A DNA stretch of 64,000 bases, from contig NZ_CP139148.1 in assembly GCF_034058155.1 (NCBI RefSeq), forward strand, positions 4,402,001 through 4,466,000, given 5' to 3'. The position numbers and the translations under genes are program-made. Origin of the DNA: Flavobacterium sp. KACC 22761 (lineage in GTDB: Bacteria; Bacteroidota; Bacteroidia; Flavobacteriales; Flavobacteriaceae). The notes under the pieces are model-generated. The model made no database searches, was not told the origin of the DNA, and saw only the letters and a program-made list of their open reading frames with translations. This document shows, in pieces, positions 1-64,000 of this stretch (positions are counted from its first letter, which is position 1; every line of letters starts with the position of its first letter).

Positions 1-61
1 CACAGCAAAAAAGCGAAAACAATAAAATAGGTAATAAGGTAATTTTTAAGATATTCTGCAT
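1..61 (-). CDS. N-terminal end of a secreted lipoprotein gene (partial, runs off left edge)
   Basis: Reading the minus strand from an ATG at 61 gives 20 codons to the window edge: a short basic start, a leucine/isoleucine/phenylalanine-rich stretch, then Leu-Phe-Cys-Cys. This looks like a lipoprotein signal peptide with a lipobox cysteine at residue 19 or 20. A good flavobacterial promoter lies just upstream at 84-111, leaving a leader of about 16 nt, which supports this start. Nothing of the mature protein is visible, so no function can be given. The call rests on the signal peptide plus the promoter, not on length. Confidence 0.5.
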   Translation of the reverse strand, partial: MQNILKITLLPILLFSLFCC

Positions 62-83
62 TGGTTTTGTTTTTTGGTTTGAG

Positions 84-111
84 CAAATATATAAAATTTT
101 ACTAACCACAA
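84..111 (-). promoter_or_regulatory. Flavobacterium-type promoter for the left-edge lipoprotein gene
   Basis: On the minus strand a TTG at 111-109 is followed after 17 nt by TATATTTG at 91-84, matching the TTG-N17-23-TAnnTTTG consensus known for Flavobacterium housekeeping promoters. It points at the ATG at 61. Confidence 0.5.
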
Positions 112-467
112 CTTAGTTATTAAAAAAATTTATTAATTAACATTTAGCTTATTTTCAGAAAGTTTTAGTAATATTCTACAAATCCTCAGCAAATACAGCC
201 AATAAGACGCGAAAAGCATATTTGAAATATTTTTACTTTTTTATGGATATTTTTTTTTGAAAAGAAAATTATTCGCACAAAAAAACTTTGTTCCCACCCA
301 AGAAGCAGATGGAATATTGAATGTTTAGCAATAAAATAGGCTGTATAATTTATTTCTAATTTGCTCAAAAGCAATGAGAAGCAAATAGATTTTGAAAAAA
401 AATTTAAAAACAAAACCCAAGACTAAAAGAACTTTTACAAAAAGTGAATCGAGAGTTACAAAACAAA
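112..467. other. AT-rich intergenic stretch without a convincing gene
   Basis: Extremely AT-rich sequence between the left-edge lipoprotein promoter and the terminator of the ROK regulator. A 75-codon minus-strand frame at 186-413 has low-complexity Phe/Lys/Ile/Ser composition and no recognisable motif, so I treat it as chance. I see no RNA gene or repeat here. Confidence 0.4.
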
Positions 468-499
468 AAAAACTCTATAAAACAAATTATAGAGTTTTT
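468..499 (-). terminator. Rho-independent terminator after the ROK regulator
   Basis: A 12-bp stem (AAAACTCTATAA pairing with TTATAGAGTTTT) has a 6-nt loop. On the minus strand it is followed by a run of T. It lies about 20 nt past the stop codon of the gene at 520-1746. Confidence 0.75.
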
Positions 500-519
500 A
501 AAATCTTATGAAGAATTAC

Positions 520-1746
520 TTATTTAAAAAAGGGAGAAAGCATCTTTTCTTTTACAATACAGCAAGCGCCAATTACGCCTACACGATGCCCGAGTGTTGA
601 TTTTTTTAATTTCATATCTCTATTTACCAAGCCCAGCGAATGCTTTTTAAGTGCCGACTGAATTGGCAAAAGCGCAAAATCTCCCAACTGTGAAAAATCT
701 CCACCAATAACAAGAAGATCAGGATTAAAAATATTCAGCAAAATAGACAAATAACGTCCCATTTTTTCGCTTTGTCTTGTAACTAATTCGATACACAAAC
801 TGTCTTCCAGGTTAATGGCTCCAGAAATAATATCTAAATGCTGCAGATCTTCATTTTCATTGAGTTCAATTTTTGAATGCTTTCCTTCTTTTAACGCTTC
901 TTTAAATTGTCGCACTAAAGACCAGCCCGAAATTTCAGTTTCAAGACAACCTAATTTACCGCATTGACAAATGATTTCATTTTCAAAAAGAGTACTATGT
1001 CCAAACTCGCCAGAATAACCGGATTTTCCATAATAAAGCTTTCCGTCGGTCATAATCCCGATAGCTACTCCCCAACTGTAATTCAAGAAAATTATATTTT
1101 GCTCATCGTCAACAACACCTTCGCAATATTCACCAAAAGCCATCGCACGTGTGTCATTTTCAAGATGAACCGGAAGACCCAATTGTTCAGATATAATTTC
1201 CGTCAAAGGCCTGTTTTCACTAAAGAAATAATTATAACTGAAACCTTCCATCGAATTGATTCGGCCAGAAAAGTTGATACAAATCCCGACAATTAATTTT
1301 TTCTCTACGGAGCTTTCTTCAATATAATTATTGATAAGCGCACAAAACTCCAACAAAGATTCTTGCGAATTTTTTAATGCAAATGGAACGCGCAAATCAA
1401 GGCTTATAAACTCATTCTTTATATTCTGCAATCCAATCGACATATGAGTTCGTCCGACCTCAACACCCAAGAAAAAAGCACAAGTTGGGTTGATACTATA
1501 TAAAGAAGGTCTTCGTCCGCCGCTGTTGGTTATTTTTCCCATATCCACTACGGTGCCTTCCTGCAAGAGCTCATTGACCGCCTTAGTAACTGTAGGAACG
1601 CTGGATTGCAATTCAGAACTTATTTCTGCAATTGTTGCATTACCTGCAGAAAGTAATCGTTTTACAATTGACTGCCTGAGCATGTGCCACTTTTGCCCCG
1701 AAAGACTATTGTCTTTACTAATATCAAGTAAATCTTTTAAATTCAT
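520..1746 (-). CDS. ROK-family (NagC/XylR-type) transcriptional repressor
   Basis: A 408-residue protein with a winged-helix DNA-binding domain at about residues 20-78 and a ROK sugar-kinase-like domain from about 88 to 400. Visible motifs are the ROK zinc cluster Cys-Gln-Cys-Gly-Lys-Leu-Gly-Cys-Leu-Glu preceded by Gly-His-Ser-Thr, an Asn-Asp segment where the kinase active site sits, and a late Val-Ile-Gly-Gly-Asp. The usual Asp-x-Gly-x-Thr phosphate loop reads Glu-Val-Gly-Arg-Thr, which fits a regulator rather than an active sugar kinase. Members of this family repress sugar uptake and catabolic genes and are released by a sugar or sugar phosphate. No carbohydrate operon is adjacent, so target and ligand are unknown. 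The gene is divergent from the lipoprotein at 2079. Confidence 0.85.
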   Translation of the reverse strand: MNLKDLLDISKDNSLSGQKWHMLRQSIVKRLLSAGNATIAEISSELQSSVPTVTKAVNELLQEGTVVDMGKITNSGGRRPSLYSINPTCAFFLGVEVGRTHMSIGLQNIKNEFISLDLRVPFALKNSQESLLEFCALINNYIEESSVEKKLIVGICINFSGRINSMEGFSYNYFFSENRPLTEIISEQLGLPVHLENDTRAMAFGEYCEGVVDDEQNIIFLNYSWGVAIGIMTDGKLYYGKSGYSGEFGHSTLFENEIICQCGKLGCLETEISGWSLVRQFKEALKEGKHSKIELNENEDLQHLDIISGAINLEDSLCIELVTRQSEKMGRYLSILLNIFNPDLLVIGGDFSQLGDFALLPIQSALKKHSLGLVNRDMKLKKSTLGHRVGVIGACCIVKEKMLSPFFK

Positions 1747-2078
1747 TTATCGTCGATTTTAACAAATTCTATTACAAACATAATTCATTTTTAACTTAAC
1801 CGTTGCTTTTTTTATTACAAAAATCAAAAGGCAATCTTACACCTCAAAAGCAACACTTCTGGCGCTGTAGTCCGTAAAAAATATAAACCCAAAAAACATA
1901 ATAAGAAAAAACATCTTAAAATTACAAGTTTTTTTATTTTACTCAAAGATTTAAAAAAAATATAAATTAAATACGAATTTAATATTAAATATTTTTAATA
2001 ATTATATTAAAGATATTAATTTTTTGTTATTTTAGCCATCAACTAACTGATTGTCAAATCAATTAAATCTAACCAATT
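1747..2078. other. Divergent intergenic region between repressor and lipoprotein
   Basis: 332 bp of AT-rich DNA. On the minus strand TATGTTTG at 1782-1775 matches the TAnnTTTG minus-7 box, about 30 nt before the repressor ATG, but without a clear TTG at the right spacing. On the plus strand TATTTTAG near 2027-2034 is a one-mismatch minus-7 candidate for the lipoprotein gene. No clear operator dyad or structured RNA was seen. Confidence 0.35.
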
Positions 2079-3335
2079 ATGAAAACAAAAAAACTATTAT
2101 GTTTTGTTATTACAGCAATTCTTACGTATGCTTGCTCAAGCGATGATTCTGCTGAAAAAACCGCCATTCAAAGCACAACAAAATCAAGTGCAAAAACAGC
2201 ATTAGCTGTCAATTCGCTTGTTTCTTCAGACTGGACTTCAGGGACATTGTCAACTTCGATTGTTCCGCCTCAAAATTTGAAATTTTTAAGTGGAAATTTA
2301 TCTGACAAGCAAATTTGGAAAAGCAACAATCCCGAAATTATAAAAGGAAATGGATGGCTGATGCAAAATGCTAGAGTTGATTCTAGCCGAGGCGGTTCTT
2401 CAAATCCGCTTTCTGGCACTTTTGGGGTTTATTTATTCCACATCAACCAATCAGGCGCTACAAAATACCTGCATGTTTTAGTCTCCAATCCACAAACTAC
2501 CGCCCTAACCATTAGCGGAAAAGGATCAACTTATACCAATGCTGAAAAGCCATTAAACGGGAGCGCGACAGGACAAAGTTATTTTGTTTCGAAAGACTGG
2601 CTACAAAATACGCCTCGTACAACTTTCAGCAATGTGACTATTAATCCTTCTAAAGTTTATGAAGTGTACAAAGCAACATTGGCCAATAACAATATGGTTG
2701 ATGGGTCATATGAAATTACGGCTTCACAAGGTGTTTATGTTTACACCGTCGTAACCTCAACTGGAAATATAAATGATGCTGTAACCGCCACTCAAACTGC
2801 TGCAGCAGGCGATATTTATACCGAAAGCACAAACGCTTACGGCAGAGAAGCTGGAATCTACACGCAATCGGGCTGGTCTGGAACTACAGATATCGATTTG
2901 CCTTCTGGACCATCATATATGGGATTGTGCTTAAATACGAGTTCGAAATTTGCGGTTGGCGGAGTTTATCTTCAAAATCAAAATGCGCCTTACTCCTATA
3001 AATTAAATGGAGCTTCACAAAATACTTACGGAAATTACGGCCATAAATACACCCTGACCTTAAAGCTGAATAACCCAAACAGTACGGCAAAAAATGTGTC
3101 GCTTACTTTTGCTTCTAACTTTACATCGGGAACAAATTCGCCTTCATTTACTTTCAACGGACCGCTTTATTTAAACGGAGCTCTGAAAAATATTTATACA
3201 ACACCAACACAGCCAGCGCAAAATTTGGCCAATTGGAGCATTCCAGCAAATTCATTTTTTAATGCTACAATAACATTTTATGTTCCGGGATTAATTACAA
3301 CCGGACAACAATTGATTTTAGAACAAACCAATTAA
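2079..3335 (+). CDS. Secreted lipoprotein of unknown function, possibly DUF3370-like
   Basis: A 418-residue protein starting with a lipoprotein signal peptide that ends Leu-Thr-Tyr-Ala-Cys (Cys19). The following Ser-Ser-Asp-Asp-Ser is acidic near the lipidated cysteine, as in surface lipoprotein export signals of Bacteroidota, so display on the cell surface is plausible. The mature part is rich in Ser, Thr, Asn, Gly and aromatic residues and looks all-beta, with no catalytic motif that I recognise. The segment around residues 65-150 (a bare Asn-Ser-Asn-Pro-Glu type motif, then a Gly-rich and beta-rich stretch) faintly recalls cyanobacterial DUF3370 proteins; this is a weak impression. Single gene, closed by a hairpin at 3346-3406. 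Confidence 0.7.
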   Translation: MKTKKLLCFVITAILTYACSSDDSAEKTAIQSTTKSSAKTALAVNSLVSSDWTSGTLSTSIVPPQNLKFLSGNLSDKQIWKSNNPEIIKGNGWLMQNARVDSSRGGSSNPLSGTFGVYLFHINQSGATKYLHVLVSNPQTTALTISGKGSTYTNAEKPLNGSATGQSYFVSKDWLQNTPRTTFSNVTINPSKVYEVYKATLANNNMVDGSYEITASQGVYVYTVVTSTGNINDAVTATQTAAAGDIYTESTNAYGREAGIYTQSGWSGTTDIDLPSGPSYMGLCLNTSSKFAVGGVYLQNQNAPYSYKLNGASQNTYGNYGHKYTLTLKLNNPNSTAKNVSLTFASNFTSGTNSPSFTFNGPLYLNGALKNIYTTPTQPAQNLANWSIPANSFFNATITFYVPGLITTGQQLILEQTN

Positions 3336-3345
3336 ATCTAAATTA

Positions 3346-3406
3346 TTTTGCCAGATACAAAATTCAAAACCATTTCTTGGCAAATGATGAGTTGTATCTG
3401 GCAAAA
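3346..3406. terminator. Bidirectional hairpin terminator between convergent genes
   Basis: A 15-bp perfect stem pairs 3346-3360 (TTTTGCCAGATACAA) with 3392-3406, over a 31-nt loop. T/A runs on both sides could end transcription of both the lipoprotein and the RNA methyltransferase. Confidence 0.6.
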
Positions 3407-3432
3407 AAAAATAAGGATCTAAAATGATTGTT

Positions 3433-3891
3433 TTAAGAACGTGGCTTCGACAAGTTTCTGTCGTACATAACAATCGTTCCCGCCACGGCCACATTTAAAC
3501 TTTTTTCCGATTTAAATTTTACTAAGTGATGGCATTTATCCATTGCTTTTTTGGATAAGCCATGATCTTCCGCTCCTAATAAATAGACACATCTTCTTGG
3601 ATGTTCGAAAGTTTCTAGGTCAGATGCTCTTTCGGCTAATTCTACACCAACTAATCGTGCTCCTTTAGGCAAATTTTCAAAGAAAGCTTCAAAAGTTTCA
3701 TAATGAAAATAAGGAATTGATTTTACGGCATCGTGTGTGTCACATGCTTGTTTTGCATATCGATTACCTATGATAAATATAAAAGTAGCGCCCATATTTT
3801 GAGCTGATCGCCACAAAACGCCTAAATTTTCGGGTGTTTTACCATTTTGTATTCCTATGCCAAAATATTCATTTACAAAGTTGTCATTCAT
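3433..3891 (-). CDS. SpoU/TrmH-family RNA 2'-O-methyltransferase
   Basis: A 152-residue SPOUT-fold protein likely to methylate a ribose in tRNA or rRNA using S-adenosylmethionine. Family hallmarks are Asn-Leu-Gly-x-x-x-Arg-Ser-Ala near the start, Leu-Gly-Ala-Glu-Asp-His-Gly-Leu in the middle and Ser-Leu-Asn-Val-Ala-Val-Ala-Gly near the end, which form the knotted cofactor site. The frame could begin at 3939, but I choose the ATG at 3891: TACTTTTG, a good minus-7 box, lies at 3904-3897 inside the longer reading, and the conserved domain begins right after this ATG. The transcript would then have almost no leader. At about 150 residues it is close to a bare catalytic domain without an RNA-binding extension. 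Confidence 0.85.
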   Translation of the reverse strand: MNDNFVNEYFGIGIQNGKTPENLGVLWRSAQNMGATFIFIIGNRYAKQACDTHDAVKSIPYFHYETFEAFFENLPKGARLVGVELAERASDLETFEHPRRCVYLLGAEDHGLSKKAMDKCHHLVKFKSEKSLNVAVAGTIVMYDRNLSKPRS

Positions 3892-3896
3892 AAAGG

Positions 3897-3904
3897 CAAA
3901 AGTA
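3897..3904 (-). promoter_or_regulatory. Minus-7 promoter box giving a near-leaderless mRNA
   Basis: TACTTTTG on the minus strand matches TAnnTTTG and ends 5 nt before the ATG at 3891. Transcription would begin at or next to the start codon. It also decides the start of the methyltransferase gene. Confidence 0.5.
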
Positions 3905-3939
3905 CAAACTTTCGACATGAATTTATAAAACGCCTCCAA

Positions 3940-4170
3940 AAAACGCTTTGCATTCTTTTAAGGCCCCGCTTACTTTGGGTATCTACTTTAAATCAAAAAT
4001 TTTTTTTTCTGTAAAAAAATCTAGTCTATCAATTCACAAAAAAACTCTAGTTCCTTCATCATCAAACATGTTGATGTTAATTATATAAATTTTTAGAAAA
4101 ATTATATAAAAGAAAGGGAAGTCTTATTTCTTATTTTCATTGTAGCCTTAACACTAATCTTTTGACTTCA
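3940..4170. other. AT-rich intergenic stretch with one small dyad
   Basis: The only notable element is CATCAA-ACATG-TTGATG at 4060-4076, a 6+6 inverted repeat that could be an operator for the signalling genes downstream. No other structure was seen. Confidence 0.3.
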
Positions 4171-4299
4171 ATGAAACACCTATACTTTTCGATAGTCTTT
4201 GCGCTATTTTTAATTTCAATTTCCAATTATAGTCCTTCTGTGAACTATAACTGCAAAAATTCTGCTCCCAATCACAAAGAAGCATTTATGCAATTTTAG
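4171..4299 (+). CDS. Small 42-residue putative secreted or membrane peptide
   Basis: The frame at 4171 starts Met-Lys-His-Leu-Tyr and carries a hydrophobic segment at residues 5-18 (Tyr-Phe-Ser-Ile-Val-Phe-Ala-Leu-Phe-Leu-Ile-Ser-Ile). A polar tail with one Cys follows. It has the layout of a signal peptide or single membrane anchor. It lies 40 nt upstream of the CHASE3 kinase on the same strand and could be translated from the same mRNA. I do not recognise a family. With only 42 residues it may be a chance frame, but position and signal-like start make it worth recording. Confidence 0.3.
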   Translation: MKHLYFSIVFALFLISISNYSPSVNYNCKNSAPNHKEAFMQF

Positions 4300-4339
4300 A
4301 ATTATTTATTCTTAACGGGTTTCTTTAAACAGAAAGACA

Positions 4340-5800
4340 ATGAAATTATCAACTCAAATAATTTTGGCCTTTACGCTCATCATTTTGCTTTCTGCTGCAG
4401 ATTCGTACAGCAATTACAGATTATCGCTTAAAGTCAATCAAAATTCCGAGTTTCTATCAAAATCTGAAGAAGTGATACGAAATTCAAACAAAACACACCG
4501 AGCTATTTTACAAATGCAAAGTGCTGTTAGAGGTTACTTACTCACCAATGATAGTACCTATTTGGCTCCTTATTACAGCGGAATTGAAAAAGTCCCAGGA
4601 TTTATTGTAGAACAGCATACGCTTATTGACAGCAATACTATTCAGGCTTCTATCTTGGATTCTATAAGCATTCTTCATGCCGAATGGCTTTCCTATACAT
4701 CTGAATTGATTCGAGCCAGAAAAGAAAATCCTAGCACATACATAAACCTCTTAGACACTAAACTTAAAAAACATATTAGCAAAAACATTAATGATTCAAT
4801 CACAAAAAAATTTAAAAATTTTGAACGAATAGAATACAAAACCAGAGCACATCACAGTGAAATGTTGCTTCATAGCTTAACAAAAACAAGAACATATTCG
4901 TTGGTATTTTTAACCCTCACGGTTTTTGTTGGAATATGCAGTACGGCATACATCGTAATTATGATTACAAAACGAATAAATTCAATGGTTCGTGTAGCCG
5001 ATACAATCTCAAAAGGACGCTTTACTATTGTTCAAGATTATAAAAATGATGAATTAAGCGCACTTGCTGCATCTTTAAACATCATGTCGCGCCGACTGGA
5101 AAAGAATATTCAGGAATTGGAAAACAAAAATGAAGAACTCAACAAATTTGCCTATGTAGTTTCACACGATTTAAAAGCGCCGTTGCGAGGCATTTACAAT
5201 GTAATCAGCTGGATTGAAGAAGATTTATCTAGCGAACTCTCCCCTGCTTTAAAAAACTATCTGAGCATCATCCCAAAAAGGACACAGCGTATGGAAGCCC
5301 TTATTAATGGACTTTTAGAGTATGCACGATTAAATCGAAAGACAACTCCTGAATTTGTTGACACCAATATTCTTGTTCATGAAATCGCACAATCAATTGT
5401 TCCGAGGGAATTCACGCTTCAAATTATCAATCTGCCAGAACTTGTTACAGAACGTTTAAAACTGGAACAGGTTTTTTCGAATTTAATAAGTAATGCTGTC
5501 AAATACTCAAAACCTGAAAATCCAAGTATTGAAATAAGGTGCCAAAAAGTAGGCACTTTTTATGAATTTTCGGTTGCTGATAACGGTATTGGCATTGATC
5601 CGGAATATCATCAAAAAATATTTGAAATCTTCCAGACGCTGAGAGAAAAAAATGAAATGGAAAGTACTGGAGTTGGATTGGCAATTGTCAAAAAAATCAT
5701 TGATGATCAAGGTGAAGAAATACATGTAGAATCAAAACTAGGCGAAGGAACCAAGTTTACTTTTACCTGGAGAAATAATAAAAAATATGAGAAAGCCTAA
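4340..5800 (+). CDS. CHASE3-HAMP membrane histidine kinase
   Basis: A 486-residue sensor kinase. One N-terminal membrane helix (about 5-24) is followed by a CHASE3-type helical periplasmic domain, recognisable from the Val-Arg-Gly-Tyr-Leu-Leu-Thr segment near residue 70. Then come a second helix (about 190-212), a HAMP linker, a HisKA helix with the phosphoacceptor His276 in Ser-His-Asp-Leu-Lys-Ala-Pro-Leu-Arg, and an ATPase domain with Asn-Ala-Val-Lys-Tyr-Ser, Asp-Asn-Gly-Ile-Gly-Ile and Gly-Val-Gly-Leu-Ala-Ile-Val boxes. The start is the first ATG before the membrane helix. The gene overlaps the receiver gene that follows by 14 bp, so the two are translationally coupled. This His-Asp-Leu-Lys-Ala-Pro kinase type commonly pairs with Rcp1-like receivers. 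The ligand is unknown. Confidence 0.9.
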   Translation: MKLSTQIILAFTLIILLSAADSYSNYRLSLKVNQNSEFLSKSEEVIRNSNKTHRAILQMQSAVRGYLLTNDSTYLAPYYSGIEKVPGFIVEQHTLIDSNTIQASILDSISILHAEWLSYTSELIRARKENPSTYINLLDTKLKKHISKNINDSITKKFKNFERIEYKTRAHHSEMLLHSLTKTRTYSLVFLTLTVFVGICSTAYIVIMITKRINSMVRVADTISKGRFTIVQDYKNDELSALAASLNIMSRRLEKNIQELENKNEELNKFAYVVSHDLKAPLRGIYNVISWIEEDLSSELSPALKNYLSIIPKRTQRMEALINGLLEYARLNRKTTPEFVDTNILVHEIAQSIVPREFTLQIINLPELVTERLKLEQVFSNLISNAVKYSKPENPSIEIRCQKVGTFYEFSVADNGIGIDPEYHQKIFEIFQTLREKNEMESTGVGLAIVKKIIDDQGEEIHVESKLGEGTKFTFTWRNNKKYEKA

Positions 5801-6218
5801 TATTTTACTGGTAGAAGATGACGAACTTGATACGATTTCAGTAGAACGATCTTTAAAAAAATTGGAAATCCAATATGTTTTACATACTGCATACAATGGT
5901 CTTGAAGCGCTTCAAATGTTGAGAAAAGCAGAGGATCCGCTTGTCCCAGATGTTATTCTGCTCGATATCAATATGCCAAAAATGAACGGAATAGAATTTT
6001 TAAAAATTCTTAGAAAAGACGAAGATTTGAAAGATTTGAAGGTTTTCATTATGACAACTTCTTCCGAAGGAAGTGATCGTATGACTGCCGAAAAATTAGG
6101 AATCTCAGGATACATAATAAAACCGCTCAATTATACCGACAACACAAAACGACCTGATTCAATGGAAGCTTTTGTACAATTTCATCTGCGAAAGATTTTA
6201 TTGAATGAAAACGCATAA
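5787..6218 (+). CDS. Single-domain Rcp1-like response regulator
   Basis: A 143-residue stand-alone receiver domain. The acidic pocket is Glu10-Asp11-Asp12, the phosphorylated residue is Asp60 in Leu-Leu-Asp-Ile-Asn-Met-Pro, followed by a Thr-Thr-Ser switch and Ile-Lys-Pro. No output domain is present. The C-terminal extension ending in a short helix resembles Rcp1 receivers that accept phosphate from phytochrome or CHASE3 kinases. The start overlaps the kinase gene, so it is almost certainly its direct partner. It may relay phosphate to the poly-HAMP hybrid kinase encoded next, or act on a protein partner. Confidence 0.9.
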   Translation: MRKPNILLVEDDELDTISVERSLKKLEIQYVLHTAYNGLEALQMLRKAEDPLVPDVILLDINMPKMNGIEFLKILRKDEDLKDLKVFIMTTSSEGSDRMTAEKLGISGYIIKPLNYTDNTKRPDSMEAFVQFHLRKILLNENA

Positions 6219-6222
6219 TAAT

Positions 6223-6321
6223 TATGAGTTATGAATTATGAGTTAAAAACTAATAAACTCATCCCATAACCCATAACCCATAACCCATAACTCATAACTC
6301 ATAACTCATAACCCATAACCC
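6223..6321. repeat. Heptanucleotide repeat array (CYCATAA) with inverted half
   Basis: 6223-6245 holds three TTATGAR heptamers. After a spacer, 6263-6321 holds about 8.4 tandem copies of CCCATAA or CTCATAA. The two halves are complementary and could fold into a long hairpin. Copies of the same 7-bp family occur at 17704-17797 and 31541-31563. Confidence 0.8.
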
Positions 6322-6364
6322 AAAATCACCAAAAACACAACCTTCAGCAAAAGAGTCACCAATT

Positions 6365-9300
6365 ATGAAAAAAAATAAACCAACAGATAAGATCCCCAAA
6401 AATGAAGTAATGATCGCCTTGCCTGTCATTACAGATGAAAAAATATCCAATCGTAAAACCAAAAAAAGCAAAACAGAAGAATCAATTCTTAGTGACGCTG
6501 AATTTCTAAAAATTCTGCTCAAGGTAAAAAACGGTAATTTTTCACAACGTTTTCCAACGGATCAAGATGGCACCAAACGCGCTATTTGCGACACCTTGAA
6601 TGAAATTATCGACTTGAACCAAAGAATGGTTTTTGAGTTTCAAAAGGTCGGGAAAAGCATTGGAAAACAAGGAAAATTAACCAATCGCGTTGTTCTTGAC
6701 GGTGCGCGCGGTTCGTGGAGTTCTTGTGTGGATTCGGTAAATACTTTAATTTCAGATTTGGTTCACCCAACAATAGAAATTGCGCACGTAATTACTTCGG
6801 TTGCAAAAGGAAACCTTTCTCAAGAAATGCCTTTGTCTATTGAAGGAAATCCGTTGCAAGGGGAATTCCTTCGAATCGCAAAAGAGGTAAATGCCATGGT
6901 AAAACAGCTGAACCTTTTCTCGATGGAAGTTACACGTGTGGCGCGTGAGGTTGGTACCGAAGGAAAATTGGGTGGTCAGGCAAAAGTCCGAGGTGTTGGC
7001 GGCGTTTGGAAAGATTTGACCGATTCTGTAAACAAAATGGCGTCCAATTTAACTGGACAGGTTCGTAACATTGCCGATGTAACAACAGCAGTAGCAAAAG
7101 GCGATTTATCAAAAAAAATTACTGTTGACGTAAAAGGAGAAATTCAGGAATTAAAAAACACCATCAATACCATGGTGGATCAGCTGAATTCGTTTTCTTC
7201 TGAGGTAACGCGTGTGGCACGTGAGGTTGGTACTGAAGGAAAACTTGGTGGACAAGCGCAGGTTAAAGGTGTTGGTGGAACATGGAAAGATTTGACCGAT
7301 TCAGTAAATCAAATGGCTTCTAACCTTACTGGACAAGTTCGAAATATTGCCGATGTAACAACCGCGGTGGCTAAAGGGGATCTTTCGAAAAAAATTACCG
7401 TTGACGTAAAAGGAGAAATCCTGGAACTAAAAGACACCATTAATACCATGGTGGATCAGCTGAATTCCTTTTCTTCTGAGGTAACGCGTGTGGCACGTGA
7501 GGTTGGTTCTGAAGGAAAATTGGGCGGTCAAGCACGTGTTCGTGGTGTTGGTGGTGTTTGGAAAGATTTAACGGATTCAGTAAACCAAATGGCATCGAAT
7601 TTAACTGGTCAAGTAAGAAATATCGCCGAAGTAACTACCGCCGTCGCAAAAGGCGATTTATCTAAAAAGATTACTGTAAACGTTGAAGGCGAAATCCTCG
7701 AATTAAAAAATACCATCAATACCATGGTGGATCAGCTGAACTCTTTTGGGGCCGAGGTAACTCGTGTGGCGCGTGAAGTGGGTTCTGAAGGAAAACTCGG
7801 CGGTCAGGCAAAAGTAAAAGGTGTTGGTGGAACTTGGAAAGATTTAACAGATTCCGTTAACCAGATGGCATCCAACTTAACCGGACAAGTACGTAATATC
7901 GCCGAAGTTACCACGGCCGTAGCAAATGGCGATTTATCGAAAAAAATTACAGCCGTCGCCGAGGGAGAAATTTTGGAATTGAAAAAAACCATCAATACCA
8001 TGGTGGATCAGCTGAACTCCTTCTCTTCTGAAGTAACACGTGTGGCGCTTGAGGTAGGTACCGAAGGGAAATTGGGAGGCCAGGCAAAAGTAAAAGGTGT
8101 CGGAGGAACTTGGAAAGATTTAACGGATTCAGTGAATCAAATGGCATCCAACCTAACTGGACAAGTTAGAAATATTGCCGAGGTAACAACTGCCGTAGCA
8201 AAAGGCGATTTATCACGCCAAATTACGGTAGATACCAAAGGAGAAATCTTAGAGCTGAAAAACACGATTAACACGATGGTAGGTCAGCTAAACTCTTTTG
8301 CATCTGAGGTAACCCGTGTGGCGCGTGAGGTTGGAACAGAGGGAAAACTGGGCGGACAAGCGCAAGTTGAAGGTGTCGGCGGAACGTGGAAAGATTTGAC
8401 GGATTCGGTGAATCAAATGGCATCCAACTTAACCGGACAAGTTCGTAATATTGCCGAAGTTACGACTGCCGTAGCAAAAGGAGATTTATCACTCCAAATT
8501 ACGGTTGATGTAAAAGGAGAAATCTTAGAGTTAAAAAACACCATCAACACAATGGTGGATCAGCTTCGAGGTTTTGCTTCGGAAGTTACGAGGGTTTCGC
8601 GAGAAGTAGGAACTGAAGGAAAACTCGGTGGTCAAGCCAACGTACCGGGAGTTGCAGGAACTTGGAAAGATTTGACCGATTCAGTGAACCAAATGGCAGG
8701 AAACCTTACCGCGCAGGTACGTAATATCGCCGATGTAGCGATTGCCGTTGCCAACGGAGATATGTCTCGAAAAATTACGGTAGACGTTCGCGGAGAGATT
8801 CTTCAATTAAAAGAAACCTTAAATACGATGGTGGATCAGCTTCGTGAGTTTGCTTCTGAGGTAACTCGTGTGGCGCGTGAAGTGGGTACCGAAGGAAAGT
8901 TGGGCGGACAAGCAAACGTACCCGGTGTTGCCGGAACATGGAAAGATTTGACCGATTCGGTGAATCAAATGGCAGGTAACTTAACCACTCAGGTTCGTAA
9001 TATTGCCGAAGTTACGATTGCCGTTGCGAATGGAGATATGTCCAAAAAAATCACGGCAGACGTTCGTGGCGAGATTCTGCAATTAAAAGAAACCGTAAAT
9101 ACAATGGTAGATCAGCTTCGTGCTTTTGCTTCTGAGGTAACTCGTGTGGCGCGTGAGGTTGGTACCGATGGAAAACTGGGTGGACAAGCTTTCGTTCCCG
9201 GAGTTGCCGGAACATGGAAAGATTTGACCGATTCGGTGAACCAAATGGCATCGAACTTAACAGGACAAGTACGTAATATTGCTGATGTAACAAAAGCCGT

Positions 9301-12300
9301 GGCAAATGGCGACCTCTCCAAACAAATTACCGTTGACGTAAAAGGAGAAATTCTGGATTTGAAAAACACTTTCAACACGATGGTGGAACAGTTGAATTCC
9401 TTTTCTTCGGAAGTTACCCGTGTAGCGCGTGAGGTTGGAACCGAAGGAAAACTCGGAGGGCAATCGGAAGTAAAAGGTGTTGCAGGAACTTGGAAAGATT
9501 TGACGGATTCGGTTAACGTTATGGCTTCGAATCTAACAGGTCAAGTTCGTGGAATTGCAAAGGTTGTAACATCGGTAGCGAAAGGAAATCTGAAACAAAA
9601 ATTATCTATTGATGCAAAAGGTGAAGTAGCACAACTTACCGACACTATTAATGAAATGATTGACACGCTGGCAACTTTCTCCGATCAGGTTACAACCGTT
9701 GCCCGTGAAGTTGGTGCCGAAGGAAAACTGGGCGGTCAGGCAAACGTTCCTGGAGCATCAGGAACATGGAAAAACTTGACGGAAAACGTAAATCAATTAG
9801 CAGCGAATCTTACCACTCAAGTGCGTGCTATTTCTGAGGTTGCTTCGGCGGTAACACAAGGGGATTTAACACGAACAATTGGTGTTGAAGCAAAAGGTGA
9901 AGTTGAAGCACTTAAAGATACTATTAATCAAATGATTTCAAATCTTAAAGCTACTACTTTACGTAATCAGGAACAGGATTGGCTGAAATCGAATTTAGCT
10001 AAGTTTACACAAATGCTTCAAGGGCAAAAAGAGCTGAATGCGGTTACCAAAAAAATCCTTTCTGAGCTTGCGGCAGTCGTTACAGCGCAACATGGACTTT
10101 TCTATATTTTAGAAGAAGGTGAAGATTTTATGGATTCAAAACTGAATTTAATTGCTTCTTATGCTTACATTAAAAGAAAAGATTCCATCACGCAATACGC
10201 AATGGGCGAAGGACTTATTGGTCAAGTTGCCATTGAAAAAGAGCGAATCATTTTGAGCAATGTCCCAAAAGATTATATCCGAATCAATTCCGGACTTGGT
10301 GATGCGAAGCCAAAAGACGTCATTATTCTTCCGGTTTTATTCGAAGGCCGACTTAAAGCTGTTATTGAATTGGCTTCCCTTGATACCTTTAGCCAGACGC
10401 ACTTAGATTTTCTTGAAGGATTGACAGAAAGTATCGGAATTGTATTGAATACGATTGAATCGAATTCAAGAACAGAGGAATTGTTAGTTCAGTCACAATC
10501 ATTGGCAAACGAGCTGAAAAGTCAACAAGAAGTATTAAAAAATACCAATGAGGAACTAGAAGAAAAAGCCATTTTATTGGCCAATCAAAAAGAAGAAGTG
10601 GAGCTCAAAAATCAGGAAGTCGAGGTTGCTAGAAAAGCATTGGAAGAAAAAGCAGATCAGCTTACTTTGACATCCAAATACAAATCGGAATTCTTGGCAA
10701 ATATGTCTCACGAATTAAGAACGCCGCTAAATAGTTTGCAAATTTTGGCTAACGAATTAATTGCCAATCGCGACGGAAATTTATCTGAAAAACAAATTCA
10801 GTTTGCTAAAACTATCAATTCTTGCGGAGACGATTTAATTCAGTTAATTAACGATATTTTGGATCTTTCCAAAATTGAATCCGGTTATATTTCTGTCGAT
10901 TACAATCCGATTAGTTTTGCCGAAATTAGCCGATTTGTGGAATCTACCTTCAACCCTATTTCGCAAGCAAAACATCTTGATTTTGAAATCTTGATGGATG
11001 ACAATCTTCCGGAATTAATGGAAACCGATTCACAGCGATTAAATCAAATTTTGAAAAATCTGTTATCCAATTCATTCAAATTCACTGAAAAAGGCCAAGT
11101 TCGATTAAATATTTACAAGGCTGATAATAATTGGAAAACAAAAAATATAAATCTGGAAAATGCTGAAGCCGTTGTGGCTTTTGAAATTTCGGATACTGGA
11201 ATCGGAATTTCGAAAGAAAAACAAAACATCATTTTTGAAGCTTTCCAACAAGCCGAAGGATCAACAAGCCGTAAATATGGAGGAACCGGTTTAGGCTTAT
11301 CTATCAGCCGTGGGCTTTCTGATTTATTAGGCGGAAGTATTGAATTGGAAAGTGATACCAATATTGGAAGCAAATTCACTTTGTTTTTACCTTTAAAATT
11401 TGTTCACGTACCCGAAATTGAAGATATAAATGTAACTGAAGAACCTAATGTCCTTCATGCTGGAAAAAGTCGTTTAAAATCGCTTCCTTCTTCAAGTTTT
11501 AATAAATCAGATGTTGATTTGTATTTTGTTGATGAAGTTGGCGACGACCGCGCCAATATTAAGCCAGATGACAAAATCCTATTGATTGCTGAAGACAATA
11601 TAACTTTTGCCAAAATTTTATTAGAAAGAGCCCATCAGTATGATATTAAAGCTGTTGTCACGACAAAAGGAAATGATGTAGTTGATTATATTAATCAATT
11701 TCAACCTCACGCCATAACTATGGACCTAAACATGCCTGATACAAGTGGATGGAAAATTCTGGATCGCCTGAAAACCGATTTTACGCTTCGACACATTCCG
11801 GTATATATTATTTCCGGAGAAGATGAAAGAAATAAAGGCTTGAAACGTGGCGCAAGAAACTTTCTAGTAAAACCGGTAAAAAATGATTTGTTGACTGCAA
11901 TGTTTAATGATATTCACGATTTCAAAAACAAAAAAGAAAAAAATCTTCTTATTGTTGATGATAATCCAATGGATTTAAAACGAATTGTTGAAGCAGTGAA
12001 AGGAGATGACATTTCAATTTCGACAGCGCTTACAGCAAAAGATGCCGTCGAATTGATCAAAGAAAAGTCATTTGATTGTATTATTCTCGATTTGGTTCTT
12101 CCAGATGCAGATGGATTGGATTTAATCAATGATTTAGAAAACAACATTAATGGACAAGAAACCGCTATCATTATTCATTCTGCCGGCGATGTCAACAAAA
12201 AGCAAAAAAGCAAATTAAGCCGATTTGCACACAGCATTATAGCTAAAAGCGCTGTTTCGATCGACGAATTAGTAGATCAGACTGCCCTATTCTTGCATCG

Positions 12301-12739
12301 TGTGCATAAAGATTTGCCGGAACAAATGAGGGAACAAATTGAAACCTATTATTTAAAAGAAGACGTTTTAATCAACAAAAAAGTACTTCTGGTTGATGAC
12401 GATGTCCGAAATTTATTTGCTTTGACTACGGCCTTAGAGCGCTTTGGACTTGATGTAATCAGTGCTGAAAGTGGTCATGAAGCCATCGAAATTTTGAACC
12501 AGAATACCAAAATGGATATTGTTTTAATGGATATCATGATGCCCGAATTAGATGGATATGAGACGATGAAAATCATTCGAAAAAATGCAAAACACAAAGA
12601 TTTGACCATTATTGCCGTTACTGCAAAAGCCATGAAAGGAGACCGACAAAGATGTATTGAGTCTGGAGCTTCTGATTATATTACCAAACCGGTTAATGTC
12701 GAACAATTGTCTTCATTAATGAGGGTTTGGCTCAAATAA
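6365..12739 (+). CDS. Soluble poly-HAMP hybrid histidine kinase with GAF and three receivers
   Basis: A 2124-residue cytoplasmic sensor kinase with no membrane segment or signal peptide. Residues about 45-195 hold divergent HAMP-like units. From about 195 to 1195 there are eleven 92-residue units, each pairing a HAMP core (Val-Ala-Lys-Gly-Asp-Leu-Ser then Gly-Glu-Ile-x-x-Leu-Lys) with a HAMP-like linker (Glu-Gly-Lys-Leu-Gly-Gly-Gln then Thr-Trp-Lys-Asp-Leu-Thr-Asp-Ser-Val). Then come a GAF domain (about 1212-1362), a coiled coil, HisKA with His1449 in Ser-His-Glu-Leu-Arg-Thr-Pro, an ATPase domain with Gly-Thr-Gly-Leu-Gly-Leu, and receivers with Asp1787, Asp1909 and Asp2056. The repeat sequence closely resembles fungal group III (Nik1/Os-1) kinases, which sense osmotic stress through HAMP arrays. 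That is family knowledge; the signal here is unknown. Confidence 0.9.
6900..9935 (+). repeat. Eleven in-frame 276-bp tandem repeats inside the kinase gene
   Basis: The codon for the Glu of Glu-Gly-Lys-Leu-Gly-Gly recurs at 6959, 7235, 7511, 7787, 8063, 8339, 8615, 8891, 9167, 9443 and 9719. The spacing is exactly 276 bp every time, with no indel anywhere. One unit (9167) reads Asp in place of Glu. The middle units are most alike and the last two diverge. Confidence 0.9.
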
Positions 12740-12747
12740 TATTTTAA

Positions 12748-13986
12748 ATGAAAAACATCATGGAAAAATCTTCTGTTAAAATATTATTAGTTGATGACAA
12801 AAAGGAAAATCTGCTTTCTTTACAAGTCATTCTTGCTGATCGTAGCTATCAATTTGTTGAGGCCACATCAGGAAAAGATGCTCTGCGGATTCTTTTGAAA
12901 AGCCAAGATTTTGCGATTATTCTAATGGATGTACAAATGCCTTTGATGGACGGATTTGAAACTGCCGAACTTATCAGGCAAAGCGACAAACTCAAACACG
13001 TGCCCATTATTTTCCTGACTGCCAATATGAATACGTCCGATTATATTTTTAAAGGATACCAATCAGGCGCAGTGGATTATATGATAAAACCATTATCTGC
13101 CGAAATACTTCAGGCAAAAGTGATGGTTTTTACTGAATTGTATAAAAAAACTCGCGAATTACAGCTTAAAGAAGAAGAAACAAGTGCGCTGAATGCGAAA
13201 ATTACAAAAGCCAATGACGATTTGGCGGCACAATATCTTGCCATTGAAAAATATGCAAACGAATTAAAAAGAAAAAATAGCGAATTAGATGCTTTTACGC
13301 ACATTTCAAGTCATGATCTTCAAGAACCATTGCGAAAAATCCAAACTTTTTCAAATATTATTCTAGCAAAAGAGTACGAAAATTTAAGCCCTGACGGACG
13401 ATTAAAATTTGATCGGATTTTGTATTCAACCAATCGAATGCGTGAATTGATTAATGACCTTTTGGCTTTTTCAAGAACAAATGTCATTGATCGGATTTAT
13501 GAAAACACTGATCTTGAATCGATTGTCGATAATGTAAAAGAAGCTTTAAAAGAAAACATCAAAGAAAAAAATGCGCAAATCATCACTAATTTGCACGGAA
13601 GAATCAATATCATTCCGTTTTTGTTTATTCAGCTTCTTGAGAATTTGATCAACAATTCGCTGAAATTTTCCCAAAAGGAAATTCCGCTGGAAATTGAAAT
13701 CAAAAGCCGTATTGCAACCGGAAAAGATTTGCATAATGATAAATTGGTTCCGCTTGAAAATTACTGCCACATCAGTTTTCGGGATAATGGAATAGGTTTT
13801 GAACCCGAGCACAGCGAAAAGATATTTGGCGTTTTTCAAAGATTGCATAGCCGAGATATTTATGATGGAACCGGAATTGGTCTGGCCATTGTCAAAAAAA
13901 TAGTTGAAAATCATAACGGGATAATAATTGCAAGTTCACAGCCTATGCAAGGCGCCACTTTCGACATTTATATTCCGCAATCCTAA
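12748..13986 (+). CDS. Receiver-histidine kinase fusion (REC-HisKA-HATPase)
   Basis: A 412-residue cytoplasmic protein with a receiver domain first (acidic Asp16-Asp17, phosphoacceptor Asp61 in Leu-Met-Asp-Val-Gln-Met-Pro). A coiled coil covers about 135-180. A kinase core follows with His189 in Ser-His-Asp-Leu-Gln-Glu-Pro-Leu-Arg and an ATPase domain with Asp-Asn-Gly-Ile-Gly-Phe and Gly-Thr-Gly-Ile-Gly-Leu. It begins 8 nt after the poly-HAMP kinase, so it is co-transcribed and probably takes phosphate from it. A second ATG four codons in (12760) is an equally possible start. The order receiver then kinase is that of relay proteins whose kinase activity is switched by an upstream kinase. Confidence 0.85.
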   Translation: MKNIMEKSSVKILLVDDKKENLLSLQVILADRSYQFVEATSGKDALRILLKSQDFAIILMDVQMPLMDGFETAELIRQSDKLKHVPIIFLTANMNTSDYIFKGYQSGAVDYMIKPLSAEILQAKVMVFTELYKKTRELQLKEEETSALNAKITKANDDLAAQYLAIEKYANELKRKNSELDAFTHISSHDLQEPLRKIQTFSNIILAKEYENLSPDGRLKFDRILYSTNRMRELINDLLAFSRTNVIDRIYENTDLESIVDNVKEALKENIKEKNAQIITNLHGRINIIPFLFIQLLENLINNSLKFSQKEIPLEIEIKSRIATGKDLHNDKLVPLENYCHISFRDNGIGFEPEHSEKIFGVFQRLHSRDIYDGTGIGLAIVKKIVENHNGIIIASSQPMQGATFDIYIPQS

Positions 13987-14027
13987 TTTGCATCTTTTCT
14001 AATATTCGATTTAAAAGCTAAATTTAT

Positions 14028-14064
14028 CTGATTGCCGACGATATTTCGTCGGCAATCAATTTTG
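14028..14064 (+). terminator. Hairpin terminator after the receiver-kinase gene
   Basis: A perfect 12-bp stem (GATTGCCGACGA with TCGTCGGCAATC, 14030-14057) has a 4-nt loop, followed by a short T-rich stretch. It separates the poly-HAMP operon from the next kinase gene. Confidence 0.6.
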
Positions 14065-14129
14065 TGATAATTTAAGCGTAGGTACATAATTATCAATACC
14101 TTCGTATAGCAAGTTTAATTCTACGAAAG

Positions 14130-15740
14130 ATGTTTTCTAACCAAACAAAAGCTGTTTTGTTTCTCCTTGTTTTAATTACAATTGGAGACTTACATGCATT
14201 GACTCTTTTAAAAAATGAAAAACAAATTGAAACAGCAGAAAAAAGCCTTCCAACAAACCAATACCACAAAGAAAAAGAAACTCCATATAACGAACAGCAA
14301 GTAAAAAAAGCGGAAAGAGAATTACCACTCTTACCAGAAAACATCGATAAAATCAAAATTCTACTGAAAGTAAGCGACTGGTATGAAGCTTCTTATAACA
14401 ACCCAAAAACATTAGAAAAAGCATTTGAATATGGAGAACAGGCGCTTAAAATAAGCTTGTCGCTTCATTCCAATATTTATATTGGCAAATGCTATTTGCA
14501 ACTTTCTATGGTGAGCGAGTTGCGAAACAACAATAAAATGATTGAAGTCTTCGCGAGAAAAGCAATTGAAGCACTAAGCAAAACAAATGACTTAGATGAT
14601 TTGGCCGAATCATGGGTTAAAGTTTGGTCTTCAAAAATGCGAACTAATGCCCCTATAACGCTAAGACTAGATCCCATTTTCAAAGCTGTCGCTATATTTG
14701 AAAAAGCTGGAAATAATAAAAGAACTGGTGACTGCTATAGAGAAATTAGCGAATTGTATTTTTCTTCTTCTGATTTCAACAACTCTCTAAATTATCTCAA
14801 AAAAGCAATATTTTATTATAGAGCCGCACATCTTAAAGAAGAAGCTATTTATCCGATTTCAACAAGACTTAATATTATTTATGAAGCCGAAAAAAGAAAT
14901 AGAGACATTATCAAACTAAGAAACAAAAATCATTTGCAACAAAGCAAACTTAATAATGAGGCGATTTTACGCAACTCAATGATAACTTTTCTGGTGCTCT
15001 TGCTCATCATTCTTGGATTGCTTTATAAAAGTTTTATGTTTAAGAAAAAAACCAATAAAGTACTTGAAACGCAACAAAACGAGATCAATAAAAAAAATAC
15101 TACACTGCAAAATCTGTTAGTTGAAAAAGAATGGCTCTTGCGCGAAATTCATCACCGAGTAAAAAATAATCTGCATATGGTTGTTGGCTTATTAGCAAGC
15201 CAAGTTGAATTCTTAAAAACTCCAGAAGCCGTTCAGGCTATTAATGACAGTCAGAACAGAATTCAGACGATGTCCTTAATTCATCAAAAATTATATCAAT
15301 CGGAGAATTTATCGTTGATAGAAATGTCATCTTATATTTTTGAATTGACAGAATATTTAAAAGATTCTTTTGAAATACAAAACAACATTCGGTTTATATT
15401 AGATGTTGACAATTTTAATCTTCCTCTCTCACATTCTATTCCCATCGGACTTATTTTTAATGAAGCCGTGACAAATGCCATAAAATATGCCTTTCCAAAT
15501 CAAGAAAAAGGCATCATCAACATTTCCCTTAAAAAAAATGACGATCACAATTACATCCTAATTATTCGTGACAATGGTATTGGGCTTCCACCCGATTTTG
15601 ATCCTTATAACAATCCTTCCTTAGGCATAAAACTGATGCATGGTTTAGCCGCGGATATCGAAGGAAAGTTTTTAATAACAAATGCAGACGGTACCAAAAT
15701 AACTTTGGAATTTACTGTTAATGAAAATAATCTTAATTAA
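14130..15740 (+). CDS. TPR-type HisKA_2 histidine kinase
   Basis: A 536-residue kinase with an N-terminal signal-like hydrophobic segment (about 8-22), a periplasmic helical region with TPR-like pairs, one membrane helix at about 285-305, a short coiled coil and a HisKA_2 dimerisation domain. The phosphoacceptor is His341 in Glu-Ile-His-His-Arg-Val-Lys-Asn-Asn. The ATPase domain shows Asn-Glu-Ala-Val-Thr-Asn-Ala-Ile-Lys-Tyr-Ala and Asp-Asn-Gly-Ile-Gly-Leu-Pro. The stop is 14 nt before the NtrC-type regulator, so the pair is an operon and a cognate system. Two paralogous kinases lie at 32786 and 48979, each beside a related regulator. Of the three, this has the shortest sensor region. Confidence 0.88.
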   Translation: MFSNQTKAVLFLLVLITIGDLHALTLLKNEKQIETAEKSLPTNQYHKEKETPYNEQQVKKAERELPLLPENIDKIKILLKVSDWYEASYNNPKTLEKAFEYGEQALKISLSLHSNIYIGKCYLQLSMVSELRNNNKMIEVFARKAIEALSKTNDLDDLAESWVKVWSSKMRTNAPITLRLDPIFKAVAIFEKAGNNKRTGDCYREISELYFSSSDFNNSLNYLKKAIFYYRAAHLKEEAIYPISTRLNIIYEAEKRNRDIIKLRNKNHLQQSKLNNEAILRNSMITFLVLLLIILGLLYKSFMFKKKTNKVLETQQNEINKKNTTLQNLLVEKEWLLREIHHRVKNNLHMVVGLLASQVEFLKTPEAVQAINDSQNRIQTMSLIHQKLYQSENLSLIEMSSYIFELTEYLKDSFEIQNNIRFILDVDNFNLPLSHSIPIGLIFNEAVTNAIKYAFPNQEKGIINISLKKNDDHNYILIIRDNGIGLPPDFDPYNNPSLGIKLMHGLAADIEGKFLITNADGTKITLEFTVNENNLN

Positions 15741-15754
15741 TTTAATTCTATAAA

Positions 15755-17704
15755 ATGGCAAAACCACTAAAAATACTTATTGTTGAAGATCAGTTTGTAG
15801 AAGCAAATCATTTGCGTTTGATGCTGAAAAAGGCAGGACATTCGATTACAGGAATGGCGCGATCAGTTTCAGATGCCAAATATTATATTGCTCAGGAAAA
15901 ACCCGAATTGGTTCTTCTAGACATTTTCCTTTTGGGGAAAGAAACGGGCATTGATCTTGCCGAAATACTCAGGGAAAATAATATTCCTTTTATTTACCTT
16001 TCTGCCAATTCTAATGAAGAAGTTCTCAATAAGGCGAAACTGACGCATCCTTATGGATTTTTGGTAAAACCCTTTCGCGAAAAAGATTTGTTGATTACGA
16101 TTGAAATCGCTGAATATCATCAAGAACACGGAATCGAATCATCGATCAGAAAAGAGCTTTTATTTCAGAAACAATTAAAATCAATAGTCAAAAAAAGTGG
16201 CACTTGGGATGATCGTGTTTTGAATATTGTCACTTCTTTACAATCTCTTATATCTTTTGATCTTGTAATGGCTGTTTTTTATATTGATGGCAAATTATCC
16301 AATCGCGTTTTAGGATATGCCAGAACCGGTTTGCACGAATATCAAAAAATCGGAATTGAGGAATTGCAAAATATCACAGCTTTAAAAGAATCTGAAATCA
16401 ATGAATTAAGAAACAAAAGCAAAGTCGAAACTGATGCAACATTCTATAACGATGATGATTTCGTTAAAATATGCGAAAAAACGCCGATCAAAAAAATGAT
16501 TGCCAATTCAATGAATATGAAGTCCAATTTGATGCTTCCTGTTCCGTTGTCGCTTAATGAAAATGGCGGACTGTATTTGTCTTTTTTTAGCAGGCAATCT
16601 ACCAATTATAATAAAAATCATTTGAAGTTGTGCGACAGGCTTCAAGAACCTTTAATTTATGCAATTGAAAATTTAATTCATGCTGATAAAAAATTAGATC
16701 AAAAAAATACTTCAGCTGTAAATCACAATACTGGAAAAAACACAAAAATATCCGGATTCGAATCCATCGTTGGCAAGAGTCCAATGCTTTTAAAATTATT
16801 CGATCATATCATACAAGTTGCGCCAGCAGACACAACTGTTTTGATTACTGGCGAAAGTGGTACAGGAAAAGAAAGTATTGCCAATAGTATTCAGCAATTA
16901 TCTGGCAAAAAAAATGGTCCATTCATAAAAATCAATTGTTCTGCGTTACCGCCAAGCCTAATTGAATCAGAATTATTTGGCCATGAAAAAGGATCTTTTA
17001 CAGGCGCAACCGAAAAACGAATTGGCAAATTTGAGCAAGCCAACAATGGCACTTTGTTTTTAGATGAAATTGGTGATATGCCTTTAGAAATGCAAGCAAA
17101 ATTGCTTCGCGCGATTCAGGAAAAGGAAATTGAACGCGTTGGTGGAAATCTTCCCATAAAAGTAAATGTTCGAATAATTGCAGCAACAAATTGCAATCTT
17201 GAAAAAGAAGTGGCAGAAGGGCGTTTCCGACTTGATTTGTACTATCGTTTAAATGTATTTCCAATCCAAATGCCACCATTACGAGAACGAAAAGAAGATA
17301 TAGGACTTCTTGCCCGCCATTTTATTGCAGTATATAGCGCCAAAACGGGGAAAAATGTACGGGAAATATCAGAAACCGCCTTAAAAAGTCTTTTAGCTTA
17401 TCACTGGCCGGGAAACATTCGCGAACTTGAAAATCTTATTGAAAGAAGTATTCTTTTGGCCAAAACAGATACAATCGAACATATTCCGCTTCCCGCTTTT
17501 GATGAAATCAAAGTAAACAACAAATCAAACGAATGGTACTTCAAAACCATTCAAGAAAATGAAAGAGAACATATTATCAATGTTTTGGAAAAATGCAACG
17601 GAAGAATCAGAGGTGCCGGTGGCGCTTCGGAAATATTGGGGCTTCCTCCTACTACATTAGCGTCAAGAATGCAAAAATTAGGAATTAAGAGAAGTCATTT
17701 TTAA
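15755..17704 (+). CDS. Sigma-54 activator: REC-GAF-like-AAA-Fis (NtrC type)
   Basis: A 649-residue response regulator that should open sigma-54 promoters. The receiver (about 5-125) has Asp56 in Leu-Leu-Asp-Ile-Phe-Leu. A GAF-like region spans about 150-320. The AAA+ domain begins near 340 with the Walker A Gly-Glu-Ser-Gly-Thr-Gly-Lys-Glu at 366-373, the sigma-54 contact loop at 413-418 and an Arg finger region Arg-Phe-Arg-Leu-Asp-Leu-Tyr-Tyr-Arg. A Fis-type helix-turn-helix ends the protein. The contact loop reads Gly-Ser-Phe-Thr-Gly-Ala in place of the usual Gly-Ala-Phe-Thr-Gly-Ala. The recognition helix is nearly identical to that of the regulator at 37895. Probably phosphorylated by the kinase just upstream; the likely target is the hydrolase gene at 17945. 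Confidence 0.9.
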   Translation: MAKPLKILIVEDQFVEANHLRLMLKKAGHSITGMARSVSDAKYYIAQEKPELVLLDIFLLGKETGIDLAEILRENNIPFIYLSANSNEEVLNKAKLTHPYGFLVKPFREKDLLITIEIAEYHQEHGIESSIRKELLFQKQLKSIVKKSGTWDDRVLNIVTSLQSLISFDLVMAVFYIDGKLSNRVLGYARTGLHEYQKIGIEELQNITALKESEINELRNKSKVETDATFYNDDDFVKICEKTPIKKMIANSMNMKSNLMLPVPLSLNENGGLYLSFFSRQSTNYNKNHLKLCDRLQEPLIYAIENLIHADKKLDQKNTSAVNHNTGKNTKISGFESIVGKSPMLLKLFDHIIQVAPADTTVLITGESGTGKESIANSIQQLSGKKNGPFIKINCSALPPSLIESELFGHEKGSFTGATEKRIGKFEQANNGTLFLDEIGDMPLEMQAKLLRAIQEKEIERVGGNLPIKVNVRIIAATNCNLEKEVAEGRFRLDLYYRLNVFPIQMPPLRERKEDIGLLARHFIAVYSAKTGKNVREISETALKSLLAYHWPGNIRELENLIERSILLAKTDTIEHIPLPAFDEIKVNNKSNEWYFKTIQENEREHIINVLEKCNGRIRGAGGASEILGLPPTTLASRMQKLGIKRSHF

Positions 17705-17797
17705 TTGTGAATGGTAAATTATGAATTGTTAATTACCTAGTTTTTATTTCAAATTCAAAAATTCATAATTCATAACACATAATTCATAACTCATAAT
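17704..17797. repeat. Second copy of the heptanucleotide repeat family
   Basis: Degenerate TTATGAA-type heptamers at about 17704-17735 are followed by ATTCATA, ATTCATA, ACACATA, ATTCATA, ACTCATA at 17761-17795. The architecture and period match the array at 6223-6321: an inverted left half, a spacer, then tandem 7-mers. Confidence 0.65.
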
Positions 17798-17838
17798 TAA
17801 AAAAGACGATATTAAGTTGCAGTTTTTTCGTTTTTTAA

Positions 17839-17921
17839 CGATATATAGTTTGGCATAATTAGCTCCCGAATATTCAATTATCTAATAATCAAATAGTTAC
17901 AAATTAGGTTCGGTTTTAGTT
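17839..17921 (+). promoter_or_regulatory. Putative activator dyad plus sigma-54-like promoter before the hydrolase
   Basis: TTAACGATATATAG contains CGATATATAG at 17839-17848, one mismatch from the dyad CGATATATCG. A GG at 17907 with a G 12 nt later at 17919 (TAGGTTCG-GTTT-TAGTT) gives a weak -24/-12 element, 63.5 bp from the dyad centre. The spacing agrees with four other loci in this window, but this is the poorest promoter of the five. Confidence 0.3.
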
Positions 17922-17944
17922 TAGAGTTTGGCATAACATTAAAA

Positions 17945-18751
17945 ATGTATATTATGCTAACCGAAAACTCTACTACGATTCTTTTTATTACGGGAGCTTT
18001 TGTCAGTAATAAATGTTGGGATGAATGGAAACTATTTTTTGAGAACAAAGGCTTTAAAACCCTTGCTCCCGCGTGGCCGTACAAAGATGCGCCAGCAAAT
18101 GTTTTGCGCGATCGTCATCCTGATCCGCAGATTGCAAGTTTGCGATTGTCTCAATTAATTGAATATTTTGAGAATATTGCAAAAAATCTTCCTCAGAAAC
18201 CTATTATCATCGGGCATTCTATCGGCGGACTTATTGCGCAAATACTCTTGCAGCGCAATCTAGCATCGTCTGCAATTGCCATACATTCGGTTCCTCCTCA
18301 AGGAATAATGACATTTAAATTTTCTTTCCTAAAAGCAGGCTGGGGACCGTTGGGTTTCTTCACTTCTACCAAGAAAACGTTCTTAATGAGTTTTCCGCAA
18401 TGGCAATATGCCTTTACAAACGGCATGCCTGAGGAATGGCAAGACAAAGCCTATTGCGAATCGGCAATTCCTGAATCTAAATTAATTGTTCGTGATACGA
18501 TAACTTCTGTTGCAAAAGTAGATTTTAAGGCACCACATAAGCCACTATTGCTAATTGCAGGATCAATCGATCATACTATTCCCGAATCTTTGAATTTTTC
18601 GAATTATAAAAAATACTCAGACAAAAATTCAATCACCGATTTTAAGGTTTTCCCAAATCGAAATCACTTTGTACTAAATCAGCCCGGATGGCAAGAAATA
18701 GCGGTTTACATTCAAGAATGGATTGCCAAACTGCCTCCACAAAATTCATAA
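17945..18751 (+). CDS. Alpha/beta hydrolase (copy A of a three-member family)
   Basis: A 268-residue cytoplasmic alpha/beta hydrolase with no signal peptide. The nucleophile is Ser92 in Gly-His-Ser-Ile-Gly-Gly. An acid Asp in Gly-Ser-Ile-Asp-His and a late His in Arg-Asn-His-Phe-Val complete a plausible triad. The N-terminal block Gly-Ala-Phe-Val-Ser-x-x-Cys-Trp-x-Glu-Trp is shared with the hydrolase at 46025, and the overall pattern with 51582. The usual His-Gly oxyanion motif is Thr-Gly-Ala-Phe here. The three copies sit beside HisKA_2/NtrC modules, which suggests a dedicated regulated set. The substrate cannot be inferred. An alternative start is the ATG at 17954. Confidence 0.85.
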   Translation: MYIMLTENSTTILFITGAFVSNKCWDEWKLFFENKGFKTLAPAWPYKDAPANVLRDRHPDPQIASLRLSQLIEYFENIAKNLPQKPIIIGHSIGGLIAQILLQRNLASSAIAIHSVPPQGIMTFKFSFLKAGWGPLGFFTSTKKTFLMSFPQWQYAFTNGMPEEWQDKAYCESAIPESKLIVRDTITSVAKVDFKAPHKPLLLIAGSIDHTIPESLNFSNYKKYSDKNSITDFKVFPNRNHFVLNQPGWQEIAVYIQEWIAKLPPQNS

Positions 18752-18790
18752 TAATCAATTAATCATTAACCACTTCTAAATATTTTAATC

Positions 18791-19810
18791 ATGAAAACAA
18801 ATTCATTAAACATTCCATTTTTCAATTTAAAAACAAAAGCAGCACAGTTTCTCGCTTCTGCTATTTTAATATTGACTTTAATTTCTTGTAATAAAAAAAC
18901 CGAAGAAACATCTACACCAGAAGCAAAACCGGCAGAGACAACCGAAACAGCAGAAGTTGCGCCAGCAAATCCGCCGGCAAATTTTAAACATGCGACAGCA
19001 ACTGTAAACGGAATCAAAATTCATTACGTTATTGGCGGACATGGTGATCCACTAGTTTTAGTTCACGGTTTTGGGCAAAACTGGTACATGTGGAATCGCT
19101 TATTGCCAGAACTATCTAAACATTTCACTGTAATTGCTCCAGATTTAAGAGGCGTTGGCGAATCGGATAAACCAGAAAGCGGTTATGATAAAAAAACGAT
19201 GGCATCTGACATTCACGAATTGGTAAATCAGCTTGGGTATAAAAAAATCAATTTGGCGGGACATGACATCGGACTTATGGTGGCTTATGCTTATGCCGCA
19301 CAATATGGCGACAGCGTCAATAAACTAGCCTTGATGGACGCACTTTTGCCTGGAATTGAGCCAGTTTGGTCAAATGTAAAAGGATCTGCATGGTGGTTTG
19401 GTTTCTTCGGATGGCCAGCTTCTGGAGAGATTGTAAAAGGAAAAGAAAAAGAATTCTTAACTAATTTCTGGCCAATTGTAGGGCATGTAAAAGATCCATT
19501 TACTGCAGAAGAATCAGCTGAATTTATTAGAGCTTATGCTACAGAAGGAGGCACAACTGCCGCATTCAAATGGTTTGGCGCATTTGATCAAGACGGAAAA
19601 GACAATGTTATTTTCGCAAAGAAAAAACTGAAAATGCCATTATTAGCAATGGGAGGAGAATATTTTGCGGCAGCTTTCCTTAAAGACCATTCAAAATTAG
19701 TTGCTGAAAATGTTAGCGAATCTAAAATTGCTGGTTCTGGGCATTGGTTAGTTCAAGAAAATACGGCTCAAGTTCAAAAAGATTTACTAGCCTTCTTTTT
19801 GGCTAAATAA
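18791..19810 (+). CDS. Lipoprotein epoxide hydrolase/dehalogenase-like alpha/beta hydrolase
   Basis: A 339-residue protein with a lipoprotein signal peptide ending Leu-Ile-Ser-Cys (Cys33), a Thr/Glu/Pro/Ala-rich linker (about 34-66) and an alpha/beta hydrolase domain. The nucleophile elbow is Gly-His-Asp-Ile-Gly, so the nucleophile is Asp159, as in epoxide hydrolases and haloalkane or fluoroacetate dehalogenases. The catalytic His is likely the one in Ser-Gly-His-Trp-Leu near the C terminus. The oxyanion motif is His-Gly-Phe-Gly. It is probably anchored to the outer membrane or periplasmic side. It stands 8 nt before the amidohydrolase gene, in one operon, so the two may act in sequence on an imported compound. 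Which of the two Asp-nucleophile activities applies is not decided by sequence. Confidence 0.82.
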   Translation: MKTNSLNIPFFNLKTKAAQFLASAILILTLISCNKKTEETSTPEAKPAETTETAEVAPANPPANFKHATATVNGIKIHYVIGGHGDPLVLVHGFGQNWYMWNRLLPELSKHFTVIAPDLRGVGESDKPESGYDKKTMASDIHELVNQLGYKKINLAGHDIGLMVAYAYAAQYGDSVNKLALMDALLPGIEPVWSNVKGSAWWFGFFGWPASGEIVKGKEKEFLTNFWPIVGHVKDPFTAEESAEFIRAYATEGGTTAAFKWFGAFDQDGKDNVIFAKKKLKMPLLAMGGEYFAAAFLKDHSKLVAENVSESKIAGSGHWLVQENTAQVQKDLLAFFLAK

Positions 19811-19818
19811 TAAATATC

Positions 19819-21582
19819 ATGAAAAAATTATTATTAATTCTATTGCTTTCTGCGGGCTTGTCATCTCAAGCCCAGCAAAAAGCTGATCTGATTATTTACA
19901 ACGGAAAAATTGCAACAATGCAGAAACAAAACGAATTTGCTCAGGCAATTGCAATGAAAGACGGAATAATTCTGGACGTTGGAACCGAGAAAAACATTCT
20001 TTCTTCTTATAAATCATCGGAAACAAAATTGATTGATGCCAAGGGAAAAACCGTAGTTCCGGGATTAAATGACAGCCACATGCACGTTATTCGTGAAGGT
20101 TTGAACTATAATTCAGAATTGCGCTGGGATGGTGTTAAAACCTTAAAACGTGCTATGGAAATGCTGAAAGAACAAGCAGCAAGAACTCCCGATGGTGTTT
20201 GGATCAAAGTTATAGGAGGCTGGAATGAATTTCAGTTTGAAGAAAAAAGACAACCCACAATTGAGGAAATCAACGCTGCAGTTCCTGATAAACCTGTTTT
20301 TATAACCTATTTATATGGAAAAGCTTTTCTAAACAAAAAAGGAATTGAAGTTTTAAAATATACAAAAGACACAAAATACGAAGGAAGTCTTTTAGAACAA
20401 GATTCCAACGGAAATTTAACGGGTTTGATGTACGCCAAAGAAACTCCAAAAGCCATTTACATGACAATGGGATTGACAACAAAATTAACTCCCGAAGAAA
20501 GAATCAACAGTTCCATTCAATTTAATCATGAATTGAATCGCTTCGGGTTGACCAGTGTTATTGATGCTGCGGGCGGAAGTCAAAATTTTCCTGCGGATTA
20601 TGTAACTTCTTTGGATTTGGCCAAACAAAACAAGCTGAGCCTCCGAATTTCATACTATTTGTTTGCACAGCAAAAAGGCAAAGAATTACAAGATTATGAA
20701 AAATGGGTTGCCGAAACCAAAATCAATAAAAATGACAATCTGATTGTGGCCAATGGTTATGTTGAAGAAGGCGCCGGAGAAAACATTGTAGCTTCGGCAG
20801 CTGATTTTGAAAATTTCCTTGAACCAAGAATTGTTTTATCTGATGAAATGGAAACAGATTTGGAGCCCATTATTCGGCTTTTGGTGAAAAACAGATGGCC
20901 TTTTAGACTTCACGCGACTTACGGCGAATCGATTGACAGAATGCTGAATGTTTTCGAAAAAGTGAACAAAGAAATTCCGTTTAACGGTTTGCGCTGGTTT
21001 TTTGATCATGCCGAAACCATTACGCCATCAGAATTACAACGTGTTAAAAAATTAGGTGGCGGTATCGCAATTCAATTCAGAATGTATTATCAAGGTGAAT
21101 TGTATAACAAATTATATGGCGCTCCAAAAACACAATTGCCTCCAATCAAGAAAATGCTAGAATTAGGAATTCCGGTGGGAATGGGAACAGATGCGACACG
21201 AATTTCAACTTACAATCCTTGGATGTCATTGCATTGGCTTTTAACCGGAAAAACAATTGGCGGCATGCAGTTTTGGCCGAAAGATCAGGTTTTGGACAAA
21301 TTCACAGCCTTGCAATTATATACTTCTGGAAGTGCTTGGTTTTCTGGCGAAGAAAAAGACAAAGGAAAATTAATCAAGGGGATGTATGCTGATATGGCAA
21401 TTTTATCAGACGATTATTTTTCGCTTAAACCAGACGACATTCGAAAAATCGAATCGGTTTTGACGATTGTAAATGGCAAAATTGTTTACGCTTCCGCGGA
21501 ATATAAAGCTTTGAATCCAGAAATTCCTGCGGTAATTCCGGATTGGTCTCCTGTGAAATATTTTGGCGGTTACCAAAAATGA
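19819..21582 (+). CDS. Secreted YtcJ-like amidohydrolase (Amidohydrolase_3)
   Basis: A 587-residue metal-dependent amidohydrolase with a cleavable signal peptide (cleavage after about residue 18, Ser-Ser-Gln-Ala-Gln). The family start Asn-Gly-Lys-Ile is followed by Asn-Asp-Ser-His-Met-His, the first metal pair. Later metal-site segments include Arg-Leu-His-Ala-Thr-Tyr, Phe-Asp-His-Ala-Glu-Thr and Gly-Met-Gly-Thr-Asp-Ala-Thr-Arg. It is a close paralogue of the gene at 28955, which lacks the signal peptide and has an extra Cys/His-rich tail. YtcJ-type proteins hydrolyse amide or formyl groups, but individual substrates are mostly unknown. Operon with the Asp-nucleophile hydrolase upstream. Confidence 0.88.
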   Translation: MKKLLLILLLSAGLSSQAQQKADLIIYNGKIATMQKQNEFAQAIAMKDGIILDVGTEKNILSSYKSSETKLIDAKGKTVVPGLNDSHMHVIREGLNYNSELRWDGVKTLKRAMEMLKEQAARTPDGVWIKVIGGWNEFQFEEKRQPTIEEINAAVPDKPVFITYLYGKAFLNKKGIEVLKYTKDTKYEGSLLEQDSNGNLTGLMYAKETPKAIYMTMGLTTKLTPEERINSSIQFNHELNRFGLTSVIDAAGGSQNFPADYVTSLDLAKQNKLSLRISYYLFAQQKGKELQDYEKWVAETKINKNDNLIVANGYVEEGAGENIVASAADFENFLEPRIVLSDEMETDLEPIIRLLVKNRWPFRLHATYGESIDRMLNVFEKVNKEIPFNGLRWFFDHAETITPSELQRVKKLGGGIAIQFRMYYQGELYNKLYGAPKTQLPPIKKMLELGIPVGMGTDATRISTYNPWMSLHWLLTGKTIGGMQFWPKDQVLDKFTALQLYTSGSAWFSGEEKDKGKLIKGMYADMAILSDDYFSLKPDDIRKIESVLTIVNGKIVYASAEYKALNPEIPAVIPDWSPVKYFGGYQK

Positions 21583-21708
21583 GAATGGCACGCAGATGAC
21601 ACTGATTTAAGCGGATTGACACTGATTTTTTTATACCTCATCTGCGAAAACCCGTTTAAACCCGTATCATCCGTGAGCTAACTTTTATATAAATATAAAT
21701 ATTAAACC
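21583..21708. repeat. Intergenic repeat-like sequence of the GATT/CTGCG type
   Basis: The 126-bp gap contains direct imperfect copies of GACACTGATTT around 21587-21627, then a CATCTGCG block near 21641-21648 and an AAACCCGTTTAAACCCGT block near 21650-21670. Sequence of this style is common in flavobacterial intergenic spaces. It is not coding. Confidence 0.4.
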
Positions 21709-22731
21709 ATGAAAAATTATAAATCTATTCTAATTGCAATACTTTTTGTCGTCGTTTTTTTATCGGCACAAAAAACGTATGCGCAATTTCCAATGCCTCC
21801 CGAAGTTCCAATTTGGGATGCCAATAAAGTGAATTTGCAATTGCATAAAATCTCGGATAATGTGTATGCGGTTTCACCTTCTACGACCGAAACAGAAACT
21901 ACAAAGGGAATTCCGCAAGCTACTTCTGCCGGATTTATTGTGGGCGAAAAAGGCGTTTTGTTGATCGAAACGATGCTAAACAAACGATTATACGATCAAT
22001 TGTACAAGCTGATTCGTTCTGTTACTCCAAAACCAATCGTTTACGCAATAAATACAAGCGATCACGGCGATCACTGTTTTGGGAATTATTTGCTTCCAAA
22101 AGAAACTATTTTGATACAAAATGAATTCTGCAAAGAAAATCTTTCTAAGAATTACGAAAACATAAAACAATTTATGATCATGCTTTTTGGAAAAGATCGC
22201 GGGATAGAACAAAGCGTTTACCGTCCCGCTGATCTTACAATTGCAGTAAATCAAAGTATTAAACTGGATTTGGGAGGCAATAAAATTGTAGAAATTATTA
22301 ATGTAGGAACAGCGCAATCACCAGCAGATTTGTTTGTATTTTTGAAAGATTCAGACAAAAATGTATTGTGGGCAGGAAATCCGTTTATTGCTGAAAGTCC
22401 AACGATTCCTTGGTTGTTTGACGGTTATTTTTTAGAGCCTGTTCGCAATCTTCAAAAAATTTACAATATGATTGGAGATAATGATGTTGTCGTTCCCGGT
22501 CACGGCCGAATTACCAACAAAAAAGGAATTAAATACACCATTGATTATGTAAACGCTTTGAAGACAAATGTAGAAGCGGCCGTTAAAAAAGGGGAAACTT
22601 TAGAGCAAGTAAAAGCATCTGTCACGATGAAAGAATTTGATAAAGGGTATGTACTTTTTAACTGGTTGCATTACAATTTCAATATTCCAAACGCTTACAA
22701 CGATATTAAGAAAAACAGTTTAGGCAAATAA
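21709..22731 (+). CDS. Metallo-beta-lactamase-fold protein with altered metal ligands
   Basis: A 340-residue secreted protein (signal peptide to about residue 25, Thr-Tyr-Ala-Gln) with the MBL fold. The first ligand loop reads Asn-Thr-Ser117-Asp118-His119-Gly-Asp121-His122-Cys-Phe-Gly-Asn, so the first His of the usual His-x-His-x-Asp-His is Ser. The third-ligand loop reads Gly-Thr-Ala-Gln203-Ser-Pro-Ala-Asp where His is expected, and the bridging Asp loop reads Ala-Gly-Asn224. His119, Asp121, His122 and His265 remain. By family logic one metal site could survive and the other is disturbed. It is followed after 4 nt by the porin gene, so it is periplasmic and linked to uptake. Substrate unknown. 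Confidence 0.82.
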   Translation: MKNYKSILIAILFVVVFLSAQKTYAQFPMPPEVPIWDANKVNLQLHKISDNVYAVSPSTTETETTKGIPQATSAGFIVGEKGVLLIETMLNKRLYDQLYKLIRSVTPKPIVYAINTSDHGDHCFGNYLLPKETILIQNEFCKENLSKNYENIKQFMIMLFGKDRGIEQSVYRPADLTIAVNQSIKLDLGGNKIVEIINVGTAQSPADLFVFLKDSDKNVLWAGNPFIAESPTIPWLFDGYFLEPVRNLQKIYNMIGDNDVVVPGHGRITNKKGIKYTIDYVNALKTNVEAAVKKGETLEQVKASVTMKEFDKGYVLFNWLHYNFNIPNAYNDIKKNSLGK

Positions 22732-22735
22732 AGCC

Positions 22736-24103
22736 ATGAAAAAAATCATTCTATTATTACTTATTTGTATTAATCTTCATGCTCAGTCATATCCAGACTT
22801 CAAACCGCTGCGATTTGACGAAAACTATGAGGTTTTACAAAAAGATACCGTCAAAAAAAATTGGTACAAAACCATGAAATATATGCCACTCTCCTCTTCG
22901 GGACAAACTTATTTGAGTTTTGGAGGAGAAGTCAGGTACCAATATTTCTATGCAAAAAATGAAAAATGGGGAGATGATCCGCAAGATCCTGATGGATACA
23001 TTTTAAACCGATTTTTGCTTCACGCCGATTTTCATTCAAGCAAATATTTCCGAGCTTTTATCCAGCTTCAAAGCAGCAATGCGAATGGCAGAATAGATCC
23101 GAGTCCGGTTGACAACAATCCGCTTGAAGTGCATCAAGGATTTATCGATATTAATGTGCTTTCGGAACGAAACAAACTATTGATTTTTAGAACCGGAAGA
23201 CAAGAATTAAGTTATGGATCACAACGTTTGGTGGCCGTTCGAGATGGGCCAAATAATCGTCAGTCATTTGATGCTGCAAAAGCAATTTTGGGAATAAATA
23301 ATTATCGAGCCGATTTATTTTACAGCCATTATGTAGTAGCTCAAGACGGTATTTTTGATGATTATTCGAATAAAAAAAGACAATTCTGGGGAAGTTATTT
23401 TGTCATCAATAAAATTCCGGCCATCAAAAACATTGATCTTTATTATTTAGGTTATGAAAGAGCAAATGCCAATTTTGATGATGCCAGCGGAAAAGAATTA
23501 CGTCATTCTGTGGGAACACGTATTTGGGGGAAATACAGTGAATGGCGTTATGATGCCGAAGCGGTTTATCAATTTGGAGATGTTGCTTCTAAAGACATTA
23601 AAGCATGGACGGTTTCTTTGAATACGGGATATCGACTTCCTACTGTCGTTTTAAAACCTGAATTCGGAATTAAAGTCGAATTGATCAGTGGAGATAAAAC
23701 AAATGGAGACACTAAATTAAACACCTTTAATCCGTTGTTTCCAAGAGGTGCTTATTTCGGATTAGCATCTGTAATTGGTCCATCGAATCTTGTTGATTTT
23801 CATCCATCAATTAGCTTAGAATTGGCAAAAAATATCGATTGGGTTATTGATTATGACATGTTTTGGAGATACAGCAGCGAAGATGGAATTTATGGGCCAA
23901 ACACCATCATGATTTATCCTGGCGACGCGACAGATGCTAAAGAAATTGGAAAACAATTGGAAAGTGAAATTATCTACACGCCAAACCAATATTTATATTT
24001 CCGCGTTGAGGCAACTTGGTTTAAAGCCGGTGATTTCTTAAAAGCCGCTGGAACTGGAAAAAATATGTTTTTTACAGGCGTTACCATGCAACTTAAATTT
24101 TAA
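22736..24103 (+). CDS. Alginate-export-type outer membrane beta-barrel
   Basis: A 455-residue protein with a signal peptide (about 1-17, ending His-Ala-Gln) and a long antiparallel beta-barrel pattern of alternating aromatic and polar residues ending in Leu-Lys-Phe, a typical outer membrane insertion end. The start of the barrel (Phe-Gly-Gly-Glu-Val-Arg-Tyr-Gln) and the Arg-Thr-Gly-Arg-Gln-Glu-Leu-Ser-Tyr-Gly block match the alginate export/porin family (AlgE-like). It lies 4 nt after the MBL-fold gene. It probably provides passage of an anionic or aromatic substrate for the enzymes around it. No sign of truncation. Confidence 0.82.
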   Translation: MKKIILLLLICINLHAQSYPDFKPLRFDENYEVLQKDTVKKNWYKTMKYMPLSSSGQTYLSFGGEVRYQYFYAKNEKWGDDPQDPDGYILNRFLLHADFHSSKYFRAFIQLQSSNANGRIDPSPVDNNPLEVHQGFIDINVLSERNKLLIFRTGRQELSYGSQRLVAVRDGPNNRQSFDAAKAILGINNYRADLFYSHYVVAQDGIFDDYSNKKRQFWGSYFVINKIPAIKNIDLYYLGYERANANFDDASGKELRHSVGTRIWGKYSEWRYDAEAVYQFGDVASKDIKAWTVSLNTGYRLPTVVLKPEFGIKVELISGDKTNGDTKLNTFNPLFPRGAYFGLASVIGPSNLVDFHPSISLELAKNIDWVIDYDMFWRYSSEDGIYGPNTIMIYPGDATDAKEIGKQLESEIIYTPNQYLYFRVEATWFKAGDFLKAAGTGKNMFFTGVTMQLKF

Positions 24104-24124
24104 GTTTTTTTTGGCTGAGAGTTG

Positions 24125-24200
24125 CTCGCAAAGTCGCAAAGACGCAAAGTCTTTTTTCTAAGCCTTTTAATAAAACTTTGCGTCTTTGCGTCTTTGCGAG
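24125..24200. repeat. Inverted repeat element, CGCAAAGA type
   Basis: 26-nt arms at 24125-24150 and 24175-24200 are reverse complements with a single mismatch. Each arm is built from a GCAAAGACGCAAAG-like 8-bp period. The loop is 24 nt. It could act as a terminator or stability hairpin between the porin and the deacetylase genes, or be a dispersed intergenic element. Confidence 0.75.
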
Positions 24201-24250
24201 ATTAAAACATTCAGAATAAAAAGCTTTTATAAATTCAAAAAGTAAAAAAG

Positions 24251-25201
24251 ATGACAACACGAAGAAACTTTATAAAAATGGCAGGTTTGACCGGTGCTGC
24301 AGTAATGGCAAATCCTGTGGACACATTTTCAAACCCTACAAAACAAGAAAAAATGGATTCTGAAATACAAAATAAATGGTTAGACGGATCGAGATTAGTC
24401 GTTTCAGTTTCGATGCAGTTTGAAGCAGGCGGGCAACCTGAAAACGCTGAAAGCCCGTTTCCTCAAAATATGCAAAAAGGATATCGCGATTTGCCAGCTG
24501 AAACTTGGTATCAATATGGCTATAAAGAAGGAATTCCGAGAATGTTAGACAACTGGGACAAACACGGCATAAAAGTTACCTCGCACATGGTAGGCTCTGC
24601 AGTCTTAAAAAATCCAGCGCTTGCCAAAGAAATTGTACAACGTGGACATGAAGCGGCTGCACATGGAATGAACTGGAGTTCTGAATATGCAATGTCTTAC
24701 GAAGAAGAAAAAAAGTTTATCAAAGACGGTGTTGATGCCATAAAAAATGTTACGGGTTTTACTGCTGTTGGCTACAATGCCAATTGGCTTAGACGTGGAG
24801 AAAATACAATCAAAATCCTGCAGGAATTAGGTTTTATATATCATATCGACGATTTGAGCCGAGACGAGCCTTTTATCATTCAGGCAAATAAAAAAGATTT
24901 TGTTGTGGTTCCTTATACCATTCGCTGTAATGATATTGTTCTAGTTGAAGGCAAAAATTTTTCTACCGATCAATTCTTTAATCAAGTTAAAGCAGAATTT
25001 GACCAACTCTATGCAGAAAGTGAATTCAAGCGCAGACAAATGTCTATCAGTTTTCACGACCGAATTGGCGGAACACCACAAATGGTAAAAACAGTTTCGG
25101 ACTTGCTGGATTATATGAAAAAACACAATGGCGTAACTTTTAAAAGAAAAGACGAAATTGCCAAAATGACGCTTCAGGATAAAACATCAATTAGAGAATA
25201 A
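24251..25201 (+). CDS. Tat-exported polysaccharide deacetylase-like protein
   Basis: A 316-residue protein beginning Met-Thr-Thr-Arg-Arg-Asn-Phe-Ile-Lys, a twin-arginine signal, followed by a short hydrophobic stretch (10-25). The body resembles the polysaccharide deacetylase/PuuE group: a first beta strand with Ser-Val-Ser-Met-Gln-Phe-Glu where classical NodB enzymes have Asp-Asp, an Ala-His-Gly-Met-Asn-Trp segment giving a metal His, and a Thr-Ala-Val-Gly-Tyr-Asn strand. The lost Asp-Asp pair suggests it acts on small amides like PuuE/allantoinase-type members rather than on chitin. Tat export implies folding, perhaps with cofactor, before secretion. Probably part of the same catabolic set as the amidohydrolases. 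Confidence 0.78.
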   Translation: MTTRRNFIKMAGLTGAAVMANPVDTFSNPTKQEKMDSEIQNKWLDGSRLVVSVSMQFEAGGQPENAESPFPQNMQKGYRDLPAETWYQYGYKEGIPRMLDNWDKHGIKVTSHMVGSAVLKNPALAKEIVQRGHEAAAHGMNWSSEYAMSYEEEKKFIKDGVDAIKNVTGFTAVGYNANWLRRGENTIKILQELGFIYHIDDLSRDEPFIIQANKKDFVVVPYTIRCNDIVLVEGKNFSTDQFFNQVKAEFDQLYAESEFKRRQMSISFHDRIGGTPQMVKTVSDLLDYMKKHNGVTFKRKDEIAKMTLQDKTSIRE

Positions 25202-25230
25202 ATTCCTTTTGAACAAAAATGGTGGAAACA

Positions 25231-25264
25231 AAAAACCTGCAAGGAATTTTTGCAGGTTTTAAAA
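25231..25264. terminator. Bidirectional terminator
   Basis: AAAACCTGCAA pairs with TTGCAGGTTTT across a loop of about 7 nt, with A and T runs on either side. It sits between the convergent deacetylase and MFS genes. Confidence 0.8.
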
Positions 25265-25271
25265 ATCTAGA

Positions 25272-26462
25272 TTATCTAAGCGATTTAGCCACTCGAGTAT
25301 TTTTCTTTCTTTTCCAATACACTAAATACAGAATCGCCATCACTAACATTAAAATATCAATTTTCAATATCTGTGGTATTCTCATAATCTGATCTTGGTA
25401 ATAACTTCCTCCCACGAGTGCGCCCAAGCCAATACCCAATTCCATTGAAATGTACATCGTCGCAATCGCTTTCCCCTTCTGTTGTGGCTTGCTCAAATCA
25501 ATTGTCCATGCATTTATGGCTGGTGATAAAATGCCTGTCCCCATTCCGTAAATTCCGGCGCCTATTAGCAACATTGTTACATCTGTACCTTCGCTGATAG
25601 TATAAATTGCCAAAGACGTAATAATTAATCCAACGAGTAAAACATTTGTTCTTCCATATCGGTCTGAAACTTTTCCTGCACCAAAACGCACCAGAACAGA
25701 TGCAACGGTAAAAGCAGTAAAAAACACGCCTTTATTTTGTGTTCCAAGATGTTCGCTCCAATCGGGAATCAAAGTCAGAATTAATCCGTATGCCGAATAA
25801 GAAAAAAATGTAATGATGCCCGCGGGAAGTGCGCCAACATCAATAATATCGGTACGACTGAGAAAAAACATCGATTTATGAAGTTTTTCTTTAGTCTCTA
25901 AAGTTTCCTTCATGTTGATCACAATCACAATCGATAAAAAAGCAAGAAATGAAGAACTGTAAAACATCGCATCAATTCCGTAGGCATTGGCCACCATTCC
26001 GCCCAACGCAGGACCCAGCGCGCCTCCGATACTAAAGCACAAACCATGCATGCCCAATCCTTCTCCCCAACGTTCTTGTGGAATAATATCCGAAACATAA
26101 GCAGATGTCGCCGTTGGCTTAAATCCAGTTGAAAAACCATGAACCAAACGCAAGAAAAGAAAACCAGAGACCGAACTTAATATGGGATACAAAAAACCAC
26201 AAATCAAACAAACCACAGATCCAACCGCCATAACGGGAACACGCCCCCATTTGTCTGTCAGTTTTCCACTAAAAGGTCGGGATAATCCCGCTGTAAGCGT
26301 AAATAGCGAGATAATAAGTCCTTTATATTCAGCTCCTCCCAAACTACTAAGGTAATTCGGAAGTTCTGGTATAATCATATTGAAACTGGAGGAAAATAAA
26401 AGCGAGCTCATACAAAGCAGCATAAACTGAAGTGTATAAATGGATTTTTTATTATTTGACAT
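25272..26462 (-). CDS. Major facilitator superfamily transporter
   Basis: A 396-residue membrane protein with about 12 hydrophobic segments. The MFS signature loop between helices 2 and 3 reads Gly-Lys-Leu-Thr-Asp-Lys-Trp-Gly-Arg, and a second copy in the other half reads Gly-Lys-Val-Ser-Asp-Arg-Tyr-Gly-Arg. A Pro/Gly-rich segment in helix 5 (Gly-Gly-Ala-Leu-Gly-Pro-Ala-Leu-Gly-Gly) resembles the drug/proton antiporter motif C. It is most likely a proton-coupled exporter. It is convergent with the deacetylase and divergent from the chloroperoxidase-like gene across a 507-bp regulatory region, so export of a toxic compound or product is plausible. Confidence 0.88.
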   Translation of the reverse strand: MSNNKKSIYTLQFMLLCMSSLLFSSSFNMIIPELPNYLSSLGGAEYKGLIISLFTLTAGLSRPFSGKLTDKWGRVPVMAVGSVVCLICGFLYPILSSVSGFLFLRLVHGFSTGFKPTATSAYVSDIIPQERWGEGLGMHGLCFSIGGALGPALGGMVANAYGIDAMFYSSSFLAFLSIVIVINMKETLETKEKLHKSMFFLSRTDIIDVGALPAGIITFFSYSAYGLILTLIPDWSEHLGTQNKGVFFTAFTVASVLVRFGAGKVSDRYGRTNVLLVGLIITSLAIYTISEGTDVTMLLIGAGIYGMGTGILSPAINAWTIDLSKPQQKGKAIATMYISMELGIGLGALVGGSYYQDQIMRIPQILKIDILMLVMAILYLVYWKRKKNTRVAKSLR

Positions 26463-26631
26463 TGATTCTAATTCTTACTCGAACTTTCTAAAGGAAATAA
26501 ACTTTTTAAATCTTGACATAAGATTTAATGGGACAAAGAAACGAAAAAAACAGAAAAGACCCCCGATAAAAATAACCAAGCTTCAAAAAACGCCATAAAA
26601 TTATTTCGTTGCATAAATTAACGATATATCG

Positions 26632-26717
26632 CTACTAAAATAATAGCAGAAAACATAAAAACCCTTGCCAGTAAAGGTTTTAAGAATTAAGGCACACTAA
26701 TTGGCTATTCTTTGGCA
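26632..26717 (+). promoter_or_regulatory. Activator dyad and best sigma-54-like promoter, upstream of the chloroperoxidase-like gene
   Basis: TTAACGATATATCGCTA holds the perfect dyad CGATATATCG at 26632-26641. TTGGCTAT-TCTT-TGGCA at 26701-26717 has GG at 26703 and GC at 26715, exactly 12 nt apart as in sigma-54 -24/-12 elements. It is 66.5 bp from the dyad centre. A perfect TGGCAC at 26721-26726 has no good -12 partner. Confidence 0.5.
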
Positions 26718-26809
26718 TTCTGGCACAAATTATAAAATGACGCAGATGAAGACGGTCAAATATGGTCTTGTAAGCGAAATCTAATACTAAAATGAGCAGT
26801 ATTTTTTAC

Positions 26810-26863
26810 TTCTTAATCTAGATTAATCGATACAGCTGTAAGACCATAATACATTTGCATCAG
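26810..26863 (+). promoter_or_regulatory. Shared promoter block with TTAATCTAGATTAA palindrome
   Basis: 54 bp of which 40 positions are identical to 39705-39758, without gaps. It contains the perfect 14-bp palindrome TTAATCTAGATTAA at 26813-26826 and a minus-7 box TACATTTG at 26850-26857. The palindrome centre is about 37 bp before the box end, a position typical for an activator. It precedes the gene at 26970 by about 105 nt. Confidence 0.6.
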
Positions 26864-26969
26864 AAACATTATTATTCTAATGATTACACAGTATTAATGT
26901 TAAAAAACTAAAATAAATAATCTATATAAATAAAATAACAAAAAATTATTAATCTTAAAATCAAAAACC

Positions 26970-27785
26970 ATGAGCACATTTAAAGTAAAAGACGGAGCAG
27001 AAATTTATTATAAAGATTGGGGAACGGGACAACCAATTGTTTTTCATCACGGCTGGCCATTATCAAGTGATGATTGGGACGCGCAAATGATGTTTTTCGT
27101 AAAAAAAGGCTACAGAGTTATTGCACACGATCGCCGCGGACACGGACGCTCAAGCCAAACTTCTGAAGGAAATAACATGGAAACTTATGCATCTGACATT
27201 GCTCAATTAGTTGAAGCTTTAGATTTAAAAGATGCAATTCACGTTGGGCATTCAACTGGAGGCGGTGAAGTAATTCGTTATGCAGCAAAATACGGAAAAG
27301 GACGTATTGCAAAAGCAGTAATCATTAGTGCAGTACCACCAATTATGGTTCAAAGCGAATCAAACCCTGAAGGTGTGCCTTTGTCAATTTTTGACGAAAT
27401 CAGAAACGGAACAGCTTTTACTAGATCACAGTATTTTTATGATTTTCCTATTCCTTTTTACGGATGGAATCGTGAAGGACAAACTGTTCAAGAAGGAATC
27501 AAACAAAACTGGTGGCGTCAAGGAATGATGGGATCTGTTTTAGCGCATTATGAAGGAATCAAAGCTTTCTCTGAAACAGATTTTAGAGAAGATCTTAAAA
27601 GTTTAGATATACCAGTTCTTGTATTGCACGGAGAAGATGATCAGATCGTTCCTTATCATCAAGCACCAAAATCAGCTGCATTGCTGAAAAACGGAAAATT
27701 GATTTCGTATCCAGGGTTTCCTCACGGAATGCCTACAACTGAGGCAGAAACAATCAACAAGGATATTTTGGCTTTCATCAAATAA
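26970..27785 (+). CDS. Non-heme chloroperoxidase/arylesterase-type alpha/beta hydrolase
   Basis: A 271-residue cytoplasmic alpha/beta hydrolase close to the cofactor-free haloperoxidase/arylesterase family. The oxyanion motif is His-His-Gly-Trp-Pro-Leu, followed by the family-typical Asp-Arg-Arg-Gly-His-Gly-Arg-Ser-Ser. The nucleophile is Ser95 in Gly-His-Ser-Thr-Gly-Gly-Gly, the acid is in His-Gly-Glu-Asp-Asp-Gln, and the His in Phe-Pro-His-Gly-Met. The length matches the family (about 270). These enzymes are esterases that can also form peracids with hydrogen peroxide. Codon use is plain and Lys/Gly-rich, unlike poorly expressed genes. Two promoter candidates lie upstream, one sigma-54-like and one with a TAnnTTTG box and palindrome. 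Confidence 0.9.
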   Translation: MSTFKVKDGAEIYYKDWGTGQPIVFHHGWPLSSDDWDAQMMFFVKKGYRVIAHDRRGHGRSSQTSEGNNMETYASDIAQLVEALDLKDAIHVGHSTGGGEVIRYAAKYGKGRIAKAVIISAVPPIMVQSESNPEGVPLSIFDEIRNGTAFTRSQYFYDFPIPFYGWNREGQTVQEGIKQNWWRQGMMGSVLAHYEGIKAFSETDFREDLKSLDIPVLVLHGEDDQIVPYHQAPKSAALLKNGKLISYPGFPHGMPTTEAETINKDILAFIK

Positions 27786-27792
27786 ATCAATC

Positions 27793-27833
27793 AAAACTGC
27801 CTGCAAAAGGTCTGTTTTTACAGGCAGTTTTAA
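27793..27833 (+). terminator. Rho-independent terminator after the chloroperoxidase-like gene
   Basis: An 11-bp stem, AAAACTGCCTG (27793-27803) with CAGGCAGTTTT (27821-27831), has a 17-nt loop and ends in T residues. Confidence 0.75.
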
Positions 27834-27845
27834 TCTTATTACATT

Positions 27846-28166
27846 ATGAGTTTTTTCCAACAACCCTCTTTCGATACAGTCACTGAAGCTTTACAATGGC
27901 TGAATTCTGAAGGTTTTACAGCCGATTTCAATATTGATTCAGATTGTCTTCGATGCAATACTACGAAACAAAGCTTGTCACCCGAAGAATTCAAAATTGA
28001 ATATTTATTTCGTTTTGAAGGCGACAGTAATCCTGCAGATGAAGATATTGTGTACGGCATTACATCTGAAATCCATAATTTGAAAGGTGTGCTAACAAGT
28101 GCTTTCGGAACTTATGCCGACAGTGTTTCAACTGAAATGATTAAAAAACTTTCAATACATCAATAA
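27846..28166 (+). CDS. Small conserved Bacteroidota protein (about 106 aa)
   Basis: A 106-residue soluble acidic protein with no signal peptide. Its layout is a short helix (Val-Thr-Glu-Ala-Leu-Gln-Trp-Leu), a Phe-Asn-Ile-Asp-Ser-Asp-Cys-Leu-Arg-Cys strand with two Cys three apart, then Phe-Arg-Phe-Glu-Gly-Asp-Ser-Asn-Pro-Ala-Asp-Glu. It resembles a widespread Bacteroidota family that is often labelled phosphoribosylpyrophosphate synthetase. I see no PRPP-synthetase motif and do not endorse that label. Located between the chloroperoxidase-like and isochorismatase-like genes; a role in the same response is only positional inference. Confidence 0.65.
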   Translation: MSFFQQPSFDTVTEALQWLNSEGFTADFNIDSDCLRCNTTKQSLSPEEFKIEYLFRFEGDSNPADEDIVYGITSEIHNLKGVLTSAFGTYADSVSTEMIKKLSIHQ

Positions 28167-28263
28167 AAAAATGTCTTCTCAAAAGACAAATTCTTTAACA
28201 AACAATTAAACGTTTCGCCTTTCATTGGCTTAACTAATTATAAATCTTAAAAAAATAAACCAT

Positions 28264-28896
28264 ATGAAACCATCTGTTAACTTATTGACCCCAGACAATC
28301 ACGCTTTAGTATTAATCGATTTTGAAGGACAAATGGCTTTTGCTACAAGCAATCTTCCTGTACACGAATTACGTACTAATGTTGCAATTGTTGCAGGAGC
28401 ATCAAAAATTTTTAATGTAAGTACAATTGTAACAACTGTTGCAGAAGAAAGTTTTTCGGGACCTGTATTTCCTGAAGTCGAAGAGTTTTATCCAATTGCA
28501 ACTTCGGGATATATCGATCGTACAACGATGAATACTTGGGAAGATGAAAATGCTTATAAAGCTATTGTAGCAAAGAAAAAACAAAAATTAGTTCTTGCTG
28601 GATTATGGACAAGTGTTTGCATCGTTGGTCCGGTTTTATCAGCAATTGAAGAAGGTTACCAAGTATATATAATTACAGATGCTTGTGGTGATGTAAGCAA
28701 AGAAGCTCACGAGCGTGCTGTAGAAAGAATGGTACAAGCTGGCGCAATTCCGATAACCGCTATCCAATATTTATTAGAACTTCAAAGAGATTGGGCTCGT
28801 CAAGAAACTTACGGTCCGGTAACTTCTTTAATGAAAAAATATGGTGGCTCGTACGGCATAGGAATTCAATATGCACACACAATGCTGAAACACTAA
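28264..28896 (+). CDS. Isochorismatase-family cysteine hydrolase (YcaC-like)
   Basis: A 210-residue cytoplasmic cysteine hydrolase. The fold is marked by the first strand Leu-Val-Leu-Ile-Asp19-Phe and by Leu-Trp-Thr-Ser-Val-Cys119 with the catalytic Cys. A basic residue in Ile-Asp-Arg-Thr-Thr-Met-Asn-Thr-Trp lies where the family's active-site segment sits. The Arg-Thr-Thr-Met-Asn-Thr-Trp and Gly-Pro-Val segments match the YcaC-type subgroup, whose substrates are poorly known amides. It is followed by the amidohydrolase 58 nt downstream, so a joint role in amide breakdown or detoxification is likely. No operon break is visible. Confidence 0.85.
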   Translation: MKPSVNLLTPDNHALVLIDFEGQMAFATSNLPVHELRTNVAIVAGASKIFNVSTIVTTVAEESFSGPVFPEVEEFYPIATSGYIDRTTMNTWEDENAYKAIVAKKKQKLVLAGLWTSVCIVGPVLSAIEEGYQVYIITDACGDVSKEAHERAVERMVQAGAIPITAIQYLLELQRDWARQETYGPVTSLMKKYGGSYGIGIQYAHTMLKH

Positions 28897-28954
28897 TCTA
28901 GTAACGCATTTACAATATTAGAACCTATAAAGCTCAACTATAATCTATTACTTT

Positions 28955-30841
28955 ATGAAAGCAGATTTAATTTTATTCAACGGAAAAATTCATAGTTTCA
29001 ATCCCGAAACTCCAAATGTGACAGCCGTTGCTATTAAAGACGGAAAATTTATTGCCGTTGGAAATGACAGCGAAATAATGAGTTTTGCTTCTGAAGAAAC
29101 TAAAATAATCGACCTTCAGAATAAGAGAGCTGTTCCCGGAATCAACGATTCACATATTCACCTTATTCGTGGTGGCTTGAATTATAATTTAGAATTGCGC
29201 TGGGATGGTGTTCCTTCTCTAGCCGACGCACTTCGAATGTTGAAAGAACAAGTCGATCGTACTCCGAATCCACAATGGGTTCGTGTGGTTGGCGGTTGGT
29301 CTGAATTTCAATTTGCTGAACGCAGAATGCCAACTTTGGAAGAAATTAATGCAATTGCGCCCGATACTCCGGTTTTTATTCTGCATTTATATGATCGAGC
29401 CTTTATGAATAGAGCGGCTCTAAGAGCAGTTGGCTACAACAAAAACACGCCAGCTCCGACGGGCGGGCATATAGAACGCGACTCAAACGGCGAACCCACT
29501 GGACTTATAATTGCGACGCCAAATGCAATGATTTTGTACTCGACTTTGGCAAAAGGCCCAACGCTTTCTTATGAACACCAAATCAATTCGACTCGTCATT
29601 ATATGAAAGAATTGAATCGTTTCGGAATCACTAGTGTTATTGATGCCGGTGGCGGATTTCAGAATTTTCCAGACGATTATAAAGTGGTTAATGAGCTGAA
29701 TGAAAAGAATCAGTTGACGGTAAGAATTGCTTACAATCTTTTTACTCAAAAACCGAAACATGAATTTGAAGATTTCTCAGATTGGATTGATACGGTGAAA
29801 TTATATCAAGGAAATGATATGTACCGCCACAACGGAGCTGGAGAAATGTTGGTTTTTTCTGCTGCCGATTTTGAGGATTTTCTGCAACCAAGGCCAGATC
29901 TTCCTGAAAATATGGAAGCTGAATTAGAAAAGGTCGTTCGTCTTTTAGTAGAAAATCGTTGGCCGTTCAGACTTCATGCTACCTATAACGAAAGCATTAC
30001 ACGATTTTTAAATGTTTTTGAAAAGATCAACAGAGAGATTCCTTTCAACGGACTTCCTTGGATTTTTGATCATGCAGAAACCATTGACGAAAGAAACATC
30101 GAACGTGTAAAAGCTTTAGGAGGTGGTATTGCTGTACAAAGCAGAATGGCTTATCAAGGCGAATATTTTACAGATCGTTACGGAGCAAAAGCCGCTGAAA
30201 ATACGCCTCCAATCAAAAAAATGCTTGAAATGGAAGTTCCTGTAGGCGCGGGTTCAGATGCAACACGTGTGAGCAGTTATAATCCATGGGTTTCAATGTA
30301 TTGGATGACGGCTGGAAAAACTGTTGGAGGTTTGCAATTATACAACGAAACAAGATTGAATAGGCAAACGGCTTTAGAATTATATACAAGAGGAAGTGCT
30401 TGGTTTTCGCAAGAACAAACCAAAAAAGGAGATATCAAAGTGGGAATGTTTGCCGATTTAACCGTTTTAGATCGCGACTATTTTACCATTGAAGATGAAG
30501 AAATCAAAAAAATCGAATCTGATTTGACGATTGTAGATGGAAAAATTGTCTATGCCAATGGTGATTTTTCGTCCTTCTCGCCTCCTCATATTCCGATTTT
30601 GCCAGATTGGTCGCCAACAAATATTTACAACGGCTATCCTGTGAGAAGCAATTTGCAAAGCGCAATTGAAAAAAATACAAAAGCAGATGCAAAACCAAAA
30701 CTGACGTCACAAATTCACAGTTGCAGCGGAAGTTGCGGTGTTCACGCACACAATCACGATGCTGCCCGAATGAGCAATGTTCCGGTTAATAATTATCACG
30801 CATTTTGGGGTGCATTAGGTTGCTCCTGTTTTGCTTTTTAA
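28955..30841 (+). CDS. Cytoplasmic YtcJ-like amidohydrolase with Cys/His-rich tail
   Basis: A 628-residue amidohydrolase paralogous along its length to the secreted enzyme at 19819. It shares Asn-Asp-Ser-His-Ile-His, Leu-Arg-Trp-Asp-Gly-Val, Val-Gly-Gly-Trp-x-Glu-Phe-Gln-Phe, Arg-Leu-His-Ala-Thr-Tyr, Phe-Asp-His-Ala-Glu-Thr-Ile and Gly-Ser-Asp-Ala-Thr-Arg. It has no signal peptide. It adds about 50 residues at the C terminus that hold Cys-Ser-Gly-Ser-Cys-Gly-Val-His-Ala-His-Asn-His and end Gly-Cys-Ser-Cys-Phe-Ala-Phe, a likely metal-binding tail absent from the paralogue. Probably one operon with the isochorismatase-like gene and DoxX. Confidence 0.88.
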   Translation: MKADLILFNGKIHSFNPETPNVTAVAIKDGKFIAVGNDSEIMSFASEETKIIDLQNKRAVPGINDSHIHLIRGGLNYNLELRWDGVPSLADALRMLKEQVDRTPNPQWVRVVGGWSEFQFAERRMPTLEEINAIAPDTPVFILHLYDRAFMNRAALRAVGYNKNTPAPTGGHIERDSNGEPTGLIIATPNAMILYSTLAKGPTLSYEHQINSTRHYMKELNRFGITSVIDAGGGFQNFPDDYKVVNELNEKNQLTVRIAYNLFTQKPKHEFEDFSDWIDTVKLYQGNDMYRHNGAGEMLVFSAADFEDFLQPRPDLPENMEAELEKVVRLLVENRWPFRLHATYNESITRFLNVFEKINREIPFNGLPWIFDHAETIDERNIERVKALGGGIAVQSRMAYQGEYFTDRYGAKAAENTPPIKKMLEMEVPVGAGSDATRVSSYNPWVSMYWMTAGKTVGGLQLYNETRLNRQTALELYTRGSAWFSQEQTKKGDIKVGMFADLTVLDRDYFTIEDEEIKKIESDLTIVDGKIVYANGDFSSFSPPHIPILPDWSPTNIYNGYPVRSNLQSAIEKNTKADAKPKLTSQIHSCSGSCGVHAHNHDAARMSNVPVNNYHAFWGALGCSCFAF

Positions 30842-30852
30842 ATTCTAATAAA

Positions 30853-31287
30853 ATGATTGAAATTATTAAACAAATTCTGTATTCAGATTTAGGATCATCC
30901 TTCAACAATGGAGCACTTTTGATTTTTAGAATTTTGCTTGCTGTTGAACTTTTCAGAGTACACGGAATGAAGAAATTTAGAGTCGAAAACGGTCAAAAAG
31001 AACATGTTCCAAATCCGTTGCATTTGCCTGAAAATCTAAATGGATTAGTCGCAACATTTTCAGATACCATAATTCCATTTTTCATCATGCTCGGACTCGG
31101 AACAAGGTTGGCTGTTTTACCCACAATTGGCGTAACGGCAATTGGCTATTTTGTGGTTCACAAAAATGATTCGCTCGAAGTGCGCGACGTTCCGTATATG
31201 TACACTTTATCACTATTATTACTTCTTGCACTTGGTGCAGGAACTTATTCACTTGATTATTATTTATTGACGTTCTTAAACAATTAA
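30853..31287 (+). CDS. DoxX-family membrane protein
   Basis: A 144-residue membrane protein with about four hydrophobic segments. DoxX features are Leu-Ile-Phe-Arg-Ile-Leu-Leu-Ala near the start, His-Gly-Met-Lys-Lys-Phe and a Gly-Leu-Gly-Thr-Arg-Leu helix turn. The frame can be read from 30805, inside the amidohydrolase gene, but I choose the ATG at 30853, 11 nt after the upstream stop, because the conserved part begins there. DoxX proteins are linked to redox and thiol or oxidative stress functions in some bacteria; the exact role is unclear. Likely co-transcribed with the amidohydrolase. Confidence 0.8.
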   Translation: MIEIIKQILYSDLGSSFNNGALLIFRILLAVELFRVHGMKKFRVENGQKEHVPNPLHLPENLNGLVATFSDTIIPFFIMLGLGTRLAVLPTIGVTAIGYFVVHKNDSLEVRDVPYMYTLSLLLLLALGAGTYSLDYYLLTFLNN

Positions 31288-31308
31288 TTTAAACAAATAA
31301 ATATTTTT

Positions 31309-31511
31309 AACACATAGAAACATAGCTTTTTAATGCGTACAGAGGCGTTTTACTTTGCATTAATACACATAGCATATTTTATTCTCTCGCAGATTGAGCA
31401 GATTTATATTTTTTTCATCTGCCCTTTTTCAACAAAAAGATCTATATGTGAGAAACTAGTTTCTTTCTTTATTCTTTTCCAAATCAAAGAAAATCTATGT
31501 TTCTATGCGTT
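31309..31511. repeat. Inverted-repeat-bounded intergenic element (about 200 bp)
   Basis: 17-nt ends at 31309-31325 and 31494-31510 (CTATGTTTCTATGYGTT) are reverse complements with one mismatch. Inside is a second pair: CGCAGATTGAGCAGAT near 31389-31404 with CATCTGC near 31418-31424. A 71-codon frame inside (31333-31548) has low complexity and I do not accept it as a gene. Confidence 0.6.
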
Positions 31512-31540
31512 TATTCATTTAGATTCCTTTTTAACTCAAA

Positions 31541-31563
31541 ACTCATAATTCATAATTCATAAC
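31541..31563. repeat. Third copy of the heptanucleotide repeat family
   Basis: ACTCATA, ATTCATA, ATTCATA occur in tandem directly before the Dps gene, with the same 7-bp period as at 6223 and 17704. It lacks a clear inverted left half. Confidence 0.5.
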
Positions 31564-31584
31564 TTAATAAAACCCTATTTAAAA

Positions 31585-32058
31585 ATGAAAGCAAACATCG
31601 GAATTAAACAAGAAAGCATCTCAGCAGTTGTTGAGGTATTAATTAAAATTCTTGCAGACGAATTTGTTCTTTATACCAAAACAAAAAGAGCACACTGGAA
31701 TGTTGAAGGTCCAGATTTTTATAACAAACATCTTTTCTTTGAACAGCAATATGATGCCATTGACGAAATTGTCGATACAGTTGCCGAAAGAATTCGATCT
31801 TTAGGACATTATACACCCGCAACGCTAAAGGATTTCTTAGCACTGACACATCTTACAGAAGAATTACAAGAGAAAAATGATGCCAATGGTTTTATTAAAG
31901 AATTGCTTCTAGACCATGAAAGCATTATCATTTTCTTGCGTGAAAACATCAACAGTATTGCCAATGAGCTTCAAGATGCTGGAACAAGCGATTTTATAAC
32001 AGGTCTTGTAGAAAATCACGAAAAAATGGCTTGGATGCTTCGTGCACATTTGAACTAA
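31585..32058 (+). CDS. dps: Dps-family ferritin-like DNA-protection protein
   Basis: A 157-residue four-helix ferritin-like protein of typical Dps length. The inter-subunit ferroxidase signature is visible: His in Arg-Ala-His-Trp-Asn-Val-Glu-Gly, then Asp and Glu in Gln-Tyr-Asp-Ala-Ile-Asp-Glu-Ile-Val-Asp, and Ala-Glu-Arg-Ile-Arg-Ser-Leu-Gly. Dps oxidises and stores iron with hydrogen peroxide and shields DNA. The N terminus is short with few Lys residues, so DNA binding could be weak. Followed closely by a DUF1275 gene. Its presence among hydrolase genes supports a stress theme. Confidence 0.9.
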   Translation: MKANIGIKQESISAVVEVLIKILADEFVLYTKTKRAHWNVEGPDFYNKHLFFEQQYDAIDEIVDTVAERIRSLGHYTPATLKDFLALTHLTEELQEKNDANGFIKELLLDHESIIIFLRENINSIANELQDAGTSDFITGLVENHEKMAWMLRAHLN

Positions 32059-32063
32059 AAACT

Positions 32064-32732
32064 ATGGAACTACAACAAAAAAACATTTGGTACGTAACCC
32101 TGCTTCTCACCATGGTTGCAGGGTATTGCGATACCGTGACTTTTGTCGCCGCAGATTCGATTTTTTCTGCCCACGTTACAGGAAACTTTATTGTTTTTGC
32201 TTACCAAATCATCAAAGGATACGACATTCATGCATGGGTAAAGTTATTGACATTTCCTGTGTTCATAATTGCTGTCATTGCGGGTGGGAGAATCGCTTTA
32301 AAAGCAACCAATCGTTATACTATTTTGTTTTGGGAAGGCGTAATATTAATTTTAAGTGGCATTACAGCATGTCTTTTTGGCTATTTAAACAATACTTCTG
32401 AATGGGCAATTTACGCTGTAGCAATGGCAACTGTATTTGCAATGGGACTTCAGAATGCTTTTGGAAAGCTTTATGCCAAAGAAACTCACGGACCGACAAC
32501 CATGATGACCGGAAATGTAACGCAGGCTTCGCTAGATTTAGGAAATTTGCTGAAAAATGGACTCAAAGATGTTGAGGTTTTATTAAGTTTCAAAAAGCAA
32601 TTGGTCACGATAATTGGATTTTTGATTGGATGTTTTATGGGAGCAGTTGCAGGTAAGTTTTTCGGATTGGGGACCTTAATTCTTCCTGGAACTGCAATGG
32701 TGATTTGCTACTGGTATCATCGCGAAAGCTAG
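32064..32732 (+). CDS. DUF1275 (YoaK-like) membrane protein
   Basis: A 222-residue membrane protein with about six hydrophobic segments. Family features are Ala-Gly-Tyr-Cys-Asp-Thr-Val-Thr-Phe in the first helix and His-Val-Thr-Gly-Asn, then Met-Met-Thr-Gly-Asn-Val-Thr-Gln in the second half. I take the ATG at 32064, not the in-frame start at 32031 inside the Dps gene, because the membrane domain starts here and the spacing from the Dps stop is 5 nt. The function of this family is unknown; it may be a permease. Co-transcribed with dps. Confidence 0.82.
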   Translation: MELQQKNIWYVTLLLTMVAGYCDTVTFVAADSIFSAHVTGNFIVFAYQIIKGYDIHAWVKLLTFPVFIIAVIAGGRIALKATNRYTILFWEGVILILSGITACLFGYLNNTSEWAIYAVAMATVFAMGLQNAFGKLYAKETHGPTTMMTGNVTQASLDLGNLLKNGLKDVEVLLSFKKQLVTIIGFLIGCFMGAVAGKFFGLGTLILPGTAMVICYWYHRES

Positions 32733-32785
32733 ATAAACACTCCATTTTGAATTGCAGATTTCTGATAATATAGTATCTTTAAAAA

Positions 32786-35077
32786 ATGAATTTTATCCCT
32801 CAAATTATTGCCAAAAACCACATAAAACTTTTATGTGCATTTTTTTTATTTTTTTTAGTACAATCAAACGCTCAGACGCAATTAAAAAAGAATCCTAAAG
32901 AACTAAAAGTAAGAATTGCCGAAGCAGATAATGATCGCCAAAAAGTTGATTTACTATTGCTTTTAAGTGCTTATTATCTAAACAAAGACCACGAATATAA
33001 GGCAGATCTCGATCAAGCCGATAGTGTAAACCTACAGGCCAAACGATTAAGTGCTCAATTAAACTATAAATCTGGAATTGGAAAATCAATTCTCCTTAAC
33101 GCTCAGATTAATAGAGAAAAAGGAGATTCTGAAAAAGGCTTAAAAAAAGCAAAAGAAGCGCTGCAATATTCCAAACAAAACAATTTAACTGAACTTCAGG
33201 CAGATGTTTACTTAGAACTTTCTATGTATGGTGAATCTCTAGATGAGAGAATTAAATACAAAGAAATGGCGATTCCGCTATTGATAAAATTAGGCGCAAA
33301 AACTAAGCAGGCGGGCGTTTTAAAAGAAACCGGTGAATTATACCTTATGAATGAAAATGAGGAAAAAGGTTTGGCACTTTTAAAAGAATCGCTTCTTTTG
33401 TATCAAACGATAAAATTTCCTCATTTACAAGGTGTCTATAATCTACTTTCTGACGGTTATACCCATACAGGAAATTTTGCCGAGGCTTTGAAGTATTCAC
33501 TTTTAGCAGAAAAAACAGCCTTAGCGGTACGTGATAGTTCACTACAGCTAAGTGCGATTTACAATCATGTTGGAATGGCTTATCTCAATCTTCAAAAGAA
33601 AAATAATGCAGCGGAATATTTTTATAAGGGTCTGGAAATAGCCAAAAAGCATAAAGATACAGATTACGTCAGGACAATTGGCGATAATCTCTGTTCGACA
33701 TTTATTTTGCAAAAAAAAGGAAATGATGCGCTTAAACTTTTAAAAGAAATGCAGGCAAATTATCCCTCTTATGATGTGGAGAGGCTGATAAAAGAAAATT
33801 ACCTTTTTCTTGGTATTTACCGAGTGCTAAATAATAATGAAAAAGCCACAGTATACTATAATAAACTGGTAGCTTATTATGGCAAAAATGCCGAAAAAAA
33901 TGCCGAAAACAGATTGCCGATTCTGAGAAGTTTTGTCCGTTATCATTATCAGTTAAAAAACTATAATGAGTTATACCCACTACTTCATCGCTTAGATTCG
34001 CTCGCAACAACAGCAAAAAATACGATAATGCTATCGGATAATTATCTTATCTGGTTTAAAGCAGATTCTTCAAGAGGAAAATACCTGGATGCCATAAAAC
34101 ATTATCAGCTTTATAAAAACATTTTAGATACTATTTATAAAGGTGAGACGAACAGACAGATCAACAATCTTCAAGTACAATATGAAAGCAATAAAAAGGA
34201 TAAAAATATTAAATTACTAACGCAACAAGCCAAAATACAGCAAATTCAAATTCAGAAAGACAACGTAGTAAAATATGTCTTTATTGGAAGTGTTTTAGTC
34301 TTAATTCTCATTCTAGGACTTTTATACAATAGTTTCAGAGTTAAAAAGAAAAAGAACGAAGAACTTGAAATGCAACGTCAGCAAATCAACGAACAGAATG
34401 AGCTAAATAAAAAAATGCTGATTGAAAAAGAATGGCTTCTGAAAGAAATTCATCATCGTGTAAAAAATAATCTTCAGATCGTCATTAGCTTATTAAATAC
34501 ACAATCTGCCTATCTGGAAAATGAAGATGCATTAATAGCCATTCAAAACAGCCAGCACAGAATGCATGCAATGTCATTGATTCATCAAAAATTATATCAG
34601 TCGGATAATCTTTCAAATATTGATATGTCTTGGTATATTTATGAATTAATCAATTACATGAAAGAATGTTATGATACAGACGGAAAAATCAATTTTGTTT
34701 TAGAAATAAAAAATACCTGTCTTGATGTTGCGCAAGCTGTTCCTTTGGGGCTAATTATAAATGAAGCAATCAGTAATGCGATCAAATATGCTTTTCCCTT
34801 AGACAGAAAAGGCCGCATTCTTATTTCATTAAAAAACACACAACAAAATGATTATCAGCTAATTATTTCAGATAATGGTGTTGGTCTTCCAGAAAATTTT
34901 GACTTTGATGAAACAGATTCTCTTGGTATGAGTTTAATGACTGGTTTGAGCGCACAAATTGACGGGATTTTTGAGATGAAAAATGAAAATGGATTAGAAA
35001 TCAAAGTCACATTTACAAGAAATAATGAATTTGAAACTATTATTGAAGATTCTGAAATTACCTTAATAACGCAATGA
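32786..35077 (+). CDS. TPR-HisKA_2 histidine kinase
   Basis: A 763-residue kinase with a signal peptide or first helix at about 13-30, a long periplasmic TPR-like helical array (about 45-480), one membrane helix near 495-515, a coiled coil and a HisKA_2 domain. His556 lies in Glu-Ile-His-His-Arg-Val-Lys-Asn-Asn-Leu-Gln. The ATPase domain shows Asn-Glu-Ala-Ile-Ser-Asn-Ala-Ile-Lys and Asp-Asn-Gly-Val-Gly-Leu-Pro. The stop overlaps the ATG of the regulator (ATGA type, 4 bp), so the two are coupled and cognate. Paralogue of 14130 and 48979. The TPR sensor suggests recognition of a peptide or protein ligand. Confidence 0.9.
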   Translation: MNFIPQIIAKNHIKLLCAFFLFFLVQSNAQTQLKKNPKELKVRIAEADNDRQKVDLLLLLSAYYLNKDHEYKADLDQADSVNLQAKRLSAQLNYKSGIGKSILLNAQINREKGDSEKGLKKAKEALQYSKQNNLTELQADVYLELSMYGESLDERIKYKEMAIPLLIKLGAKTKQAGVLKETGELYLMNENEEKGLALLKESLLLYQTIKFPHLQGVYNLLSDGYTHTGNFAEALKYSLLAEKTALAVRDSSLQLSAIYNHVGMAYLNLQKKNNAAEYFYKGLEIAKKHKDTDYVRTIGDNLCSTFILQKKGNDALKLLKEMQANYPSYDVERLIKENYLFLGIYRVLNNNEKATVYYNKLVAYYGKNAEKNAENRLPILRSFVRYHYQLKNYNELYPLLHRLDSLATTAKNTIMLSDNYLIWFKADSSRGKYLDAIKHYQLYKNILDTIYKGETNRQINNLQVQYESNKKDKNIKLLTQQAKIQQIQIQKDNVVKYVFIGSVLVLILILGLLYNSFRVKKKKNEELEMQRQQINEQNELNKKMLIEKEWLLKEIHHRVKNNLQIVISLLNTQSAYLENEDALIAIQNSQHRMHAMSLIHQKLYQSDNLSNIDMSWYIYELINYMKECYDTDGKINFVLEIKNTCLDVAQAVPLGLIINEAISNAIKYAFPLDRKGRILISLKNTQQNDYQLIISDNGVGLPENFDFDETDSLGMSLMTGLSAQIDGIFEMKNENGLEIKVTFTRNNEFETIIEDSEITLITQ

Positions 35078-36432
35078 AAGAAAAAATTTTAATTGTTGAA
35101 GATGAATTCATTGTTGCAAATGATTTAAAAATCATGTTGCAAAAGGCAGGCTATCAAGTTGTCGGAATTGCTTCTTCTGTTGCTCAGGCCAAAAAGCTTA
35201 TAGAAGAAAAACAACCAGATTGGGTATTGCTTGACATTATGCTCAAAGGTTCCTTGACAGGAATAGATTTAGCTTGGGAACTTCGCAAAATAAATTTGCC
35301 TTTCGTTTACATTTCTGCAAATACCAATCAAACTACGCTAGAAGCTGTAAAAACAACAAATCCCTATGGTTTTCTGGTAAAGCCATTTCGCGAAAAAGAT
35401 TTAGTTGTAATGCTGGACATTGCAAAATATAAATATAATGAAGAAATTGGAACCTTAGCTCCAATTCACAACGAAAATGAAAACAACGAAATTTCAGAAA
35501 TTATCGGCAAAAGTCCGCTTTTGCAAGATGTTATCGAAAAAATAAAACTTGTAGCACCAGCCGAGACTTCTGTATTGATTTTGGGCGAAAGCGGCACAGG
35601 AAAAGAAAGAGTGGCACATTCGATACACAATCTGTCATCGCACAAATCAAATTCCATTGTAATTGTAAATTGCGCCACTTTAACACCATCATTGATCGAA
35701 TCTGAGCTTTTTGGGCATGAAAAAGGGGCTTTTACTGGAGCCAATACTTTGCGAATTGGTAAATTTGAACAAGCAGCAAACAGCACCATTTTTCTCGATG
35801 AAATAGGAGAATTGCCTTTAGATTCTCAAGTAAAATTATTGCGCGTATTGCAAGAAAAAGAAATTCAACGACTTGGAAGCAATAAAACCATCAAAATCAA
35901 TGTTCGTGTTGTAGCGGCAACCAATAGAATTTTAGAAAAAGAAGTTGCCGAAGGACGTTTTAGACTTGATTTGTATTATCGTTTGAATGTTTTTCCGATA
36001 CAATTGCCAACGCTGAAAGATCGAAAGGAAGATATTGAAGCACTTGCATATCATTTTCTAAAAAAATATGCAGGACTAGCAAGAAAGAATGTAAAAAGTA
36101 TAAGTCCGAATGCTTTAGAAGAATTAAACCATTACGATTGGCCGGGAAATATTCGCGAATTAGAGCATTTAATCGAAAGAAATGTGTTGCTGGCCAAAAC
36201 AACTGAAATCGAAAAATTTGATCTTCCAATAAAAACTTCAGTTGCTGTCAACCAAGTTGCAGGAACAATAAAATCAATGGAAGAAATGGAAAAAGAACAT
36301 ATTATGAATGCTCTTTTTTTGTGTGAAGGAAAAGTTTCTGGCGCTGGAGGTGCGGCCGAATTGCTAAAAATGCAATCGCAGACTTTATTTTCAAAAATGA
36401 AAAAATTAGGTATAAAACAAGGATACAATTAA
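35074..36432 (+). CDS. Sigma-54 activator: REC-AAA-Fis (NtrC type)
   Basis: A 452-residue response regulator. The receiver (about 3-125) has Asp54 in Leu-Leu-Asp-Ile-Met-Leu. It lacks the GAF-like insert of its paralogues at 15755 and 46807, so the AAA+ domain follows directly: Walker A Gly-Glu-Ser-Gly-Thr-Gly-Lys-Glu at 171-178, the canonical Gly-Ala-Phe-Thr-Gly-Ala loop and Arg-Phe-Arg-Leu-Asp-Leu-Tyr-Tyr-Arg. The C-terminal Fis-type helix-turn-helix differs in its recognition helix (Met-Gln-Ser-Gln-Thr-Leu-Phe-Ser-Lys) from that of 15755 and 37895, so it probably reads another operator. Partner of the overlapping kinase gene. Targets unknown. Confidence 0.9.
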   Translation: MKEKILIVEDEFIVANDLKIMLQKAGYQVVGIASSVAQAKKLIEEKQPDWVLLDIMLKGSLTGIDLAWELRKINLPFVYISANTNQTTLEAVKTTNPYGFLVKPFREKDLVVMLDIAKYKYNEEIGTLAPIHNENENNEISEIIGKSPLLQDVIEKIKLVAPAETSVLILGESGTGKERVAHSIHNLSSHKSNSIVIVNCATLTPSLIESELFGHEKGAFTGANTLRIGKFEQAANSTIFLDEIGELPLDSQVKLLRVLQEKEIQRLGSNKTIKINVRVVAATNRILEKEVAEGRFRLDLYYRLNVFPIQLPTLKDRKEDIEALAYHFLKKYAGLARKNVKSISPNALEELNHYDWPGNIRELEHLIERNVLLAKTTEIEKFDLPIKTSVAVNQVAGTIKSMEEMEKEHIMNALFLCEGKVSGAGGAAELLKMQSQTLFSKMKKLGIKQGYN

Positions 36433-36436
36433 AAAT

Positions 36437-36727
36437 ATGGAAACAATAAAACTAGAATTAGACGAAAAAAAGCACGGTGCTTTTAATCTTTATGTTGACG
36501 GAAAAAAATTAGGTGAAATGACGGTTAGCATCAAACCCGATTTATTGACGGTTTATCATACTGGAGTCGAACCCGAAGGTGAAGGAAAAGGATATGCAAA
36601 AAAACTTTTAGAAGAAATGGTATCGTATGTTCGTGCCAACAATTTAAAGGTTTTGCCACTTTGTCCTTATGTACACGCGCAATTCAAAAGACATCCAGAC
36701 GAGTATGAAGATATTTGGAAAAAATAA
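36437..36727 (+). CDS. Small GNAT-type N-acetyltransferase
   Basis: A 96-residue protein matching the short GNAT-like family (PF14542 type). The acetyl-CoA loop is visible as Val-Glu-Pro-Glu-Gly-Glu-Gly-Lys-Gly-Tyr-Ala-Lys-Lys-Leu-Leu, and the family ending as Leu-Pro-Leu-Cys-Pro-Tyr-Val, then Phe-x-x-His-Pro-Asp-Glu-Tyr. It begins 4 nt after the regulator stop, so it is in the same transcript. The substrate is unknown; such small acetyltransferases often act on metabolites or protein amines. Confidence 0.85.
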   Translation: METIKLELDEKKHGAFNLYVDGKKLGEMTVSIKPDLLTVYHTGVEPEGEGKGYAKKLLEEMVSYVRANNLKVLPLCPYVHAQFKRHPDEYEDIWKK

Positions 36728-36756
36728 TTTTCCGGATTAAAGAATTTAGCCAAAGT

Positions 36757-36858
36757 TTGTCATTTCGACGAAGGAGAAATCTTCACGAGAAGCTCGACAA
36801 AGATTGGATTTTAGCTACGGAGTTACTTACGAAGATTTCTCCTTCGTCGAAATGACAA
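36757..36858. repeat. Perfect 28-bp inverted repeat element
   Basis: Arms at 36757-36784 and 36831-36858 are perfect reverse complements over 28 nt, flanking a 46-nt centre. The arms contain TCATTTCGACGAAGGAG. It lies between the acetyltransferase and the esterase and could be transcribed as a strong hairpin. I recall this type of sequence as dispersed in flavobacteria, but cannot count copies here. Confidence 0.8.
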
Positions 36859-36915
36859 GATTGAGTAAAATCTGTGGGAGAAAATAATTTTAGACAACAT
36901 TCAAAAAAATCCCTT

Positions 36916-37536
36916 ATGAATACAGAAATATTAACAGACGGCGTACCTTTAAACGAAGCTAAAAAAGCTTTGATCATGATTCACGGACGTGGCGCAGGAG
37001 CTCATGATATCCTGTCCATTGCAAAACATCTTAAAGTGGATGATTTTGCTTTGGTTGCTCCTCAGGCCGAAAATAGAACTTGGTATCCCTATTCTTTTTT
37101 AGCGCCTCTTGATCAAAATGAGCCTTCATTTTCAAAATCATTAGAAGCCATTCATCAAGTTGTTGTAGCCATTCAGCAAAACGGAATTGAAAAGGAAAAT
37201 ATCTACTTTTTAGGTTTTTCGCAAGGAGCTTGTCTTGCTTTAGAATTCACCACTAGAAATGCTGCAAAATATGGAGGCATCGTAGCATTTACTGGCGGAC
37301 TGATTGGTGATCAAGTTTATGAAAACCATTATGCTGGAAACTTCGAAAACACTCCTGTTTTTATAGGAACAAGTGATCCCGATTTTCATGTTCCTGTAGA
37401 AAGAGTAAATGAGACTGAAGCTTTGATGGCAAAAATGGGAGCAGATGTTACAAAAAAAATCTATCCTAATATGGGACATACCATCAGTCAAGACGAAGTC
37501 GATTGTGCGAACGCATTAATTTTCAACAAAAAATAA
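36916..37536 (+). CDS. Phospholipase/carboxylesterase-type hydrolase (MhqD-like)
   Basis: A 206-residue cytoplasmic esterase of the PF02230 type. The nucleophile is Ser102 in Leu-Gly-Phe-Ser-Gln-Gly-Ala. The oxyanion motif is His-Gly-Arg-Gly-Ala, and Ser-Asp-Pro-Asp-Phe-His and Met-Gly-His-Thr-Ile provide the acid and His. The frame can be opened from 36874, but I choose the ATG at 36916: the extra 14 residues overlap the repeat's tail and are not part of the fold. MhqD-type hydrolases in Bacillus accompany MhqO-type ring-cleaving dioxygenases in quinone resistance, and such a dioxygenase lies at 39791. The stop and the next ATG share one base. Confidence 0.85.
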   Translation: MNTEILTDGVPLNEAKKALIMIHGRGAGAHDILSIAKHLKVDDFALVAPQAENRTWYPYSFLAPLDQNEPSFSKSLEAIHQVVVAIQQNGIEKENIYFLGFSQGACLALEFTTRNAAKYGGIVAFTGGLIGDQVYENHYAGNFENTPVFIGTSDPDFHVPVERVNETEALMAKMGADVTKKIYPNMGHTISQDEVDCANALIFNKK

Positions 37537-37886
37537 TGATTACGATTACTCGCGTTTATAGTGATTCCAACGGTGAAAGTCATTTTGAAGATTTTGAAGT
37601 TCCGTTGAAGAACAATGGCGACATTGGCTTTTTATCTGATGATGAACCTGTTAAATCGATCGTTTTTAGAGAAGTGAATCCATCTTATGATTACGATTTT
37701 CACAATGCTCCAGACCGTCAATATATAGTTTTATTGGATGGCGGTGTGGAAATTGAAACGTCATTAGGTGAAAAGAGAACATTCCCAACCGGTTCAATAT
37801 TATTGGTAGAAGACACTACAGGAAAAGGTCACAAAACCAAAAATATTGAACCCAAACTGAGAAAGTCTATTTTTATAAAATTATAA
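37536..37886 (+). CDS. Cupin-like small protein
   Basis: A 116-residue soluble protein. The beta-rich pattern with Phe-His-Asn-Ala-Pro-Asp-Arg-Gln-Tyr-Ile-Val-Leu-Leu-Asp-Gly, Phe-Pro-Thr-Gly-Ser-Ile-Leu-Leu-Val-Glu-Asp and Gly-Lys-Gly-His suggests a single cupin barrel: an initial His, a Gly-rich turn and a late His. I take the ATG at 37536, which overlaps the esterase stop by one base, instead of the in-frame start at 37503. Cupins of this size bind metal and may act on small aromatic or quinone compounds; here that is inference from the neighbours. Confidence 0.75.
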   Translation: MITITRVYSDSNGESHFEDFEVPLKNNGDIGFLSDDEPVKSIVFREVNPSYDYDFHNAPDRQYIVLLDGGVEIETSLGEKRTFPTGSILLVEDTTGKGHKTKNIEPKLRKSIFIKL

Positions 37887-37894
37887 TGCTATAC

Positions 37895-39475
37895 TCAGTC
37901 TAAAAAGTGTTCTCTTTTAATTCCTATTTTTTGCATTCTGGAAGCAAGAGTTGTTGGCGGAAGTCCTAGCAATTTGGCAGCGCCTTGTGGCCCCGAAATT
38001 CTTCCGTTGCATTTTTTAATCACTTTTAAAATATGCTCCTTCTCTACTTCCTGCAATGTTTTAGTATCTAATGTCGTTTCAGAAAAACTTAGATCTGATT
38101 TAAAAATTTCAGGAAAAGTCATTTCTTTTATAACCTCTTCTTTGGCAAACAAAATATTTCTTTCGATCATATTTTCCAATTCTCGTACATTTCCTTGCCA
38201 AGGATTTGCTTTCATATTTTGGAGCACTTTTTTCGAAAAACCTTTTATTTTTTTACCGATTCTTTCTGAATGTTTTTTTAAGAAAAAATTCGCTAAAACC
38301 TCAATATCCTCTTTGCGCTCGCGCAAGGCCGGCAAAAAAATTGGATAAACATTCAAACGATAATACAAATCACTTCTAAACCTTTGCTCGGCAACTTCTT
38401 TTTCAAGTGATCTGTTGGTTGCTGCAATCACTCTGGCATTCACTTTTATACTTTTGTTGCCACCAACACGTTCAATCTCCTTTTCTTGCAAAACTCGCAA
38501 AAGTTTTCCTTGCAATTCTAAAGGCAACTCTCCTATTTCATCTAAAAAAATTGTACTGTTTTCGGCTTGTTCAAACTTTCCTATTCGTTGTTCCGTAGCT
38601 CCGGTAAAAGCGCCTTTTTCATGTCCAAATAATTCACTTTCTATTAAATTTTCTGGAATTGATGCACAATTAACCTTAATCATTTTGTTTTTAGAACTTG
38701 GCGACAAATCATGAATTGCCTTTGCAACCAATTCTTTTCCTGTCCCCGTTTCACCAAAAATCAAAACAGTCGAAGAAGAAAATGCCACTTGCGAAATCAT
38801 GTTGTGAACGTTTTGCATGGCATCGCTATTTCCAATAATTCCATGAAATCCTTCATTTTGTTCCTCAATATTTAATTCCAATTCTTTAGAAGTCTTACTT
38901 TTTAATACTGCCAATTCTTGTCGACTTCTTTCGCATTCTTCTGTCAAACTAATATTTCGAATCGTAATAGACAGTTGCATCGCAATTCCTCTTAAAATCC
39001 TACCAGATTCTTTGCTGAAAGTTTTGGCTTTTTTGAAGAAAAGAAAAAGCACATTTCGGTTTCCTTTAATATGAGGAAGACAAATTCCGATTCCATCTTT
39101 AAAACCTTTTTTACAAACAGTCTGAATATAATCCGGATGATTTTGATTTTCGCTTAAATTGAAAACAACCATTTCGGCAGAATTCAAACAACGATCAAAA
39201 AATCCGTCATTCAAAACATATTTTTTTGTTTCGGAAGTTGTATTCGAAGATTGATAAAAGAGTTGATATTCGGTTTCTGCTTCATTTGAAGAAGCCAAAA
39301 TAAAATCATCAAACTGAAAATTGTCTTTTAAAACATTTTCAACAATAGCATTAAATTCTATTTTATTCGAAACTTGAGAAAGTGATGCGCAGATAGCTAA
39401 AATGAGTTTTTGTTCTTTTTCTCTTTCCTGCATTCGGTTTATTAGGATTGCAGTTTGATCTATCGGCTTTTCCAT
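37895..39475 (-). CDS. GAF-AAA-Fis sigma-54 activator without receiver
   Basis: A 526-residue sigma-54 activator. In place of a receiver it has an N-terminal coiled coil and a GAF domain (about 25-180), so it should sense a small molecule or redox signal directly, as NorR and FhlA do. The AAA+ domain follows with Gly-Glu-Thr-Gly-Thr-Gly-Lys-Glu and the contact loop Gly-Ala-Phe-Thr-Gly-Ala. The C-terminal Fis-type recognition helix ([14 protein letters not shown]) is nearly identical to that of the regulator at 15755, so both probably bind the same operator. Divergent from the dioxygenase at 39791, with a perfect CGATATATCG dyad between them. Convergent with the esterase-cupin operon. Confidence 0.9.
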
Positions 39476-39582
39476 AATGGTATTTCAGTGGTATTTCTTG
39501 GCGGTAAAAAAGTAAATTTAAGAAATAGTGTTAATTAAATAACCATCTATTTTCTAAATATACAGTTCACATTCCGTAAAAT

Positions 39583-39668
39583 CACGATATATCGTGTAAT
39601 CTCAAAACGAACTTTATCTAAAAATCCTTGAATACTAAGACATTAATTCGAGTGGAATGTTATTTGGT
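39583..39668 (+). promoter_or_regulatory. Perfect activator dyad and sigma-54-like promoter of the dioxygenase
   Basis: CACGATATATCGTG at 39583-39596 is a perfect 14-bp palindrome. TGGAAT-GTTAT-TTGGT at 39653-39668 has GG at 39654 and GG at 39666, 12 nt apart, and lies 64.5 bp from the dyad centre. The same TTGGT minus-12 box occurs at the 51582 promoter. The dyad is also about 110 bp before the divergent regulator, so autoregulation is possible. Confidence 0.45.
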
Positions 39669-39704
39669 TATCGTTTAAAAGTTTCAAAAATGCTTCTATT
39701 TCAT

Positions 39705-39758
39705 TTCTTAATCTAGGTTAATCAATGCAGAAGCATAACCAACGTAAATTTGTATAAG
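39705..39758 (+). promoter_or_regulatory. Second copy of the shared promoter block
   Basis: 54 bp, 40 identical to 26810-26863. The palindrome here is TTAATCTAGGTTAA at 39708-39721 (one mismatch) and the minus-7 box TAAATTTG at 39745-39752. It is 33 nt before the dioxygenase ATG at 39791. Confidence 0.6.
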
Positions 39759-39790
39759 AAAATCAAACAACAATTTAATATAAAAATACC

Positions 39791-40729
39791 ATGGAAAATA
39801 AAATTTTAGGCTTACACCATATTACTGCAATCGCAGGTGACGCTAAACGCAACTTTAACTTTTATTCAAACATTTTAGGATTAAGATTCATCAAAAAAAC
39901 AGTGAATTTTGACGATCCAGGAACTTACCATTTTTACTTTGGTGACGAAGTAGGAAGCGCCGGAACAATTTTGACTTTTTTCCCTTGGGGCGAAGGAATT
40001 CAGCAAGGAAGAAAAGGTTCTGGAATGGCAACTGAAATTGGTTATTCTGTTCCAAAAGGAAGCTTGGATTTCTGGCAAAAACGTTTTGAAAAATATAACG
40101 TAATTTACAATAAACCGGCTGAAAAATTCGGAGAAAAATATTTGACTTTCTTAGATCCAGATGGATTGAAGCTAGAGTTAATCGAATCTAAAACCGAAGA
40201 CAACAGAAAAGCTTGGGAAACCGACGAAGTAAAAGCAGATGTGGCAACAAAAGGTTTCCACAACATTACGTTGACTTTGAACGATATCAAACCAACTGCA
40301 GCAGTTTTAACAGAAATATTTGGTTATAAATTGATTGACCAAGATGTAAACCGTTACCGTTATGCGACTGATGCTGTTGAAAACGCTGCAATTGTAGATC
40401 TAGTAGAATTAGCTGATGAAAAACGCGGTTTGAATGCCAACGGAACTGTTCATCACGTAGCTTTCCGCGTTCAGAATGATGAAATTTTGATGAAATTCAG
40501 AGAAAAAATCGAAGATTACGGATTACAGATTACACCACAAATCGACAGACAATATTTCCACTCTCTATATTTCAGAGAACCAGGCGGCGTTTTGTTCGAA
40601 ATCGCTACCGATAATCCTGGATTTACTGTAGATGAAAGCTTAGAAGAATTAGGCAAAAACTTAAAACTTCCAGCACAATACGAGCCTCAAAGAGAAGCGA
40701 TTGAAGCTCATTTGGTTAAAATAAATTAA
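39791..40729 (+). CDS. Ring-cleaving dioxygenase of the MhqO/VOC type
   Basis: A 312-residue two-module vicinal-oxygen-chelate dioxygenase. The first module opens Gly-Leu-His-His-Ile-Thr-Ala with the metal His, the second carries Thr-Val-His-His-Val-Ala-Phe, and the late Phe-Arg-Glu-Pro-Gly-Gly-Val-Leu-Phe-Glu-Ile gives the Glu ligand. The length and the Gly-Leu-x-Phe-Ile-Lys-Lys-Thr-Val-Asn-Phe-Asp-Asp-Pro segment match MhqO/MhqE-like hydroquinone ring-cleaving enzymes. Such enzymes detoxify quinones, in Bacillus together with MhqD-like esterases. Transcribed away from a GAF-type sigma-54 activator, with two promoter elements in between. Confidence 0.88.
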   Translation: MENKILGLHHITAIAGDAKRNFNFYSNILGLRFIKKTVNFDDPGTYHFYFGDEVGSAGTILTFFPWGEGIQQGRKGSGMATEIGYSVPKGSLDFWQKRFEKYNVIYNKPAEKFGEKYLTFLDPDGLKLELIESKTEDNRKAWETDEVKADVATKGFHNITLTLNDIKPTAAVLTEIFGYKLIDQDVNRYRYATDAVENAAIVDLVELADEKRGLNANGTVHHVAFRVQNDEILMKFREKIEDYGLQITPQIDRQYFHSLYFREPGGVLFEIATDNPGFTVDESLEELGKNLKLPAQYEPQREAIEAHLVKIN

Positions 40730-40777
40730 TTCGCTTACTAAACTGGGTTTAACCCGAATATCACAACTATTTTTTTG

Positions 40778-40809
40778 AAAAAGCTGTCCTGATTGGGGCG
40801 GCTTTTTTT
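40778..40809 (+). terminator. Rho-independent terminator of the dioxygenase gene
   Basis: AAAAAGCTGTCC pairs with GGGGCGGCTTTTTT (GU pairs included) over a 6-nt loop, ending in seven T. A similar hairpin follows the gene at 43436. Confidence 0.8.
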
Positions 40810-40968
40810 AGTTTTTAGCAAATTTAATCGGATTTTTATTATGTGTTTGTAAATTCTTTTATATTTGGATAATAAAAAAGATACTTATTAGACAAAGCTA
40901 ACCAAACTAAGTCTGATTAGTCTAGTTTCGTCAGACTTATATATAAGTTATGTGTAATGCTTTAACAA

Positions 40969-41475
40969 ATGTGCAATATAGAACCTACTTTTATCGAAAA
41001 ATATCTACCAATTATTATAACTATAATTGGAAATATAATCTTTTATCTTTGGACAAGTAAATCTATTGAAAAAAGTAAAATTGCCTATGGAGGTCTTTTT
41101 AAAGAAAAAGTTGACATCTATAGAGATTTACTAAAAAAAACTTATACAATAAAAAAAGAGTTGTATAGATTTCAATATTTAGGCAGCGTAGAAGAAGGAA
41201 AAGAACTGATGCTGAAAATAAATGAATACATTGAATTCTATACTATAAATCAACCTTTTTTGTCAGATGATATGATATCAGATTTAGATAAAATTCGCGC
41301 TGAATTTCAAGAAGTTTTTGAAAAATTTTATAAACATATATCAGTTAAAAATTCTGATAACTTAAATGAATTCTTCGAAGCCTCAAATAAATTAAAAATC
41401 AATAAACCTTTTGAAGATATTGAAAAGAAAATAATTGCAGAAATGCGAAAAGATCTAAAAGTAAAAAAGTTTTAA
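40969..41475 (+). CDS. Small membrane-anchored protein of unknown function
   Basis: A 168-residue protein with one N-terminal membrane helix (about 12-29, Tyr-Leu-Pro-Ile-Ile-Ile-Thr-Ile-Ile-Gly) and a long charged, helix-rich cytoplasmic part dense in Lys and Glu. No cysteine-rich or catalytic motif is visible. The sequence is more AT- and Lys-rich than its neighbours, with many AAA and ATA codons, which could point to acquisition from another source, although the region is generally AT-rich. No operon partner; the gene is followed by a MITE-like repeat. I do not recognise the family with certainty. Confidence 0.55.
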   Translation: MCNIEPTFIEKYLPIIITIIGNIIFYLWTSKSIEKSKIAYGGLFKEKVDIYRDLLKKTYTIKKELYRFQYLGSVEEGKELMLKINEYIEFYTINQPFLSDDMISDLDKIRAEFQEVFEKFYKHISVKNSDNLNEFFEASNKLKINKPFEDIEKKIIAEMRKDLKVKKF

Positions 41476-41496
41476 ACTCAATAGCACTACATACCC

Positions 41497-41758
41497 CGAT
41501 CGCGCAGATCTATCACCGCAACTATAGCGCGGATTTGTAATCCGTGCCCGCAAAGATTGGAGAGTATTATTTGTAATTATAAAAAAGTACATTTATTGTG
41601 TAACTTTTGCTTTAGTGATTTGTTTTGTGTCTTACTGTTGCGGGCACAGATTACAAATCTGCGCTAACGAACGGTAAATAAAAAAACGTAAATTTTGTTT
41701 TTATAATTTGCTTTGTGTCTTACTGTTGCGGGCACGGATTGCAAATCCGCGCGATCGG
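41497..41758. repeat. 262-bp MITE-like element with CCGATCGCGC ends and three inner copies
   Basis: The element is bounded by perfect 10-bp inverted repeats, CCGATCGCGC at 41497-41506 and GCGCGATCGG at 41749-41758. Inside are three copies of a 28-bp palindromic unit built on GCGGATTTGTAATCCG: at 41526-41553 in one orientation, and at 41638-41665 and 41726-41753 in the other. The last two share a longer direct repeat starting TTTGTGTCTTACTG. Non-coding. Confidence 0.8.
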
Positions 41759-41790
41759 ATTAAGTGATTAAAAATCCTAAATAAAAAACA

Positions 41791-42810
41791 ATGAAATACC
41801 TAGTAATCATTTTAATGCTTGTTACATCTTGTCAATCGCATAAAGAGCAATTGAAAACCAAAAAAAATGATTTACCTGAGTCTGAACCTGTAGAGCTAAC
41901 AATTGCAGGTGATAATGAAGTGTTTTCACATTCCAACAGCGCTGTAACAATGTCTGTTCCTCCTGAAAATCTTCGAGGACTGAAAGTTTACAAAACCATT
42001 TCAGAGGCGATGAAATCTCCAACAGAAGTTCAAATTTTAGATTTGTCTTCTCAATCTTTGACAAAAATACCTGAGGAAGTCAAACTTTTTACTAACCTTA
42101 AATCACTAAATCTAGCATTTAATGACATTACCGAGATACCTGAGTGGATTTCAACATTCGATAGTTTAATAGAATTAAACGTGATGTTTAATGAAGTGCC
42201 CTCAATTCCTTCGTCCATTGTAAAAATGACAAATCTTACTCATCTGTATTTAGAAATGAACAAACTTACGGAGCTTCCTCAAAATATAGGTAAACTTAAT
42301 AACCTAATAGTTTTTGAGTGTGCAAATAACAAAATAAAAGAACTTCCGAGTACTATTGGCGACCTAAAAAACTTATATCGTTTGGAAATCTCCAGTAACG
42401 AACTTACTTCACTACCCGTTACAATAGGAAATTGTTCTAACTTGGTATATTTACGCTTTTCTTACAATAAAATTTCAGAATTGCCAACGTCAATTGGAAA
42501 TTTAAAAAAATTGACTTGGCTCTATTTTGATAAAAATTTGATTTCTAAATTACCCGCAAGCATTGTTGATTTAACAAGTTTGGCCTACTTTGGTCTTGAT
42601 AGCAATAAAATAGAAGAACTGCCCGATAATTTTGGAAAACTACCTAATTTATATGGCTTTGTAATGGACAACAACAATCTTACAACCTTACCCGAATCAT
42701 TCTTTACTATGAAATCTTTAGGCGATATTCATTTTAAAAACAACAAGCTTAGCAGTCAAATTAAAAATAGATTAAAACGAAAGTTTAAAGGTATACCACT
42801 ATATCTATAA
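41791..42810 (+). CDS. Leucine-rich-repeat lipoprotein
   Basis: A 339-residue protein with a lipoprotein signal (lipobox Leu-Val-Thr-Ser-Cys14) and about ten 23-residue leucine-rich repeats from about residue 75 to 335, of the Leu-Pro-x-x-Ile-x-x-Leu-x-x-Leu-x-x-Leu type. The repeats have Asn at the ladder position and lack the Cys caps of eukaryotic members. The short linker after Cys14 is charged. Lipid attachment suggests an outer membrane or surface location. Such proteins usually bind other proteins or peptides. No enzyme domain is present. A repeat element fills the gap before it, so it is transcribed alone. Confidence 0.85.
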   Translation: MKYLVIILMLVTSCQSHKEQLKTKKNDLPESEPVELTIAGDNEVFSHSNSAVTMSVPPENLRGLKVYKTISEAMKSPTEVQILDLSSQSLTKIPEEVKLFTNLKSLNLAFNDITEIPEWISTFDSLIELNVMFNEVPSIPSSIVKMTNLTHLYLEMNKLTELPQNIGKLNNLIVFECANNKIKELPSTIGDLKNLYRLEISSNELTSLPVTIGNCSNLVYLRFSYNKISELPTSIGNLKKLTWLYFDKNLISKLPASIVDLTSLAYFGLDSNKIEELPDNFGKLPNLYGFVMDNNNLTTLPESFFTMKSLGDIHFKNNKLSSQIKNRLKRKFKGIPLYL

Positions 42811-42893
42811 CGCGCTCCAAGAAGTGCTTCTTAAAAAACGCTACGTAAATGTCTATGCCTTTGTGTAATCATTATTAATCAAAAAAACAAAAA

Positions 42894-43352
42894 ATGAAAA
42901 AACTCCATACCCTAATTTTCGTGATATGTTTTACAACACTATCATTTGGACAAAACACAACCAAAACCGACAAATCAAAAATTGAACGATTAATCATTGA
43001 ATCTTTTGATGAAATTTGGTCTAAATTAGATTCTAAAAACATTGATAAATACTACACAAAAGATTTTATTCTTTTAGAAAATGGAGAAATATGGAACAAT
43101 AATACTATTGCAAATTATTTAGACAAGGCTCTACTTGATAAACCGATTCCGAAACGAGTGAATTCAATTGAAATTATTGAAGTAAAAATTTTAAACGGAA
43201 TGGCTTGGGTTGCATACAAAAACCACGCAGTATTTTCATTTGAAGATAAAACAAGTAAAAAAGTATATTGGCTGGAAAGTGCAACCGCAATTTTAACTAA
43301 AAACGGATGGAAATTGCAAATGCTGCATTCAACCAGAGCGAAAGATGAATAA
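42894..43352 (+). CDS. Secreted SnoaL/DUF4440-like protein
   Basis: A 152-residue protein with a signal peptide (about 1-20, ending Ser-Phe-Gly-Gln). The mature part is an alpha-plus-beta cone of the nuclear-transport-factor-2 type: a helix with Phe-Asp-Glu-Ile-Trp-Ser-Lys-Leu-Asp, Tyr-Tyr-Thr-Lys-Asp-Phe, and a long beta strand ending Trp-Lys-Leu-Gln-Met-Leu-His-Ser-Thr. This fits DUF4440/SnoaL-like proteins. Ligand or reaction unknown. It may be co-transcribed with the SRPBCC gene about 80 nt downstream. Confidence 0.75.
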   Translation: MKKLHTLIFVICFTTLSFGQNTTKTDKSKIERLIIESFDEIWSKLDSKNIDKYYTKDFILLENGEIWNNNTIANYLDKALLDKPIPKRVNSIEIIEVKILNGMAWVAYKNHAVFSFEDKTSKKVYWLESATAILTKNGWKLQMLHSTRAKDE

Positions 43353-43435
43353 AAACAACCAGCAATAGCGAGATTCCAAAAAAAATAAGTTACTAAATAA
43401 CGAACTGATTTATAAACTTTTAAAACAAAGAAGCC

Positions 43436-43894
43436 ATGCAAAAATTACAATTTAAAAAAGAAATAAATGCATCTGCTCAAAAAGTATATGAAACGATGCT
43501 CGGCTTAAAAGACAAAGCCACTTATGAATATTGGACAGCAACCTTCAACCCTACTTCTACTTACGAAGGCAGTTGGGACAAAGGAAGCAAAATCCTTTTT
43601 GTTGGAACAGATGAAAACGGTAAAAGAGGCGGAATGGTGTCGGAAATTGCAGCACACAAACCTGCCGATTTTGTTTCCATTCGGCATTACGGCTTTATAG
43701 ATGGAGACACTGAAGTAACCACAGGCGAGCAAGTCGAAAAATGGGCTGGCGGACATGAAAATTATAGTTTTCAGGAAAATAATGGCATTACAACCGTAAC
43801 CGTAGAAATGGATGTTATTGATGACTATTTGGATTATTTCAATAGCATGTATCCAAAGGCAATGGATAAATTAAAAGAAGTTTCAGAAAAGTAA
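43436..43894 (+). CDS. SRPBCC-fold small-molecule-binding protein
   Basis: A 152-residue cytoplasmic protein of the START/SRPBCC fold. The typical start is Phe-Lys-Lys-Glu-Ile-Asn-Ala-Ser-Ala-Gln-Lys-Val-Tyr-Glu-Thr-Met, followed by Trp-Thr-Ala-Thr-Phe-Asn-Pro and a C-terminal helix ending Met-Asp-Lys-Leu-Lys-Glu-Val. Proteins of this group bind hydrophobic ligands in a deep cavity. I see nothing that fixes the ligand. Single gene or two-gene operon with the DUF4440-like gene. Closed by a hairpin at 43935-43970. Confidence 0.8.
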   Translation: MQKLQFKKEINASAQKVYETMLGLKDKATYEYWTATFNPTSTYEGSWDKGSKILFVGTDENGKRGGMVSEIAAHKPADFVSIRHYGFIDGDTEVTTGEQVEKWAGGHENYSFQENNGITTVTVEMDVIDDYLDYFNSMYPKAMDKLKEVSEK

Positions 43895-43934
43895 AAAACT
43901 CATTTGATTTTATATCAAACACATAAAATAATTG

Positions 43935-43970
43935 AAAAAGCTGTCACAAATCTGTGCCGCTTTTTTTATT
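43935..43970 (+). terminator. Rho-independent terminator
   Basis: AAAAAGC-TGT-CACA pairs with TGTG-CC-GCTTTTT around an AATC loop, followed by seven T residues. It ends the SRPBCC gene. Confidence 0.6.
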
Positions 43971-44031
43971 AAAATCCGCTGGCATATTTCTTGAAAATAA
44001 GATTGATTATTAACTAATTAAATCTTTAATT

Positions 44032-44712
44032 ATGAAAATTACCTATTACGGACATTCGTGTTTTTCGGTTTATGCCAATGGAAAACATATTCTTTTTGAT
44101 CCTTTTATTACACCAAATGAATTAGCAAAAGATGTTGATGTTGACGCCATAAAAGCAGATTATATTTTCATTTCGCATGCGCATTACGATCATATTTTAG
44201 ATGTTGAACGAATTGCAAAAAATACTGGAGCAAAAGTGCTTGGAAATTTTGAAATCTATAACTGGCTTTTAAAAAACGGAATCGAAAATGCACATCCTAT
44301 AAATCCAGGCGGAAAATTTGATTTTGATTTCGGAACTGTAAAATGTGTTATTGCGCAACATCCAAGCAGTTTTATGGACGGCTCTTATGGCGGTATCGCA
44401 TGCGGATTTGTGCTTACAACTTCTGACGGAAACTTCTATTACAGTGGCGATACTGCGCTTACTTTAGACATGCAAATTATTCCAAAATTTACTAAACTTG
44501 ATTTTGCCGTTTTCCCAATTGGCGACGGGCTTACAATGGGAATTGAAGAAGCTATTGAAGCTTCAAAACTTGTGGGCGTGACTAAAGTTTTGGGGGTTCA
44601 TTACGACACTTTTGGCTTCATAATTATGGACCATCAAAAAGCGCTGGATGCTTTCAAAAATGCAAATCTTCAGCTTTATTTGCCTAAAATAAATACTTCA
44701 ATCGATATTTAA
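44032..44712 (+). CDS. UPF0173-type metallo-beta-lactamase-fold hydrolase
   Basis: A 226-residue cytoplasmic hydrolase. The start Met-Lys-Ile-Thr-Tyr-Tyr-Gly-His-Ser-Cys-Phe and the intact ligand motif His-Ala-His-Tyr-Asp-His identify the UPF0173 family. Gln-His-Pro and Ser-Gly-Asp-Thr-Ala supply further ligands. Length equals the family norm. All zinc ligands are present, in contrast to the MBL-fold protein at 21709. Its natural substrate is not known. TGGCAT-ATTTC-TTGAA at 43980-43995 resembles a sigma-54 element but has no upstream dyad, so I give it little weight. A GCTAAAAA/TTTTTAGC hairpin follows at 44741-44760. Confidence 0.9.
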   Translation: MKITYYGHSCFSVYANGKHILFDPFITPNELAKDVDVDAIKADYIFISHAHYDHILDVERIAKNTGAKVLGNFEIYNWLLKNGIENAHPINPGGKFDFDFGTVKCVIAQHPSSFMDGSYGGIACGFVLTTSDGNFYYSGDTALTLDMQIIPKFTKLDFAVFPIGDGLTMGIEEAIEASKLVGVTKVLGVHYDTFGFIIMDHQKALDAFKNANLQLYLPKINTSIDI

Positions 44713-44740
44713 TTTAGAGCATTTTTCTCTGTTATATTAC

Positions 44741-44760
44741 GCTAAAAAAGGCTTTTTAGC
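44741..44760 (+). terminator. Short hairpin after the UPF0173 gene
   Basis: GCTAAAAA pairs with TTTTTAGC around AGGC. An 8-bp stem without a long T tail, so termination is uncertain. Confidence 0.35.
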
Positions 44761-44814
44761 GAAATATCATTTATCCTTTTTGCTGAAAAAATTTGTTCAT
44801 AAAAAATAATCATA

Positions 44815-44848
44815 AAAAAAGGAATAGTCGCAGAAACTATTCCTTTTA
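44815..44848. terminator. Bidirectional terminator
   Basis: AAAAAGGAATAGT pairs with ACTATTCCTTTT with an 8-nt loop; A and T runs flank it. It separates the convergent genes at 44032 and 44906. Confidence 0.75.
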
Positions 44849-44905
44849 ACACATACTATTTTTTATAGAATTTCAATCCTATGCGTGACTGAAATTCTAA
44901 ATTTA

Positions 44906-45742
44906 TTATGTGTATTTTACAAAATTAATGATCTGTTTTGAAGTCAGTTCTGGATATTGATGGTGTGGCGCATGCCCCGTTCCAGAATGAACAACCAGCT
45001 GAGCATTGGACATTTGATTGAAAAATGAATACCAATTTTCTACTGCAAAACTAATATCGTGATCGCCGCAAATGATCAAAATTGGTGTTTTAGTCTTTTT
45101 GATTTGTTCTCTAAAATTCAAAACATCTTCTCTAAAACTGTCGCCTCCGCCAAAATACAATTGAAAAACATCCATGGTCGAAGGAATTTTTTCAACCTCA
45201 ATTCTTTTATGAATCCTGTCGTGCGACGCTTTTGCTGCCAATCGGCTTGACTCTGATTTTGGTTCAAAAAACAAAACAATTTCGTCGTCAAAATCATTTA
45301 AAGGTTTTAGGGCTGCATCATAAAAAGCCTGCTCAATTGGAACCAAATTTGTTCCCGGCGGATTTGTACCAACCAAAACCGCATGCGTCACAAGATTAGG
45401 ATATAATAAAGTCGCCGCTTGAGCCACCAATCCGCCGTAAGACCATCCTAAAACTGCAATTGTATCCAATTTCAAAAAATCGGCAAGGTCTTTAACATCT
45501 TTGGCAACAATCGTCAAATCGGGTGCTAAACTGCCTGTTGAAGAACCAATTCCGGAATAATCAAATACAATAACATTGAACTTTTCTGCCATCAATGCCA
45601 CAAATAATGGATCCCAAGTATCGAGAGTTCCTCTAAAACGGTTTACAAAAAATATCGCTTTCCCTTTTCCGTACGAACGGTAAGCAATTTTACGATCGCC
45701 GGCATCGGCAAAACGTGTTTCTGCATCATAAATTTTTTTCAT
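44906..45742 (-). CDS. Alpha/beta hydrolase (Asn-Arg-Phe-Arg-Gly type)
   Basis: A 278-residue cytoplasmic alpha/beta hydrolase. The nucleophile is Ser101 in Gly-Trp-Ser-Tyr-Gly-Gly. The oxyanion segment reads Val-Asn-Arg-Phe-Arg-Gly-Thr-Leu-Asp-Thr-Trp-Asp-Pro, the mark of a distinct subfamily that has no His-Gly motif. The acid is in Cys-Gly-Asp-His-Asp and the His in Gly-Thr-Gly-His-Ala-Pro-His. It is divergent from the hydrolase at 46025, and a CGATATATAA element lies in their shared 282-bp region, so both may be regulated together. Not closely related to the three-copy hydrolase family. Substrate unknown. Confidence 0.87.
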   Translation of the reverse strand: MKKIYDAETRFADAGDRKIAYRSYGKGKAIFFVNRFRGTLDTWDPLFVALMAEKFNVIVFDYSGIGSSTGSLAPDLTIVAKDVKDLADFLKLDTIAVLGWSYGGLVAQAATLLYPNLVTHAVLVGTNPPGTNLVPIEQAFYDAALKPLNDFDDEIVLFFEPKSESSRLAAKASHDRIHKRIEVEKIPSTMDVFQLYFGGGDSFREDVLNFREQIKKTKTPILIICGDHDISFAVENWYSFFNQMSNAQLVVHSGTGHAPHHQYPELTSKQIINFVKYT

Positions 45743-45888
45743 AATTATAATTTAAAAATTGCTATCATTTTTTTGAACTAAGGCGGGCAAAGATTAAACC
45801 AAAATACAAAACACTTTAAAACAAGGCATTAAGAAACCTTTATCTTATTTCAAATTATGATATTTCAATAATTAAAACTTCTTTTTAA

Positions 45889-45969
45889 CGATATATAATA
45901 ATTTCAAAATGTCCTTTAACAAGAATGCTTTTATAATCAATACTTTGAAAAAAAGGCATTCCTTTTGTT
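45889..45969 (+). promoter_or_regulatory. Activator half-conserved dyad plus sigma-54-like promoter of hydrolase B
   Basis: TTAACGATATATAA at 45885-45898 keeps the left half and core of CGATATATCG (two mismatches in the last two positions). AAGGCATT-CCTT-TTGTT has GG at 45955 and G at 45967, 12 nt apart, 61.5 bp from the dyad centre. The minus-12 C is a T. Confidence 0.35.
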
Positions 45970-46024
45970 TTTGCAAACCAAATTAATATTGCTTTTTTAA
46001 AAACAATCTTAACGAGGTAAGCTT

Positions 46025-46810
46025 ATGTATTTATCTAGCAAAAAAACGATTATGTTTATTACGGGGGCGTTTGTTAGTCATTCTTGTTGGGAAGAATGGA
46101 TCGTTTTTTTTAAAAGCAAAGGATACAAAACGGTTGCGCCGCCTTGGCCTTATAAAAATGAAACATCAGAAACTTTAAGACAAACAAATTCCAACTCTAA
46201 AATTGCCACTCTTCGGCTTGACGATTTGGTAGAGTATTATGCTGAAATTATTGAAAAACTGCCTGAAAAACCTATTTTGATTGGTCATTCCTATGGCGGA
46301 CTTTTAACACAATTATTGATTCAAAAAGAACTAGTTTCTGTTGGAGTTTGCATGCACACTATTCCTCCAGCCGAAGTTGTTTATTTCAGCTTTTCCTTTT
46401 ATAAAACAATTTGGAGCACTGTTTCTTTTTTTGATTCGGCAAATAAAGCGTATATGATGCCTTTCAAAAAATGGCAATTTTATTTTACCAATGAAATGTC
46501 ATTTGAAGCACAAAAAGAAACATACGAAAAATTAGCCATTCCAGAGTCTAAATTAGTTTTAAGAGCTGTTTTATCTTCGGCTTCAAAAATAGATTTCGCA
46601 AAAAAACATTGTCCTTTATTATTCGTGTCTGGTTCCAAAGATCATTTTATCAAAGCTTCAATTCAGCATTCAAATTTTAAAAAGTACAACAATATACATT
46701 CGATAAGTTGCTACAAAGAATTTCCAGAAAGCAATCATCTGGTTTTGAAACAGGAAAATTGGAAAACTGTTGCGGAATTTATTGCGAACTGGCTCGAGAA
46801 AATTGCTTAG
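46025..46810 (+). CDS. Alpha/beta hydrolase (copy B of the three-member family)
   Basis: A 261-residue hydrolase with nucleophile Ser89 in Ile-Gly-His-Ser-Tyr-Gly-Gly. It shares with the protein at 17945 the start [22 protein letters not shown] and a late Pro-Glu-Ser-Asn-His-Leu-Val-Leu. The acid is in Gly-Ser-Lys-Asp-His. It overlaps the 3' end of the convergent regulator gene by 4 bp. The pair of copies 17945 and 46025 are closer to each other than to 51582. Substrate unknown. The tight arrangement around an NtrC-type regulator suggests a direct regulatory link. Confidence 0.87.
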
Positions 46811-48780
46811 CTGATTTCTCTCTTAATTTCCAATTTCTTTATTTTCGAATTCAACGTTGACGGATGAATATCTAAAATCTCTGCTGCGCCACCAGCACCA
46901 GAAATTTTTCCGTTGCATTTTTTTAGAATATAAAGAATATAATCGCGCTCATTTTCTAGAATAGTTTTGATAGAAAATGGTTCAGCAGTTTGTTCCGGAT
47001 GCATTTTTGCAGACATCGAAAGTTCAATTTCTTTGATTGTATTTCCTTCTGTCAGCAAAATGGCACGCTGCATTACGTGTTCTAGTTCTCTAATGTTTCC
47101 TGGCCAATTGTAATTCATGATTTGCTGCAACGCAAAATCAGAAATAATTGGAGCTTTGCGGCCCAGTTTTTCACTATAAACTTTTATGAAATAATTGGCC
47201 AAATCTGGAATATCTTCTTTTCGTTTTTTTAGAGAAGGAACAAGAATCGGGAAAACGTGCAAGCGATAATACAAATCCATTCTAAATCTTCCCGCCGCAA
47301 CTTCTTCTTCAAGATTTTTATTTGTTGCGGCAATAATTCGAACATCGATTTTTAAAGATGAAGATCCACCAACACGCTCAATTTCTCTTTCCTGCAAAAC
47401 ACGCAACAATTTTACTTGAAGTTCTAACGACATTTCGCCTATTTCATCCAAAAAAACAGTACCGCCATCAGCAAGTTCAAATTTGCCAATTCTGCGATCA
47501 AGCGCACCCGTAAAAGCGCCTTTTTCGTGCCCGAAAAGCAACGATTCGGCAAGATTTTCAGGAATAGCGCCACAATTAATGATAACGAATGGTTTGTCTT
47601 TTCTTGGAGATAAAGCGTGAATGCTTTGGGCAATTTTTTCTTTTCCCGTTCCGCTTTCACCTAAAACTAAAACTGAAGTATCAGATGGAGCTACTTTGCG
47701 TATGTAATTGAAAACAGAAATCATTTGCGAGCTGTTGCCTATAATTCCTTCAAAACCTTCTGTTGTTTTTATGTTTTTTGTCTGTTTAATTTCAGTTTTT
47801 TGAGCAACTGAATTAAAATCTTGTTTCGAATAAATTTTATTGATAAACTGAGAAAAAGTATGCTCAAGAGAACACAAGAGTTTTAAGTTTTCTTGAGAAT
47901 ACACATTTAAATTCCTGCTGTAAAAAGTAAAATGATAACGCTGAATTGATGCAACCATAATAGGAAAAACCAAATACGATTTGATTCTAAAACTGTGAGC
48001 AATAAGTGCTTTGATAGGCGCTTCCTGAAGATTATTGATTAACGATTCTTCACTGTAAATAATCGGCTCCGTATCTTTCTTCGATTTGTTGTAGGTTTCG
48101 TTTAATTCTTTTTCAGAAACTGCCGCAATTTGCGAAAGCTTTTTTGAGTCAATAATTTGGTACAAATCTATATTTTTCCGAATAATCCCAAGATTGTCAT
48201 AATTTGTAGCTGTTACAAATCCTGTTTCTAAATAATCAAAAGGAATATAGGTTTGAATTATTTTTCCAAAAGCCAGCAATGCTTCTTCTTTTTTTAAATC
48301 CGAATTTATAATTTCTGTAATTTCCTTTTGAAGCTGGAATTGTTGCATCAACTGGGTTTCCAAACTATATTGCTGACGATAAAACGCAATTTCCAGAGTT
48401 GTGAGAACATCTTGATCGCGAAAAGGTTTTACAATAAATCCGTAGGGTTGTGTCATTTTAGCCTGATCCAGAATGCTTTTGCTGGAATTGGCCGAAATGA
48501 ATATAAACCCAATATATTTTTCTTTGAGATAATGCGCCAGTTCAATGCCAGATTTGCTTCCTTTTAACATGATATCTAAAAAAACCAAATCGGGTTTTTC
48601 GCTCTCAATTTGCTCCAAGGCCTGATCAACCGAACGCGCAATTCCTGTCACTTCATAGTTTGCCTTTTCGAGAATTAACTGTAAATCATGTGCCTCAATA
48701 AATTGATCTTCTACAATTAAAATTTTTTTTTTAAAATTAGATTCGGGCGAATTTTCAGCATAACCAGAAGCCATTTTCAT
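46807..48780 (-). CDS. Sigma-54 activator: REC-GAF-like-AAA-Fis (NtrC type)
   Basis: A 657-residue regulator paralogous to 15755. The receiver (about 18-140) has Asp69 in Phe-Leu-Asp-Ile-Met-Leu, followed by a GAF-like region (about 155-320). The AAA+ domain has Gly-Glu-Ser-Gly-Thr-Gly-Lys-Glu and the canonical Gly-Ala-Phe-Thr-Gly-Ala-Leu loop, and the Fis-type helix-turn-helix closes the protein. The recognition helix (Ile-His-Pro-Ser-Thr-Leu-Asn-Ser-Lys) differs from that of 15755 and 37895. It is transcribed away from the TPR-HisKA_2 kinase at 48979, which is its likely partner, and toward hydrolase B. Both hydrolases B (46025) and C (51582) flank the pair. Confidence 0.9.
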
Positions 48781-48940
48781 TTTTGTGGTATTTTTAGTGT
48801 TATTACAAATCTAAAACATTGAGATAAAATTACTTAATTAATCGAACTAAATTAACTTTTTTACCAAATAAAAATCATAAAAATAACTTTTAATGTGAAT
48901 TTTCTTGATATTTTTTCAAGCAATCAGTTGCGTTTATTTT

Positions 48941-48948
48941 TATATTTG
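48941..48948 (+). promoter_or_regulatory. Minus-7 box of the kinase gene
   Basis: TATATTTG matches TAnnTTTG and lies 31 nt before the ATG at 48979. It sits downstream of the in-frame alternative start at 48895, which argues that translation begins at 48979. Confidence 0.5.
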
Positions 48949-48978
48949 TTTCACCAAAAACCTAAAAATAAATCCTTT

Positions 48979-51411
48979 ATGAAACTTCGCTTTACTTTCT
49001 ATTTGATTTTATTGAATATTTTCCTCTCTTCGGCACAATCTCCATCTGTTTTAGGTTATGATTTGAAGAAAAAAAGACTGTTGATTCAGTTCTGCTCCAT
49101 GTATTTATATAATGCCAATCAAGGCACAATTGACGCTGATAGTTCTGTTGTATTGGCTTGCAAAGCTTATAAACTTCCACTTTCACTTGCCTATGACGAA
49201 GGTTTTAATAATGGCGAAAATGGTATTGGAAGTGATTTAATTAATAAAGGTAATATTGATTCGGCTAAAAGACTTTTGGCGAAAACAAAAAATGAAGATC
49301 ATATCAAACTCTTATATCAGCTTTCTAATTATTATCTTTTTAAACCCGGTTCAAAACCAGACGACCTTCAAAATGCCAAAAACTTTATAGATCAATCTGT
49401 TGTTGCAGCAAATAATCTAAAAATCAAAAAATGGCAACATGAAAGTTTGTTATTGCTTGGAAAATTCTATTATCAGGCAAATAATCAAACCGAAGGAAAT
49501 AAATGCTTTTTGAAAGTCATTGAGGAATGCAGAAAACAAAATAATCAATTAGGTCTTGCTCGGGCCTTAGATGCGTATGGGACAGTTTTATTCAATTTAG
49601 ATCCTCAGAAAGAAAAAATATTGCAAGAAGCAATTTCAATTTACGCTTCATTAAAAATGGAGGAAAAAAGAATCGAGAACTACGCAAAAATCACAACCAT
49701 TTATTTTTGGGGCGGAAAAATAAATGAGGCAAAAAAAAGGCTTTATCAAAATCTCGTAGATCTGCGAAAAATTAATTTTACCCACCAACAATTTACGGAG
49801 ACCACAATTGCCTTTATTGGCATAAATCAGAGCGATCTTAAAGTTGCCCTTTATTATGCTTTAAAAAGCGTAAAAAGAATGGAAGCAGAAAAAGATTTCA
49901 CACTTGGTGATGTTTACTACATGCGACTTGGTGATGTTTATAATATACTCGGCCACACTGAAGAAGCATTGGAAATGTACGATAAAAGTATCGAAATTGG
50001 TCAAAATACTTTAAACAGTGGATCTTGGTACAAAAGTTTTTTTGGTGCTATCGCGGCATTATCCGAAAAAGGAAAAAATAAGGAAGCCATTGATCATGTC
50101 AATACCATGACTGCAAAATATCCTCCTAATAATACCTTTGACAAAATGTGTATTGCCTATATTAAAGCGAATTGTTATGAAAAGTTAAAAGATTATACAA
50201 AAGCTGAGAAATATTTCAAGGAAATGGATTTTTATGCTAAACAATTGAAAGGCAGCGAAACCGCAAGAGAAATTATTCATCAGTATATTTTTATGAGTTT
50301 ATTTTATGCGAACCAAAACAAGTTAAAAGAAGCCCGATTTTATGCTGATAAGGTTATGGAACTTCGCAAGACTTATAGAAAAGATTACAATTCTGAAGGT
50401 TTTCAGGTATTATTATTCCGTTTGGATTCTCTTGATGGAAACTATAAAGGAGCCTTGAAACACTTTCAAAACTTTAAAATTGTAAGTGATTCTATGTTTA
50501 GAAGCAAGAAAAACAAAGAAATAGAAGAACTTAAAATTGCTTACGAAACTGAAAATAAAGAACAAAAAATCAAACAATTAGATAAAGAAACCGATTTGCA
50601 GGAAACGGCCTTAAAGAAATCAAAATTACTGAACATCGTTTCCATATCCAGTTTGGTTTTATTGGTATTATTAATTGCATTATTATACAATAGATACCGT
50701 TTGAAGCAAAAAAATAATGCCGAATTGGAATTAAAGGAAAAAGAAATTAATCAGAAAAACATCAATCTTAGACATTTGCTCGACGAGAAAGAATGGCTTT
50801 TGAAAGAAATTCATCATCGTGTTAAGAATAATCTTCAAACCGTTATAAGTCTGCTCAATTCACAATCGGCATATTTAGAGAATGATATGGCGCTTTCGGC
50901 AATCAAAAACAGCCAGCATCGTATTCATTCGATGTCGTTGATTCATCAGAAATTGTATAATTCAGAGAATATTTCGACCATCAATATGCCTAATTACATC
51001 AAAGAATTGGTCGAATATTTACGTGAATCTTTTTCACTTGGACAACGAATTCGCTTTGATTTGAAAATCGATCCATTGGAATTAGATGTCGCGCAGGCAG
51101 TTCCTCTTGGATTAATTTTAAATGAGTCGATTACAAATTCAATTAAATATGCTTTTCCAGATGATAAAAGCGGTATGATTTACGTGACTTTGGTGCCCAC
51201 TTCTGAAAACAAATACCTGCTGACAATTGCCGACAACGGAATTGGTTTTGACGCAAATATCAGCGCCAAAAAAATTAATTCATTCGGATTGAGTTTGATA
51301 AAAGGCTTAAGCGACGATTTAGATGCTGATTTCTCAATGGAAAACAAAAACGGAACCATACTTAAAATTGAGTTTTCAAAAGAATTTCCAATTAATCATA
51401 AAAGAAGATAA
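48979..51411 (+). CDS. TPR-HisKA_2 histidine kinase
   Basis: An 810-residue kinase. A signal peptide of about 20 residues (Met-Lys-Leu-Arg-Phe-Thr-Phe-Tyr-Leu-Ile, ending Ser-Ser-Ala-Gln) is followed by a long periplasmic TPR-like array (about 40-520). A membrane helix spans about 550-572, and after a coiled coil comes the HisKA_2 domain with His612 in Glu-Ile-His-His-Arg-Val-Lys-Asn-Asn-Leu-Gln. The ATPase domain has Asn-Glu-Ser-Ile-Thr-Asn-Ser-Ile-Lys and Asp-Asn-Gly-Ile-Gly-Phe-Asp. I prefer the ATG at 48979 to that at 48895: the signal peptide starts there and a promoter box lies between the two. Divergent from its probable regulator partner at 46807. Paralogue of 14130 and 32786. Confidence 0.9.
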   Translation: MKLRFTFYLILLNIFLSSAQSPSVLGYDLKKKRLLIQFCSMYLYNANQGTIDADSSVVLACKAYKLPLSLAYDEGFNNGENGIGSDLINKGNIDSAKRLLAKTKNEDHIKLLYQLSNYYLFKPGSKPDDLQNAKNFIDQSVVAANNLKIKKWQHESLLLLGKFYYQANNQTEGNKCFLKVIEECRKQNNQLGLARALDAYGTVLFNLDPQKEKILQEAISIYASLKMEEKRIENYAKITTIYFWGGKINEAKKRLYQNLVDLRKINFTHQQFTETTIAFIGINQSDLKVALYYALKSVKRMEAEKDFTLGDVYYMRLGDVYNILGHTEEALEMYDKSIEIGQNTLNSGSWYKSFFGAIAALSEKGKNKEAIDHVNTMTAKYPPNNTFDKMCIAYIKANCYEKLKDYTKAEKYFKEMDFYAKQLKGSETAREIIHQYIFMSLFYANQNKLKEARFYADKVMELRKTYRKDYNSEGFQVLLFRLDSLDGNYKGALKHFQNFKIVSDSMFRSKKNKEIEELKIAYETENKEQKIKQLDKETDLQETALKKSKLLNIVSISSLVLLVLLIALLYNRYRLKQKNNAELELKEKEINQKNINLRHLLDEKEWLLKEIHHRVKNNLQTVISLLNSQSAYLENDMALSAIKNSQHRIHSMSLIHQKLYNSENISTINMPNYIKELVEYLRESFSLGQRIRFDLKIDPLELDVAQAVPLGLILNESITNSIKYAFPDDKSGMIYVTLVPTSENKYLLTIADNGIGFDANISAKKINSFGLSLIKGLSDDLDADFSMENKNGTILKIEFSKEFPINHKRR

Positions 51412-51446
51412 TTTGATAGCGAAATCTCACTAATCTAAATTTGTTT

Positions 51447-51530
51447 AGCGAAATATAGCGCTTTTAAATGATAACAAAATCGTACAAAACCACTGTTTGC
51501 TACTACTTAAGCCGTGGCATATAAATTGGT
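51447..51530 (+). promoter_or_regulatory. Variant activator dyad and sigma-54-like promoter of hydrolase C
   Basis: AGCGAAATATAGCGCT at 51447-51462 has AGCG/CGCT arms around an AT-rich centre, a variant of the dyad at the other loci. TGGCAT-ATAAA-TTGGT at 51515-51530 has GG at 51516 and GG at 51528, 12 nt apart and 61.5 bp from the dyad centre. It lies about 50 nt before the hydrolase ATG. Confidence 0.45.
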
Positions 51531-51581
51531 TTCTTTCTTTAGAATAGCAGAAATTCTAACATTAATCAAATAAAAATAATC

Positions 51582-52352
51582 ATGTCAAAATCAAAAACGA
51601 TTGTACTTATTCACGGAAATTTTGTCAATGATAAAACTTGGACCGATTGGAAAAAGTATTATGAACAAAAAGGATATACGGTTTATACACCAGCAAATCC
51701 TGGACACGACGGTGATCCTGCAGAATTGAGAGCAAAAGTTCATCCAAATCTAATTCAAACTGGATTTATAGATATAGTTAACAATATCAGCAAATTAATC
51801 GATTCTCTACACGAAAAACCTTTAGTAATAGGTCACTCAATGGCGGGAATGGCTACTTTGAAATTAGTAGAATTAGGAAAAGCTGCTGCAGGGGTAAGCA
51901 TTAATGGCGCGCCACCAAAAAATGTTTTTCCTCCATTTCAAACTTTAAAAACAGTAATACCTGCATTTGGTTTCTTTTCATCAAACAAATATTTTATGGG
52001 AAGCAAAAAATGGTATGATTATGCTTTTTTCAATACGATTCCGGAAGCAGAGAAAAGAAAAGCGTTTGAGAAATTTGCCGTTCCAGAAAGCTATAAAGTG
52101 AGTCGAGAATTGGTTTTAAATTCTTTTTCGAATATCAATTTCAAAAAATCGCATGAGCCTATCTTATTTGTTGGAGGTGGCAGTGATCATATCTTCCCTC
52201 CTAATCTTACAGAAACTATTGCCAATAAATATAATGAACAAGCTGGTCGCGTTGATATTAAAATATTTGATGGCAAAAGTCATTTTATTTGTGGAGAACC
52301 CGGATGGGAATCTGTAGCCGATTATATTCTTAATTGGTACGAAGCACTCTAA
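51582..52352 (+). CDS. Alpha/beta hydrolase (copy C of the three-member family)
   Basis: A 256-residue cytoplasmic hydrolase with His-Gly-Asn-Phe-Val as the oxyanion segment, Thr-Trp-Thr-Asp-Trp aligned to the Cys-Trp-x-Glu-Trp of its relatives, nucleophile Ser86 in Ile-Gly-His-Ser-Met-Ala-Gly, acid in Gly-Ser-Asp-His and His in Lys-Ser-His-Phe-Ile. It is the only one of the three that keeps a standard His-Gly start. Substrate unknown. It follows the kinase gene 170 nt downstream, with its own sigma-54-like promoter between them, and is followed by a strong terminator, so it can be an independent target gene. Confidence 0.87.
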   Translation: MSKSKTIVLIHGNFVNDKTWTDWKKYYEQKGYTVYTPANPGHDGDPAELRAKVHPNLIQTGFIDIVNNISKLIDSLHEKPLVIGHSMAGMATLKLVELGKAAAGVSINGAPPKNVFPPFQTLKTVIPAFGFFSSNKYFMGSKKWYDYAFFNTIPEAEKRKAFEKFAVPESYKVSRELVLNSFSNINFKKSHEPILFVGGGSDHIFPPNLTETIANKYNEQAGRVDIKIFDGKSHFICGEPGWESVADYILNWYEAL

Positions 52353-52380
52353 ATATTATATTCAACTAAAAAAAGCAACT

Positions 52381-52420
52381 AGGCTTTTGTCAAAAATTTT
52401 CTTGACAAAAGCCTTTTTTA
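52381..52420 (+). terminator. Rho-independent terminator after hydrolase C
   Basis: AGGCTTTTGTCAA pairs with TTGACAAAAGCCT (13 bp) around a 7-8 nt loop, followed by six T residues. Confidence 0.85.
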
Positions 52421-52628
52421 TTTATCGGCTTAGCCAAAAAACAAAAAATAATCCGCTTAAATACACATAAAAGACAGTTTGTTACAAAATAATTACAAAC
52501 CACTGATTTACAGTTAAAAATTAACATTGACGTAATACATTTACTATAAAATCACGTATTTATACGCATTCATATAACATTGAAAATGAAGTACTTTGCT
52601 TAATCAAAAACTTTAAAACAAATTTATT

Positions 52629-53207
52629 ATGGATGAATACATGGGAACCATTAAAGTTTTCGCCTTTCCTTTTGCTCCAAAAGATTGGGCACTCTGCAAT
52701 GGTCAAATTATGTCAATCGCGCAAAATAGTGCTTTGTTTTCCTTACTAGGAACTACTTTTGGAGGTGATGGTATACAGACTTTTGCACTACCAAATCTGC
52801 AAGGAAGATCTATTGTTGGACTTGGCACTGGTCCTGGCTTATCACCAATTGCTTGGGGTCAAGTGGCCGGAACGGAAACCTCAACTATCACTACTGCAAG
52901 CATGCCAGGCCACATGCACCCTATCACTGCACCTGCTGCAGTTGTTTCTTGTTCTATTAACGCTTTATCGGGAGGCACCATAACTAACGATTGTGATAGT
53001 GGCTCGAACTCTTTTGCAAGCGGAGGTGCAACTGCAAACATTTACTCTGAACCGAATGTAAATTATACCAAAGTTGGTGGAGTAACAAACTCAGTTAGTG
53101 GCGCAACTTCCTTTGCTGGAAATAATGTTCCAGTTCAAATCAGAAACCCATATTTAGCGATTAATCATTGCATCTTATTAAGTGGAGTTTACCCATCCAG
53201 AGACTAG
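52629..53207 (+). CDS. Phage tail-collar-domain protein (MdpB-type), copy 1
   Basis: A 192-residue protein with an N-terminal tail-collar domain (about 5-70): Met-Gly-Thr-Ile-Lys-Val-Phe-Ala-Phe-Pro-Phe-Ala-Pro, Leu-Cys-Asn-Gly-Gln, Phe-Ser-Leu-Leu-Gly-Thr-Thr-Phe-Gly-Gly-Asp and Phe-Ala-Leu-Pro-Asn-Leu-Gln-Gly-Arg. The C-terminal half is Gly/Ser/Ala/Thr-rich. No signal peptide is present. The collar family (microcystin-dependent-protein-like) occurs outside phages in many bacteria with unknown function. No other phage gene is visible, so I do not call this a prophage. Copy 2 follows 68 nt downstream. The segment Gly-Ala-Thr-Ala-Asn is shared by both. Confidence 0.88.
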   Translation: MDEYMGTIKVFAFPFAPKDWALCNGQIMSIAQNSALFSLLGTTFGGDGIQTFALPNLQGRSIVGLGTGPGLSPIAWGQVAGTETSTITTASMPGHMHPITAPAAVVSCSINALSGGTITNDCDSGSNSFASGGATANIYSEPNVNYTKVGGVTNSVSGATSFAGNNVPVQIRNPYLAINHCILLSGVYPSRD

Positions 53208-53275
53208 TGCAATAGCAAATCAACAAATAACTTTTATTCTCAAAAAAAATAATTAACCAATTAAATAAAAATATC

Positions 53276-53866
53276 ATGGACGAATATTTAGGAACCATAA
53301 AAGCATTTGCATTCAATTTTCCACCAAGAGGATGGCAATTATGTCAAGGCCAAATTGTATCAATAGCTCAAAATACGGCATTATTTTCCTTAATTGGAAC
53401 TTATTATGGTGGCAACGGACAAACAACATTTGCATTGCCAGATTTAAGAGGACGTTCTATCGTTCATCCAGGTCAAGGACCAGGATTATCACCAATTTCT
53501 TTAGGTGAAGTTGGTGGAGTTGAAAACGTAACTTTAACTATAAATAACTTACCAGCTCATAATCACGCTTTAGTATCTGGCAGTGGCTCAGGGCAAGTTG
53601 CAGTTGCAACAACTATTAATGCATTAAACGGAGGTACCATTACTAACGATTGCGACAATGGTTCAAACTCTTTTGCTAGCGGTGGTGCAACGGCAAATAT
53701 GTACAGTGAACCAGGAGGAACTCCAAGTGCCGTTGGCGGTATAACAACTACTATTAATGGTGCTACTGGTCTTGCCGGAAACAGCAATCCTATTGGCATC
53801 AGAAACCCATATTTGGGTGTTAACATGAGTATTTGTGTATCAGGAATTTTTCCACCAAGAGATTAA
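53276..53866 (+). CDS. Phage tail-collar-domain protein (MdpB-type), copy 2
   Basis: A 196-residue paralogue of the preceding protein, with the same order: Leu-Gly-Thr-Ile-Lys-Ala-Phe-Ala-Phe-Asn-Phe-Pro-Pro-Arg, Leu-Cys-Gln-Gly-Gln and Phe-Ala-Leu-Pro-Asp-Leu-Arg-Gly-Arg. An alternating Gly/Asn-rich segment follows, with Cys-Asp-Asn-Gly-Ser-Asn-Ser-Phe-Ala-Ser-Gly-Gly-Ala-Thr-Ala-Asn in common with copy 1. No signal peptide. A strong terminator follows, so the pair can be a unit of its own. Tandem duplication is clear at protein level. Confidence 0.88.
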   Translation: MDEYLGTIKAFAFNFPPRGWQLCQGQIVSIAQNTALFSLIGTYYGGNGQTTFALPDLRGRSIVHPGQGPGLSPISLGEVGGVENVTLTINNLPAHNHALVSGSGSGQVAVATTINALNGGTITNDCDNGSNSFASGGATANMYSEPGGTPSAVGGITTTINGATGLAGNSNPIGIRNPYLGVNMSICVSGIFPPRD

Positions 53867-53878
53867 TAATAAATTATA

Positions 53879-53908
53879 AAAACAGAGGCAAAAACACCTC
53901 TGTTTTTT
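53879..53908 (+). terminator. Rho-independent terminator after collar copy 2
   Basis: AAAACAGAGG pairs with CCTCTGTTTT around an 8-nt A-rich loop, then T residues. Only 15 nt before the next ATG, so it may partly attenuate the downstream genes. Confidence 0.75.
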
Positions 53909-53922
53909 AAATAGTACTTATT

Positions 53923-55059
53923 ATGAATAAAGATATTAAAATTGGTCTTCTTATTCCAAAATCACAACAATACCCAACACTAGATCGAGATTTTATGAGA
54001 GGATTAAAACTTAACAATCTCGACGTAAAATTTTATGTGGAAAGTATTGGAATAGGTGCCAATGAAAAAATAATAATAGAGAAAATCCAAAAATTAAATC
54101 TTCAGGAAGATATAAATATTATAGTTGGTTTTTTTGGACATTATAATATGACGCAGGTTTTTGAATATACTTCAAACAATGACATTCTTTTAATTGCCGC
54201 AGATCTTGGCGCTACAATGCCATATGGAACATCGGCTTATAAAGGCGTTTATTTGAATTCATTAGGCTTGACCGAATCTTGCTACCAGTTAGGCAAGTAT
54301 CTGACAACAAAAAAATATACAAAAATTGCAAGTGCAACTTCTTATTATGATTCAGGTTATGGCATGTTATCAGCCATAGAACATGCTTTTACTGAAAGTA
54401 CTAATTTTTCGGGACATTATATAACTCCCTTTATTCCAAGAGAAGACGAAGCGATACATATGAATCAACATATTACAGCTCAGGAACCTGATGCTGTTTT
54501 TGCATTTTACAGCGGCTTATACGCTGAAGAAAATGCCGACTTCATTAATCAAAATAAGATTACTCAAAAATATCCTTTTTACGTAACTCCATTTTTTATC
54601 AACAACAAAATCTTAGAACAGTACCAAAACAACCCTCATGAACTCTATGTAGTAGGCTCATGGATGCAAAATAGTAGCCAAGATTCAGATTTTGAAACAG
54701 AATACGAAAAAACATATGCGGCAATTCCCACTGTTTTTTCGGTTTTAGGTTATGAAAACGGACTAATCTTGAAAAACATTCTTATTGAATCCAATTTCAA
54801 TACCAATACATCCAACTTAATAAATTATGTCAATAAAGTAAATATTGAAGGCCCTCGAGGAACAATTCAATTCGATCAGGATACCAACAGAACGATATTT
54901 AACAACCATATATATAAATTAAATTCAGACCCCTTAAGTAATATAGGCTTTGAGAAGATAGAAACATTAGTAAACGAAGGATCTTTTGTCAAAGCAATTA
55001 CTTCTTATAAAGAACCTGTCCAAATTACGGGTTGGCAAAACGCTTACTTATGTCATTAA
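53923..55059 (+). CDS. Periplasmic-binding-fold (LivJ/Peripla_BP_6-like) protein without signal peptide
   Basis: A 378-residue protein with the two-lobed leucine/isoleucine/valine-binding fold: Ile-Lys-Ile-Gly-Leu-Leu-Ile-Pro at the start, Ile-Ile-Val-Gly-Phe-Phe-Gly-His-Tyr-Asn, Ile-Ala-Ala-Asp-Leu-Gly-Ala-Thr, and Ala-Val-Phe-Ala-Phe-Tyr-Ser-Gly-Leu-Tyr in the second lobe. Members are normally exported, but here the protein starts directly with strand 1 after Met-Asn-Lys-Asp, and no signal sequence lies upstream in frame. It therefore appears cytoplasmic, or exported by another route. Placed between two collar proteins and the SprB-repeat giant, a role in sensing or assembly is possible but unproven. 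No permease is nearby. Confidence 0.8.
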   Translation: MNKDIKIGLLIPKSQQYPTLDRDFMRGLKLNNLDVKFYVESIGIGANEKIIIEKIQKLNLQEDINIIVGFFGHYNMTQVFEYTSNNDILLIAADLGATMPYGTSAYKGVYLNSLGLTESCYQLGKYLTTKKYTKIASATSYYDSGYGMLSAIEHAFTESTNFSGHYITPFIPREDEAIHMNQHITAQEPDAVFAFYSGLYAEENADFINQNKITQKYPFYVTPFFINNKILEQYQNNPHELYVVGSWMQNSSQDSDFETEYEKTYAAIPTVFSVLGYENGLILKNILIESNFNTNTSNLINYVNKVNIEGPRGTIQFDQDTNRTIFNNHIYKLNSDPLSNIGFEKIETLVNEGSFVKAITSYKEPVQITGWQNAYLCH

Positions 55060-55074
55060 CTTAAATCGTATATC

Positions 55075-58000
55075 ATGAAACAAAAATTACTTTTACATTT
55101 TATATTCTTATTTACATTATTTGCCCTGCCGAAAGCAAATGCTCAGGCGCTGGGCCCTGGTGATATTGCATTTATAGGATATAATACTGGTGCTCCATCA
55201 GATGGCTTTTCGTTTATTACATTAAAAGACATTCCTGCAGCTACTGTAATCTATTTTACAGAACAAGGTTGGGGAGCCGGAACCTGGGTTGCAGGAAGCA
55301 CAGAATCGCACTTGCAATGGATAGTTCCAGCCTTTACTCCCGCTGGCACAATAGTTTCTGTAACAGAAAATGCTACAGCTGATACCTTTACGGTAACTGG
55401 AACTTCGGGTATAGGTTTGGTCGCTGGATATACTGGTTTTAACCTTGCTGCTGGTGATCAGATTTTGGCTTATACATCGGTCTCAGGAGCAAAACCGGTT
55501 TCACCAAATCAACCAACTTTTCTTGCTGGTGTGAATGGTGATTATAATTCTGCTGATTTTGACCCTGTAACGCATTGGAACCTTTCCACGACCTCCGGAG
55601 GACCTTCAAGTGCTTTGCCACTAGGACTCACAAATGGTGTAAATTGTGTTGCTTTATTCCCCGCAAATCAAGCTGAAATTGCAAACAATAAATATGATGG
55701 TACGTTAACAGGTACAGTAGCCGAACTATTAGCTAAAATAAATGATTACACCACTTGGATACATGACGCTTCTACTAATTATACTATTACACCGGCAAGC
55801 TATCCAACACCAGCGGTTACCACAACCGTTTTAGCAACAGTAGCCACTTCTGCCGCTACAAATGTCAGATCTGTTTCTGCAACTTTAGGTGGTCAAGTAA
55901 CAGCAGATGGCGGCGATGCATCAGTAGAAAGAGGAATTGTATGGGCTACAACTGCAAGTCCAACCACCTCAAATACTAAAGTCCAAATAGGAACTGGAAC
56001 AGGAACTTTCAGCGCCATTATTACAGGACTTCCCGCTGGAACTTTGATTCATTTTAGAGCTTACGCCAAAAATAGCTCAGGAACTAGCTATGGAAACGAT
56101 TTAACTTTTACAACAGGTACAGCCTTAGGCACTTCCTCTACATCGCAAGTTAATATACTTTGCAATGGTGGAAATAATGGATCTGCAACCGTTGTTGCGT
56201 CTGGCGGCTCTGCTCCGTATTCTTATGCATGGGCTCCTACTGGAGGAACTGGTGCAACTGCAAGTAATCTTTTAGCGGGAAACTATACTGTTACCATTAC
56301 AGATAATGAATCAACATCAATTACAAGAAATTTTACGATAACAGAGCCTTCTTTGTTAACTGCACTGTCATCGCAGACTAATATCACTTGTAATGGCGCT
56401 GCAAATGGTAGTGCAACTGTTACTCCTAGCGGAGGGACTGGCCCATACACATACTCATGGGCCCCGTCTGGCGGAACTGCTGCAACTGCTAGCAATCTAG
56501 CGGCGGGAACGTATACAGTAACTATAAAAGATAATAATAACTGTCAAATTACAAGAAACTTTACATTTAATGAGCCTGCTGTACTAGATGCTACTGCAGG
56601 AGCTGTAACCAATGTTACTTGTAATGGAGGCACAAATGGCACGGCCAAAGTAAACGTATCTGGAGGAACTGCACCATACACTTATTCATGGGCACCTACT
56701 GGAGGAACTGCCGCAACTGCAACAGGACTGTCTGCTGGAACATATACCGTAACCGTAACAGATGCTAATGGTTGCCAGGATTCTCAAGCATATATCATAA
56801 CACAGCCATCAGCACTTGTGGCTTCATTTGGATCTCAAACCGATATTCTTTGTAATGGCGGTAGTACTGGAACAGCTACAGTTAATGTAAGCGGAGGAAC
56901 TCCTTCGTACACCTACTCATGGGCACCTACTGGAGGAACTGCCGCAACAGCTACAGGACTTGTAGCGGGCATCTACACGGTTACGGTTAAAGATGCCAAT
57001 AACTGTACCACGACACAAAGCTTCACAATTACACAGCCCCCGATACTAATAGCTACACCTGTAGCCCAGACCAATGTCGCTTGTAATGGTGGCAATACAG
57101 GATCAGCAACAATTAGTGCCACAGGAGGAACTGGAACATACACTTATTCATGGGCACCGTCCGGAGGAAACGGGCCAACTGCAAATGGACTGACCGCAGG
57201 AACATACACCGTGACCGTAACAGATGCAAATTCGTGTACGGCAACTAAAAACTTCACTATTACTCAACCATCTGCAATGGTTATCTCTCCTTCGCAGAGT
57301 AACGTATCTTGTAATGGAGGTGCAAATGGAAGTGCTACAGCAAGCGTAACAGGAGGAGTTCCTTCTTACAGCTATGCATGGGCGCCTTCGGGAGGAACTG
57401 GAGCAACAGCTGCAGGACTATCAGCAGGAACATATGCTGTCACAGTAACAGATGCGTACGGATGCACCGCAACACAAAACTACACGATCACCGAACCAAC
57501 TGCAATCAATATCACTCCTTCTCAAACCAATGTTTCCTGCAATGGAGGTTCTAATGGAAGTGCTACTGTAAACGTAAGTGGAGGAACCGGAGCATATACT
57601 TATTCCTGGGCGCCATCCGGAGGAAATACCGCAACAGCTAGCGGTCTATTAGCAGGAACTTATACAGTCACAGTAACTGATGCGAACAATTGCATGAAAA
57701 CGCAGAGTTTTACCATCACCCAGCCAAGTCCACTGACCGCAACAACATCAAAAACTGATGTATTGTGCAATGGCGGTGCTACAGGAACAGCAACGGTAAC
57801 TGCCACAGGCGGCACTGGTTCATATACGTATGTATGGTCACCTTCGGGAGGAACTGCTGCAACAGCTACAGGTTTGGTTGTCGGTAATTACAGCTGTACC
57901 ATAACGGACAGCAATGGATGTTTCATCACTAAAAATTTCACTATCAACCAGCCTTCTGTATTAACCGCTACTACATCCCAAATCAACGCCACCTGTTCTG

Positions 58001-61000
58001 CAGGTGGGCAAGCTGTCGTAACGCCATCTGGAGGTGCTGGGGGTTATACCTATTTATGGTCACCGGGAGGGGCTACAACCCAGGTTGTCAGTGGTCTGGC
58101 AACAGGAAACCATAGCTGTATCATTACCGATGCGAACGGGTGCACTATTACCAAAAATTTTATTATATCCACGACAAATACATTAGTTGCCAGCACATTC
58201 CAAACAAATGTACTGTGCAATGGCAACAATACCGGATCGGCAGGTGTGATCCCTTCTGGTGCTCCAGGGCCTTATACATATGTCTGGTCACCATCTGGAG
58301 GAAGTGCCGATACAGCAACTAACTTGACCGCAGGAAATTATTCTGTGACTATTACCTCTTCAAACGGATGCTCTATAATTAAAAACTTCACAATTAGCCA
58401 GCCAAACGCCATGACAGTTACTCCATCTCAAACTGGTGTGTCTTGCAATGGCGGTTCTAACGGATCTGCAAGCGTTTCTGTAACTGGTGGAACTGGCGGA
58501 TATACTTATTCATGGGCGCCTTCTGGCGGAAATGGAGCTACGGCACTAGGATTATCTGCCGGAACATACACAGTGACAATAAAAGATGCTAATTTATGTC
58601 AGAAGACGCAGAGTTTTACTATTACTGAACCAGCTGCAATTACAGCAACTAAATCACAAACTAATGTTTCGTGCAACGGAGGAGCCAACGGATCAGCAAC
58701 CGTAAGTCCTACTGGAGGAACAGGAGCTTATTCTTACTTATGGATGCCATCGGGAGGAACTTCAGCCACTGCAAGTGGACTAACTGCAGGAACCTATACC
58801 GTGACAATAAAAGATGCCAATTTATGTCAGATAACGGAAACGTTCACTATCAGCGAGCCTGCCGTACTGAGCGCTACATCATCCCAAACCAATATTTCCT
58901 GTAATGGAGCCAATAACGGAACGGCTTCTGTAAGTGTAACGGGTGGAACAGGAACCTATACTTATTTATGGTCTTCTGGAGCTTCTGCAGCGACTGCAAC
59001 TGGATTAAGCCCAGGAAATTATAGCGTAGTGATTACTGATGCCAATGGCTGCACACTGACGCAAAATTTCACTATCAACCAGCCTTCTGCGCTTTCAGCA
59101 ACAGTTTCACAAAGCAATGCTTCATGCAATGGCGGAACCAATGGAGTTGCCTCAGTAAACGTTACTGGAGGAACCGGAACTTACAGTTATACATGGTCTC
59201 CATCGGGAGGAAACTCAAATACTGCAACAGGATTATCTGCAGGAAACTACAGTGTATTGATCACTGATGCCAACGGATGTGCCTTGACACAAAATTTCAC
59301 CATTTCAGAGCCGGATGCATTAGTATTGGCTCCATCAAAAACAGATGTTTCCTGCAATGGCGCTAACAATGGAACTGCAAGCGTTTCAGTTTCTGGAGGA
59401 ACTGGTGCCTACACTTATTCATGGGCGCCATCTGGAGGAACTTCGAATACTGCAACAGGATTAAGTCCGAATAACTATACCGTGACTGTAACAGATGCCA
59501 ATGGTTGCACAGCAACTAAAACAATCACTATTGAGCAACCGGAAGTTCTTGCAGCAACTCCTTCTCAAAGCAATATCACCTGTAATGGAGCGAACAATGG
59601 AACTGCAAGCGTTTCAGTTTCTGGAGGAACTGGAGCATACATTTATTCATGGTCTCCTTCCGGCGGAACCTCGAATACTGCAACGGGATTAAGCCCAGGA
59701 AACTACAGCGTACTTGTTACAGATGCCAATGGTTGTACTTTGACTCAAAATTTTACAATCTCTCAACCTTCTGCTCTTTTAGCAACAACCGCTCAAACAA
59801 ATGTTTCCTGCAATGGTTTGAACAACGGTACTGCATCCATAATCGTAACTGGAGGAACGGGTTCTTACACTTACTTGTGGTCACCAGCAGGTGGAATATT
59901 GAATACTGCCTCAGGATTGAGCCCCGGAAACTACACCGTTACTGCAACTGATGAAAATTCGTGCTCTATAACCAAAAGCTTCACAATTACAGAACCTACT
60001 CTATTGGTGGCAACACCATCACAGACTAATGTGTCCTGCTATAATGGCGCAAACGGCTCTGCTTCAGTAAATGTGGCTGGAGGAACAGGTTCTTATACTT
60101 ACTTATGGAGCCCATCTGGAGGTACAGCAAATACAGCCAACGGACTTAGTCCTGGAACATATAATGTAACAATTACAGATGCAAACTCTTGCTCTATAAC
60201 GCAAACTTTTGTCATTACAGCTCCAGCAAACCCCGTAAGTCTCACGACTCTTAATGCTGCAAACGTAACCGTAAGCGATGCTAATCTTTCCGGAACAGTG
60301 AATTCTGACGGAATCAATAGAGACAATGGTAGCTGTCTGTCTGAAGTAGGTTTTGTTTATGCAACACACGCCAACCCAACTGTTGCAGATATAAAAATCA
60401 ATAAAGGAAGTTCTCTTGGAGCAATCACTTCATCTATAACAGGATTGAAAGGCAATACGACATATTATGTTAAAACTTATGCAATCAACAGCAACGGTTA
60501 TGTGAACTACGGAAATGAAATCAGCTTTACCACAGAAAAATACAAGTTGTTCATAACAGCCACGGCAGGGCTTTCAAAAGTCTATGGTACGACAGACCCT
60601 ATATTTAGCTTTACTGCAAATGGATTTGCAAATGGAGATACTAATGCAATACTAACCGGAAAGCTTTCAAGAGATACAGGCGAGAATGTAGGAACCTATA
60701 GCATCAAAGCTGGAACTATCAATGCAGGAGCAAACTATATCATTGTTTTTGCCGGTGCCACTTTTGAGATCATCAAAGCAAACCAAACGATAACATGGAC
60801 ACAAAGCTTGGATCTGGGATGTGATACAGGAAATACAGCACAGCTTACTGCTACGTCTAGTAGCGGACTTCCGATCTCCTATGTCATAGCAAATACAGCT
60901 ATCGGCGAAATCGTTGGAACAACCCTAAACATCAAAAATTCAGGAAATACAACGATTACAGCCAGTCAAAATGGCGATCAGAATTACAACCCTGCTACAT

Positions 61001-61506
61001 CGGTTACAAGACCAGTAGTTGTGAGCCAGTCTGGCCTTATCATACAACAATGGGCTGATGTCTTGTTAGCTGACAATAAAAATAAAAACTATGTTGCTTG
61101 GCAATGGTATAAAAATGGGGCGTTGGTCTCTGGCGCAACACGTCAATATTATAGTGAAAACCAAGCCTTGAATGGAACTTATTATGTTATTGCAACTGAT
61201 AAAAACGGAAATTCAATAAAATCTTGTCCTTTGGTACTAACTGGAGCTCCTTTTTCTAAAACTCTGAAAATTTATCCAAACCCAGTAAGAGCCTTGAATG
61301 AATTTACAGTCGAATGTAATTTCAGTGAATCTCAGCTTAGTGGTGCAACTCTAGCGATCTTTAACGTGACTGGAACACAAATTCAGACTGTTTCTAATGT
61401 GAAAGCTAAGAATCAGGTTACAGCACCTTCACAATCAGGTATCTACATTGTACTTCTGACACTATCCAATGGTGAACAGAAAACAATTAATTTACTGGTA
61501 ATCTAA
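55075..61506 (+). CDS. Giant SprB-repeat surface protein with type IX secretion tail
   Basis: A 2143-residue secreted protein. Signal peptide about 1-24 (ending Ala-Asn-Ala-Gln). An N-terminal beta domain (about 25-230) is followed by an Fn3-like module (about 245-345), eighteen SprB-type repeats of about 76 residues (about 350-1720), another Fn3-like module, an MBG-like domain (about 1825-1905) and an Ig-like segment. The end is a type IX sorting domain starting Leu-Lys-Ile-Tyr-Pro-Asn-Pro-Val. Repeats follow Ser-Cys-Asn-Gly, Gly-Gly-Thr-Gly-x-Tyr-Thr-Tyr-x-Trp and Asp-Ala-Asn-Gly-Cys. SprB of Flavobacterium johnsoniae is the mobile gliding adhesin, also repeat-rich, but this protein is shorter and not syntenic with it; an adhesin role is inference. 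Confidence 0.9.
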   Translation: MKQKLLLHFIFLFTLFALPKANAQALGPGDIAFIGYNTGAPSDGFSFITLKDIPAATVIYFTEQGWGAGTWVAGSTESHLQWIVPAFTPAGTIVSVTENATADTFTVTGTSGIGLVAGYTGFNLAAGDQILAYTSVSGAKPVSPNQPTFLAGVNGDYNSADFDPVTHWNLSTTSGGPSSALPLGLTNGVNCVALFPANQAEIANNKYDGTLTGTVAELLAKINDYTTWIHDASTNYTITPASYPTPAVTTTVLATVATSAATNVRSVSATLGGQVTADGGDASVERGIVWATTASPTTSNTKVQIGTGTGTFSAIITGLPAGTLIHFRAYAKNSSGTSYGNDLTFTTGTALGTSSTSQVNILCNGGNNGSATVVASGGSAPYSYAWAPTGGTGATASNLLAGNYTVTITDNESTSITRNFTITEPSLLTALSSQTNITCNGAANGSATVTPSGGTGPYTYSWAPSGGTAATASNLAAGTYTVTIKDNNNCQITRNFTFNEPAVLDATAGAVTNVTCNGGTNGTAKVNVSGGTAPYTYSWAPTGGTAATATGLSAGTYTVTVTDANGCQDSQAYIITQPSALVASFGSQTDILCNGGSTGTATVNVSGGTPSYTYSWAPTGGTAATATGLVAGIYTVTVKDANNCTTTQSFTITQPPILIATPVAQTNVACNGGNTGSATISATGGTGTYTYSWAPSGGNGPTANGLTAGTYTVTVTDANSCTATKNFTITQPSAMVISPSQSNVSCNGGANGSATASVTGGVPSYSYAWAPSGGTGATAAGLSAGTYAVTVTDAYGCTATQNYTITEPTAINITPSQTNVSCNGGSNGSATVNVSGGTGAYTYSWAPSGGNTATASGLLAGTYTVTVTDANNCMKTQSFTITQPSPLTATTSKTDVLCNGGATGTATVTATGGTGSYTYVWSPSGGTAATATGLVVGNYSCTITDSNGCFITKNFTINQPSVLTATTSQINATCSAGGQAVVTPSGGAGGYTYLWSPGGATTQVVSGLATGNHSCIITDANGCTITKNFIISTTNTLVASTFQTNVLCNGNNTGSAGVIPSGAPGPYTYVWSPSGGSADTATNLTAGNYSVTITSSNGCSIIKNFTISQPNAMTVTPSQTGVSCNGGSNGSASVSVTGGTGGYTYSWAPSGGNGATALGLSAGTYTVTIKDANLCQKTQSFTITEPAAITATKSQTNVSCNGGANGSATVSPTGGTGAYSYLWMPSGGTSATASGLTAGTYTVTIKDANLCQITETFTISEPAVLSATSSQTNISCNGANNGTASVSVTGGTGTYTYLWSSGASAATATGLSPGNYSVVITDANGCTLTQNFTINQPSALSATVSQSNASCNGGTNGVASVNVTGGTGTYSYTWSPSGGNSNTATGLSAGNYSVLITDANGCALTQNFTISEPDALVLAPSKTDVSCNGANNGTASVSVSGGTGAYTYSWAPSGGTSNTATGLSPNNYTVTVTDANGCTATKTITIEQPEVLAATPSQSNITCNGANNGTASVSVSGGTGAYIYSWSPSGGTSNTATGLSPGNYSVLVTDANGCTLTQNFTISQPSALLATTAQTNVSCNGLNNGTASIIVTGGTGSYTYLWSPAGGILNTASGLSPGNYTVTATDENSCSITKSFTITEPTLLVATPSQTNVSCYNGANGSASVNVAGGTGSYTYLWSPSGGTANTANGLSPGTYNVTITDANSCSITQTFVITAPANPVSLTTLNAANVTVSDANLSGTVNSDGINRDNGSCLSEVGFVYATHANPTVADIKINKGSSLGAITSSITGLKGNTTYYVKTYAINSNGYVNYGNEISFTTEKYKLFITATAGLSKVYGTTDPIFSFTANGFANGDTNAILTGKLSRDTGENVGTYSIKAGTINAGANYIIVFAGATFEIIKANQTITWTQSLDLGCDTGNTAQLTATSSSGLPISYVIANTAIGEIVGTTLNIKNSGNTTITASQNGDQNYNPATSVTRPVVVSQSGLIIQQWADVLLADNKNKNYVAWQWYKNGALVSGATRQYYSENQALNGTYYVIATDKNGNSIKSCPLVLTGAPFSKTLKIYPNPVRALNEFTVECNFSESQLSGATLAIFNVTGTQIQTVSNVKAKNQVTAPSQSGIYIVLLTLSNGEQKTINLLVI
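56130..60240 (+). repeat. Eighteen tandem SprB-type repeats within the giant gene
   Basis: About 228 bp per unit, eighteen units, with Ser-Cys-Asn-Gly-Gly recurring as the most constant element. Units 15 and 16 are very alike (Val-Ser-Gly-Gly-Thr-Gly-Ala), while unit 9 lacks the Cys-Asn-Gly core (Cys-Ser-Ala-Gly-Gly). Such an array can expand or shrink by recombination. Confidence 0.85.
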
Positions 61507-61530
61507 CAATTGAGATTTAATTTAAAAAAG

Positions 61531-62850
61531 ATGAAAATGAAGATCAAGATAGCAACAGCACTATTTTTATTATACGGCCTCCATGCAAGCGCTCAGGAAA
61601 TTACAGTCAAACTAAACGGAGGCCCCTCAGGAATTCTTTATGACAGTTCAATTGGCGACGGTCAACTAAAAATCGGAGGAGGATTAGGAATTGGTTACAC
61701 CTATTTTTTCAGCAACCATTGGGGAATCAATTCCGGTTTAGATTTTATGTACAATCAAAACAGCTTCAAACTTAATGATGGCAATACCATCAGTTCATAC
61801 AAGATCGATGACCAAGGATCGGCATTCGAATATCAGGTTTCACCAAAGAACTACAAAGAAGACCAACATTTCATGTCATTTGCCGTTCCGGTGCTTTTGC
61901 AGTACAGAACATCATTCGCAAGCCAAACGGAATGGTATTTAGGTTTCGGCGGAAAAATATTATTTCCAGGAAAACAGAAGATAAAGGCTTCGGCAGATGA
62001 AATACAATTAAGTGGTTATTATCCCGACCTGAATATCCTGATCGACGACCTGCCTTCTCACGGATTCGGGAAAGTCACCAATTGGAAAGACGAGGCTTCT
62101 GTAAGCCTTGACCCAACCTTTCTTATAAGCGTAGAAACTGGGTTGACCTTTAAACTTAAGGAAAACATGAAGCTTTACACAGGAGTATACGCAGACTACG
62201 GATTAACAAACTTGACCAATGACAATCCTAATGCAAACATTGTAACTTATAGTCCTAGCGGTATCAACAATTTACAGGCTGAGGGCGTTATCGGCAACAA
62301 CAAAGTTGTACAAGAAACCCGTTACTTTTCTGCGGGAATTCAGCTTAAACTAGGTTTTTCGCTGAATAAGTCAAAATCTCAGCCGGCAGAAATGGCACAA
62401 CCTCAAAACGTAACTGAGAGTGTCGCACCAAAAGCAGAGCCAGCACCTGCTCCACAAAAAGTTCCCGAACCGGCAACTAAGCCAAAAGAGATTACGGCAG
62501 AACAACGCGCCTATATCGAAAAACCTTTGGCTTTCAATGAAATTGGAAATACTTCGGTTACTCCCGAATTAGCCGAAAGACTTGATGGAATCGCCAAAAT
62601 CCTTAACGAGAATAATGACGTCGAACTGAATGTAACAGGATATACCTGCGACATCGGGACTGAGAAACGCAATTTGGAAATCGGACAACTTCGTGCACAA
62701 GCTGTAGCGGACTATCTTAAAAACAAGGGAATCCAAAACAGCAGAATTCACCTGTTCTCAAAAGGAGAAAACGATCCGCTCGTTCCAAATACTCCAGCCG
62801 AAAACAAGCCTTTGAATCGTCGAGTTTCCCTTGTCCTAATCGACAAATAA
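61531..62850 (+). CDS. OmpA-family outer membrane protein with N-terminal beta-barrel
   Basis: A 439-residue protein. I take the ATG at 61531 rather than a TTG at 61510. Signal peptide about 1-22 (ending Ala-Ser-Ala-Gln). Residues about 25-290 form an outer membrane beta-barrel pattern (PorT-like). A Pro/Ala/Lys/Glu linker (about 295-325) leads to the OmpA peptidoglycan-binding domain with Asp-Val-Glu-Leu-Asn-Val-Thr-Gly-Tyr-Thr, Arg-Ala-Gln-Ala-Val-Ala-Asp-Tyr-Leu and Leu-Asn-Arg-Arg-Val-Ser. The gene is 24 nt after the giant adhesin, so the two are probably co-transcribed and may act together: cell-wall anchoring and attachment of the surface protein. It differs from PorP/SprF partners in having the OmpA domain. 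Confidence 0.87.
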   Translation: MKMKIKIATALFLLYGLHASAQEITVKLNGGPSGILYDSSIGDGQLKIGGGLGIGYTYFFSNHWGINSGLDFMYNQNSFKLNDGNTISSYKIDDQGSAFEYQVSPKNYKEDQHFMSFAVPVLLQYRTSFASQTEWYLGFGGKILFPGKQKIKASADEIQLSGYYPDLNILIDDLPSHGFGKVTNWKDEASVSLDPTFLISVETGLTFKLKENMKLYTGVYADYGLTNLTNDNPNANIVTYSPSGINNLQAEGVIGNNKVVQETRYFSAGIQLKLGFSLNKSKSQPAEMAQPQNVTESVAPKAEPAPAPQKVPEPATKPKEITAEQRAYIEKPLAFNEIGNTSVTPELAERLDGIAKILNENNDVELNVTGYTCDIGTEKRNLEIGQLRAQAVADYLKNKGIQNSRIHLFSKGENDPLVPNTPAENKPLNRRVSLVLIDK

Positions 62851-62880
62851 TCATTTGACTGTCCACATTTCTTTTTATAC

Positions 62881-62918
62881 AAAAGGAGCTATTTTTAATA
62901 AATAGCTCCTTTTTTTTT
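62881..62918 (+). terminator. Rho-independent terminator of the surface operon
   Basis: AAAAGGAGCTATTT pairs with AAATAGCTCCTTTT around a 5-nt loop, followed by nine T. Its minus-strand reading can also end the convergent TPR gene. Confidence 0.85.
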
Positions 62919-62941
62919 ATGAAATTAAAATCAAAAACTTT

Positions 62942-64000
62942 CTATTCCATTACAGCAGATGCAGAAGATGAAATCTTAAAATCGGCATATCGCCATGACT
63001 CATCAAAAGCAGTTTTGATTTTTAATGCTTCGCTATCTTTTTTCTGTTTTACTAACGAATTATACAATCCGATTAATGCCCAGCCGTTTTTGCGCCAAAT
63101 CTCTAAATCCTTGCGATAGATTTTTTCTGCTTCGTTGTATTTTTCAGCTTTAAGCAGAACTGCACCTAAATAATGCCGCACCGAGAAAAACCAATCAGGA
63201 GGCTCGTTATAATTGAGATTGTCTTCAATTTCTATTGCTTCGTTTAACAACAATATAGATTTATTTAAATCCTTTTTCTTTGAAGCAATTCCTGCTTCAA
63301 GAACTTTTGAAGCAATACGAGCAAGATCTGAAGTAGTATTAATATTCCAAATTGTAAGGTCCTTCAGTTTCGTATTTTTTGATAGCTGATCAAGAGCTGA
63401 AAATTCTTTTTCGGCATTTATCAAATTATTTTTTCCTAGATAAGCCATTCCTCTTGCATAATGCCAAATAGCTTGCGGATAAACAAGATCCTTATCTGGT
63501 TTAGGAAGTGCAATAATGGTATCCCACATGGCAAATTTTACAGCAATATAATATGGAATCGTATAATAATGCTGCAAAGTTCCCCATCCTGGCTGTCGCA
63601 TAATCTCAACTGAAATATGCTTTTGAAGTTTTTTAGCGTTATTCCAAGCCAATTTAGAATTTCCTTCTAAAGCTGCTGTTGCGGTCAAAAAATGATAATT
63701 ATGCGGATAATAAGCTAGCGGATATGCTCCTTGCGCGTGACAAACGGTAGTATAAAGGCTGTCAATTTTTATAGCTTGAATATTTGAAAGCGATCCTTGG
63801 TGATAATCTCCTGTACGAATGTAAATATGTGACGGCATATGAACCAAATGGCCAGATTCTGGAACCAAAGTTTCTAATAACTTAGCACTTTTTAAAGCCT
63901 TTTCAGGTGTGGAAGAAGCTTCTAAAGCATGTATATAAAAATGATGTGCGCCAGGATGTTTTGGATTTCTTACCATCAATTCCTGCAGAATTTCTACTAT
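62942..64000 (-). CDS. TPR-repeat protein (partial, 5' end outside window)
   Basis: At least 352 residues in frame up to the right edge; the first visible codons read Ile-Val-Glu-Ile-Leu-Gln-Glu-Leu with no start codon, so the N terminus lies outside the window. Several TPR-like helix pairs are visible in the C-terminal two thirds (Ala-Arg-Gly-Met-Ala-Tyr-Leu-Gly, Glu-Ala-Glu-Lys-Ile-Tyr). An early segment His-Pro-Gly-Ala-His-His-Phe-Tyr-Ile-His and Val-His-Met-Pro-Ser-His-Ile-Tyr is His-rich and typical of a widespread, functionally unknown TPR family. The His cluster could bind a metal, but that is inference. Confidence 0.75.
   Translation of the reverse strand: MVEILQELMVRNPKHPGAHHFYIHALEASSTPEKALKSAKLLETLVPESGHLVHMPSHIYIRTGDYHQGSLSNIQAIKIDSLYTTVCHAQGAYPLAYYPHNYHFLTATAALEGNSKLAWNNAKKLQKHISVEIMRQPGWGTLQHYYTIPYYIAVKFAMWDTIIALPKPDKDLVYPQAIWHYARGMAYLGKNNLINAEKEFSALDQLSKNTKLKDLTIWNINTTSDLARIASKVLEAGIASKKKDLNKSILLLNEAIEIEDNLNYNEPPDWFFSVRHYLGAVLLKAEKYNEAEKIYRKDLEIWRKNGWALIGLYNSLVKQKKDSEALKIKTAFDESWRYADFKISSSASAVME

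Follow-up and report, generated by a model that had tools for sequence, protein, structure and literature searches.

The 64,000-nucleotide stretch of Flavobacterium DNA analysed here (the window) contains the genes of four activators, several of them next to HisKA_2 kinase genes, and five genes, designated A to E, whose upstream regions share a dyad motif (Table 1). An earlier note on this DNA had described four NtrC-type activators and had named alpha/beta-hydrolases and a ring-cleaving dioxygenase as the five targets; the domain assignments bear out both statements, with Sigma54_activat present in the proteins starting at 15755, 35074, 37895 and 46807. The HTH_8 domain was found above its cut-off in 15755 and 37895, while 35074 and 46807 scored 21.3 and 20.7 of the 22 needed. 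Response_reg was detected above the cut-off in activators 1, 2 and 4, all of which adjoin a HisKA_2 kinase, and was absent at E 0.001 from activator 3 (37895-39475). When compared with the profile of NtrC proper (TIGR01818), activators 1, 2 and 3 scored 348, 349 and 315 bits, below the curated cut-off of 558.6. The helix of activator 4, HPSTLNSKI, is unlike those of activators 1 and 3. An Abhydrolase_2 protein (36874-37536) is encoded near gene C. Additionally, rpoN is represented by a single PF04552 match above the cut-off in each of 10 genomes (G000 and nine relatives).

Table 1. Coordinates of the genes and sequence elements considered in this work
Feature	Position	Strand	Sequence	Remarks
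HisKA_2 histidine kinase	14130-15740	+		adjoins activator 1
Activator 1	15755-17704	+		receiver, sigma-54 AAA+, Fis-type HTH; adjoins gene A
Distal dyad A	17806-17817	+	ACGATATTAAGT	1 mismatch; 32 bp upstream of proximal dyad
Proximal dyad A	17838-17849	+	ACGATATATAGT	predicted activator operator; pair in 15/16 genomes
IHF-like element A	17887-17899	+	AATCAAATAGTTA	0 mismatches to WATCAANNNNTTR
-24/-12-like element A	17906-17922	+	AGGTTCGGTTTTAGTTT	GG at 17907
Gene A	17945-18751	+		alpha/beta-hydrolase of the esterase-like family common to A, D and E
Dyad B	26621-26632	+	ACGATATATCGC	pair at 20/26 orthologs with at least 83% identity
-24/-12-like element B	26690-26706	+	AGGCACACTAATTGGCT	GG at 26691
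Gene B	26970-27785	+		alpha/beta-hydrolase, non-haem chloroperoxidase/arylesterase family
HisKA_2 kinase	32786-35077	+		adjoins activator 2; TPR matches below cut-off
Activator 2	35074-36432	+		receiver, AAA+, HTH_8 just below cut-off; helix MQSQTLFSKM
Activator 3	37895-39475	-		AAA+, HTH; divergent from gene C
Dyad C	39584-39595	+	ACGATATATCGT	perfect palindrome; pair at 13/18 gene copies
-24/-12-like element C	39653-39669	+	TGGAATGTTATTTGGTT	GG at 39654
Gene C	39791-40729	+		ring-cleaving dioxygenase, MhqO-like (PDB 3oaj match)
Distal dyad D	45857-45868	+	ATGATATTTCAA	2 mismatches; 31 bp upstream; 12-mer identical in 4 relatives
Proximal dyad D	45888-45899	+	ACGATATATAAT	pair in 14/15 genomes
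IHF-like element D	45935-45947	+	AATCAATACTTTG	0 mismatches
-24/-12-like element D	45954-45970	+	AGGCATTCCTTTTGTTT	GG at 45955
Gene D	46025-46810	+		alpha/beta-hydrolase, paralog of A
Activator 4	46807-48780	-		receiver, AAA+, HTH_8 just below cut-off; adjoins gene D
HisKA_2 kinase with TPR repeats	48895-51411	+		divergent from activator 4
Distal dyad E	51419-51430	+	GCGAAATCTCAC	1 mismatch; 29 bp upstream
Proximal dyad E	51448-51459	+	GCGAAATATAGC	
-24/-12-like element E	51515-51531	+	TGGCATATAAATTGGTT	GG at 51516
Gene E	51582-52352	+		alpha/beta-hydrolase, paralog of A and D

Dyads and promoter-like elements in the window

One 12-bp motif, RCGAWATATMRY, with the symmetric form ACGATATATCGT, underlies all five dyads. 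The positions given in the earlier note hold for A, C, D and E, while that of B was displaced by 10 bp; the tandem upstream dyads at A, D and E are absent from that note. With up to one mismatch, CGATATATCG has six occurrences in the window where 0.95 are expected; none of 100 shuffles reached six. The sixth window dyad, at 14038, lies inside the hairpin TTGCCGACGATATTTCGTCGGCAA, where the promoter element is absent. A genome-wide search left the dyad alone at control level (4 versus 5 and 17 versus 13 occurrences, compared with a letter-reversed control), and the dyad was dropped as a signal by itself because its counts were not clearly above that control. The same check did separate the paired dyads: among those with the strict motif, to which the count outside the window is confined, 5 of 6 in the window are paired with a promoter element versus 0 of 16 in the rest of the same genome. 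The remarkable features are the clustering of dyads in the window and their pairing with the promoter, and only the pair is an informative signal.

The GG of a -24/-12-like element (GG-N10-G) is located 63.5 (A), 64.5 (B), 64.5 (C), 61.5 (D) and 62.5 (E) bp after the dyad centre. The constant spacing claimed earlier therefore stands with its values unchanged at A, C and D, those of B and E having been 66.5 and 61.5 bp. The B promoter originally assigned, with its GG at 26703 (TTGGCTATTCTTTGGCA), is 76.5 bp from the corrected dyad and overlaps the better element AGGCACACTAATTGGCT, and it is the latter, with GG 26691, that the orthologs keep. In the -12 half the sequence is TTGG, TTGT or, at site A, TAGT, so that the second element expected 12 nt past the GG is present as a G at GG+12 and is mostly not GC. 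On the opposite strand of dyad B, a poor GG-N10-G (score 4/8) is found at 63.5 bp. The sequence TTTGGCA occurs about 20 bp past the GG at A and B.

A promoter score that was tuned on these very sites reached 8/8 at 4 of 128,000 window positions, three of which belong to dyads B, D and E. Using an untuned canonical consensus, single sites gave modest P values of 0.011 (B, C and E), 0.06 (D) and 0.21 (A). When the five dyads were scored jointly with this consensus, the 5-wide offset windows beginning at 60.5 and 61.5 bp were the best of 190 starts, with a sum of 37 versus a mean of 22.6 (sd 3.4). The promoter at 17907, which the earlier note had called weak, is indeed weak by consensus and not significant alone, yet the pair at site A is conserved in 15 of 16 genomes (Table 1). 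Genes B and C keep a second promoter-like region, which is also present in the absence of the dyad/activator system. The IHF consensus is WATCAANNNNTTR; as measured against this consensus, IHF-like matches are perfect at A and D alone and at chance level at B, C and E, and across 30 pairs of loci L236-L315 the mean number of mismatches was 1.7 versus 2.5 in shuffled sequences.

Conservation of the dyad-promoter pair

The strongest support for the proposed dyad-promoter pairing comes from genome comparison. In genomes of the same genus, a search open to spacings of 59.5-67.5 bp, with GG and one G (GG+12) as the fixed bases, recovered 67 gene-by-genome pairs at 61.5-65.5 bp (n=10 at 61.5, 14 at 62.5, 18 at 63.5, 20 at 64.5 and 5 at 65.5 bp), distributed over A to D as given in Table 1, with 5/22 directly upstream of E. 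Bases that the search did not require were conserved too, T at GG+10 and a pyrimidine at GG+4 both being found in 100% of these pairs (gene-weighted). Relative to TGGCAY...TTGC, the -24 half GGCAY agrees well and the G at GG+12 is present by selection; T has a frequency of 0.81 at GG+11, and GG+13 is T in 0.46, G in 0.32 and C in 0.14.

Among 60 loci not labelled Flavobacterium, we identified 21 pairs at 61.5-65.5 bp against 2.5 expected, and the letter-reversed control on the same loci gave 3 against 1.6. A second dyad located 29-32 bp upstream was found at 31 of 63 distinct sites, against a background of 0.0017 per position; these sites are 64 pairs minus one duplicate (L171 = L283), and named and unnamed loci overlap in some genomes. 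The pair immediately precedes the esterase at 31 of 80 loci (17/20 in Flavobacterium and 14/60 in others), and isochorismatase-like genes of relatives (L159, L163 and L165) have it as well. In eight genomes, gene B homologs with 67-70% identity lack the pair when up to one mismatch is allowed.

Activators and the predicted regulon

The pair was found in none of the 4 genomes without the activator family and in 21 of 25 genomes that have the family together with gene B or C (Fisher 0.003); in the other four of these 25 (G013, G075, G102 and G114) it is missing at B and C despite the activators. An earlier tally of activators versus pairs (19/6 versus 31/24, Fisher 0.13) was not significant; it used a promoter score that dropped A-type promoters, while the tally by helix class scores dyads only. 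In that tally, a dyad precedes the esterase in 31 of the 37 loci whose activators are non-KPTTLE and in 0 of the 10 with KPTTLE activators, in 7 of 30 loci without a family activator in the examined stretch, and in 0 of 2 activator 2-type loci. The helix classes differ in G+C (0.54 for KPTTLE and 0.39 for non-KPTTLE, based on 7 and 17 loci, each a part of its class), and part of the 0/10 is therefore expected from composition; the 31/37 goes beyond composition, the background being 31 of 461 450-bp windows. With up to one mismatch, CGGAGNNCTCCG occurs at 10 places in 6 of the 10 KPTTLE loci, just upstream of the esterase in 3, and at 3 places in 3 of 21 other loci taken from the 37 non-KPTTLE ones. 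Because KPTTLE loci are richer in G+C, we regard CGGAGNNCTCCG as no more than a lead to a possible KPTTLE operator.

Based on these sequence comparisons, the dyads are very probably operators (enhancers) of the NtrC-type activators, and the five pairs would be real sigma-54 promoters forming one regulon. The proposal of the earlier note that the local activators control the five genes through the dyads is thus well supported by the pairing and spacing conserved across species and genera, the joint absence and the tracking of the helix. In the mechanism that we envisage, a HisKA_2 kinase would phosphorylate its partner activator, while activator 3, which yielded no receiver match, would presumably sense a ligand. 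The activator would bind the proximal dyad, whose centre lies 62-65 bp ahead of the -24 GG and about -88 from the predicted start, and at about half of the sites also a second dyad about three helical turns upstream, at about -119. The DNA may bend at an AT-rich, in places IHF-like, stretch so that the AAA+ ring can open the sigma-54 polymerase at GGCAY-N5-TTG(G/T). The output would comprise esterase-like hydrolases, an arylesterase-type enzyme and an MhqO-like ring-cleaving dioxygenase, and the four activators may overlap in their choice of operator.

It is also conceivable, though unlikely, that each activator serves only its neighbour, in which case the operators would not be common to the four and the likeness of the dyads would reflect the paralogy of the activators. 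Activators 1, 3 and 4 do adjoin A, C and D, respectively, and the D-type dyads (ACGATATATAAT) differ slightly from the B/C type, as the activator 4 helix does from those of 1 and 3. Against this, two relatives keep dyads with partial subsets of activators: G006, in which the activator 4 ortholog is the only one found, retains dyads at B, C, D and in the E region, and G033 retains those of B and C, its only orthologs being those of activators 2 and 3, on a contig separate from either gene. This indicates that B and C, if no others, are not linked to a single activator. Binding of the dyad by some regulator other than an enhancer-binding protein (EBP), upstream of these sigma-54 promoters, is much less probable; palindromes of this size fit many regulators, but the fixed 62-65 bp to the -24/-12 element, the tandem repeat at 29-32 bp, the joint absence of the pair and the activator family, and the co-variation of dyad and recognition helix across genera all point to the activators. 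Functionless shared ancestry, by which the paralogs A, D and E would have copied their upstream DNA, draws on the homology of these genes (33-47% identity) and appears highly improbable, given that the pair also precedes B (arylesterase type), C (dioxygenase) and the isochorismatase-like genes of relatives, and that conservation is much lower in the intervening DNA than in the elements themselves. Finally, although the sites were selected visually and the dyad by itself is no commoner genome-wide than its reversed control, the chance that the pair is a product of site-by-site inspection is negligible in view of the out-of-sample excess outside Flavobacterium-labelled loci and of the unpaired outside dyads in the same genome.

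Beyond the window, the predicted sigma-54 regulon may be one instance of a rigid module extending across the phylum Bacteroidota, which we put forward tentatively. It would consist of tandem ACGAWATATCGT dyads three turns apart, 62-65 bp before the atypical GGCAY-N5-TTG(G/T), with paralogous kinase-activator pairs sharing one operator, and with the KPTTLE helix (Hymenobacter, Spirosoma, Fibrella and others) having shifted to another dyad, which may be CGGAGNNCTCCG. If so, many sensors would feed one hydrolase gene set. The type of system is already known, while the operator, the regulon and the rigid spacing seem to be new: our literature search found no description of the operator or the regulon in Bacteroidota, and the available part of a Flavobacterium coevolution paper (PMC10197871) contains nothing bearing on the system. 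The fixed geometry offers a clean system for asking why these enhancers tolerate almost no change in spacing, given that the operators of Clostridiales, for instance, are mostly found at 100-250 bp (PMC6615313). Additionally, four paralogous activators in 64 kb, together with relatives that have differing subsets and the same dyads, make shared-operator signalling directly testable, and the motif pair assigns a regulator family to uncharacterised hydrolases.

Comparison with known systems

In the NtrC-dependent glnA system, two operators are located about three helical turns apart. The present system resembles NtrC/sigma-54 enhancers in this arrangement of its operator pairs, in its receiver-AAA+-Fis activators and in its dyads upstream of a -24/-12 promoter. 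It differs in the sequence of the operator, in the several paralogous activators per genome, in the near-invariant distance to the GG (62-65 bp for the proximal dyad and about 30 bp more for the distal one) and in its targets, which are hydrolases and a dioxygenase. MhqO and MhqD are quinone-stress genes of Bacillus, and the proximity of the MhqO-like gene C to an Abhydrolase_2 protein is reminiscent of them; the difference is that control via sigma-54 is proposed here.

According to the available part of a study of Clostridiales, sigma-54 regulons of that order comprise 39 EBP groups, the EBP genes usually lie near their targets, many targets have multiple operators, and the operator type varies with the DNA-binding domain (PMC6615313). 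The same source places the operators mostly 100-250 bp from the promoter and describes TGT/ACA repeats separated by a 10-12 bp spacer for fifteen EBP groups (PMC6615313). The proximity of EBP and targets, the multiple operators and the link of operator type to DNA-binding domain thus recur in our system, which is set apart by ACGAWATATCGT at 62-65 bp. As for individual activators, the best profile match of activator 3 is FhlA (NCBIfam NF011958), at 423.5 bits versus the curated cut-off of 830. Activator 3 is similar to FhlA in its AAA+ and HTH regions across most of the protein and in having no receiver; it differs in scoring far below the family cut-off and in an operator distinct from the TGT/ACA type given for FhlA in the available part of the same study (PMC6615313).

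Dyads and promoter elements in the window

Sequence comparison of the window (G+C 36%; genome size 5.04 Mb) showed that the dyads upstream of A, D and E (alpha/beta-hydrolase paralogs), B (an arylesterase-type hydrolase) and C (an MhqO-like dioxygenase) represent a single 12-bp motif, each followed by a -24/-12-like element. The earlier note had described five dyad-promoter pairs at near-constant spacing; all five are present, although its B dyad was misplaced by 10 bp and the B promoter moves from 26703 to 26691, and with these corrections the spacing is tighter than previously described. Its placement of a second element 12 nt after GG was confirmed, as all five elements carry a G exactly 12 bases beyond the first G of GG.

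Dyads in the window, with the distance from the dyad centre to the GG of the promoter element and the second dyad upstream
Site	Gene	Dyad position	Dyad	Centre to GG (bp)	Second dyad upstream
A	17945..18751 (+)	17838	ACGATATATAGT	63.5	32 bp (P 0.001)
B	26970..27785 (+)	26621	ACGATATATCGC	64.5	poor match only (3 mismatches)
C	39791..40729 (+)	39584	ACGATATATCGT	64.5	none better than 4 mismatches
D	46025..46810 (+)	45888	ACGATATATAAT	61.5	31 bp (P 0.008)
E	51582..52352 (+)	51448	GCGAAATATAGC	62.5	29 bp (P 0.001)
Sixth, exact		14038-14049	ACGATATTTCGT

The sixth dyad is part of a hairpin, TTGCCGACGATATTTCGTCGGCAA, in the stretch from 13986 to the kinase gene at 14130, and the window scan found no promoter element downstream of it. 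A dyad occurs at the matching position in three loci of relatives (L156, L160 and L166), and this structure may be a terminator or an operator. Separately, TTTGGCAT was found 20 bp past the -24 GG at both A (17927-17937) and B (26711-26718), and TTTGGCATAAC is frequent among A orthologs. Elsewhere in the window, a 2124-aa hybrid kinase (6365-12739) combines GAF, HisKA and three receiver domains with some twelve HAMP domains, and a 2143-aa protein (55075-61506), which matches the SprB repeat 18 times and carries a Por secretion tail, is probably an adhesin secreted by the type IX system.

Allowing at most one mismatch, the window contains CGATATATCG at 6 places, where 0.95 would be expected. 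When the whole genome was searched for the dyad, the strict motif alone proved about as frequent as its letter-reversed control (symmetric form, 4 vs 5; asymmetric form, 17 vs 13), while the window, whose 64 kb make up 1.3% of the genome, holds 6 of its 21 places. The combination with a promoter element at 61.5-65.5 bp also set the window apart, being found at 5/6 strict dyads within it and at 0/16 strict-motif places outside (15 from the symmetric and asymmetric searches, plus CGATATATCG at 2318597). Further members of the regulon, with mismatched dyads, may lie beyond the window. Scored jointly at the five dyads with an untuned sigma-54 consensus, the 5-wide offset windows from 60.5 and 61.5 bp were the best of 190 starts. 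Scored singly, B, C and E were modest (P 0.011 each), and the P values were 0.06 for D and 0.21 for A, the last in agreement with the earlier description of the 17907 promoter as weak.

Conservation of the pair

Among strand-corrected orthologs, allowing the dyad at most one mismatch, the pair was found upstream of A in 15/16 genomes (>=61% identity), of D in 14/15 (>=53%), of B in 20/26 (>=83%), of C in 13/18 gene copies (>=80%) and of E in 5/22 (>=59%); three additional genomes (G053, G049 and G006) carry it 0.7-2 kb upstream of E. In 8 genomes whose B homologs have 67-70% identity, no pair was found by this dyad threshold, and there was likewise none at A- and D-like matches below their identity cut-offs. 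Spacing over 67 pairs was 61.5 (10), 62.5 (14), 63.5 (18), 64.5 (20) or 65.5 bp (5). Although the promoter search demanded only two G of the -24 and one G of the -12 half, all 67 pairs have T at GG+10 and a pyrimidine at GG+4. The gene-weighted consensus, approximately AGGCATRTTATTTG(T/G)TT, has a canonical -24 half, but in its -12 half T or G replaces the C that is usual in sigma-54 promoters.

In a scan for the A/D/E family with one genome per species, the pair lies directly upstream of the esterase at 31 of the best 80 of 383 relatives' loci (17/20 in Flavobacterium and 14/60 in others, including Chitinophaga rupis, C. pinensis, Dyadobacter frigoris, Xanthocytophaga, Pedobacter chinensis, Mucilaginibacter pineti and a Cyclobacteriaceae genome). 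At the 60 loci not labelled Flavobacterium, 21 dyads (14 of which precede the esterase) are followed by a promoter element at a distance of 61.5-65.5 bp, whereas other offsets predict 2.5; the letter-reversed motif gave 3 against 1.6. A second dyad (<=2 mismatches) stands 29-32 bp upstream at 31/63 distinct paired sites, 13/21 outside Flavobacterium, with a background of 0.0017 per position. Dyad and promoter are separated by an AT-rich stretch that contains an IHF-like match; the match is perfect only at A and D.

B (26811-26850) and C (39706-39755) also share the stretch TTCTTAATCTAG(A/G)TTAATC followed by TAnnTTTG, which we take to be a Bacteroidota-type -7. The box, which is palindromic (TTAATCTAGATTAA), is present with <=4 mismatches upstream of 23/26 B and 13/18 C copies. 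Since it is also kept in G057, G088 and G136, genomes that have neither the activators nor the dyads, this stretch is probably an independent promoter region.

Candidate activators

The window encodes four sigma-54 activators (1 to 4, in order of position), and three of these adjoin HisKA_2 kinases. The HTH ends of the four activators resemble one another, with one 10-residue helix in 1 and 3, another in 4 and MQSQTLFSKM in 2. Of the 32 genomes searched, one of which is the window's own, four (G057, G088, G136 and G024) lack the family: their best matches have E 1e-75 to 1e-80, against 1e-90 or better for family members. All four hold B or C, and the pair was found there in 0/4, against 21/25 genomes with the family (Fisher 0.003). 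The B and C dyads persist in G006, where an activator-4 ortholog alone was found, and in G033, with orthologs of 2 and 3 alone, so the operators chosen by the different activators probably overlap.

We tallied dyads <=450 bp upstream of the esterase by activator helix at 80 Bacteroidota loci, with up to 9 kb fetched on each side. Counting related species, which are not independent, the dyad was present at 31/37 loci whose helix lacks E after (S/T)TL and at 0/10 with the helix KPTTLE; base composition differs between the classes, which weakens the latter count and not the former. It was found at 0/2 loci with the activator-2 type alone, at 1/1 with an unparsed helix and at 7/30 with no family activator within the fetched stretch. 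KPTTLE loci lack the ACGAWATATCGT dyad, and 3/10 have CGGAGNNCTCCG upstream of the esterase (L275:8811, L294:8831 and L313:8826), in L275 at 117.5 bp before TGGCATGGTTTTGCAA; as a substitute operator, CGGAGNNCTCCG is a lead only.

Putatively controlled genes and comparison with known systems

In the literature on sigma-54, RpoN, enhancer binding or Fis-family proteins in Flavobacterium or Bacteroidetes, sampled with few subscription papers, no account of this operator or regulon was found, and papers mentioning the CGATATATCG string concern, by title, unrelated topics. In the portions available, PMC12316311 predicts sigma-54 promoters in Flavobacteriia for genes other than this set, and PMC6615313 gives 100-250 bp as the distance between promoter and operator for most operators of Clostridiales. 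Our sequence comparisons support, also after correction of site B, a candidate sigma-54 regulon whose enhancer geometry is unusually fixed and which several Bacteroidota genera retain.

A, D and E belong to a single family of small alpha/beta-hydrolases, in which the GHS motif is invariant and D and H are conserved. B can be placed among the non-haem chloroperoxidases and arylesterases (PDB 1a88, E 4e-118), and for C the match is MhqO, a ring-cleaving dioxygenase (PDB 3oaj, E 3e-87). In relatives, the pair precedes isochorismatase-like genes (L159:4254, L163:4578 and L165:3981; in G049, G015 and G054), a polysaccharide-deacetylase homolog (L252) and several other proteins; in front of the isochorismatase-like gene of the window (27786-28264), none was found. 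As a set, these genes would point to the hydrolysis and detoxification of esters and aromatic compounds. An Abhydrolase_2 carboxylesterase-like gene (36874-37536) lies upstream of C, and the two can be likened to the mhqD/mhqO pair of Bacillus.

Judged by its sequence-testable features, all present except for the atypical -12 half, the system would work like the NtrC type. NtrC sites have operators three helical turns apart, and the tandem dyads described here are alike in that distance.
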